From NCBI RefSeq assembly GCF_040436345.1, contig NC_133238.1:1488501-1552500 (forward strand): a stretch of DNA of 64,000 bases. The letters are read 5' to 3'. A model generated the notes under the pieces. It saw only the letters and a program-made list of their open reading frames with translations. It made no database searches and had not been told where the DNA came from. The position numbers and the translations under genes were made by a program. The stretch comes from Pagrus major (lineage: Eukaryota; Chordata; Actinopteri; Spariformes; Sparidae). Positions 1 to 64,000 of the stretch are shown in pieces (the stretch's first letter is position 1; each line of letters begins with the position of its first letter).

Positions 1-99
1 TAACCAATGGTAGTTACATTTAGGGGGCAGTTATAATTAATTAAAGAGTATGGTCTAGTGCTGCTAATTGCAAAGTGTTGTAAGATAAATTTTGTGAAT

Positions 100-162
100 G
101 TTGTGCATTGGCACTATACAAATAAAGATTGATTGATTGATTGAGTGAGTGAGTGAGTGATT
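100..162 (+). repeat. L2-type LINE 3' tail with GATT/GAGT microsatellite
   Basis: The stretch reads as 'gcactatacaaataaagatt' and then runs into GATT and GAGT tetranucleotide repeats. A 'gctatataaataaa' motif followed by short tandem repeats is the usual 3' end of teleost L2/Maui-type LINEs. No coding part of the LINE is visible upstream, so this is a heavily 5'-truncated copy or a tail remnant. Confidence 0.5.
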
Positions 163-731
163 ATAGGTTATCTGCAGGCTTATCTTTTCATTAAAATGTG
201 TTTGTCCAAAACCATGCCTGTACTCCAAATGGTTCAACAACAGCTTTGAATTTACTTTGGGCTACACTGAGAAATACATTTCCAGAGATATGGGAACACT
301 TGTGAGGCCACCTCATCTGGCCTACATCACCCACCTACAATGCAGTACTGAGTTCCCTACCCAGACAGCTGAACGACCATTCACACCTGGGTTCACCTAG
401 CCCTAGAAACCCACATGACGGCTGGTTAGGTCAACGACCCACAAGTGGCCCTAACAACTCTGAAACTCAGAGCTCACGCCTGTCCTTAACGACTCTGTAA
501 GGATACTCCCACACAGAGTTTAAAAGCCTGCAAGAAGCCTCTTGGCCTCTGTCATTCTGAACCATTAAGTCATTATGAGCCAAACTCTAACCAGAAACGC
601 CTTTTCTTGCTTAACTTTATCAAAACATGTCATCTTTTGCAATACTTCTTTTTTAGTGTATAATGGTCACAAACAGTCAAGAGATGACCAGTGCCTCTGC
701 TATTGGTTACAGGGGAAACTCTCAACGTAAT
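163..731. other. Intergenic, no gene recognised; possible solo-LTR-like segment
   Basis: No open frame with recognisable content. The part at about 300-620 is GC-richer and looks like a retroelement control region: 'acacagagtttaaaagcctg' near 511-530 resembles a weak TATA region. I could not define LTR ends or a target duplication, so this remains a guess. Confidence 0.25.
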
Positions 732-3113
732 GAAAGTTAAAATCCATCCATCCATTATCTGCCACTTATCCGGGGCCGGGTCGCGGGGGCAGCTGCCTGA
801 GCAGGGATACCCAGACTTCCCTCTCCCCGGACACTTCCCCCAGCTCCTCCGGGAGGATCCCAAGGCGTTCCCAGGTAAGCCGGGTGACATAGTCACTCCA
901 GCATGTCCTGGGTCTTCCTCGGGGTCTCTTCCTCCCGGTGGGGCATGCCTGGAACACCTCCCGAGGGAGGCGTCCAGGGGGCATCCGATACAGATGCCCG
1001 AGCCACCTCAGCTGACTCCTCTCGATGTGGAGGAGCAGCGGTTCTACTCCGAGCTCCTCCCGTGTGACAGAGCTCCTCACCCTATCTCTAAGGGAGCGCC
1101 CTGCCACCCTGCGGAGGAAACTCATTTCGGCCGCTTGTATCCGGGATCTTATTCTTTCGGTCATGACCCAAAGTTCATGACCATAGGTGAGGGTAGGAAC
1201 GTAGACTGACCGGTAAATCGAGAGCTTCGCCTTTCGGCTCAGCTCTCTCTTCACCACGACAGACCGATACAACGACCGCATTACTGCGGCCGCCGCACCG
1301 ATCCGCCTGTCAATCTCACGCTCCATCCTTCCCTCACTCGTGAACAAGACCCCGAGATACTTAAACTCCTCCACTTGAGGCAGGAACTCTCCCCCAACCT
1401 GGAGGGAACAAGCCACCTTTTTCCGGTCGAGAACCATGGCCTCAGACTTGGAGGTGCTGATTCTCATCCCAGCTGCTTCACACTCGGCTGCAAACCGCCC
1501 CAGAACATGCTGGAGGTCCCGGCTCGAAGGAGCCAACAAGACAACATCATCTGCGAAAAGCAGGGATGAAATCCGGTGGCTCCCGAACCAGATCCCCTCC
1601 GGCCCATGACTGCGCCTAGAAATTCTGTCCATAAAAATAATGAACAGAACCGGTGACAAAGGGCAGCCCTGCCGGAGTCCAACATGCACTGGAAACAGGT
1701 CTGACTTACTGCCGGCAATGCGAACCAAGCTCCTGCTCCGGTCGTACAGGGACCGTACAGCCCTTAGTAGAGGGCCCTCGACCCCGTACTCCCGAAGCAC
1801 CCCCCACAGAATGCCACGAGGGACACGGTCGAATGCCTTCTCCAAGTCCACAAAACACATGTGGACTGGTTGGGCAAACTCCCATGAACCCTCCAGCACC
1901 CTGCTGAGGGTATAGAGCTGGTCCAGTGTTCCACGGCCAGGACGAAAACCACATTGTTCCTCCTGAATCCGAGGTTCGACTATCGGCCGAATTCTCCTCT
2001 CCAGTACCCTGGAATAGACTTTACCAGGGAGGCTGAGGAGTGTGATCCCCCGGTAGTTGGAACACACCCTCCGGTCCCCCTTTTTGAATAGAGGGACCAC
2101 CACCCCGGTCTGCCAGTCCAGAGGCACTGTCCCCGACTGCCACGCGATGTTGCAGAGACGTGTCAGCCAAGACAGCCCCACAACATCCAAAGACTTGAGG
2201 TACTCAGGGCGGATCTCATCCACCCCCGGTGCTTTGCCACCGGGCAGCTTCCGGACTACCTCGGTGACTTCGGCTTGGGTGATGAATGGATCAACCTCCG
2301 AGTCCCCAGCCTCTGCTTCCTCTATGGAAGACGTGTCAGTGGGATTGAGGAGATCCTCGAAGTACTCCTTCCACCGCCCGACGATATCCCCAGTCGAGGT
2401 CAACAGCTCCCCACCTCCACCGTAAACAGTGTTGGCGGGGTGCTGCTTCCCCTTCCTAAGGCGCCGGATGGTTTGCCAGAATTTCCTCGAGGCCGACCGG
2501 TAGTCCTTCTCCATGGCCTCCCCGAACTTTTCCCAGGCCCGAGTCTTTGCTTCCGCGACCGCCCGTGCTGCAGCACGCTTGGCCTGCCGGTACCCGTCAG
2601 CTGCCTCAGGAGTCCCCCGAGCCAGCCAGGCTCGATAGGACTCCTTCTTCAGCTTGACAGCATCCCTTACTGTCGGTGTCCACCACCGAGTTCGGGGATT
2701 GCCGCCACGACAGGCACCGGAGACCTTATGGCCACAGCTCCGAACAGCCGCGTCAACAATGGAGGCGGAGAACAAGGCCCATTCGGACTCAATGTCCCCA
2801 GCCTCCCTCGGGATCTGGTCAAAGCTCTCCCGGAGGTGGGAGTTGTAGACTTCCCCGAGAGGGTTCCACCAGACGTTCCCAGCAGACCCTCACAGTACGT
2901 TTGGGTCTGCCAAGTCCGTCCAGCTTCCTCCCCTGCCAGCAAAACCAACTCACCACCAGGTGGTGATCAGTTGACAGCTCAGCCCCTCTCTTCACCCGAG
3001 TGTCCAAGACATACGGCCGGAGGTCAGATGACACGACCACAAAGTCGATCATTGACCTCCGGCCTAGGGTGTCCTGGTGCCATGTGCACTGATGAACAGC
3101 GGAAAGTTAAAAT
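732..3113 (-). mobile_element. 5'-truncated non-LTR retrotransposon (LINE) with 12-bp target-site duplication
   Basis: The element lies on the minus strand between two perfect copies of 'gaaagttaaaat' (732-743 and 3102-3113), the 12-bp target-site duplication. On its own strand the 3' end runs through a stop at 766 and a short GGAT tandem tail next to the left duplication. The body encodes the end of an APE-type endonuclease and a full reverse transcriptase. The 5' end is cut inside the endonuclease, as in incomplete target-primed reverse transcription. It is much more GC-rich than its surroundings. The clade (Rex1-like or RTE-like) is not decided from sequence alone. Confidence 0.9.
766..3084 (-). 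pseudogene. LINE endonuclease (partial) and reverse transcriptase, frameshifted
   Basis: The minus strand carries an open frame of about 680 codons ending at 766. It holds reverse-transcriptase blocks in order: GGKAPGVDEI, CSNYRGITLLS, CGFRPGRGTLDQ, FVDLEKAFDRV (first catalytic Asp), GLRQGCPLSPVLF, LLFADDVVLLA (catalytic Asp pair) and EFKYLGVLFTSEGR. A C-terminal GHLYRMPPGR...RGRPR region follows, typical of APE-type LINEs. Upstream, 2819-3084 encodes the endonuclease end (MIDFVVVSSD, LSTDHHLVVS with the Asp-His pair) in another frame; the switch lies near 2855-2865. With the endonuclease start missing and this frameshift, the copy is non-functional for retrotransposition, although the RT domain itself is open. 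Confidence 0.88.
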
Positions 3114-4186
3114 GTCAAAAGAAAATCAAAAAAACCCTGTGTGCTGCTGTGAATATAGCCTTCATGTGCTCAGTCATAAGGTTAACGTAATATGGCGAGG
3201 TGAAATTGTGATCAATAAGAGTGACATGATGGTTGTTGCAGAAAAGTAAAGGATAGGGATGTAAACGTTACGTTATTCATTTTCTTCCAGGCCAGCAATG
3301 CATTTCACTAAGCACAACTGTCCCCCTCTCTTCTCCCCCACTGGCCTGCACTAATGTTAAGCTAGGTTAGCCTAACTTTACCTTGCTAACATAACAAACA
3401 AATAAGCATAACCGACACAACAAAGCACATCATGACTCATGGACAAGTGGGTTGAATTGAAAAGGGAAATTGACGGAGTCATTGTTTATTTCACAAACTA
3501 GTTATAAACTTACCATGGAGGCAAACTCTGCGGTCCTCACCTTAGGAGACAGTGTGGTGACTGAGAGACTCTCTTGAGTAAGAATTGAGTTTGAAATATG
3601 AATTGAGCACGCTCTACTGGACAAATAGCAGGTCAACATTTCTCGGTGAAACCAAGTCATATTCCCTGCACTTTATTTGGAAAAATAAAAGTGCTAACAT
3701 CTGTGTCTATCAGCCAACTTCTGGCCGATAACGATTATTCTCAGGTTATAATTGGCTGATTAAATTGGCAACCAGCCCACATTTTAAATGCTCCCTACGC
3801 CTGAGCAGTTTAAATGGCGTATCAGGGCACAATGTCCTGCTGGGACAGCACTGCCATCAGGGAGTGCCCTTGCCATGAAGGGGAGTACTTGGTCTGTAAT
3901 GGTGTTAGGTTGGATGGTACATGTAAAGAGAAATTCTCTTTGTAAGGTAAAACGATTCACCTGTTACTTTTAGTGTTGTTGCTGATCAGTCTGTTAATGC
4001 GAGTCCATTTACCATTTACAGTATATGGCTGGCAATTAGTTTGGTTACATATAAGAGTAGGTGTGACAGAAGAAAGTTTTTGTCCGCATTGAACTTGAGA
4101 GTCTGAGCCATACCCAGTAAAAATCAAGAGTGCAGGAGTATTTGTAGAAAATAATTTTTCATTTACGTGATGAGATAACTTTTGGC
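3114..4186. other. Intergenic, no gene recognised
   Basis: Non-coding, AT-rich DNA with no homology I can recognise. The stretch near 3715-3780 ('ggccgataac', 'ttggctgattaaattggca') resembles eroded DNA-transposon ends, but I could not pair them. Confidence 0.4.
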
Positions 4187-4225
4187 TATGAGTTAGCGCT
4201 ATATGAATAAAATTGACTTGATTTC
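4187..4225 (+). repeat. L2-type LINE 3' tail remnant
   Basis: 'gcgctatatgaataaaattg' followed by degenerate TTGATT-like sequence is the L2/Maui 3' tail signature. Only the tail is preserved. Confidence 0.45.
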
Positions 4226-7101
4226 ATTTTCTTGCTCTTCTAATTCTCTCACACGCGCATGCACACACTGATACACAAACACACCAGTTGCCTTAGGTAA
4301 CTTTATCATGGAAAATGATTTCCCAGTTTAGACTGCCCCTACATGGAAAGAGCTCAGGTTGGATGTGGCACTGGATCAGATTCAGGGAGGCAAATGAATC
4401 CGGCTGGAGAATGTCATATCTGGTTGATGAATGGGCTGATGCAGTGCATTTCCTGTCATCTCTTCACCTCACAACACCCTGTCCGACACCTTAAATAACA
4501 CATTCTTTTTACGCAGACATGTTAGAGTTAAATGAGGTCCTGTGCTCTGGTCTTTACTCAGGTGTCACCATTTGCCCCAAGCCAAAGCAGACAGGCAAAG
4601 TGTCACATGCATCAGCTATTATTCCAAACTGATGATGATTGACATGATTTCTTTAAGACTGTATGGGGAGGAGGAATTAAACATTAGCAGTAGTTAACTA
4701 AATGGGTCAAGTAGGTCAATGAAGGCAGAGTCAGTGGTCCAAACTAAGAGAAGAAATGTCGTTGGCATGTCTGAGCTCATCTCCACTTTCAGCCACTTTG
4801 CAGTCTTCATCTCGATCTGATCTCCTCTCTCATTCCGTCCTTTGCTCTTTCCATCTCAGCTGTTTCTGACTGCCACTAGCCTTTGGAAACTTCATTACGA
4901 ACTTGTTCTCAAAACTACGCTGTGTATCAATGATGTGATGATGTGTTATCTAAAGCTTAAAAATAATGAATGATGATTGTGATAATTGTTATGCAAGGTC
5001 GAGACTCCTCTAGGTTAAATGTACTGGGCTGGGACTTTTTGGCTGTGCAATTGTTTACTGCACCTGATTTATTTGACTTGGGGACTTCATGGGAATCTTA
5101 TAAGCCTTCACTTTCTCCCAGTCCTTGTGTCTGGCTGATTGGAACAACACAAAAAATAAAAAGTTCCAGTAGGAAGGATGTGACTGATGATGAAAACTTG
5201 AGCCAACTGACAAAAATATCTAATGTAAACTGAAACCCATTAAAAAAGAAAGAAATAGCATACAAAGTTCAAGATCAACAAACAACAGCATTTTTCATTT
5301 GACTTGAATACAAATATATATTTTATGCAGCATTATTTGTTTTATTTTCTTAATTATTTTATTTAACGTGTACAACATGGGTTAAAGGAGTAAAAACACT
5401 ATCACTGGCATCACACCAGCATGCAGAACAAGTAGAGTATATGTATTTATTGATTTCAGTCTATATTGGTTTAGGAGGTATTTCAGACGTGCCTGTCAGT
5501 GATCTCTTTCTTCATGCATGTGTAGGTGAGAATTGACAGGGACTATGGGATACTGTGCTTGTCCCACACAGACAGAGCCAGAGAAGCTCACATTACACTG
5601 ACTCTGAGACTGTGGGGTTTAAAATAGAGTAGTTGTCAACTCCTCATTGCACAAATCCATCTATTTTGGGTGCAGTGTGTAGGGGGAAGGGAGATAGGTA
5701 GAAGGGATAGAGATCAGTTTCTGAGTTTGGCCTATACCCTTCGTAGAGCATACACTCTGGCTGCATCAGCAAGGGGGAAGCACTGGAGGTATAAGACATA
5801 ATTAGTAAAAACATGTTTTGAAAAATCCAGTAGCTCAGAACAGTTAGTCGATGGTCTGTTATGTCATTTCAAAGGATGATAGTGTTGGAAAATGACGATT
5901 TCGCTCTGCTCAGAGCTAGTATTTGTCCTGAAGTCAACAAGAGATCCTAGGGTGATTGAAACCTAAATGATTTATCCCCTTAGCACCATTATGTCCTCAG
6001 CAAATTCCATGGCAATCTGCCCATTACAACATGGGAAATTTTAGGCAAGTGTCTCTAGGAATTACGATCCATTTGAATGATGGTGCAGGGGTTCTTCAGG
6101 TCAAAGACCCCTAACTGACACCAGTTAGACCACAGACCCCCATTTGATAAGATTTTTGGATCCAGCATCTAATACGTTTTTTGCTTTTAGTGGTTTTATC
6201 ATGGAATGTCTATGAAACCCGTGACCAAAATAGTCACACATTCTGTCATTGTGCTACTTGTTAATGAAAGTATAGTAAAAATAAATTATTGCCCTTTTTG
6301 CTGGGGAACCCCTGGGGGTCCCTGGACCCCATGCTCAGAACCCATTGTGCAGAGCTCCACTGATGTTTAATGCAAACGTTAAGTGCCAATTGCAGGAAGT
6401 AGGGAAACCTCTATGTAGCAAGGTGGATAGTACTGGGGTCAGTATATTATAAACAACATCTTTTTAATATTGTCTAACAGGGACCAGCAGAAGAGCGTCT
6501 AGGCTTGTGTCTAACAATTTGTGTTACTGACATTCACATTTACTTCACTCAGTGACTGGCCAGGTGTGTGGAGGTGGAAAAATGGATAGCCCTTTCCGGC
6601 TCTTTTTCAAAGAAAGCTGTTTTTAAGCCCCCTCTTTATATTGTCCACACAACTACTTCTGTTACTTCCCACAATTACAAGCGAATGCAATGCCAAATGC
6701 CGCTGAGGAGGGACAGTCTAAAATTAAACATTATCTGCCATCTAACAATTATTATGTTTTGCCCATTGGTCTGAGAGCACGCTTTTTGCACCCACCTTTG
6801 ACTGAGGCTGTTTGGAACAACTATAAAATGTTTGCCTTTTAGGCATGGTTGGACGATACTTCACACAAACAAATTCATTTTAAGCAGACCCCTGTGTTAA
6901 AGTTGCTGTAAATGTAATCCTGTTCATTGTGCAGTTAGTAATCCCCTTCCTTCTCACTTCATCACCACATGAACATGCAGCGGAAATCACCAGACATAGC
7001 AGCAAACAGGAGGTTCCTGAGATACTCTTTACTGAAACATTCTATAACTGTGATTACTGTTGGAATACAGAGGTATTTAACACTCATTTTAATAAAAAAA
7101 A
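4226..7101. other. Intergenic, no gene recognised; possible eroded MITE near 6080-6370
   Basis: No convincing exon. Between about 6086 and 6320 there are facing copies of an 'aggggttc' type sequence ('caggggttcttcaggtc' on the left, 'gctggggaacccctgggg' on the right). This suggests a short non-autonomous DNA element with imperfect inverted ends, but I found no target duplication. Confidence 0.3.
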
Positions 7102-7329
7102 TTACAGCAGCTTTTTTTCTTTAAATTATTTTTTGGCCTTTGTATGGCTTTATTGATAGGACAGCTTCAGAGAGCTGACAGGAAACGGGGTGAGAGAGGG
7201 GGGGTGACATGCAGCAAAGGGCCCAGGCCGGACTCTAGCCCCGGGCCACTGCAGCGAGGGCAAAGCCTCTGCATATGGGACACCCGCTCTACCAACTGAG
7301 CTAATCAGCGCCCCACTTACAGCAGCTTT
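7102..7329 (-). mobile_element. tRNA-derived SINE with 13-bp target-site duplication
   Basis: A short retroposon on the minus strand between two copies of 'ttacagcagcttt' (7102-7114 and 7317-7329). On its own strand the head (from about 7314) begins like a tRNA, with an A-box-like 'tagctcagttggtagagc' about ten bases in and a degenerate B-box-like 'ggggctagagtcc'. A body rich in C/T follows, and an A-rich tail lies against the left duplication. The tRNA anticodon arm is not functional, so it is not a tRNA gene. RNA polymerase III transcription is inferred from the box motifs. Confidence 0.85.
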
Positions 7330-8529
7330 AAGGTTATTGCTGGTGGATGGGCATGTAGCATCGTCAGCTTTAATGGAGACAACAGTTGGCATTCCATTAC
7401 AGAGAAGCGATTAATGTATGGGTTTTTTTGTAACCATAACTGTGTTAGTATGACTTTTCAAATGTTAATGTCTTATTAAATGTTTAAAACACCAAGGAAT
7501 TAATTTAAACATACCCTGACCATAGTTTATTGGACAGAGTCATGATAATGGTGATTTTTCCCAAACCTTGAGAGTTTGAAATATTAATAAAAAAATACAA
7601 ATTTTGGCCTTTGAACTGTATTTATTTCGTTTTAATTAATCGTTTTCACTGAGAGGTTGCAGGACAAGAATGCTTCCAAAATAGAAAAGGTTCATCCTTT
7701 GTGATGCACCAACACGATTTTGGGGTCACCAAAAGGACTAATCCTTTTGTAAGAAGTCAGTCTATACTGTGTACAATTACATGTCTAGTATCCTCCCAGC
7801 TCTATGTGAACTGATCCTCCTCCTTTCTCACAAACTATATGGCCATCACTGCTCAGGCCTACTTCTGCTGCAGTCTTCTCTTAAGTTAAGCTTGAACCCT
7901 TGATCTAAAGTTAAACCTGAACATTTGATGATGATGGAAAAGCAACTATGCTCCACTCGTTCCTTATACCCACTTCAATCACTCCCCTCTTCTCTGAGTA
8001 GCATAACTTATGGATAGTGCAGGCCTGCCTACCAGCATTTGCCCCTGTCAGTCAGCCTGACTGCCCCCCTCCTTCTTAGCTTACCCCATAGTTTGGTCAA
8101 GCTCTTTTTCTGTCACTCTCACATTAGTCCTGTCTGTGTCTCCAACGTTGACCAGTTACTGAGGGCTCTCCTCTCAGCTTCACACAAGTGCTGCACTGAA
8201 CTAAAAGACACTGTCTTGTTGCAGTCCCAGATTTAAAGGGAGTGCTGCCTGCTTTTCCAACAAGAATTTTTGCCCGGACTTGGGAACAAGTGTCTGGATC
8301 TCAGCTTGGAATATCTTCTCTGCACTGGACCTTGTCTATTGGATGCCATTATAATTGGTGTCCATTTCCTACTGTTGCAGTCCATTTAAGTGTGTGTTAC
8401 TCTAAGTAGGTTTGAATTTGTGAGGTTGTGTATTTTGGGGGAACAAATTGGCAAAGAGCTGCAGTGCTGGACTCCTGCAGTGTTTCCAGGTTTATTCCTC
8501 ATTAGTTGGCACGGTCCCGAACTGTGAAA
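7330..8529. other. Upstream region and probable 5' UTR of hrc-like gene
   Basis: No other gene recognised. A pyrimidine-rich acceptor-like site ('ttcctactgttgcag') at about 8366-8380 could be the 3' end of a first intron, which would make the coding exon the second exon. No TATA box is clear. Confidence 0.35.
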
Positions 8530-14388
<5,859 letters not shown>

Positions 14389-14626
14389 ACCTAACCATAT
14401 GTTGCCACCATGTGGCCAAAATGATATATGTTTGACCTTCACTTCTGATTTTCATTGTTATTTTTGTCTTTTCCTTGAGAATATTTAACATTTTCTCACC
14501 AGTGACTGAATAGAAATTGTTTAAAGAATAACTTAATTATATTTGTGTACTGTTGTTAACTGACAAGTCTAAGTCTTACTTGAAAAATGAAAATGAAAAG
14601 TTTGAAGTCATATTTGGAATATTATA

Positions 14627-14632
14627 AATAAA
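14627..14632 (+). terminator. Probable polyadenylation signal of hrc-like gene
   Basis: AATAAA lies 239 bp downstream of the TGA at 14386-14388, in AT-rich 3' UTR sequence. It is the first canonical hexamer after the stop that I noticed. Confidence 0.6.
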
Positions 14633-14904
14633 AAAGAGGGGACTCTTTCACTGAATGATGATACTCACTAGACTGAATGTCTGAAGTAATGTATTCTGTG
14701 AAAGAAAATGAAAGAATCATTTCCTGTAGAATAGATTTTAAAGTAATGCTACAAATTCCCTCACCAATCGACATGCAGTGAACTTTGGGCAGTGGCCTCT
14801 GGAGCCCCTGACAGAAGAGTTTGCCTGCTTTGCCAGGTAGTTGCAGTCAAATTGGTAAAGGGATTGACTTTCCTTCAGTTCTTTTATTACTGTACAATAC
14901 TATC

Positions 14905-15055
14905 AGAGGTGGGAAGTAACTAATTACAACTACTCAAATTGCTGTAATTAAGTTATTTTTTTAAGTCTGTAATTTAATTCGTACTGAACTATGCATTACA
15001 CCATGTATTCCACTCAGTTACTCTTAAAATCATAACTGAGTACTGAATGAACAAT
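14905..15055. mobile_element. hAT-like MITE remnant
   Basis: Starts 'cagaggtgggaagtaactaa' and continues with 'ttacaactactcaaattgct'. This is the same family as 11071-11185, more eroded. No coding capacity. Confidence 0.5.
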
Positions 15056-15124
15056 TTGAATTAATATCCAAACCTTTAATCAGCATTTTTGTATCCAATA
15101 AAGCTATCTGATCAAAAAACAGAC

Positions 15125-15435
15125 CAATGAAACCCCTGACCCAGATAGCAAAATTGTTGCAGACCCGATCTGGCCCACACCAGACACGTTCATCTGGCCC
15201 ACATACCACGTGGAATGATGGTGCTTGTGCTCCTGGCCATGCTATGGATGTCAGCCAAGTGTGAACCAAATAAACCAGAACTCGCCCAAGTCTGGGCCAC
15301 AGTTCATTCTATTCTGGTGGGCTGAATCTGACCCAGATGGCAGTCCATAGCATGGCCAGGAGTGGATTGCCCGAGTGCTATCATACCACGTGGAATGTGG
15401 GCCGGAAGAGGATGTCTGGTACATTTGGCTATCCG
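15125..15435. repeat. Palindromic GGCCCA-rich fish repeat
   Basis: Contains a perfect 19-base inverted repeat (15230-15248 against 15344-15362, 'ctcctggccatgctatgga' and its complement), and two copies of 'cataccacgtggaatg' outside it. The sequence is rich in CTGGCCCA/TGGGCC words and has no coding content. It is probably a non-autonomous foldback element of unknown family. Confidence 0.55.
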
Positions 15436-15789
15436 GGCACATACAAAATAACAAATAACAAATAACAAACACAAAACTCTATAGCATGCCCAGGCTTGGA
15501 GAGGTGACCATGACCACAGAGCAGAAAAGCACAGGAGTTGGGGGTAAGTGGATTTGGAGAAACAGAAACCCCTTTTGAATTGAATGCCTGCATTTGATAA
15601 TGCGTTAATAATCAATGCTTGAAAAGCATCTAGCAAGCTATGGAGTGATAGGATGCACGCTTAAGTAGCTCTGTATGTTTCCCAACAAAATAGGCTAATA
15701 ACAGAACAAAAATCACTTAATAGCTGCACCTTCTCACGAGGAATGACAAATATATCACCAGCACAACCGCTAACCCAAAACAGTCTAAA

Positions 15790-16430
15790 ATGCCATCCAA
15801 ACCAAAAATGAAAAAACGAATGGATGAAGGCCCCACTGAAGTCCCAGGCTTAGCTGAGAGACAGCCACGCGAAGAGAAAGCCAACCAAACGCCGATCTTA
15901 CAAGCTAAATCCTCCTCCTTTCTGCAGTGAAGCAGGCAAAATGTGGCAAAATTGACCTCGCATTGAGGAGGTAACCGCTACACCGAGAGTGGAACTCCTC
16001 TGGCTATTGATCGGAGACCAATATCAATAGCAAGCTAGAAACCATCCAAGCCACTTCATTCACTCACGGTAAGACGATCCAAGAGCTACAGCTACAGCTA
16101 GTTCCGATGCTACAGATGAGTTGAAAGCCGAAGTGGAGCGCATCTCCGGCGTCGTGGCTAAACTATCAGAACAATGTCCTGATCCGGAAGGCAATCAAAG
16201 CGACACAATTTGATAATAGCCAGAGTGAAGGAAGGCAAAGAACATGGTCAAAACGTCTGGGATTTCACAGCACAACTACTCAGATACGTTAGCACTGAAT
16301 GAGGAGCCGGTGCTCGGCCGAGCACACAGGCCACTGACGACCCAACCAGATGATAGCCTACCCCTGCGACACCTGATCCTGTGGGTGCACCACCGCCATG
16401 TTTTGGAGGAAGTCCTCCGTAAACCCCTTG
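15790..16430 (+). pseudogene. L1-type LINE ORF1 remnant
   Basis: Translations in shifting frames give ATG-start MPSKPKMKKRMDEG at about 15791, then a Ser/Glu-rich region. From about 16240 the text is GKEHGQNVWDFTAQLLRY, then ALNEEPVLGRAHRPL and LRHLILWVHHRHVLEEVL. The ERAHR-like motif followed by R..I.R....+E.VLR is typical of the RNA-binding domain of L1/Tx1-type ORF1 proteins. There are several stops and frameshifts, and no reverse-transcriptase part follows because the Tc1-like element begins at 16500. Confidence 0.5.
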
Positions 16431-16497
16431 AGTTTTCTGTCTGTTTATACCTATTTTGTAAGCAGAATTTGTAAGTAGAAATCATGAAAAAAATACA

Positions 16498-17785
<1,288 letters not shown>

Positions 17786-19548
17786 TATACTGACTTGTTT
17801 TGCTGTTTCATTGCTTTTGAGGGACTATAGATTTATTCAATATACAGATATTTTTTATGTTTTTGTGATTGAACTGTATTCTATAATATAGACCATTTAT
17901 GCATGCATAATGTATGCACAGGACATTTAGTGTGAAAAGAATTGATGATACTACACTTCCAGTTACAGCAGTACTCAGAGATACACTATAATGTTCACAT
18001 TTCATGAGGCACTTAATAAAAGTGAAAAAGTCCATAAATAATTACCTCAACCCATGTGTCAGCCTTAGTTAATATATTTTAAAAAGAAGAAAACTTACTA
18101 GAGAAAGGTAATGTATTCTTTAAATATTTTCAAATACAATCCCAAAGCGTCAGTATTTGATGAGTCAGGAAACTCAAAGCATCAGTATTTAGAATGAGAC
18201 TCAAAAATCAACCCTCTTACAAATTGGACATTTAATTTTCACCTACTGCACATGTTCTTTTCTTCCCACTCATGTTGTTGCTGTTTATTCCACTAAAAAA
18301 GTTTGATTTCTTAAAAATAATTTTAATATACATAACACAGCCGCAGAGGACCACAGGTTGCAAACAAACCCAGGTCCCTGGGTCATCCTGCAGGCTACAT
18401 GAGATGTATAGATTGCCACCAGAAACATTTGGGGTGCTACAGTATAATGTGCAATTTCGGAGAAAAGTTTACATTTTTGTGTACATAATAGCTTTCTAAC
18501 TTGCTAGTTACATCTACAAAGCATGTCCTAGAGATAAGCTGGTGACAGGCCCTTCAGTGATTTTAAAAGCTAATAAGAAAATTGTTAATTTAAAATTTAA
18601 AATAGGTGTTATTGAAATATCCTGCCAGATCATGTTTTGTTATTTATTCAGTCCAGTTCCATTTTTCAAGTATTTCTGATTCTGATTCTGATTCTGATGG
18701 ATGCGTGGACCCTGACTGTCCTCATACTGTGTGTTTTCCAACCTCCATCTCAGACACATACAACTAATTTTCTGTGCCAGAAATATGCACTTTCTTCGTC
18801 TTCCTCTCTCACTATTCACTGTAGACAGCCATTGATGAGAAGGCTGTTAACACACAGTATTCCACCCGTGACACTAACAACAGATTAGCACCAAATATGA
18901 CATATTCCTCACCAAAAGAAACATAACATTAATGTTACATAACCTGCTAATAGATGCATCTTGTGTTTAGAGTGCAGAGAGAAATTCAAACTCCTCTTGG
19001 AGGAACATGCATGCTCTTCATCTTATTTAGGACATGAGTAGACATGCACGTCAGCCTCTTGTGCTCAAAACTAGCTAATAATGCTAGATTACAAAGCTAT
19101 GTTAGCTGCTAATGATGTTTATGAATCATCTGAATGTCAAGGCTGTTAACTTATTTGGCTAACTGTTGCTGCTGTCTGGTTAACTGCTGCTGCTGCTGTT
19201 TAGTGTTCCTCCTCCTACCTAGAATGTTAGACATTGTGCTGAAATTCGCAATTATGGACAAATAATTGTGCTGGAGGCATTCACAACATATGTTCTTCTA
19301 CACATGGAATTCTTTATTTTTAATGTAAATGCTGGAGGCATTTGTACGTTTTTCATACGGCTTCTCCTCCTACAGAAACCATTTAAGTATCAAAATGTTC
19401 AGCTTTTTAAGGACATTATAGCTTCTACTTTTGGCTTTTCTATCTGTTATACTTTTGGAAATATTCAGTTTTTTCTGCAAAACCATGCCCATTCATTCTT
19501 ATGGGTAATTTTTCCAATTTCGTTCTGCTACTACTTCAGCATACATTC
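17786..19548. other. Intergenic, no gene recognised
   Basis: AT-rich DNA with a short TCTGAT repeat at about 18675-18698 and CTG-rich runs near 19165-19200. No exon or transposon ends were found. Confidence 0.4.
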
Positions 19549-20380
19549 AGCTAGAGCAGGGGTCAGCAACCTTTACTATCACAAGAGCTATTTTTGCCCC
19601 TGTCTCTTGCCAAAAAAATCTGTCTGGAGGCGCAAAACATATTTGTGTTTTATAATGAAGATAACGCAGCCTAGAAAGTCTAAATTAGTTTATCGACATT
19701 ATTAATAGGCCTAAATGAGCATTCATTTATATTTTCACATGATGTGGCAACTCTGCAGTGGGCTACTTATGCTTGCAGTATAAGGTAGTTGAACTTTGCA
19801 TTTCCATTTGAGTGATGCCATGTTTTGGGGCATTTATGAAACAAAAGAACTAGCCTACAATAAATAGAAATAGAGTAGCAATACAGAACTATATATGCAG
19901 ACCTACTTAAGTCATCCCTGTGTTTGTGAAAATGTACAAAATAAAAAGTAGCCTCACTTGATAATAAATAAAACACATAGCAGCAGCTTAGATTTAAAAA
20001 CAGTAAAAGTGAAAAAAAGGCAAAAAAAAAACAAAAACCACAGGACAGTTTCAATTTTATTTTAGTCCATTTCAGTGTGAGGTAATTCTTCTTTTTTTAT
20101 CCTCAGCCACACACAGCGATCAACACTTGGGCTTGATCATAGAACACAATGATATTAACTCAACTTCAATTAATCACAATGTGATAGAACAGATACAATT
20201 CTGTGTGTAGGCTGTGCATTTTTATTGTCGGAGAATGTAACAATCACTGTAGGCCTAAAACAGTGATGATGGTAAAAAAAAAAAAAAAGATATTATTCAT
20301 TTCCATGTAAAATGTCAAAGCCACAGGGAGCCACTGCAGAGGGGCAAAAGAGCCGCAGGTTGCACACCCCTGAGCTAGAA
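19549..20380. mobile_element. Non-autonomous hAT-type element, 816 bp, 8-bp target duplication
   Basis: Element 19557-20372. The left end 'caggggtcagcaacc' faces the right end 'ggttgcacacccctg', giving an imperfect inverted repeat of 15 bases that begins CAGGGG. The flanks are 'agctagag' (19549-19556) and 'agctagaa' (20373-20380), an 8-bp duplication with one difference, the length expected of hAT transposition. The interior has no transposase. Confidence 0.88.
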
Positions 20381-21412
20381 AAACCGTTCAGCCAACTTTG
20401 AAGAAGTTGCAAGACTTTGAACTATTCAGCATTTATTCAGCTTTTGAAAATCTTTTACGGCTTTGAAATCTTCACAGTTTTAGTTTTAAGGTTTTTTAGG
20501 TCATCTTCAGTTTTTATAATGAGCAGCAGAGTGGGTCACATGAACTCTAGAGAGCAGCTGGAAAACCTTGAGAAAAAAATATCTTCAGGTTGATTTAGAT
20601 CCCACATCTTTTACTTCACATAGACAATATATACATAGAAATGTAGCAAATCTGGTTGGCTTTCAGCTGTCTTATCTTAGATGTAGGACTTCCACTTTTG
20701 GCTGTAGAAGCCCTAAAGCAACAAGCACTCCAGCAACTCCCCAATAAACTGCAATGTTAATTTTGAGCCTAAATTTCTGGAGGAGAGCAGACGGTACCTG
20801 TTTTGTCTGTCGCGCTAGCTCCCTCATTTTTCACTCTACAGAAATAAAAAAAGACATGAATGCAATCGTCTACTTGTCCGCTCACTCTCACAAATATTAT
20901 GTAGTGCCCTGCTAATTTGTTTATATGGGTTTATCACATTTATTTCAGTTGGTAAAGTGTTCTGATGTGGGCCTATACATTTATTGCTGCTGTTAATATT
21001 TGTATGGTTAATGTGGCGATTGATACCAAAATGTGAACGCCTCAGGTTTCTCTTATTTGGGTTCTCATTTGTTTGGGCAGGTGTCAATCATTTTCTCTGT
21101 TTAACCTGCGGTTCCAACGTGGATTTCTATATGAGCTCCAGCATGCGCGCCATCACTGGTACCAACTGAAATAACACAAAAACCCTGGGGTATTACTATT
21201 TTGAAGGTTTTTAATGTGCGTGTATTTCTTGGTTATGAGGTGATGACAAAGGAAAAAGATATGAGCCACAAGATTTAGACATTAAAACTGTTTATTATTG
21301 CTGAATCCTTGTTTGAAGGTGTTTTTCATGCTGATGATGTTTATATTAAATAAGAGCTATAGTTATAGTTAAAGTAAACTGCATGGGAAAATGAATGCTC
21401 AGTAACAGTTGC
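20381..21412. other. Intergenic, no gene recognised
   Basis: No coding or repeat content I can name. It forms the left host flank of the Helentron-type array. Confidence 0.4.
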
Positions 21413-23489
21413 AATTAAAACTGCAAGCAGTGATGAACGGGCCCTCGCAGTCCACGCGGGTCGGGGCATGTTGCTGTCGGGACATGCTGCTGTCGGGGCA
21501 TGCTGCTATCGGGGCATGCTGCTGTCGGGGCATGCTCCTGTTGTGACATGCTGCTTTCGGGGCATGCTGCTGTTGTGACATGCTGCTTTCGGGGCTTCTT
21601 CATGCAACAACTTCCATTGAGGAAATGAAAGTGAAGGCAGCCAAGCTGTCATTTCGTCATTTAGCAATAAAAGCGCCACCTATTGGTGGATATGCACCGA
21701 ATTTTGCACAAACCCTCATGTGGGCATGGACCACAAATCAAAAAAGTTTTGTTTTAATCGGACTATATTTTGTAGAGATATGAAGAACTGTGTGTTTGAC
21801 TGCAATGTGCAGGAAGTTGTAGTTGTATATTTTGGTCGTTGTTTGGACTATCACAATTCTTTTGATAACTTTTCGTCAGGAGGGTCCACAGATGCTGTGT
21901 GCAAAGTTTGGTGCAAATGGGAGAAATTACCTGAGAGGAGTTCGAAAAAGTAACTTTGCGATATTTGGCGAATTTGCGAATGGAAATTTAGCATGAAAGT
22001 GGGCGCGGCCTACATCATACAAGTCAACTGAATTCAGGGAACACGTAGATATGAGGTTTAAAAGTGTGCGACAAATTATGTGGGAGTTATTAGGCAAAAA
22101 CGCTTTTGTGTTGATAATAGCGCCACCTGCTGGTCATTTTTGGTGTGTGAGTTCCAGGGGCCAGTCTATACCACCCCTATCAATTTCATATCCATAAGTG
22201 TTATGGTGTGGGCACAGTGCCAAATATGAAATGAAAGTGCCACCAGAGCGCCACCTAGTGTCTGATGGGTAAGACCTTTGTCAGCTATGCTCAGGACGGC
22301 AATGACAATAATTCTACCAAGTTTTGTGTTAATCCGACCAACCGATGTGGAGATATAAAATACTTCAATTTAAAGTGCGCCACCTAGTGGTCACCGGGCA
22401 ATATTTTGCACAGACCCTAAAGCTTAGTTTATGCTTCTGCGTCAGGTCGACGGCATACCTACGCCGTAGCTACACCATCGACGCAGACCCCTACGCCGTA
22501 GCCTGACGTGCACCTCCAAAAAATCCTAACTACGCGTCGCGTTGACGCGGACCGCAAGCGCTGTGATTGGTCCGCTCAGAACGTAATTTCCGGCAGTTGC
22601 TTTTTCCGGTCGTACAGACCACCTCCGCAAACGTCTTCTCTGTCGCCTGCGCTTTAACATTTACAATATAAGCATTTGCTCTTCAATATTGATCCAACTC
22701 CAAATACAGCTGCTCCACCTCGGTCGCCATTGTTTACTGTTGTTTAGTGTGACCGGAAGAAAAAAGCAAGGATTCGGCTATAACCCCTGAAACCACACAG
22801 CCACACAGCCACACCCCCCTGGCGGCATGGCGGTGAATTGCAGAGCAATGCAGACCCTTGACGCAGAACTTCAAATGCTCAACAACGGCGTCACGTCGAC
22901 GGCGTAGGTACGGCGTCGACGTGACGCAGAAGCATAAACTAAGCTTAAGGGGCTCATGTGGAAGTAGTATCCTGAGTTTCATGTCAATTGGACACACCAA
23001 TGTGGAGATATGCAAAACTTCCTGTTTGGAACAAAATCTGCAGGAAGTTGTTATTTAATAACTTCAGTATTCTTTGGAATATCAAAATTCTTTTAATAAC
23101 TTTTTGTCAGGAGAGTCCACAGATTATGTGTGCAAAGTTTCGTGCAAATCTGTGAAATTGCCTGGGAGGAATTCGAAAAAGTAGGTTTGCGACATTTCGC
23201 GAGCTAGCGGAAAAAAACGGTAGGCGGAAATGGGCGTGGCCTATATCAGGAGATTCAGCACAATTCACTGAACGCAAGGATATAAGGTTTTTGAATTTGC
23301 AACAAAGTATATGGGAGTTATAAGCCAAAACGCACTGTGTCCTTGATTATAGCGCCACCTAGTGGTGGAAATTCACAACGACAACAGATTATAAAATTTT
23401 TCGCCAGGCCTAATGTGTTTGCCAAATCGCGTTTTCATCCATGTTCAGGCCGTGAAAAATGCGATCATTTTGGACAAAGAAAAATAAAA
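21413..23489 (+). mobile_element. Array copy A, diverged, no terminal hairpin
   Basis: Starts 'attaaaactgcaagcag' and contains a GC-rich minisatellite (about 21460-21600, repeating 'catgctgctgtcggggc'-like units of about 18 bp). The family body with 'gcgccacctagtggt' words follows. It ends at 'ggacaaagaaaaataaa' directly against unit 0. A 515-bp MITE is inserted at 22431-22945. Confidence 0.8.
22428..22948. mobile_element. Harbinger-type MITE, 515 bp, TAA target duplication
   Basis: Element 22431-22945 has long inverted ends: 'agcttagtttatgcttctgc' on the left and its exact complement on the right, continuing into GTCGACGG-type repeats. TAA flanks both sides (22428-22430 and 22946-22948). 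The empty site is visible in sister copies of the array (for example 'cacagccttaggggctcatg' near 26240), which confirms the insertion. A 3-bp TWA duplication is typical of PIF/Harbinger. No transposase inside. Confidence 0.92.
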
Positions 23490-25198
23490 ATTAAAGCTGC
23501 AAGCAGCGATGAACGGGCCCTCGCAGGCCACGCGGGTCGGGGCGTGCTGCCGTCGGGGCGTGCTCCTTACCCGGACCCATTGCCCCGTTATTGTGCGCGC
23601 ATGTCTTAACTGATAGCCAAAAACGGTATTGTGTTGATAATAGCGCCACCTGCTGGTGATTTTTGGTGTGTGAGTTACAGATGCCAGTCTATACCACCCC
23701 AATCAGTTTCATATCCATAAGTGTTATGGTGTGGGCACAGTGCCAATGATAAAATGAAATTGCCACCAGAGCGCCACCTATTGTCAGATCGGTAACACCT
23801 TCGTCAGCTGTCCTCAGGAGGCCATTGGCAATCAGTGTACCAAGTTTTGTGTTAATCCGACCAACCAATGTCGAGATATAAAATAGTTCAATTTAAAGAG
23901 CGCCACCTAGTGGTCATCAACGAAAATTTAGCACAGAGCCTTAGGGCCTCATGAGGAAGTAGGATCCTGAGGTTGACGTCATTTGGACAAACCAATGTGG
24001 AGATATGCAACACTTCCTGTTTGGAACGAAATCTGCAGGAAGTTGTTATTTAATAACTTGAGTATTTCTTGGAATATCAAAATTCTTTTAATAACTTTTT
24101 GTCAGGAGGGTCTACAGATGCTGTGTGCAAAGTTTTGTGCAAATTGGTGAAATTGCCTGGGAGGAGTTCGAAAAAGTAGGTTTGCGACATTTGGCGAATT
24201 TGCCAATTGAGTTCTGGCGAGAAAGTGGGCGTGGCCTACATCACACAGTCCAGCTGAATTCAGGGAACACGTAGATATAAGGTTTAACAATGTGCACCAT
24301 ATTATGTGGGAGTTATTAGGCAAAAATGGTTTGTGTTGATGATAGCGCCCCCTGCTGGTCATTTTTGGTGTGTGAGTTACAGGGGCCGGTCTATACCACC
24401 CCTATGAATTTCATATCCATAAGTGTTATGGTGTGGGCACAGTGCCAAATATAAAAAGAAACTGCCACCAAAGCGCCACCTAGTGTCAGATCGGTCACCC
24501 CTGTGTCAGCTATCCTCAGGAGGCCATTGGCAAGGAGTGTACCAAGTTTTGTGTTAATCCGACCAACCGATGTCGAGATATAAAATAGTTCAATTTAAAG
24601 AGCGCCACCTAATGGTCATCAACCAAAATTTAGCACAGAGCCTTAGGGCCTCATGAGGAAGTAGGATCCTGAGGTTGACGTCATTTGGACAAACCAATGT
24701 GGAGATATGCAACACTTCCTATTTGGAACGAAATCTGCAGGAAGTTGTTATTTAATAACTTGAGTATTTCTTGGAATATCAAAATTCTTTTAATAACTTT
24801 TTGTCAGGAGGGTCCACAGATGCTGTGTGCAAAGTTTGGTGCAAATTGGTGAAATTGCCTGGGAGGAGTTCGAAAAAGTAGGTTTGCGACATTTCGCGAG
24901 CTAGTGAAAAAAAACGCCAGGCAGAAATGGGCGTGGCCTATATCAGGAGATTCAGCACAATTCACTGAACGCGTGGATATAAGATTTTTGAAGGTGCGAC
25001 AAAGTATGTGGGAGTTATTAGCCAAAACGTACTTTCCTTGATAATAGCGCCACCTAGTGGTGCACGTTCACAACAACAACAGATTATAAAATTTTTCGCC
25101 AAGCCTAATGACTTTGCCAAATAAAATCGACTTTTCATTCACATTCAGGCAGTGAAAAATGCGATCATTTTGGACGAAGGAATAAAATAATAATAATA
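23490..25198 (+). mobile_element. 1709-bp array unit 0
   Basis: Sequence that I cannot distinguish from units 1-4 by eye. It contains an internal direct duplication of about 702 bp ('gcgccacctagtggtcatca' at 23900 and a near copy at 24602). The 3' end runs through an AAT microsatellite into a single terminal hairpin block. No gene: the repeated minus-strand open frames (73, 86 and 88 residues) follow from the repeat. Confidence 0.9.
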
Positions 25199-25200
25199 AT

Positions 25201-25251
25201 AATCATTGCAATTACAATAGGGACCTCGCAGGTTCCCTGCTCGGGCCCTAA
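25201..25251 (+). repeat. Helentron-type right-terminal hairpin block (single copy)
   Basis: 'aatcattgcaattacaatag' leads into an imperfect stem ('gggacctcgcagg' pairing with 'cctgctcgggccc', 10-11 of 13 pairs) and ends in CTAA. This matches the hairpin-plus-CTRR design of Helitron-type 3' ends, the rolling-circle terminator. Confidence 0.75.
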
Positions 25252-26781
25252 TTAAAGCTGCAAGCAGCGATGAACGGGCCCTCGCAGTCCACGCGGGTCG
25301 GGGCTTGCTGCCGTCCGGGGCGTGCTCCTTACCCGGACCCAATGCCCCGTTATTGTGCGCGCATGTCGTAACTGATAGCCGTCGTTACATGCTGCTGTTG
25401 TTACATGCTGCTGTCGGGGCTTGTTCATGCAACAACTTCCGTTGAGGAATCAAAAGTGAAGGCAGTGAAGCTGTCATTTCGTCATTTAGCAATAAAAGCG
25501 CCACCTATTGGTCAATTTCCACGAAATTTGGTAGAAATGCTCATCGTGCCATGGAACACAATTGCCAAAAGTTTTGTGTTCATCGGACTGTGTTTCATCA
25601 AGATACACAAGAATGTCTGTTTGACCACAATGTGCAGGAAATTGTTGTTTTATATTTTGGGCGTTCTGTGGACTAGCACATTTCTTTTAATAACTTTTTG
25701 TCAGGAGGGTCCACAGATGCTGCGTGCAAAGTTTGGTGCAAATCGGAGAAATTGCCTGGGAGGAGTTCGAAAAAGTAGGTTTGCGACATTTGGCGAATTT
25801 GCGAATGGAAATTCAGTGCGAACGTGGGCGTGGCCTACATCACACGGTTCGGCTGTATTCAGGGAACATATAGATATAATGTTTAACAATGTGCACCATA
25901 TTATGTGGGAGTAATTAGCAAAAAACTTTTTTTCTTGATAATAGCGCCACCTGCTGGTCATTTTTGGTGTGTGAGTTACAGGGGCCGGTCTATACCACCC
26001 CTATGAATTTCATATCCATAAGTGTTATGTTGTGGGCACAGTGCCAATTATAAAATGAAACTGCCACCAGAGCGCCACCTAGTGTCAGATCGGTAACACC
26101 TTCATCAGTTGTCCTCAGGAGGCCATTGGCAATCAGTGTACCAAGTTTTGTGTTAATCTGACCAACCGATGTTGAGATATAAAATACTTCAATTTAAATA
26201 GCGCCACCTAGTGGTCATGGGCCAAGATTTTGCACACAGCCTTAGGGGCTCATGGGGAAGTAGTATCCTGAGTTTCACGTCATTTGGACAAACCAATGTG
26301 GAGATATGCAAGACTTCCTGTTGTGACCCGAATCCACAGGAAGTTGTTATTTAATAACTTGAGTACTCCTTGGCGTATCAAAATTCTTTTAATAACTTTT
26401 TGTCAGAAGCATCCATAGATGCTGTTTGCAAAGTTTGGTGCAAATCGGTGAAATTGCCCGGGAGGAGTTCGAAAAAGTAGGTTTTTGACATTTCGCGAGC
26501 TAGCGAAAAAAAACGGTAGGCGGAAATGGGCGTGGCCTATATCAGGTGATTCAGCAAGATTCACTGAACGCGTGCATATAAGGTTTTTGAATGTGCGACA
26601 AAGTATGTGGGAGTTATTAGCCAAAAGACACTTTCCTTGATTATAGCGCCACCTAGTGCTGAAAATTCACAACGACAACAGATTATAAAATTTTTCGCCA
26701 GGTCTGATCTATATTCCAAGTTTGATGAGTTTTGGGGTATGTTCAGGCAGTGAAAAATGCGATCATTTGGGAACAAGAAAA
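25251..26781 (+). mobile_element. Array copy C, diverged, no terminal hairpin
   Basis: Left end as in the other copies, then the minisatellite and 'gctgtcggggcttgttcatg', the uninterrupted version of the junction that is split by the coding body in the 18-kb copy. It diverges from the 1709-bp units by scattered substitutions and by lacking their 5' deletion. It joins unit 1 directly at 26782. Confidence 0.82.
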
Positions 26782-29700
26782 ATTAAAGCTGCAAGCAGCG
26801 ATGAACGGGCCCTCGCAGGCCACGCGGGTCGGGGCGTGCTGCCGTCGGGGCGTGCTCCTTACCCGGACCCATTGCCCCGTTATTGTGCGCGCATGTCTTA
26901 ACTGATAGCCAAAAACGGTATTGTGTTGATAATAGCGCCACCTGCTGGTGATTTTTGGTGTGTGAGTTACAGATGCCAGTCTATACCACCCCAATCAGTT
27001 TCATATCCATAAGTGTTATGGTGTGGGCACAGTGCCAATGATAAAATGAAATTGCCACCAGAGCGCCACCTATTGTCAGATCGGTAACACCTTCGTCAGC
27101 TGTCCTCAGGAGGCCATTGGCAATCAGTGTACCAAGTTTTGTGTTAATCCGACCAACCAATGTCGAGATATAAAATAGTTCAATTTAAAGAGCGCCACCT
27201 AGTGGTCATCAACGAAAATTTAGCACAGAGCCTTAGGGCCTCATGAGGAAGTAGGATCCTGAGGTTGACGTCATTTGGACAAACCAATGTGGAGATATGC
27301 AACACTTCCTGTTTGGAACGAAATCTGCAGGAAGTTGTTATTTAATAACTTGAGTATTTCTTGGAATATCAAAATTCTTTTAATAACTTTTTGTCAGGAG
27401 GGTCTACAGATGCTGTGTGCAAAGTTTTGTGCAAATTGGTGAAATTGCCTGGGAGGAGTTCGAAAAAGTAGGTTTGCGACATTTGGCGAATTTGCCAATT
27501 GAGTTCTGGCGAGAAAGTGGGCGTGGCCTACATCACACAGTCCAGCTGAATTCAGGGAACACGTAGATATAAGGTTTAACAATGTGCACCATATTATGTG
27601 GGAGTTATTAGGCAAAAATGGTTTGTGTTGATGATAGCGCCCCCTGCTGGTCATTTTTGGTGTGTGAGTTACAGGGGCCGGTCTATACCACCCCTATGAA
27701 TTTCATATCCATAAGTGTTATGGTGTGGGCACAGTGCCAAATATAAAAAGAAACTGCCACCAAAGCGCCACCTAGTGTCAGATCGGTCACCCCTGTGTCA
27801 GCTATCCTCAGGAGGCCATTGGCAAGGAGTGTACCAAGTTTTGTGTTAATCCGACCAACCGATGTCGAGATATAAAATAGTTCAATTTAAAGAGCGCCAC
27901 CTAATGGTCATCAACCAAAATTTAGCACAGAGCCTTAGGGCCTCATGAGGAAGTAGGATCCTGAGGTTGACGTCATTTGGACAAACCAATGTGGAGATAT
28001 GCAACACTTCCTATTTGGAACGAAATCTGCAGGAAGTTGTTATTTAATAACTTGAGTATTTCTTGGAATATCAAAATTCTTTTAATAACTTTTTGTCAGG
28101 AGGGTCCACAGATGCTGTGTGCAAAGTTTGGTGCAAATTGGTGAAATTGCCTGGGAGGAGTTCGAAAAAGTAGGTTTGCGACATTTCGCGAGCTAGTGAA
28201 AAAAAACGCCAGGCAGAAATGGGCGTGGCCTATATCAGGAGATTCAGCACAATTCACTGAACGCGTGGATATAAGATTTTTGAAGGTGCGACAAAGTATG
28301 TGGGAGTTATTAGCCAAAACGTACTTTCCTTGATAATAGCGCCACCTAGTGGTGCACGTTCACAACAACAACAGATTATAAAATTTTTCGCCAAGCCTAA
28401 TGACTTTGCCAAATAAAATCGACTTTTCATTCACATTCAGGCAGTGAAAAATGCGATCATTTTGGACGAAGGAATAAAATAATAATAATAATTAAAGCTG
28501 CAAGCAGCGATGAACGGGCCCTCGCAGGCCACGCGGGTCGGGGCGTGCTGCCGTCGGGGCGTGCTCCTTACCCGGACCCATTGCCCCGTTATTGTGCGCG
28601 CATGTCTTAACTGATAGCCAAAAACGGTATTGTGTTGATAATAGCGCCACCTGCTGGTGATTTTTGGTGTGTGAGTTACAGATGCCAGTCTATACCACCC
28701 CAATCAGTTTCATATCCATAAGTGTTATGGTGTGGGCACAGTGCCAATGATAAAATGAAATTGCCACCAGAGCGCCACCTATTGTCAGATCGGTAACACC
28801 TTCGTCAGCTGTCCTCAGGAGGCCATTGGCAATCAGTGTACCAAGTTTTGTGTTAATCCGACCAACCAATGTCGAGATATAAAATAGTTCAATTTAAAGA
28901 GCGCCACCTAGTGGTCATCAACGAAAATTTAGCACAGAGCCTTAGGGCCTCATGAGGAAGTAGGATCCTGAGGTTGACGTCATTTGGACAAACCAATGTG
29001 GAGATATGCAACACTTCCTGTTTGGAACGAAATCTGCAGGAAGTTGTTATTTAATAACTTGAGTATTTCTTGGAATATCAAAATTCTTTTAATAACTTTT
29101 TGTCAGGAGGGTCTACAGATGCTGTGTGCAAAGTTTTGTGCAAATTGGTGAAATTGCCTGGGAGGAGTTCGAAAAAGTAGGTTTGCGACATTTGGCGAAT
29201 TTGCCAATTGAGTTCTGGCGAGAAAGTGGGCGTGGCCTACATCACACAGTCCAGCTGAATTCAGGGAACACGTAGATATAAGGTTTAACAATGTGCACCA
29301 TATTATGTGGGAGTTATTAGGCAAAAATGGTTTGTGTTGATGATAGCGCCCCCTGCTGGTCATTTTTGGTGTGTGAGTTACAGGGGCCGGTCTATACCAC
29401 CCCTATGAATTTCATATCCATAAGTGTTATGGTGTGGGCACAGTGCCAAATATAAAAAGAAACTGCCACCAAAGCGCCACCTAGTGTCAGATCGGTCACC
29501 CCTGTGTCAGCTATCCTCAGGAGGCCATTGGCAAGGAGTGTACCAAGTTTTGTGTTAATCCGACCAACCGATGTCGAGATATAAAATAGTTCAATTTAAA
29601 GAGCGCCACCTAATGGTCATCAACCAAAATTTAGCACAGAGCCTTAGGGCCTCATGAGGAAGTAGGATCCTGAGGTTGACGTCATTTGGACAAACCAATG

Positions 29701-32700
29701 TGGAGATATGCAACACTTCCTATTTGGAACGAAATCTGCAGGAAGTTGTTATTTAATAACTTGAGTATTTCTTGGAATATCAAAATTCTTTTAATAACTT
29801 TTTGTCAGGAGGGTCCACAGATGCTGTGTGCAAAGTTTGGTGCAAATTGGTGAAATTGCCTGGGAGGAGTTCGAAAAAGTAGGTTTGCGACATTTCGCGA
29901 GCTAGTGAAAAAAAACGCCAGGCAGAAATGGGCGTGGCCTATATCAGGAGATTCAGCACAATTCACTGAACGCGTGGATATAAGATTTTTGAAGGTGCGA
30001 CAAAGTATGTGGGAGTTATTAGCCAAAACGTACTTTCCTTGATAATAGCGCCACCTAGTGGTGCACGTTCACAACAACAACAGATTATAAAATTTTTCGC
30101 CAAGCCTAATGACTTTGCCAAATAAAATCGACTTTTCATTCACATTCAGGCAGTGAAAAATGCGATCATTTTGGACGAAGGAATAAAATAATAATAATAA
30201 TTAAAGCTGCAAGCAGCGATGAACGGGCCCTCGCAGGCCACGCGGGTCGGGGCGTGCTGCCGTCGGGGCGTGCTCCTTACCCGGACCCATTGCCCCGTTA
30301 TTGTGCGCGCATGTCTTAACTGATAGCCAAAAACGGTATTGTGTTGATAATAGCGCCACCTGCTGGTGATTTTTGGTGTGTGAGTTACAGATGCCAGTCT
30401 ATACCACCCCAATCAGTTTCATATCCATAAGTGTTATGGTGTGGGCACAGTGCCAATGATAAAATGAAATTGCCACCAGAGCGCCACCTATTGTCAGATC
30501 GGTAACACCTTCGTCAGCTGTCCTCAGGAGGCCATTGGCAATCAGTGTACCAAGTTTTGTGTTAATCCGACCAACCAATGTCGAGATATAAAATAGTTCA
30601 ATTTAAAGAGCGCCACCTAGTGGTCATCAACGAAAATTTAGCACAGAGCCTTAGGGCCTCATGAGGAAGTAGGATCCTGAGGTTGACGTCATTTGGACAA
30701 ACCAATGTGGAGATATGCAACACTTCCTGTTTGGAACGAAATCTGCAGGAAGTTGTTATTTAATAACTTGAGTATTTCTTGGAATATCAAAATTCTTTTA
30801 ATAACTTTTTGTCAGGAGGGTCTACAGATGCTGTGTGCAAAGTTTTGTGCAAATTGGTGAAATTGCCTGGGAGGAGTTCGAAAAAGTAGGTTTGCGACAT
30901 TTGGCGAATTTGCCAATTGAGTTCTGGCGAGAAAGTGGGCGTGGCCTACATCACACAGTCCAGCTGAATTCAGGGAACACGTAGATATAAGGTTTAACAA
31001 TGTGCACCATATTATGTGGGAGTTATTAGGCAAAAATGGTTTGTGTTGATGATAGCGCCCCCTGCTGGTCATTTTTGGTGTGTGAGTTACAGGGGCCGGT
31101 CTATACCACCCCTATGAATTTCATATCCATAAGTGTTATGGTGTGGGCACAGTGCCAAATATAAAAAGAAACTGCCACCAAAGCGCCACCTAGTGTCAGA
31201 TCGGTCACCCCTGTGTCAGCTATCCTCAGGAGGCCATTGGCAAGGAGTGTACCAAGTTTTGTGTTAATCCGACCAACCGATGTCGAGATATAAAATAGTT
31301 CAATTTAAAGAGCGCCACCTAATGGTCATCAACCAAAATTTAGCACAGAGCCTTAGGGCCTCATGAGGAAGTAGGATCCTGAGGTTGACGTCATTTGGAC
31401 AAACCAATGTGGAGATATGCAACACTTCCTATTTGGAACGAAATCTGCAGGAAGTTGTTATTTAATAACTTGAGTATTTCTTGGAATATCAAAATTCTTT
31501 TAATAACTTTTTGTCAGGAGGGTCCACAGATGCTGTGTGCAAAGTTTGGTGCAAATTGGTGAAATTGCCTGGGAGGAGTTCGAAAAAGTAGGTTTGCGAC
31601 ATTTCGCGAGCTAGTGAAAAAAAACGCCAGGCAGAAATGGGCGTGGCCTATATCAGGAGATTCAGCACAATTCACTGAACGCGTGGATATAAGATTTTTG
31701 AAGGTGCGACAAAGTATGTGGGAGTTATTAGCCAAAACGTACTTTCCTTGATAATAGCGCCACCTAGTGGTGCACGTTCACAACAACAACAGATTATAAA
31801 ATTTTTCGCCAAGCCTAATGACTTTGCCAAATAAAATCGACTTTTCATTCACATTCAGGCAGTGAAAAATGCGATCATTTTGGACGAAGGAATAAAATAA
31901 TAATAATAATTAAAGCTGCAAGCAGCGATGAACGGGCCCTCGCAGGCCACGCGGGTCGGGGCGTGCTGCCGTCGGGGCGTGCTCCTTACCCGGACCCATT
32001 GCCCCGTTATTGTGCGCGCATGTCTTAACTGATAGCCAAAAACGGTATTGTGTTGATAATAGCGCCACCTGCTGGTGATTTTTGGTGTGTGAGTTACAGA
32101 TGCCAGTCTATACCACCCCAATCAGTTTCATATCCATAAGTGTTATGGTGTGGGCACAGTGCCAATGATAAAATGAAATTGCCACCAGAGCGCCACCTAT
32201 TGTCAGATCGGTAACACCTTCGTCAGCTGTCCTCAGGAGGCCATTGGCAATCAGTGTACCAAGTTTTGTGTTAATCCGACCAACCAATGTCGAGATATAA
32301 AATAGTTCAATTTAAAGAGCGCCACCTAGTGGTCATCAACGAAAATTTAGCACAGAGCCTTAGGGCCTCATGAGGAAGTAGGATCCTGAGGTTGACGTCA
32401 TTTGGACAAACCAATGTGGAGATATGCAACACTTCCTGTTTGGAACGAAATCTGCAGGAAGTTGTTATTTAATAACTTGAGTATTTCTTGGAATATCAAA
32501 ATTCTTTTAATAACTTTTTGTCAGGAGGGTCTACAGATGCTGTGTGCAAAGTTTTGTGCAAATTGGTGAAATTGCCTGGGAGGAGTTCGAAAAAGTAGGT
32601 TTGCGACATTTGGCGAATTTGCCAATTGAGTTCTGGCGAGAAAGTGGGCGTGGCCTACATCACACAGTCCAGCTGAATTCAGGGAACACGTAGATATAAG

Positions 32701-33617
32701 GTTTAACAATGTGCACCATATTATGTGGGAGTTATTAGGCAAAAATGGTTTGTGTTGATGATAGCGCCCCCTGCTGGTCATTTTTGGTGTGTGAGTTACA
32801 GGGGCCGGTCTATACCACCCCTATGAATTTCATATCCATAAGTGTTATGGTGTGGGCACAGTGCCAAATATAAAAAGAAACTGCCACCAAAGCGCCACCT
32901 AGTGTCAGATCGGTCACCCCTGTGTCAGCTATCCTCAGGAGGCCATTGGCAAGGAGTGTACCAAGTTTTGTGTTAATCCGACCAACCGATGTCGAGATAT
33001 AAAATAGTTCAATTTAAAGAGCGCCACCTAATGGTCATCAACCAAAATTTAGCACAGAGCCTTAGGGCCTCATGAGGAAGTAGGATCCTGAGGTTGACGT
33101 CATTTGGACAAACCAATGTGGAGATATGCAACACTTCCTATTTGGAACGAAATCTGCAGGAAGTTGTTATTTAATAACTTGAGTATTTCTTGGAATATCA
33201 AAATTCTTTTAATAACTTTTTGTCAGGAGGGTCCACAGATGCTGTGTGCAAAGTTTGGTGCAAATTGGTGAAATTGCCTGGGAGGAGTTCGAAAAAGTAG
33301 GTTTGCGACATTTCGCGAGCTAGTGAAAAAAAACGCCAGGCAGAAATGGGCGTGGCCTATATCAGGAGATTCAGCACAATTCACTGAACGCGTGGATATA
33401 AGATTTTTGAAGGTGCGACAAAGTATGTGGGAGTTATTAGCCAAAACGTACTTTCCTTGATAATAGCGCCACCTAGTGGTGCACGTTCACAACAACAACA
33501 GATTATAAAATTTTTCGCCAAGCCTAATGACTTTGCCAAATAAAATCGACTTTTCATTCACATTCAGGCAGTGAAAAATGCGATCATTTTGGACGAAGGA
33601 ATAAAATAATAATAATA
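26782..33617 (+). repeat. Four tandem 1709-bp units (units 1-4)
   Basis: Units 26782-28490, 28491-30199, 30200-31908 and 31909-33617. Each begins 'attaaagctgcaagcagcg' and ends in an AAT microsatellite. The period is exactly 1709 bp and I saw no substitutions between units. They join without the terminal hairpin, which appears only after the last unit. Such identity means very recent amplification, gene conversion, or an assembly artefact. Confidence 0.93.
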
Positions 33618-33620
33618 ATA

Positions 33621-33774
33621 ATCATTGCAATTACAATAGGGACCTCGCAGGTTCCCTGCTCGGGCCCTAATAATCATTGCAATTACAATAGGGACCTCGC
33701 AGGTTCCCTGCTCGGGCCCTAATAATCATTGCAATTACAATAGGGACCTCGCAGGTTCCCTGCTCGGGCCCTAA
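33621..33774 (+). repeat. Triplicated right-terminal hairpin block, 52-bp period
   Basis: Three identical copies of the terminal block at 33621, 33673 and 33725. Each holds 'tcattgcaattacaataggg', the stem 'gggacctcgcagg' / 'cctgctcgggccc' and CTAA. The last CTAA abuts the left end of the 18-kb copy. Confidence 0.9.
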
Positions 33775-35214
33775 TTAAAGCTGCAAGCAGCGATGAACGG
33801 GCCCTCGCAGTCCACGCGCGTTGGGGCGTGATTCTGTCGGGACGTGCTGCTGTTGGGGCATTCTGGTGTTGTGGCATGCTGCTGTCGGGGCGCGCAAATC
33901 CTTTCTTTAGAAAATTTAAGACAAATGTCTTTTTAGCTGTGAATAGATGTTTGGCTAAATATTTGAGCAGATCTTAAACAGTCTTAAAAGTAGTATTGTC
34001 ATATTCTCCTGTCATTTCAACTAAAGTGAATTTGTAAGAACTAGTCAAATTTCCAGTACTTATTGAACTGTTTTTCTGCTGTCTTTTCACAGTGTAACCA
34101 AAATCAGAGTGTTTGTGAAACACAAATTTGCTCTGTTGTTCAACAGAAAAGATTGCCATCAGGTACACATGAAGCGTTTATTAATTTACCACAAATACAT
34201 CAAATAATTGTAGCGTACTGGCTGACTATGTTACTCTATTGTAACTACTCTACAGTGATTTAATTAGATGTAATGCTATTTTTTACTTATGCATGTCAAT
34301 AAAGGTGAAAAAGATGGAGCAGTGGACAGCAGTTTGTCTTGTCAGCAATTCTGATTTCTCTGCATTACTGTTGCATTTAAATGTCCTCTGAAAAGGTTAT
34401 GGCATTTGATTCTCTGCTTGAATGAGGATATAATGAGTTTGGATGTAAAACTGTGAGGAATCCAGTTTAGTCAGTGTTAATCATGGCTGAGATTGTCTTT
34501 AGCTTTTGAGTGATTGTGATTGTAAAATGTAGCAGTTATGAACAATACATTTATTGTGTCATCATAGACATGTAAAGATTTTCAGTGTTTTCTGTTATAT
34601 ATAATGGCAGATTAAAAATGCACATAATTTTAAAAAAGTCCAAATGATTATTTTTGTTATCACAAAAACCTGAAATTAAGTTTTAGCCATGTTTATCAGT
34701 AAGTTGTCAACTTTGTTGCCTTCCCCTTAACGGTGATGTTTCTGCTTGAATGTAAACATATAGTTTTACAGCTATATGTTATTTGTATAAAATGTGCTAT
34801 ATCAATAAAGTCTTATTGATGGATGTGAGTCTGAATTCCTATTTTCAGTGGGTGGTGTCTTGGAAAGGTGCCTACCTAAATATGATACATGTTACGTAAA
34901 ACACAACAGTGACGGTTTTCATCTGAAATCTGTAGGAGATGTTAGTTAAATTTGTGGCTGTGTTATGTGTGATAGAATGTGTGTGGTTGTGCGCGCGCGT
35001 GAATGTATGTTTGTGTGTGTGTGGCTTTCGGCTCAGTGTTTTGACATTTCAAACAAAAAAATCACTCCACTAGAAAATACACTAAAGACAGTACACTGGA
35101 CACACACTCGCCGTTTTCATATAGAGACTTTGCATTATCGTAGTTGCTGTGTTGTGGCTATTTCTACGCCATTGTTTGTACACACACAGCATAGCATTTT
35201 TGGCGTTAAAAAGC

Positions 35215-35392
35215 AACCAGTGTGGCGCTTCTACTTTTAAAGAGGCGTGACGGTACACGTCATGAAGATGACGTGTGTGTTTTTTTGAAGGTGTTTCCCC
35301 GATGTCTTCCTGGTATTTTAAACATTTACTCTGTGATTGTTTGTCATCATATGGATGTTGTTATAATGTGTTGTGATTGATGTCTTGTCTTA
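35215..35392. repeat. Interspersed repeat shared with 63790-63960
   Basis: 'aaagaggcgtgacg', 'cgtcatgaagatgacgtg' and 'tataatgtgttgtgattga' recur in the same order near the right edge of the window. This is a non-coding DNA-transposon-like segment inside the 5' region of the Helentron body. Confidence 0.6.
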
Positions 35393-35896
35393 CCATGGCT
35401 TATGGAAAGTGACAAATGTTTGACAAATGTTTAATATTTCAGACTGTAATCTGTGTCTTTCATGGGTAATATGCCCACCTGGCAGCCATAGACTCATAAA
35501 AATGTATCATATTTGTTGTTTATGGAAAACGCTGCGGAAAAGCAGTGGAGTTGGATTGTACTTGGATTTTGAAATGGATTTGAGCGCATCAACCAGTCAC
35601 GTCGTGAGAAAAACGTGACGTTAGAGCTGCAACGTTTGAACCTCTTTGTCTGTTATCTAAACATGAATATATCACTTAAGACACAAATACGCACAAGCTT
35701 GCACTAAATACACATGAGCACTTTATTATATTTTGTTTATTGTCTTTTAAGCTCTCTGTTTCTGTCGCGTTTTCTCTTTCTGTCTCACTATTTCTCTCTC
35801 TGTCTCTCTGTTGTCTTTGTTCACTTACGTCCTCATTCCTCCAGAGTGTTCCTCCTCCCACTTGTTGTCGCTGATTAAGCTCCACCCACAACAATG

Positions 35897-35905
35897 TATA
35901 AAAAA
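35897..35905 (+). promoter_or_regulatory. TATA box of the Helentron gene
   Basis: TATAAAAAA lies about 30 bp before a pyrimidine/purine transition and upstream of a segment ending in a strong splice donor at 36096. A C/T-rich tract (about 35755-35830) precedes it. Inferred from position; the transcription start is not proven. Confidence 0.55.
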
Positions 35906-35926
35906 GGGCCGACGTCCTGAGCTGCC

Positions 35927-36095
35927 CCACCAGGTTATTGACCTCTTGACTTGACTCGTCTGTTATCTTGATCTCGTCCTGTGAAGATTCATCTACTCCG
36001 GCTCTACAGATTTTTCAACACGTACACTAACATTTACAGGACCTTTTGGATTAAGACAGCAGCATTTTTCAAGGGATCTCAATTTGGTTAACACG
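35927..36095 (+). other. Probable non-coding first exon of the Helentron gene
   Basis: The segment from about 30 bp after the TATA box to the donor 'acacg|gtgagttg' at 36095/36096. No ATG-started frame of note. The next acceptor directly precedes the ATG at 37544 (intron 36096-37543). Confidence 0.45.
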
Positions 36096-37543
36096 GTGAG
36101 TTGATTTTGATTAAGGCCGCTGTTTGCCATCGCGGCACAGAGAGGACTTCTTTGTGCCGCGATACGAGCTAACGTCTATGCTAGCTGCCTCATCGACCTG
36201 TAATTTTGAATGTCTATTTCTGAAGTATCTACAGTACTAGTAACTTCAGTAAGGTAAATTACGTGTATGTGCTTTGGAAATGAGTATAATTAGTGTTGTT
36301 ATGTCACAGTTTTGGCTGGTTTGTTGTAACGAGACAGCTAGTTAGCAACGTTGATTAGCATTGCTCTGCAGCAAAAACCTTTGGATGTTTTGTTCTAAAT
36401 AACCTAAACGTTAGTGAGCTTTTGTCCTGCTGTAGCTACTGGAAACAGCTGTCCTGTAGTTATAGGAGAGGTGGTTGGTTGTTAGCACAGATTATAACCA
36501 CATGTTTTGTAGCATATGAGTGCTTTGGTTTGTTTGCTTATTCAGCTACGTGCTATTAGCATGTCAGTCCTTTGACAATGTTCAATTATTTTAATATCAA
36601 AGTTTTTTCAAGTTTCACATCTCCGCACTGGTGAACTACTCCGTTATAGGATGCGATTTGTGCGAGTATATTTCAAATTTCGCCGGCGTTGTGGCGCGGT
36701 GGTTGTCGGGAGTAAATTTCAACTTCGAGGCGTTTTGCGCCATGATTGGCTGGAGTACAGTTTTGAACTTCGCGGCAGCAACTTACCGATCGGCAGTCTA
36801 CTGTTCTCCTAATTTAGCAATATTATCAAAGTGTAGAACGACAGTATAGTAGGTGTAAAAAGCTTCTTAGTAATTATTGTTTACATGAATCTACCTATGT
36901 ATTTGGGAGAATGTTGTTGTAAAATGGGTACATGGACATAATTTCTGTGTTTTCCTGGTCAAAAATGACTGGTACAGGAAATGAATGGGTCTTAGATTAT
37001 TTCATTCTCCTCACTCAGTCACTCAGTCAACTCATTTAACTCACTCACACACACAAAGATGACTTTTCATGTTCATTTTCTGATGTTCTGTGAATGTAAT
37101 CTCTGTTTTGATGTATTTTTTGATTTTCAGTGTTTATTGTTTGGATGTTCCTTGCAGTAATTGATGTTCATTGCTAGTTGGATACATTATTTACACCATT
37201 AAAAGGTGTTAAGTAGAAGTTGGTGCTGATTATGTTTGAATGATGTTTTTTGTAATGTTAATGTAAGAGCAGTTAAACCAGAATGGTCAAATTTTACCAG
37301 GAACACTAAACAAAGAGGTCGAGTTTAAGGGGCAATCAAACATAATACAAGAGTTATAGTAAACTATCAATATTTTAGTGTAGTATTTTTCTGTGTGTAT
37401 GAATATTTCAAGTAACAATTTTATTTCTTCTTATTCCATCATTGCTTACTTGTTAAATGTGTGTTGACATGTATTTGTGTACTTATTGCAGGCTAAAGAT
37501 GAGTTGTAATGTTAATATTAATCAATTGTTTACATGTTTTTAG

Positions 37544-40500
37544 ATGCCACGGGGCAAGTCTTTTCGTCGTGCGGAGGCAGCCAAAAGACGCATGGCAGAA
37601 CGGCGAACGGTCGACGTGGAACCGCAGCAGTCTGCTAATGTCTCTGACGCTGGTATGTACAATTTGTCCTTGTATGTGAATGGTGTACATATTTGCCTAG
37701 TGGCAAGGTGTGTTGCATTTACATGATTTCTGATGATGATTTGTAAGCTTTAATTAACTGTATCTTGGTGTCTTTTTTTTCTCTGTGTATTATTAGAGCA
37801 CGGCACTGGTTACCGCAACCCTGTGCGAGCATGGCCAAAGTCGTCACTGACTGGACGACAGCACAAGTTGGTCATTCCGTGCCAACTCCCTGACGAGAAG
37901 GTATAATAATAATAATAATAATAATAATATTAATAATAATATTAATAATAATAAGAAGAAGAAGAAGAGGACTTGTAATAATTACTGAATTTCAATCAAT
38001 AACACTCCAATCTTTTTTCCAGTTTGTTCTTCTTGTAGGAGATTCCCATCTGCGTGCTATCGCAGATGGCTTTGTCCCGATGCCAGAGGGCTCCCTCTCC
38101 TTTGGCATCATGTCCACGCCTGGGGGCTGTGCGAGGGAGCTGAGGACTGAGTTGCTGCATGCTGCTGTTCCTTTGTCTCCTGACGCAGTCCTGGTCTTGG
38201 CACCCAGCAACAACCTGACATCCAGCAGGACCATCGATGAGGCAGGGGCAGACTTCGCTAAGCTCCTGCACGCTGCCTGCGAGCGATGGTGTAACGTACG
38301 TTTTTGTCTATTGTATTGATTGATATATTACCATAGTAAATGTAGTTGTATGAACTGTTGCAGAATAATGTATGTTTATATTTTTAGTTATGGCATTTTC
38401 AGTAAAAATGTAATTGTTATTAACAACCAGTTTGGTCTACAGGTGTGTGTCGTGGACTTCCCACCTCGTTTGGTTGCTGAAGTCCTTCACCAAGACTTCA
38501 TGCGTCAAGAGTTCCGCCGTGTGTCAGCACGTATGGGTAAGCTTTAAAACAGTAGTTTGACAACAGTTCCATGTACAATGCATCATTTGTTGTTAGGCAG
38601 ACTGTTTGAATGAATATTATAATTTCCATAATTGTTCCTTTAAAATTTAATAGACATATTACAATAATGTATTTTGTTTTTCTTTTTTAGGTGTCAGGTA
38701 CTTTCCTATTGCTGAGCATTTCCCCATGAACCGTCGTGAGCTGTGGAGCAGAGATGGTGTAAGTAGAACACCTAGTGTCATCTAAACTTTCTCTGTAGTT
38801 GAATGACAAGTTTATTGTAGATCCATATCATTTAATCTTTTCATTTTTGTTATTTTCACAGGTTCATCTCAGCGATAGTGACGGCATGCCCATTCTAGCC
38901 GGGCTGCTGTGGACGGCTGCGTTTGAACAACTGCAGCCTCCAACACCAAAGGTACAGGTTGCTCCCAGAACGTCGCCGCCTCGTAGGCAAGTCGTCCCCA
39001 AGGTGGTTGTCACGGGACAGGTCACCGTACCTCGTCCATCAAACCCCTCGGGGTGGACAACTGTTGGCAAGGGCGGGAAGGTAATTGTTTACACATTATA
39101 GTGCTGTGTTTGATGTAATATTTATCAGCTGACCTGTGTAATGGTTGACAGGGTGTTTAATACAAAATATCTTATTTTGTCTTTACAGAGGAGAGCACCT
39201 GAGGAACTTGAACAGTCCTTTGGTGCAGAGAGGATGGTTCAGCAGCAGGTATGTTATGATAAATGTGACATAGGCTGTTTTAGACACGATTGTTGATTAG
39301 ATGATGGCGTTTTGACAAAGCATTCATTCTGTATATGTATTTTAAAGGTTGATGCAAGTGCACTACGCCAGTGCTTCATTGAGCCAAACCCTGTTTGGTT
39401 CAGCAGTTCTGTGTTGGTTGCGATGGATGCTGCTGTTCCGTCCCATTTTCCTACCCCTGATTCAACTGCTGTTCCACGAAGCTCAAAGGTATATTGCTAC
39501 AAGTTGTATATCTTGGTTTGTTGAAGTCTTTTTAGTATCTCCTTTTTCCTGATACACTTACAACAACATGCAAAATTGCACAATATGGTCCACAATGGGT
39601 TTTGCTCAAATATGGCTTAATAAAGTGTATTTTGTTTTTCTTCCATTAGCGTCCAAAAGTGGAACATCGTCAGACTTCTGCGAGCCAGAAGGTTTGTCTT
39701 GATTTTGTTCAATATTTGAGTTATTAAGATTGCTTTTTTGTGCATGTCTGCAGTATTATGGCAATAATTGGATAATCATTGGAAAAAATCTTCTCTAGGT
39801 CTTGGCGAGAGCTTTGCCCGTGGTGAAACCCGTGCCACTGCCTGCAACTGCTCATGTGAAAGTGGACGCCAGTGGCGAGGTTAGTACAGTTTGTGCTAAA
39901 TGTGTGTCTACTACCTTTTTATAATAGTAGTATAGTTTCTTTATCCAGATCATTTAATGGTGTTTTTGTTTTCTTTTAGGTTGCCACCGTTGCTTTTGCC
40001 AATGTTGTCGCTGCGCAGGGAGGGGACCTACAGCCTGTCGTCGATCTTGGTGTCTTGCCCACACCAAGATTCAACAAAGGTAATGGTGACGTTAACCCCA
40101 TTTCTTGCAGGTGTGCAGAGACCTTGCAGTCTGTTATTCCTGGTAGTAATGTCAGAAGTGCACCTGTCACTTATGACATAAATACGTCCATGGCATGTGG
40201 TGTTGCAGCAGTTATGCAACATGTCATTTCTCCAGTGTGTACGTGGAAAGGGACAGATATTGATAGCATAAGTGTAGAAGGTGGCAAACTGGCCAGTTAC
40301 ATTGAAGCTAGGCAAAAGAGCGGCAGTGAACAGCAGTTGTGCAAGTTGATTCAACAGCACAACGTGTTTGGCAGGCAGTGGCAGGTAGCGATTCCTCCTC
40401 CAGCATGTAGTGATTTTAATTGGCTGGAGGAGGACACTTTGATGTACGAGAAGCTGCAAGAGCATTTGTTTAACCACGGCACGTGTCTGTTGAACCTCGA

Positions 40501-43500
40501 AGGTGCGGTTAGTGCCATTGTTCTTCATAACGAGTACTTTGTGGTTGTTGATTGTGGCACACGTGATGCATCTGGGATGGCATCAAGTATTGGCACGTCT
40601 GTGGCTGTCTTTAACACGTGCCTTAATGACTTGATGCTTCACATCAGTTGTTTGAAGAACTCTTTAGGTGCAAAGTGGTATGCCGTCTATGGCATTTCTG
40701 TCATGTTGTGTCCAGTACATGGCAACAGGGAGAGTGCTACATTGTTTGCAGGCGAGACTGTTGACGTCAGCGTTGCAGCAGAGCTTGAGGACATCATTTC
40801 GGTCAGGCCAGAGAGTGACGTAAGATCAATCAGGGGAAGTTTTCACCAAGGGGACGCTCGGTTCCAACACGGAGGGCTCCAGTGTATGGCTGTCAGTTTG
40901 GTAGCTTTAGCCAAACACAGCATCGATACTGTGTTTTTGTGGCAGTCTGGCGATCTGGATAAGGTTGTAGAGTTAGGGGACGAGCTCTACACGTCGTTGC
41001 GTGAAAGTAATTCCATCAGCGGGAGTTCTGAACTGCTGTGTGTTCCAGATTTGCCCAAAGAGTCCATTATTGATGGAGAGAAATTTCAGTTTGAGTATGG
41101 TGACTACGTTTCTGGTGATGTTGATGTTGTTGAGGGACAGCTTGTTGATGCAGGTGTGTACACCACTCTCAGGAATGGTTTGGGAAAGATGTTTAGCAAA
41201 TATGACACATGCTTTCTGACTGTGAGTGGCACCACGTGTGGTATCATTGGTCGAGATGGGCAGTATGCCGTTGTTGATTCTCATGCACGCGATGCAGATG
41301 GCATGGTAGATGTTAACGGGTTTAGTGTTGTTGTTTATTTTAGTTGCCTTGATCGTGTGTTTGATCACATATGTAAATTTACGAGTGCAATGAACGCTCC
41401 AAAGCTGTTTGAGATTGCTGGTGTTTGTGTCACTCACAAAAGTCAAAGTGCAAATGAGGAAAGAAGAGAGGTTGAGTTTGTTTGTAGCTTACCTGTTCAG
41501 CCAGCACTTAGTGTGTCAACTGAACAGGTAACACTTGACAACAACAGTCAGAGAGGTGTGAAACGCAAGATTTCAGTGGGTAATCATGGATCGAAAAAGT
41601 GTAAAAGCAGGGACGTGAATGTGGTTAATTCAGACGTTGTATTTGTCAGTGATGTGATAAGTAAAAGTTTTGAGTTCAATCCGCTGCGTAGTCACGTTGC
41701 ACAAGCTTTGTGCAAACAGTTGAACGTAGAGTCACAGAAACTTGATCTGGCATCAACAGAGGTTGGTGCATTAGGGGCTCCTTGTAAGAACGAGAAAATA
41801 GTTGGTGATGGTAATTGTTTCTTTAGAGCGGTTAGTCAAGCTGTGTGTGGCACAGAGAACAATCATAGAAAAATTAGATTAGCTGTGTTTAAGCAATTAC
41901 GTGCCAATCCTCTAGCATATACTTTGCGTCCTGAGTATTCCTCAATGTCAGATTATCTGAGTAGATCAAGAATGCACTGTCTTGGTAGTTGGGCCACTGA
42001 AGTGGAGATTCAAGCAGCAGCAGATTGTTTAGGAGTAAATATTTTCACATTTTGTGGTGATCGCTGGCTTGAATACAGTTGCAAGAATAAGCAGTTGTCC
42101 AATCAGGCAGTGTATTTAGAGAATTGTAATGGTAACCATTATGAGACTGTTGTTTGTGTCATGCAGCCTCAGATGCAGACTTGTTATAGGTACTGCAAAG
42201 TGAGCGTGTCTCGTTTTGGACGGTACAATTTAAGACAGAAAAGTAGAGAGAGTAGCGTTTGTGCTGTGACTTCAAGTACAGTTATAGGTATAGGTTGTGT
42301 AGCTGAAGAAGTTATTAATATTGAAGACAATGTTATACAACAGCAGCATAGTACTGTGTCTACACAAGAGCCGACCACATTTACATTTAAACCAAGTCAT
42401 ATTAGTTCTTCTAAGTATTTGCAATGTAAAAAGAACTTAAAAAGAAAAATGGAATACAAGGAAAATGATTTGCATAGGGAGAAAATCAAGGAAATTGGTA
42501 AAGGGAAATATAAGACAAATGTTTTGCATAGGATGAATGTCATTGAAATCAAGAAAAGGAAATATAGGCAAAATGTAGTACATAAGCAGAAAGTTAAGGA
42601 GATGAGTAAAATGAAATATAAACAAAATGAAGTACATAAGGAGAAAGTTAAGGAGATGAGTAAAATGAAATATAAACAAAATGTAGTACATAAGGAGAAA
42701 GTTAAGGAGATGAGTAAAATGAAATATAGGCAAAATATTTTACATAAGCATAAAGTTAAGGGGATGAGTACAATGAAATATAGGCTAAATATTTTACATA
42801 AGCAGAAAGTTAAGGAGATGAGTAAAATGAAATATAGGCAAAATATTTTACATAAGCAGAAAGTTAAAGAGATGAGTAAAATGAAATATAGGCAAAATAT
42901 TTTACATAAGCAGAAAGTTAAAGAGATGAGTAAAACGAAATATAGGATAAATGTATTATATAAGCATAAAGTTAAGGAGATGAGTAAAATAAAATATAGG
43001 CTAAATGTATTACATAAGCAGAAAGTTAAGGAGATGAGTAAAATGAAATATAGGCTAAATGTATTACATAAGCAGAAAGTTAAAGAGATGAGTAAAATGA
43101 AATATAGGCTAAATGTATTACATAAGCATAAAGTTAAGGAGATGAGCAAATTGAAATATAGGCAAAATGCAGTACATAAGCATAATGTTAAGGACATGAG
43201 TAAAAAGAAATACAGGGAAAGTGAAGTTCATAGGCAGCATGTAAAAGCCATGAGTACAAGTAAGTACCATGGAAGTGCTGAGCATAAGAAACGTGTTATA
43301 TCAGGAAACAAATTGAAAAGGGAACAAAATAAAGAAAAGGCAGAGCAGTTTGATTATGTTACAGAACAGTTTTGGGATAAAGTTAAAGATGGCCCAGATT
43401 TTGTATGCTGTGTGTGCCACAGAGGGTTGTTTAAGAATCAGGTTTTGAAGTGTAAAAGAGATTACTATACTAAAAGGAAAGAAATAGGTTTAATTGCAGA

Positions 43501-46500
43501 TGAATGTATTAGTGAAGAATATTTACATAAATGTCATCAGGAATGCATATTGCCGTGTAAATGGTTGGATACAGCTAAAGGAGAACTGTGGATTTGTAGC
43601 ACGTGTCATTCTAAGATTAGTAAGGGTGTGGTGCCACCTGAATGTACACTGAACAATTTGGCTGTTTGTCCCATTCCACCACAATTGGCGTGTTTGAATA
43701 GTTTAGAGCAACATTTGATTGCGTTGCATATTTTGTTTATGAAGATGTTGGCGTTGCCTAAAGGTGGGCAAAATGGAGTACATGGACCTGTAACTTGTGT
43801 TCCTGCAAATATTGTGCAGACGAGCAATTTGCTGCCACGTACAGACATGGAAGGATCTTTGTTGCCAGTAAAGTTGAAGCGGAAGCTTACCTATAAAGGA
43901 CATTATGAGTATCAGTTTGTTGATAGTATGCGTATAAGGCAGGCTTTGCAATATTTAAAACAGACAAATGTACATTATAAAGATGTAGAGTTTAATGAAG
44001 CATGGATAAACCAGTTCTGTAGGGAAAAGGATACTGATTGCAATTGTGATGGTGAAATATGTGCAGATGTTGGGGAAGATGAGCTTTTGCATGATAGACA
44101 ACAACATTGCATGTTCCAGGACACTTGTCTTATGCCTGTAGATATTGGTCAGGAAACACTGGATCAATATTTTGATGATATATTGAATGTTGCTCCAGCA
44201 GAAGGTAACTCTCCTGTCAGGTTGTTGTCTGATCATACAAATGAAGCAAAATGCTTCCCGGTGTTGTTTCCTAATGGATTTGGTACATATCGTGATAGTA
44301 GACAACATCGTTTGACTTTGTCACGTTACTTTAATAACAGGATTTTACATGCTGATGGGAGATTTGCACAAAATGTTGAATATATCTTTTTTGCTCAGTA
44401 CTTATCTGAGGTAGAACAGGTTGTGTCAAATGTATCGATAGCATTGCGGAAGGGTAAAGGAGGTGCTACATCTCAAAAAGTTAGCAAAAATTTATTGACT
44501 GATGAAGAATCTTTGAAGAAGTTGTTACAGTTTGATGATGGGTTTCGTTTTCTTAAACCCATTAGAGGTACCCCATCTTTTTGGCAGGGAGCCCAGCGCG
44601 ATTTGATGGCTTGTGTTCGTCAGTTGGGTGTGCCCACCTGGTTTTGTTCATTTTCTTCAGCTGACATGCGGTGGAAAAATCTCCTCAATAGTATTTTGAA
44701 GCAGGCAGGTAGAACAGAGACAGCTGAACAGTTAGAATGGGCAGATAGGTGTCAACTTTTGCGCGGCAATCCGGTCACTGCAGCCACAATGTTTGATTTT
44801 CGCTGGCATTGTTTTTTGAGAGAGGTGCTCATGTCTCCATGTAATCCTATTGGCAAAATAAAGGATTATTTTTATAGGGTGGAATTCCAGCAGCGTGGAT
44901 CACCACATGTTCACTGCCTCTTTTGGATAGAAAATGCCCCTATAATTGATAAAAACACAGATGAAGAGGTAGTTGAATTTATTGATCACTATGTGACATG
45001 TGAATTACCAGCACAGGATGAAACATTATTGGACATTGTTACATCTGTGCAACAACATTCAAAACGACATTCAAAATCTTGTAAAAAGAATAAAACTGTT
45101 TGTCGATTCAATTTTCCTAAGCCTCCGTCCGCAAAAACGTTTATTTCACGTCAAGTCACTGAAGAGGATGGCACAAAATCTTGTAAATGTAAGGTAGATG
45201 AAGAACAGAAATTGGACAGCTGTGCATGCAAAAATGAGGGGCAGAAAAAACCAGAGATCATGAAAAAAGAGATTGCAGTCGCCATTATGACAAAAATTAA
45301 AACAGCTCTTTCAGATGAGAATGCCAGTTTTGATAGTGTGCAACAGTTGTTTAGACATTTAGGACTAAATCAAAGTGTTTTTGAGGCTGCATACAATCGT
45401 GTTGGCAGGAAAACGCATGTTGTTTTGAAGAGGCAGGCGAACGAGGTTTGGATAAATCAGTATAGCAAACCGCTTTTAAAATGCTGGAATGCTAATATAG
45501 ACATCCAATATGTCGTTGATGCCTATGCTTGTGTCGTGTACATTATTTCTTACATCTCCAAGGCAGAAAAGGAGATGGGGTTGTTGTTAGGAAATGCTCA
45601 GAGGGAAGCAGCTAAAGAGGGTAATACAAGCGCGAAAGATGCATTGAAAAATTTAGGAAGTGTGTATTTACACAACAGGGATGTTTGTGCTCAAGAGGCA
45701 GTGTATAGATTGACAAACATGCATCTTAAGGAGTGCTCTAGGAAAGTTGTGTTTGTGCCAATTGGGGAGAACATAGTTAGAATGAGTTTGCCTTTAAGTG
45801 TGTTAAAACAAAAGGCATCATCACATGATTTTAACAATGATGATATGTGGATGAGGAATACTGTTGACAGGTACAAGAACAGGCCAAAGGATAGTACATT
45901 TAATGACATGTGTTTGGCAACATTTGCATCAGAGTATCGTGTTTTGAGTAAAAATGAAAGATGTGTCAATAGGGTTAAACTAAACAATAATTGTGGTTTT
46001 GTTGTGAAAAGAACACGTACGCAGCCTGCCGTTGTTCGTTACGTGCGGTTTTCAGAGACTAAGAATCCGGAATTGTTTTATCAGAGCATTTTGCAGTTGT
46101 TCCTGCCATATTGTAAAGACAGGCAGCTCAAACCACCAGGGTTTGAGACGTTTGAGCAGTTCTATAGTCATGGTCGTGTGAGATTAGGTGATAAATCGCT
46201 ACATTTAGTTAAAGCAGTTGTTGATCAGAACAGATGCAAATTTGAAAGAGATGCAGATGAGTTGGATGATATCCAAACTGGAATCAGTACTGACGGTGTT
46301 GTAGAAGATGCCTGGTGCGAGCTGTGCCCAGAGCAGGAGTTGGAGCGTTTAGAGTGTATAGAAGAACGTAGAGAGGTTGAGCAGATAGTGGACGAACATG
46401 TAGATAACATTCCAGATTTAGCAATAAACAATAAACATGTTGCACATTTAGAAAAAAGGAACAATGTCCTCTGCAGACATGACGGTTTGACTTTAGTTAG

Positions 46501-48607
46501 GTCTCTGAATGAGACACAGATGTGTATTTTTTATCAGATTAGGCAGTGGTGCTTAGATAGTGTAAATGGAGCAAAGCCAAATCCCATACATGTATTTATT
46601 ACAGGCGGTGCGGGTACAGGTAAGAGCCATTTGATCAAGGCTCTACAGTACGAGGCAATGAGGTTGTTGTCGAGAGTGTGTCGCGATCCGGACGACATTT
46701 GCGTTCTACTAACAGCTCCTACAGGGATAGCGGCGCACAATATAAGTGCACCTACTATTCACAATGCATTTAGTATTGGTAAAGATGTACGCTTACCTTA
46801 CACTCCATTGGGTGAGGAGAAGCTGAATTCTTTACGTGCTAAATATAGTAGCTTGCAGCTTTTGATAATAGATGAAATCTCCATGGTTGATCACAAACTA
46901 TTGGCTTATATCCATGGAAGATTAAGACAAATTAAGCAATGTGGTGACTATTCCCCGTTTGGAAATGTTAGTGTAATTGCAGTTGGAGATTTTTATCAGT
47001 TGCCTCCGGTGAAAGGAAAAGCTTTGTATTTAGATGATGTAGGTGTTGATTTGTGGTCTCACTTGTTTAAGATAGCAGAATTGAAAACAATCGTTCGTCA
47101 GAAAGATCAGGTATTTGCAGAGTTGTTGAACAGAGTTAGAACTCGTTCAAAAGGTACCCCTATGTTGGATGGCGACATTGAAATATTACAACGTTGTGAA
47201 ACCGGCAAAGACAGCTCAGCTTTACACATATTTCCCACAAATCGACAAGTAAATGAGCATAATGTACAGCAGTTGTTGAAGAGTTGTCCGGATTATGTTG
47301 AGATACAGGCTCAGGATTATGTGAACAGTAAGAAAACAGGCAAGCTTGAGTTGATAAGAGGACATCATTCCAGAGCATATGACACATGTCTGGATGAAAC
47401 ACTGCTTTTAGGGAAAGATGCCCGTGTAATGCTGTTTAAGAATTTAGATGTAGCGGACGGTCTAGTTAATGGGGTGTGTGGCACTGTCACACACATAGCT
47501 TATCCAGAGAATGACAGAACAAGGTTTCCTCAGACAGTGTATGTTAAATTTGATGACGCTAGGGTAGGCGTACAGAAGAGGAAACGCTGTGCATTTGCCT
47601 CTGCAGTAGAAATGGGTTCCACGGCCATTGGACCTGAAGAGGATAGGGTAACTACAAAGGGTGGAATGCGTAGGCAATTTCCACTGAAGCTTGCCTGGGC
47701 TTGTACAGTACATAAAGTACAAGGCTTAACAGTAGATGAAGCAGTAGTGTCGCTTGAAAGAATTTTTGCAGCTGGACAGGCGTATGTAGCTTTGAGTCGG
47801 GTTAGAAATTTGTCAGGGTTAGTGATTAGGGATTTTAAGGAGAAAGCCATCTATTGTAAGGAGACAATTAAAGATGCAATTGAAAACATGCCCCCCTTCA
47901 TGGTCAACAATATTACAAGGCACAAATTCAATACGCAGACCTTTACTGTGTTTTTGATGAACGTGCAGAATTTGACGCAACATGTATCTGATTTGGCATT
48001 GTGTACACAGCATTTGCAGCTTAACTGTATTGCTATTACAGAAACATGGCTGCCTGCAGTTTCGTCACTTGAAACTGTAAAGATGGACGGATATGTTTTT
48101 CATAATCAGCCAAGGAATTTGTCCTACAGTAGCAGCAACCCAATATTGACAGAAATTCAAGGCCAACAACATGGTGGAGTTGGCGTTTATAGTGCAGACA
48201 ATTTGGCATGTAATGTTCTCCAGGTACCAAATGTAAATTTAGAATGTTTGGTTTACCACTGCACTAAATACAACATATTGATGGCAGTAGTTTACAGACC
48301 ACCATCTTATCCCATGACTCTGTTTAAACAAAATTTAAGCAAATTACTGGATTGGCTGAATCCAAAAAGTGACACAATTGTTGTCATGGGAGATTTCAAT
48401 GACGACATTTTGAAAACATCATCAATCTCCAAATTTATGGCAAACAAAGGGTTCGTTCAATTTGTGAAACAAGCGACAACAGAAAACGGCACACTAATTG
48501 ATCATGTGTATGTGAAAACAACACATCATATTGTTGAATCATTAGTGGTGCCAACTTATTTCAGTGACCATGAGGGGATCATGTGTTCTTTGACATCTAG
48601 GACATAG
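37544..48607 (+). CDS. Helentron Rep/helicase polyprotein with SGNH, C76-like, OTU and endonuclease domains (11 coding exons)
   Basis: Coding exons: 37544-37652, 37797-37900, 38023-38295, 38443-38536, 38691-38758, 38862-39080, 39189-39248, 39348-39488, 39650-39691, 39799-39879, 39980-48607. All junctions are GT-AG and phases agree, giving 3272 residues. Domains in order: basic start [21 protein letters not shown]-like 72-230 (GDSH 77-80, PSNN 132-135, D215/H218); C76-like module 1 (C470, expected His replaced by Gly); C76-like module 2 (C699, D830, H832); OTU (DGNC with C1010, H1117); 18-residue basic repeats about 1212-1510; Cys-rich region from about 1535; Helitron-like N and Rep (HVH 2040-2042, Y2251, Y2255); Pif1 helicase (GGAGTGKS, K2612; DE 2695-2696; VALSRVRNL); EEP endonuclease (ITETWL, D3202, N3204, D3260, H3261). 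Rep nicks and joins at the ends, helicase unwinds; the proteases' roles are unknown. The final 8.6-kb exon is fully open. Confidence 0.88.
37901..37968. repeat. ATA/AAG microsatellite in the second coding intron
   Basis: The run 'gtataataataataat' grades into AAG repeats inside the intron between exons 37797-37900 and 38023-38295. The donor GT lies immediately before the repeat. Confidence 0.85.
42424..43314 (+). repeat. 54-bp coding tandem repeats (about 16 copies)
   Basis: Inside the last exon, units of 18 codons repeat with consensus [18 protein letters not shown]. The central copies (about 42590-43140) are nearly identical, while the outer ones are diverged. The product is a highly basic, probably helical segment between the OTU domain and the Cys-rich region. 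A nucleic-acid-binding or spacer role is a guess. Confidence 0.9.
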
Positions 48608-49565
48608 AAGAATAGTTAAGGACAACACCAAGAAATTTTTGTTTACTTTTTAGGAGATTTGTTTAATTCTATATTGTATTAAATATATTAAAAAAAACAA
48701 CAAAAACAAGACATGAAAAATAAAAAAAAGTTCTTTGATATGTTTAGTTATTTATATGTGCATGTTTCCTTATGAATTTTGTGTAAATATATAGTGTGTG
48801 TTCAATATAAAAAAAAATACAAAATAACAAAAATATATTAAAAAACTAAACAAAAGTTCTTCATAATGTGTAGTTATTGATATATGCATTTTTCCTTAGG
48901 AGTTCTGTGTAATTCTATATTGTGTGTTCAATATAAAAACATTAAAATAACACACAAAAAACTGTTAGATATAAAAAAGGGTTTTCTTTCCTGCATTACA
49001 ACAGCATTTTTAACTAAAACATGTTATTACAAATAGTAATAATTATTCTAATCACTGATCTCAATTCTACACATTTGGATTCTCATAAGTAAAACATTTT
49101 ATTGAAAAAGATTGAGCTCATATATAGCACTTACTATACTGCAGTAATTGCATAATATCATTTGCTGCAAGTCATATGCTGTTGCTAATGGAGGTTTTGC
49201 TTTACCTTTCATGTAGCCTCAAAAAGCAAAAGGCACTGGTAATGGTACTCCTGGTTTACTGGGATGGGGTTCGATTCCCTGCAATGTCCTGCTGATTTTT
49301 TGGCATTTACATGAAAGCCAATATTTTACTCGATTACATTTATAATAACTGTCACTAAAAGTCGATAACACAAAATCTACATGAAATTGAATACATAAGA
49401 ATATTTTCCTAACAATGACAGTGGTTTCTTTTCCTGGAGCACTTTAACTAAAACATTTGTCATACAAACCACTTATTGAATATAACTATAATTACATGGT
49501 CATCCACAAGTGGTGTCCAAAATGAAGAACATGATTATTGAGATGCAAACTGTGTTTTATTCGTC
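48608..49565 (+). other. 3' UTR and AT-rich tail of the Helentron gene with 126-bp repeats
   Basis: AT-rich sequence with AATAAA at 48719-48724, a likely polyadenylation signal. Diverged tandem repeats of about 126 bp start at 48730 and 48856 ('gttctt...atgtgtagttatt'), with a weaker copy before them. No further coding region up to the point where family right-end sequence resumes. Confidence 0.6.
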
Positions 49566-51576
49566 TTGGGGCTTGTTCATGCAACACCTTCCATTGAGGA
49601 ATCAAAAGTGAAGGCACTCAATTCGTTCTTGCGCCATTTAGCAATAAAAGCGCCACCTATTGGCCAATTTTCACCAAATGTAGTAGAATCTGTCATTGGG
49701 CCATGGAGTACAATGTGTTGACAACAGTATGAAGGCAATACTTGTTTTATATTTTGACCGTTGTTTGGACTATCACAATTTTTTTAATAACCTTTTGGCA
49801 GGAGGATCCACAGATGCTGTGTGCAAAGTTTGGTGAAAATCACAGAAATTGCTTTGGAGGAGTTAGAAAAAGTAGGTTTGCAGCATTATGCAAATCTGCA
49901 AATGGAAAAATAGTGCAAAAGTGGGCGTGACCTACATCACGAAATTCAGCTGTATGCATGGAAAACATAGATATGAAGTTTAACAACATGTGCCATTGTA
50001 TGTGGGAGTTATTAGGCAAAAACTGTTTTGTGTTGATGATAGCGCCCCCTGCTGGTCAGTTTTGGTGTGTGAGTTACAGATGCCAGTCTATACCACCCCA
50101 ATCAGTTTCATATCCATAAGTGTTATGGTGTGGGCACAGTGCCACTTATAAAATGAAACTGCCACCAGAGCGCCACCTAGTGTCAGATCGATAACACCTT
50201 CGTCAGCTGTCCTCAGGAGGCCATTGGCAATGAGTGTACCAAGTTTCGTGTTAATCCGACCAACCGATGTCGAGATATAAAATACTTCAATTTAAATAGC
50301 GCCACCTAGTGGTCATGGGCCAAGATTTTGCACAGAGCCCTAGAGGCTCATGGGGAAGTACTGTCCTGAGTTTCATGTCATTCGGACACACCAATGTGGA
50401 GATATGCAACACTTCCTGTTTTGACCCGAATCCACAGGAAGTTGTTATTTAATAACTTGAGTATTCTTTGGCGTATCAAAATTCTCTTAATAACTTTTTG
50501 CCAGAAGGGTCCACTGATGCTGTGTGCAAAGTTTGGTGAAAATCGGTGAAATTGCCTGGGAGGAGTTGGAAAAAGTAGGTTTGCGACATTTCGCGAGCTA
50601 GCGAAAAAAAACGCTAGGCGCAAATGGGCGTGGCCTATATCAGGAGATTCAGCAAGATTCACTGAACGCGTGGATATAAGGTTCTTGAATGTGCGACAAA
50701 GTATGTGGGAGTTATTAGGCAAAAACGGTTTGTGTTAATGATAGCGCCACCTGCTGGTCATTTTTGGTGTGTGAGTTACAGGGGTCGGTCTATACCACCC
50801 CTGTCAATTTCATATCCATAAGTGTTATGGTGTGGGCACAGTGCCAAATATAAAAAGAAACTGCCACCAATGCGCCACCTAGTGTCAGATCGGTAACACC
50901 TTTGTCAGCTGTCCTCAGGAGGGCAGTGGCAATGAGTGTACCAAGTTTTGTGTTAATCCAACCAATCGATGTCGAGATATGAAATAGTTCAATTTAAAGA
51001 GCGCCACCTAGTGGTCATCAACCAAAATTTAGCACAGCCTTAGGGCCTCATGAGGAAGTAAGATCCTGAGTTTGACGTCATTCGGACACACCAATGTGGA
51101 GATATGCAACACTTCCTGTTTGGAACGAAATCTGCAGGAAGTTGTTATTTAATAACTTGAGTATTGTTTGGAATACCAAATTTCTTTTAATAACTTTTTG
51201 TCAGAAGGGTCCACAGATATTGTGTGCTAAGTTTGGTGCAAATCAATGAAATTGCCTGGGAGGAGTTCGAAAAAGTAGATTTGCGACATTTCGCGAGCTA
51301 GCGAAAAAAAACGCCACACAAATGGCCGTGGCCTATATCAGGAGATTCAGCAGAATTCACAGAACGCGTGGATATAAGGTTTTTGAATGTGCAACAAAGT
51401 ATATGGGAGTTATTAGCCAAAACACACTTTCCTTGATTGTAGCGCCACCTAGTGGTGAAAATTCTGAACGACAACAGATTATAAAATTTTTCGCCAGGTT
51501 TGATCTATATTCCAAGTTTGGTGACTTTTGGGGTATGTTCAGGCAGTGAAAAATGCGATCATTACGGACAAAGGAA

Positions 51577-51616
<40 letters not shown>
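49566..51616 (+). repeat. Right-hand body of the Helentron family in the 18-kb copy
   Basis: Starts 'ggggcttgttcatgcaac' and follows the same order of words as the short array copies ('gcgccacctagtggtca', 'gtgggcgtggcctacatcac', 'tatgtgggagttatta') with its own substitutions. It ends in an AAT microsatellite (about 51577-51616). Non-coding. Confidence 0.88.
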
Positions 51617-51617
<1 letters not shown>

Positions 51618-51618
<1 letters not shown>

Positions 51619-51770
51619 CATTACAATTACAATAGGGTCCTCGCAGTTTCACTGCTCGGGCCCTAATAATAATCATTACAAAAACAATAGGGTCCTTGCA
51701 GTTTCACTGCTCGGGCCCTAATCATTCGAAAAACAATAGGGACCTCGCAGGTTCCCTGCTCGGGCCCTAA
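51618..51770 (+). repeat. Three diverged right-terminal hairpin blocks ending in CTAA
   Basis: Blocks begin with 'tcatt' at 51618, 51673 and 51722 and end in CTAA at 51666, 51721 and 51770. The first two have the stem 'gggtcct(c/t)gcag' / 'ctgctcgggccc', the third the standard 'gggacctcgcagg' stem. Unlike the triplet at 33621-33774 they differ from each other, so this triplication is older or independent. Confidence 0.85.
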
Positions 51771-51916
51771 TAACTACGGTGTTGAACTAAACTACAAGAG
51801 TGATTTATTAGCCCGGTTGAAAGTGGCAACAAGGTAAAGGCTTATGGTACATTTATGTTTGTGTTGAAATTTAAGTTTGTTTTATGTAAAGTAAAGCTAA
51901 ATGCCACAAGCTAATT
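51771..51916. other. Right host flank of the array
   Basis: Short unique-looking stretch with no gene recognised. Confidence 0.4.
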
Positions 51917-52039
51917 ATAGTGGGTTTTCACGGCATGTCATCACAGCGTCATCAAACTGGAAGTCGCCATATTGGAGGTACTCAGCAGGTAAACAAAGCG
52001 CACGCACTCAAGCAGATCCCGAACGTCGAACAAAAGGAA

Positions 52040-52237
52040 ATGGTGAATTATTGCCGTGTTTTTGGCTGTACCAATCGGTCAGACCGTGAAAAACATTTGG
52101 AGTTTTATAGACTGCCAAAAGTTACAACAAATCAGGGAGAACAATGTCAAAAGTTATCAGAGGAAAGGAGGCGCTTGTGGTTAGCGAAGCTAAACCAGGA
52201 TCTACGAGGCAAAAATCTGGACAACATCCGAATTTAA
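52040..52237 (+). pseudogene. THAP zinc-finger domain, truncated
   Basis: From the ATG at 52040: MVNYCRVFGCTNRSDREKH, then FYRLPK and RRRLWLAKLNQDLRG, then a stop after DNIRI. This is the first two thirds of a THAP (C2CH) DNA-binding finger: the CxxxxC pair, the LP motif and the Trp are present. The second zinc pair (C..H) is missing where the frame stops, so the copy is broken or cut at an exon end. Confidence 0.72.
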
Positions 52238-52406
52238 TCGGTGTGTTTAAACTGTTTAAATTTGTTTAAACTGTGGTCTGTGGACTAATGCATATCAAAC
52301 TGGAGGTCCTTGAAATGAAAAACCCTTGGCTAACGTTACACCTTGGGTATTCATGATATCATACAGTTAAGGTTAGGTTGATTAAAGACGTTATTGCATT
52401 ACTTAC

Positions 52407-52763
52407 TTTGGCCTTCACAACACATCTGTCGTTGATGACTTGATACTGCATCTCCCTCACCCATCCACACACCATCTGGTTATAGGCCTCCAAACTTTTA
52501 TAAGGTTTAAGGTCTTCCGCTGTGTATGGGCTTGGCGAGAAAACCAGGTAGTTGATGATATCAGGATACGCAATAGACGGAAGACTCTCCGGGTCGTCAT
52601 TGATCCAAGACGAGGGAGCCAACTCGTATGGATCTGCACCACCAATAAACCGTAACTTTTCCAAATATCGTGCCCCTTCCTGCGGAGCAAGTCCTTCTCT
52701 GTATGCCTTTGCATCTATAACACATTTTGAGGAGCTTTTCTGTGGTTTCGGACATTTATCCAT
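52407..52763 (-). CDS. First exon of a transposon accessory protein (YqaJ/SWIM type, partial)
   Basis: On the minus strand an ATG at 52763 opens 119 codons ending at the donor 'GCCAAA|gtaagt'. The text MDKCPKPQKSSSKCVIDAK, SIAYPDIINYLVFSPSPYT and KPYKSLEAYNQMVCGWVRE matches my memory of the N-terminal region of YqaJ-exonuclease/SWIM proteins encoded by Harbinger-type fish elements. No downstream exon was found in the window. It may be a real first exon or a leftover; no stop or frameshift interrupts it. Confidence 0.5.
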
Positions 52764-52847
52764 CGCAGTGTTTACCTCCGAGTGCCTCCAATATGGCCGC
52801 GCATCCGGGTTACTGCCCAGAACGTGACGTAGGTGAAAACCCTCTAT

Positions 52848-53417
52848 AGATGTATGGACTAATGGGTTTTTATTTGTTTTTATTTTAGCTCTTATGTTGT
52901 TGTTGTTGGTCATAAAGAATTGCTTCGAGGAATAAAATACTTCAGACCACCACCAGTAAAAGCTTCATTAATTTTAACTGGCGCTACACTACTATTTGCA
53001 ACACACACACAGTAACTTTGACGAGTGGTTAACAACACCGTCGGGTAAACTCACCGTCTTAATATTACCTTTTCAATGCTGTTTGCATTGGCTGAGAACT
53101 ATAGGGATGCAGGCGATGAGCAGTGACAGCAAGCGGGAAGAGCGAAGAGGGATCGGTTATCCTGCCACCCTGGCTTGCTTGAGGCACTGAATTGAATTGA
53201 ACGTGCGAAGCATTTGGCTAGGAGGGGCAGGTGGGCAAGGGTGTTAAAATGTAGTGCTCTGATTGGCCAAAAGCTTTTCACTCCACTTACACGCAGATCG
53301 TTCTGGCTCAGCGGCAGAATCAACTTCATAGATTGAACTTGCATAGAAACTGAAACCGGCGAACTGTGAGATGCAACAAAATACGTACCTGAAGAGCAGC
53401 AAGTCGTACAAGCGTAC
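52848..53417. other. Intergenic, no gene recognised
   Basis: No coding or repeat content recognised; two short GAATT direct repeats near 53190. Confidence 0.4.
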
Positions 53418-53829
53418 TTAAAGGGGAATTGCCATTTTTTACAACCTGGACCTTATTTCTAGCATAAAATACGATCATTTACTCACCCAGATAACTTTGG
53501 TGTCATTTGGAGTCGTTTGGACGAAATTAGATCCAGTGGAGCGCCGCGTATATAAATTATATATCCATATAATGCGAGTGATTGGGGCACCGAAGTGCAG
53601 CCTCTATATAACGCATTATCTGCCGCGAAACTAGTTCATTTCACCAATATTTTGTTATGATACACTAGTACTATTCCCCTCTGAGTCCGGGCTTGCCTGT
53701 TATCAACAACCGGGGTCTGTAGGTTGACCTACTAACCTCTGACCTGGATGATGTCATCTCTGAGTGCCGCGCGCACCCGCGACAGCCAGCTTGTTTACCT
53801 GTAGTTTGCTACTGCTAGTTTTTTGCAAC

Positions 53830-53955
53830 ATGGCTGAATATTTTTCCGATTCTGGGGTGGTGGACGATGACTTTGTTTATGATGGACATCCTTACCATTT
53901 TGAGCCAGAGTACATGGATGAGGAGCTCGTTGAAAGCAGGATGCGGAGGCAGTGA
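53830..53955 (+). pseudogene. P2X7-tail-like zinc-domain exon, left-arm copy
   Basis: From the ATG at 53830: MAEYFSDSGVVDDDFVYDGH, then YHFEPEYMDEELVESRMRRQ, stopping at a TGA. The right-arm copy has Arg at that point and stays open, so the stop is a point change in this arm. Acidic N-terminus of a transposon-encoded protein, role unknown. Confidence 0.55.
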
Positions 53956-54416
53956 GAGGAACAGCTGGCCAAAGAACAACAAACGGCTGCACGTCCGCGA
54001 GTAGATGGTAACTGGTGGTGTTCTTTGGCTGGGTCTTCCAGTTGACTTTCGGGACACGAAAAAAAGTCTACCACAGCCCGGTTTATCATTGAATGGAAAT
54101 CCTCCAGTGTTGTGATACAGACATTTATTGAGACATCCAGACGCGTATCTCCTGGCCTCAAATCCCACTCTGAGCAACAGAGGCATTCCTCCTCTGTTGT
54201 CATAGATGAACATTGTCCACAAGAACACCACCAGTTACCATCTACTCGCGGACGTGCAGCCATTTGTTGTTCTTTGGCCAGCTGTTCCTCTCTCTGCCTC
54301 CGCATCCTCCTTTCAACGAGCTCCTCATCCGTGTACTCTGGCTAAAAACGGTAAGGACGTCCATCATAAACAAAGTCATCGTCCACCACCTCAGAATCGG
54401 AAAAATATTCAGCCAT
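53892..54416 (-). pseudogene. P2X7-tail-like zinc-domain exon, right-arm copy
   Basis: Minus-strand reading starts at the ATG near 54416 (YFSDSEVVDDDFVYDG), has a stop near 54342, and is then open to 53892: RRQREEQLAKEQQ, GNWWCSCGQCSSM, EEECLCCSEWDLRPGD and TLEDFHSMINRAVVDFF. The WCSCG.C ... EC.CC.E pattern resembles the zinc-binding C-terminal domain of P2X7 receptors, which is widespread in transposons. The reading frame runs back into the left arm, where it is antisense and meaningless. Confidence 0.55.
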
Positions 54417-54814
54417 GTTGCAAAAAACTAGCAGTAGCAAACTACAGGTAAACAAGGCTGTCGCGGGCGTGCGCGGCGCTCAGAGATGACATCATCCAGG
54501 TCAGAGGTTAGTAAGTCAACCTACAGACCCCAGATGTTGATCACAGGCAACCCCGGACTCAGAGGGGAATAGCACTAGCGTATCATAACAAAATATTGGT
54601 GAAATGAACTAGTTTCACGGCAGATAATGCGTTATATAGAGGCTGCGCTTCGGTGCCCCAATCACTCGCATTATATGGATATACGCGGCGCTCCACTGGA
54701 TATAATTTTGTCCGAACGACTCCAAATGACACCAAAGTTATCTGGGTGAGTAAATGATCGTATTTTATGCTAGAAATAAGGGCCAGGATGTAAAAAACGG
54801 CAATTCCCCTTTAA

Positions 54815-55455
54815 GGGTCAAAATGTGTGCCGAGTACGAAAAATGGGTACATGTTGGCAGGTCTGTGTTTCCAGTATGCTCTGTGCACCTGACAGCACCA
54901 ACGTGTTCACTGCAGCGACTTTACACAAAACAATATGGAAACTAAAATCATACTTGGTGATATGCGTACAGTATTCTTTCTTTAATGCTTTTTGACTTAA
55001 TCTTGGATTCCTGCAACGACGATGATAATTTAAACGGTTAGTTACCAAACAGTCTAGTCCTCTCCACTGCTATCCGGGCTGTGATGTTGAGACAGCACAT
55101 ATCAAATATTGATTGAACATTTGAGTTGGCTTTTGTCTTTTACAACTGAAAAGTGTTTGTAGAATAATGATCCTTCACTACATGCACAAACAATCAACAC
55201 TGTTGATCTGAATGTTTATAACATGGATCTATAATTAAAGTTTGATATATCATGAAATCAAATGTGAGATGCGTCATTATGTGTAGAATAACGCCTTTCA
55301 CATTTCATTTCTACAATATGGTTTTTATTCGCCACCTCACCATTGGTGTTGTCTATTCCCCGTGCCTCCAATTTTTTTTTTTTCATCCCAATGTACGCTT
55401 AGAAAGTGGCATACGCATATTTCAAGTGTTGTTTTGTGCATACACAAGCTTTATA
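54815..55455. other. Intergenic, no gene recognised
   Basis: No recognised coding or repeat content. Confidence 0.4.
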
Positions 55456-55620
55456 AATGAGGCCCCTGATCTCACCCCTATTGAGCTGTTGTGGGAGGTG
55501 CTTCAGGAAGCATGGAGTGACATTTCTTAAGATTATTAACAAATTGACAGCTAAAATGCCAAAGGTCTGTAAGGCTGTAATCGCTGCAAATGGACGTCCC
55601 TTTAACAAAAGCATAGTTTG
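55456..55620 (+). pseudogene. Tc1-like transposase C-terminal fragment
   Basis: Translates as PDLTPIELLWEVLQEAWSD, a stop, then (after a frame change) LTAKMPKVCKAVIAANGRPF. The PDL.PIE.LW motif holds the third acidic catalytic residue of Tc1 transposases, and the AVIAANG end is the normal C-terminus. Only the tail of an old copy remains. Confidence 0.65.
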
Positions 55621-57022
55621 AATAACAAAATTATCATTTCAAGTAGAAATCTATTTATCAATTAAACATCGACAGTTTTTGGGTGACCCCCAACATTTGA
55701 GTGGTAGTGTGAAAACAATTTTAAAATTTCAGTAATAATTGAAATAGCAGGTTCTAGTGCTGTAGGTTAGAACCAAAATTCAAAGGTGCAGTGTGGATAA
55801 AAGGTGATTTTCACAAAGCAGCAAGTGAGTGCTTACATGTATAAAAAGCAATTGATCTTTCTGTTCTCCATCTGTTCTCAATTATAATTCCACCTACAAT
55901 TTTCTTAGTTTTGGTAATTAAATATGCATTTTTTGAAATTAAGAAAATACAACCATTTAGATTATTACACTGTTTAAAAAGTGGCATTATATCTATTCTA
56001 GATATGGTGGGAATACTGTTTAAATATTCTGATCATGCACTTAATATCTTTTTATTAGCTTTGCATAATATGCAATAAATTCCATTAATAAAATTCAAAT
56101 AGCTGAGTTAACCCAGCATTTAAAAAAAAATCTTTTTGGATTACTAGAGCCAATTCCTCTATCGTTTACTGTGCTGCTTTATGCCTGGTGTTATCAACAA
56201 ATACCAAAGCATTCTAGTAGTGATGATTATATACTAAATATATAAGTTTATCAAGTAAGCACTGCAGGACATGATATGCAAATACAGAAAACAGACTAAA
56301 TAATTAAGTCTTCTATTGTGTACAGCTTTTCAAGTGACATTTATATTTTTTTTGTCTAGTTATTTTATAAAGATATTTTCTCAACCTCAGTAACACATGC
56401 AAACTAAACACAGAAAGCAGAATCAAAGAACTCAGAGGTCAAATGTCAGTGTATTTGAACCATCATCATTCAGCCCTCCATCTCACTGACAGCTCCAGCC
56501 TGCATACTGGCTGCAAAGACACAGAGACAGATAGAGGGGAAATGCAGTGTAGTGTCCTTACAGTACACAACAGTATTATATTGCCCCTCAGCTTGGATTA
56601 TGATATACATGGGGATGGTATAGACAGATTAGCATGAACACCTAATCCAGTGCTATTGAAATATAGCCTTGCAATTAGTACCACCATTGCAAAGTTTCTA
56701 ACAGACACAGTCAACGAAAACTTTAAAACTATTAAGCTTCACGAAGGTAGTATTTATTGCAGGGTTGGTGTACTGGACTGTATTAAATCACACAGGTATG
56801 CATGATAGCACTTACGTCCTGAACATTGTATACATAATACATTTTCTATTTGTGACATATTTACAGTGAGGTCACAGAGATAAGAGGAGAGACCTCAATA
56901 AGATCACATAAAAGCATAGACAAAGTGGGCTATGAAACCAATAAAAAATAGACAACAATCAGTGGATGGGCCAGATCTTTTGCAGAATGCAGAGTAGGGG
57001 ACCATTTTTAAATAGTCTCCTA
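55621..57022. other. Intergenic; 3' flank and possible 3' UTR of scaf1-like gene
   Basis: AT-rich, no coding content. On the minus strand an AATAAA hexamer (plus-strand 'tttatt' at 56753-56758) lies 265 bp past the stop codon and could end the transcript. Confidence 0.4.
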
Positions 57023-62093
<5,071 letters not shown>

Positions 62094-64000
62094 CTGACAG
62101 GAAGAATGATAGAGACCATTATTTCACAAAAAGTACAAGTACATCTATAGGGCTATATATTAACATAACAACATACATGCCAATGCAACATGTACAGTTG
62201 TATGTCGCATACTCCGAGAGTCTGTGACTAATGTTTAGCATTTCTATCAAATTTTGGGAACATTGACTCCTTTAGTTCTCCTGTTAGAACAACACTATCG
62301 AGTGCAGATGCAGAGACTGCCCATTAGGGACGCTGATAGATAGATATGTGTCTATAAAATAAATGCTCAGAACCATTTATCGTTTTTGCTTTAATTTGTG
62401 GGGTTGGGATATTTTATATTTGACAGTTATTAACAACAATTTACATCAGTTTTAGTATGTTTTACACAGCACAGCGGCTCTCACTCAACCATTTTTGGCC
62501 AAGTGCACCCCTATTCATTATCCAGGTCCCTTACTGCACCCCATCAAATAAAATGTAGGCTAATGGTCATTAGAGTATTTATATTGCATCAATTCTGTTG
62601 TGACTGTAATAACCTTTTATACTATTTGGTAGTTGCATCCAGTGGTTCCCAACCTAGAGGTCAGGCCCTTCCAGAGGTTCACAAGATAAATCTAAGGGGG
62701 GGCTGAGATTATTAATGGGGTAGAAGAAAACAAATTCTGCTATGCAATTATTGATTGTTCTGGATTATTTTTCTAGAACTTTGGTCTAATCTTGGCTTTT
62801 TTGTGAAATATTTCAGTTTTACCTCTCAGATATCTATTTAAATTAAACTATATGAGGAGTTAAGGGGAAATGTCTGGTAAACACTCATGGGCACGCAATG
62901 ATTAAATTCAGGCAAACTTTACCTATTTGGATAAATACACATTGAAAACAAGCTATACAATTTAATACCTTGGAAAATGGCATTTCAGCCTTTGTAATAC
63001 TTTTAAAGGGCCTTAATTTTTGCTAAAATGAGCAACTTTTAATACTTTTTAAGACCCTGCATACACCCTGTAGAAAGCATTAATAAACATGTCACTAAAT
63101 GCCAAATAACAGATTTGGTTTAACTGGACAGTTGGAATATCATCATCATTAGTTTTCCAGGGAGCAAAAAAGCCATTCATTGTTGAGAGTTAAGCAAATG
63201 CAATAGTTAGAAATTTGACATTCAAACTTTATTTAGGCATCACAGACAGCAGCCTAAGCGTTCTTATTAAATGCAGTCATAAAAAATAAAGGCAATTTAA
63301 ATTGAATAGTGTAACAGTGTGTTTCTGGATGCTAGATGCCAAGTTGCTTTCACTGGAAGTCCGACAGTGGAATACCACCACGGTGATAACACAATGTTCA
63401 CAGTGTATCACAGGGAAAAATTCATGCTTTCAAGAGGAAGAAACTCTTCATTGCCTTCATACTGAGTACCAAGGAAGAGTTGACATGGCAAAGGCCATTT
63501 TCGTGATTCGTGATCTTGCAAGTAGATGCAATTTTCAACTTGACTTGTCGAGAATTTCTAGTGTAAACCCGCAAACGCCCCCAAGAACACCTCAACGCCC
63601 CCCTTTCAATAGTACTGCTTCCAGCACCCCCCCTCTGAATGCCCCTGTTGAGAAACACTAGCCCTTTTCACACAGAGACGCCACATTTTCGCCGCAGTGC
63701 CGGTTTGCCAATTCTCCGCCGTTGGTTGGTCACATAGAACCGAGCAGTTCCGGCGTAAAGACGAACCAGAGTATAATTCACACAGCAAGCCGGCGCCGCG
63801 GCTCCAAAAGAGGCGTGACGATACGTGTCATGGTGATGACGTGTTTTTTTTTCAACGTGTTTCCCCCGGTGTCCTCCTGTTAATCTAAACATGTACACAC
63901 TGACTGTTTATAATCATATGATGCTGGTATAATGTGTTGTGATTGAGATCCTGACCCACAAAACATCCTGGAGAGTGACAAAGTTACGTTTTTCTCTAAA
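62094..64000. other. Intron or 5' side of scaf1-like gene; no exon recognised
   Basis: The exon preceding 62093 is not visible in this stretch, so the intron probably continues past the window. Repeat-like pieces: a hAT-type start 'cagtggttcccaacctagag' at 62639, and a 'gttgagaaacacta' end at about 63647-63660. Confidence 0.45.
63661..63960. repeat. DNA-transposon-like segment shared with the Helentron 5' region
   Basis: Begins 'cccttttcacacagagacgc', GC-rich with CCGGCG words, then 'aaagaggcgtgacgatacgt', 'catggtgatgacgtgttttt' and 'tataatgtgttgtgattga', matching 35215-35392 in order. The 'cacacaga' start is typical of fish Harbinger-like non-autonomous elements. Confidence 0.5.

What the first reader, a model, noticed from the sequence alone, without database searches (positions are those of the whole stretch)
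21413..51770. A coding Helentron as the last unit of a 30-kb head-to-tail array of its own relatives
Eight elements with the same left end lie in one orientation with no spacer, and the eighth contains an intact Rep/helicase gene. Head-to-tail concatemers are what rolling-circle replication produces when it passes its terminator. Seeing the putative autonomous copy and near-identical short copies in one array would link the common fish 'gcgccacctagtggt' repeat to a driver element and to satellite birth.
Basis: partly seen in the sequence, partly recalled or inferred. Interest (0 to 1): 0.9.

Follow-up and report, generated by a model that had tools for sequence, protein, structure and literature searches.

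The report
Nested array of fish Helentrons
This stretch of fish DNA holds eight related jumping elements packed end to end, one of which carries a seemingly intact transposition gene, and the joints suggest that they piled up largely by inserting into one another rather than by being copied out as one long chain.

Summary
The array is real: eight units with one left end (LE), all on one strand, no spacer, 21413-51771. Unit 8 (33773-51771, 18 kb) is a Helentron: a 2875-codon open frame with two tegument-type deubiquitinase domains (one apparently dead), OTU, Rep, PIF1 helicase and C-terminal endonuclease, and upstream exons with a tentative SGNH-like domain. Units 1 and 3 align with unit 8 minus 15,681 bp, joined at GGGGC, so the short 'gcgccacctagtggt' units are HINEs of this family. 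Units 2 and 4-7, mutually 100% identical, are 86-87% identical to unit 8's 3' part: a relative, not shown to be their driver. The concatemer reading is weak: 2 of 7 junctions are right-end/left-end joints. Seven right ends (RE) are stacked like closing brackets; two RE-less units plus two stacked RE remnants rebuild unit 2 exactly (1761 bp; AAT tract 6 split 4+2). I favour nested self-insertion into the element's own AAT microsatellite, then local duplication. Unit 4 lacks a remnant and three joints coincide, which counts against pure nesting. One locus; no genome search was answered.

The parts
21413..23488 (+). Unit 1: HINE with LE, 16-bp minisatellite, body; no RE of its own in place; interrupted by a TIR element at about 22424-22942
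23489..25249 (+). Unit 2: complete short element (1761 bp) with intact (AAT)6 tract and one RE (25220-25249); the uninterrupted comparison
25250..26780 (+). Unit 3: HINE that aligns with unit 8 minus its coding part; no RE in place
26781..28489 (+). Unit 4: 1709 bp, identical to units 2, 5, 6, 7; no RE and no remnant assignable to it
28490..30198 (+). Unit 5: 1709 bp, identical; with RE remnant 33721-33772 it equals unit 2
30199..31907 (+). Unit 6: 1709 bp, identical; with RE remnant 33669-33720 it equals unit 2
31908..33668 (+). Unit 7: complete 1761-bp element with its own RE, identical to unit 2
33669..33772 (+). Two stacked RE remnants, 52 bp each, each beginning with (AAT)2
33773..51771 (+). 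Unit 8: 18-kb Helentron with the family's LE and RE
33773..33810 (+). LE of unit 8 with palindrome GCTGCAAGCAGC and 12-bp motif GGGCCCTCGCAG (motif in 8 of 8 LEs)
37544..39488 (+). Candidate upstream coding exons (tentative SGNH/GDSL-like domain), matched by annotated fish relatives; exon borders not verified
39980..48607 (+). Open frame of 2875 codons: VTD-like x2, OTU, 18-aa repeats, DUF6570, Rep, PIF1 helicase, AP endonuclease
42554..43220 (+). 54-bp x 12.4 tandem repeat inside the frame
49568..51585 (+). 3' part of unit 8, homologous to the body of the short units ('gcgccacc' repeats)
51577..51618 (+). (AAT)14 microsatellite beside the RE of unit 8
51635..51768 (+). Three stacked REs that differ in sequence (51635-51664, 51690-51719, 51739-51768)

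Best explanation
Unit 8 is an 18-kb, probably autonomous Helentron (endonuclease-bearing rolling-circle transposon) of a fish, and the seven short units are non-autonomous members (HINEs) of the same family. Shown: shared LE and RE, shared body, and units 1 and 3 alignable to unit 8 minus its coding part at a GGGGC microhomology. The array most likely grew by repeated insertion of family members, in one orientation, at AAT sites: into the (AAT)n microsatellite just inside the RE of each element, and beside LEs. An insertion into that tract cuts off the host element's RE and leaves it stacked behind the RE of the newcomer, so LEs and REs behave like opening and closing brackets (8 and 7). One orientation would follow if the Rep joins single-stranded element DNA to a T-rich target strand (inferred from the TT preference published for Helentrons). 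At least one later step, unequal exchange or rolling-circle amplification of the 1709-bp unit, must be added for unit 4. By published Helentron anatomy the element's 5' end is probably the window's right end, so that the gene lies antisense to the element (inferred).
For: Domains and catalytic residues. Shared ends: LE motif in 8 of 8 LEs, RE motif in 7 of 7 REs, and no other exact + strand copy of either in the window; first 60 bp of units 1-7 match unit 8 at 54-56 of 60; last 60 bp of the stack behind unit 7 vs that behind unit 8 49 of 60. Deletion joint, identical of aligned letters: unit 3 98/111 left and 1116/1262 right, unit 1 101/114 and 1410/1655. Nesting: unit 7, unit 6 + second RE remnant and unit 5 + third RE remnant each equal unit 2 over 1761 bp; for unit 6, of remnants with 0 to 6 AAT units only the one with 2 restores unit 2; intact tract 6, split 4+2. 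REs behind unit 8 differ from each other by 3 to 7 of 47, as expected if they belong to different elements. RE hairpin: z -3.8 to -5.1 in the 4 of 7 REs folded, with a compensatory G-C/T-A pair between types. Precedent: multiple 5' termini ascribed to self-insertion in Fusarium (PMC5148889, passages).
Against: Unit 4 has no RE remnant (8 LE, 7 RE). All three joints between identical units lie at the same AAT unit, which random hits in a six-unit tract would seldom do and tandem duplication gives for free (reasoning, no call). Valid bracket order alone arises in 22% of random orders. The REs behind unit 8 cannot be assigned to units 1 and 3 by sequence. An RE stack could also grow by 52-bp slippage. 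The equality rests partly on units already known to be identical; its independent content is the AAT count. Unit 8's 3' part is 86-87% identical to the identical units. One locus; assembly not checked.
Confidence: 0.6

Rival explanations
1. Rolling-circle amplification: a circle of LE plus body that had lost its RE was copied several times and integrated as a multimer ending in an RE (the model of Xiong et al. 2016 as told in the review PMC12628747).
For: Units 2 and 4-7 are 100% identical and the three joints among units 4-7 are alike. [quoted passage not shown] PMC12628747 passages).
Against: Predicts one RE at the end; 7 REs are present, 3 behind unit 7 and 3 behind unit 8. Read-through of an intact circle predicts RE/LE joints at every junction; 2 of 7 are so. 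Unit 3 (83%) separates unit 2 from its identical copies. By Helentron anatomy the end that is repeatedly missing would be the 5' end, not the 3' end.
Confidence: 0.2
2. Ordinary tandem duplication: one or a few adjacent insertions, then unequal exchange or slippage at AAT tracts multiplied the 1709-bp unit and, separately, the 52-bp RE unit.
For: Alike joints, perfect identity, unit 4 without remnant, RE unit behind unit 7 repeated with constant (AAT)2 spacing.
Against: Does not explain by itself why 4+2 AAT units add up to the intact 6, nor why the three REs behind unit 8 differ, the last having the hairpin of units 2 and 7.
Confidence: 0.15
3. Unit 8 is not one element: a Helentron coding segment sits inside an unrelated HINE, and the termini belong to the HINE alone.
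For: The coding part begins and ends at a GGGGC in or beside the HINE minisatellite; a gain of the coding part is not excluded.
Against: No match to the strict LE or RE pattern lies between 33811 and 51634 on either strand, so no second set of such termini was seen; Rep, helicase and endonuclease are the enzymes expected for such termini. Termini of another kind were not searched for.
Confidence: 0.05

Closest known systems
Helentrons and HINEs/DINE-1 (Thomas et al. 2014, PMC4067079)
   Same: Rep motif 2 of the Helentron type, PIF1 helicase, C-terminal endonuclease, OTU; subTIR with complementary IR, microsatellite, second subTIR and palindrome (read on the minus strand); short partners with the same ends
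   Different: 18 kb, candidate SGNH-like exons and two VTD domains; subTIR match 10 of 12 and 26 nt (not 38-60) from the 3' end; gene antisense to the anatomical 5' end (reported there for Helentron-Da-40). Identity of short to coding element, 86-87%, lies within the range given for mite (84-99.9%) but below Culex (>95%) and Drosophila (98%)
Fusarium FoHelis (Helitron2; PMC5148889)
   Same: Stacked 5' termini of some tens of bases, self-insertion proposed, insertion at TNAT-type sites, opposite ORF orientation in some groups
   Different: There inferred from copies in several genomes; here the uninterrupted counterpart (unit 2) lies in the same array and the site is the element's own microsatellite
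Cg_HINE of oyster (PMC7492417)
   Same: subTIR + IR + microsatellite, satellite-like central repeats, 3' subTIR + palindrome
   Different: No autonomous partner could be linked there; here a coding element shares the ends
Tandem Helitrons of bats and plants (as cited in PMC7492417 and PMC12628747)
   Same: Tandem copies, inner copies lacking one end
   Different: Many plant arrays have several 5' ends and one 3' end; here 8 LE and 7 stacked RE
VTD-containing Helentrons of zebrafish (PMC9741609)
   Same: Tegument-like deubiquitinase domain in a Helentron protein, with C, D and H aligned; OTU in some
   Different: Here the first of two copies reads D-C-G where the second reads D-S-H

Membership tests
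Helentron | Rep motif 2 with S between G and P, preceded by F/Y-x-R | tested here: met
   Window [20 protein letters not shown] in 14 of 14 aligned relatives, F-Y-R in 12 and F-H-R in 2; rule from PMC4067079
Helentron | PIF1 helicase joined to Rep | tested here: met
   PF14214 4.1e-30, PF05970 6.9e-23; Helraiser chain matched at 2.3e-15
Helentron | AP endonuclease fused to the C-terminus | tested here: met
   PF03372 4.5e-12 at residues 2680-2864; window reads GDFND and SDHE, relatives mostly alike with substitutions in some, P0041 lacks the last stretch
Helentron | Additional domains or ORFs: OTU protease or RPA | tested here: met
   OTU 3.9e-6; D-G-N-C in 11 of 11 relatives that reach there, H in 12 of 12; RPA not searched for outside the frame
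Helentron | Inverted subTIRs at both ends of one element | tested here: inconclusive
   12-bp inverted match, 10 of 12 identical; 41 of 2000 shuffles reach this; distance from the 3' end 26 nt, against 38-60 in the mite
Helentron | Palindrome near the 3' end | tested here: inconclusive
   LE has GCTGCAAGCAGC, kept as ACTGCAAGCAGT in unit 1, but the 2 of 8 LEs folded do no better than shuffles; the RE hairpin does
Helentron | Insertion in TT without target duplication | tested here: inconclusive
   AAT tract count conserved at internal joints; no empty site for the whole array available
HINE partner of unit 8 | At least 11 identical bp of subTIR shared (family rule of PMC4067079) | tested here: met
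   12-bp motif in 8 of 8 LEs and 7 of 7 REs
[quoted passage not shown]
   If LE is the 3' end: units 1-7 54-56 of 60. If RE is: units 2 and 7 49 of 60 against the last RE of unit 8, 56 of 60 against its first. REs within unit 8's stack fall at or below 80% against its last one (46 and 48 of 60)
RC-amplified tandem Helitron array | Several 5' ends with a single 3' end | tested here: not met
   8 LE, 7 RE

The most novel reading that the evidence does not exclude
The microsatellite that Helentrons and HINEs carry beside their IR is a built-in landing pad for their own family: each newcomer inserts there in the same orientation, which builds spacer-free arrays whose stacked ends can be read as brackets giving the order of insertion, and which seeds satellites without concatemeric replication.
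Probability: 0.3. Interest if true: 0.72.

Novelty: new variant of a known kind. Interest (0 to 1): 0.5.

Why it matters
If nesting holds widely, one route to satellite DNA needs no concatemer.

Tried and rejected
Simple read-through concatemer: rejected as sole cause (2 of 7 RE/LE joints). Unit 8 as recent direct parent of the identical units: not supported (86-87%). LE as a stable single-strand hairpin: not supported in the 2 of 8 LEs folded. Valid bracket order as proof: rejected, 22% by chance. First VTD copy: no Pfam match and no solved structure; shown only by similarity to the second copy. GDSL/SGNH in relatives: found below cut-off in 2 of the 4 relatives scanned (P0041, P0113) and not in the other 2 (P0006, P0010, E up to 0.05); precomputed for 9 of the 120 listed. 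LE and RE patterns in viral contigs and LE in genome contigs: 0 matches. Rep-helicase-endonuclease in viral contigs: 2 stretches matched a pattern, none confirmed. Text search for LE strings in papers: 0. Literature: 10 searches; some lists were cut (20 of 24, 20 of 571, 20 of 70 shown). I saw no fish array of this kind in the titles or abstract starts shown, and did not open most of those papers. Pritham and Feschotte 2007 and Xiong 2016 are not held and were seen only as cited by others; Poulter 2003 is recalled.
Full report
Observation. The eight left ends lie on the + strand at 21413, 23489, 25250, 26781, 28490, 30199, 31908 and 33773; on the + strand of 20 mononucleotide shuffles no LE or RE match was found. 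Right ends (RE) lie at 25220-25249, three at 33639-33772 and three at 51635-51768. The internal 15-mer occurs 42 times, all within the short units or the 3' part of unit 8. Self-comparison shows the array, and among the rows printed (150 bp and longer) no match of it to the flanks.

The coding unit. The frame 39980-48607 has 2875 codons without a stop. Pfam finds Helitron_like_N, PIF1, DUF6570, OTU and Exo_endo_phos. Residues 283-462 match the solved zebrafish Helitron VTD 8add, with the catalytic C, D and H aligned (residues named in PMC9741609, passages); Pfam calls this copy Herpes_teg_N (2.6e-6). C and D-S-H of this copy are kept in 11 of 11 relatives that reach there. A first copy is 28% identical to it and reads D-C-G; the three relatives that align well there read D-C-S (P0006, P0010) or D-C-G (P0012), so it is probably inactive. 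Rep, Walker and endonuclease motifs are recognisable in the relatives aligned, with substitutions in some: P0109 in the Walker motif, P0041 and P0085 in the endonuclease, P0041 without its last stretch. 936 relatives were found and 120 listed; the best are from Pagrus major (93%), Centropristis striata (89%) and Sparus aurata (89%), so the host is probably a percomorph fish (for two lineages); it was not identified. Annotated relatives extend upstream and match 37544-39488 in pieces, with GT/AG-like borders by eye. Lipase_GDSL_2 is found there, below the curated cut-off, in 2 of 4 relatives scanned (2.1e-5 and 1.3e-6; none in P0006 and P0010) and is precomputed for 9 of the 120 listed. The window's own exon gives only SGNH at E 0.034. 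The SGNH reading is tentative.

Link of short and long units. Leaving out 15,681 bp of unit 8 between two GGGGC copies gives a sequence that aligns across the joint with unit 3 (98/111 and 1116/1262 aligned letters) and unit 1 (101/114 and 1410/1655). The simplest reading is that these HINEs descend from a coding element by one deletion; the reverse, a coding part gained, is not excluded. The 12-bp motifs of LE and RE are in 8 of 8 and 7 of 7 ends. Units 2, 4, 5, 6 and 7 are identical over 1709 bp in 10 of 10 pairs, but 80.6% and 82.9% to units 1 and 3 and 86.3-86.7% to unit 8's 3' part. That is within the 84-99.9% given for mite HINEs and their Helentrons, and below the values for Culex and Drosophila (PMC4067079). 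Hence the same family by the published rules, but the driver of the identical units is not known.

How the array grew. Junctions U2|U3 and U7|U8 are RE then LE; the other five lack the RE. Unit 2 has an intact (AAT)6 tract before its RE. At the joints between identical units four AAT units precede the next LE (five with the one shared with LE), and the surplus REs behind unit 7 carry two. Unit 6 + second RE remnant and unit 5 + third remnant equal unit 2 exactly, and for unit 6 of 0 to 6 AAT units only 2 does so. This is what an insertion into the tract without target duplication leaves. Reading LE as '(' and RE as ')' gives a depth that never falls below zero and ends at 1; random orders of 8 and 7 stay non-negative in 22% of cases, so the order itself is weak evidence and the AAT sums and RE types carry more. 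The REs behind unit 8 differ from each other by 3 to 7 of 47; the first two have hairpins one base apart, the last has the hairpin of units 2 and 7. I assign them to units 8, 3 and 1 by nesting order; that is inference. Against: unit 4 has no remnant, and three joints coincide. A mixed history, nesting first and then duplication of the 1709-bp unit, fits all of this.

Ends and polarity. The RE hairpin is strong (z -3.8 to -5.1 in the 4 of 7 REs folded) and its two types differ by a compensatory pair. The LE palindrome is kept by a paired change in unit 1 but does not fold better than shuffles in the 2 LEs tried. Read on the minus strand the order is subTIR, IR, (ATT)n, repeats, subTIR, palindrome, which is the order given for oyster HINEs (PMC7492417, passages), in line with PMC4067079 and close to Fusarium Helitron2. 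The fit is not perfect: the subTIRs match at 10 of 12 (41 of 2000 shuffles), the inner one lies 26 nt from the end and the palindrome 7 nt, against 38-60 and 8-35 in the mite; Fusarium has about 20-40 for the inverted repeat. The element's 5' end would then be the window's right end and the gene antisense, as reported for Helentron-Da-40. The known tandem Helitrons, in which inner copies often lack the 3' end, would point the other way. I hold the minus-strand reading at about 0.7.

Against the literature. Tandem Helitrons, rolling-circle amplification without terminator, insertion preference as the cause of TE dimers (review PMC12628747, passages), self-insertion producing multiple 5' termini (PMC5148889, passages) and, by the title of a reference only, a helitron-like element that disrupts microsatellites in Lepidoptera (reference list of PMC4067079) are in print. 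What I did not see in the listings of 10 searches is an array in which the uninterrupted tract, the split tract and the displaced ends can all be read in one locus. Seen of the papers: PMC4067079 abstract, Background, two of three parts of Results, passages; PMC7492417, PMC5148889, PMC9741609 and PMC12628747 passages only.

Limits. No other fish locus and not even the source genome could be searched. Assembly quality is unknown, which matters most for 100% identical units. No expression or selection test was done. On checking, the confidences of two rivals were lowered (0.2 to 0.15 and 0.07 to 0.05) only so that the four readings do not add up to more than one.

Noticed in passing
37544-39488: Candidate upstream exons of the Helentron gene encode a tentative SGNH/GDSL-like domain. 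One search with these words listed no paper that by title or abstract start treats it in Helentrons.
   Followed up: partly
42554-43220: 54-bp repeat, 12.4 copies, in frame in the Helentron ORF (18-aa units).
   Followed up: no
22424-22942: Short TIR element (ends TTAGTTTATGCTTCTGCGTCA) inserted in unit 1.
   Followed up: partly
766-2886 (-): 706-aa open frame with reverse transcriptase domain, RVT_1 6.5e-37.
   Followed up: no
16497-17786: Tc1/Sleeping-Beauty-like transposase frame within 216-bp inverted repeats 99% identical.
   Followed up: no
52040-52234: 65-aa frame with a THAP-like match (7e-4, below cut-off) just right of the array.
   Followed up: no
53417-54815: About 600-bp inverted repeat, 93% identical.
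   Followed up: no
8506-9015: Trinucleotide (GAT)n tract giving a long poly-aspartate open frame.
   Followed up: no
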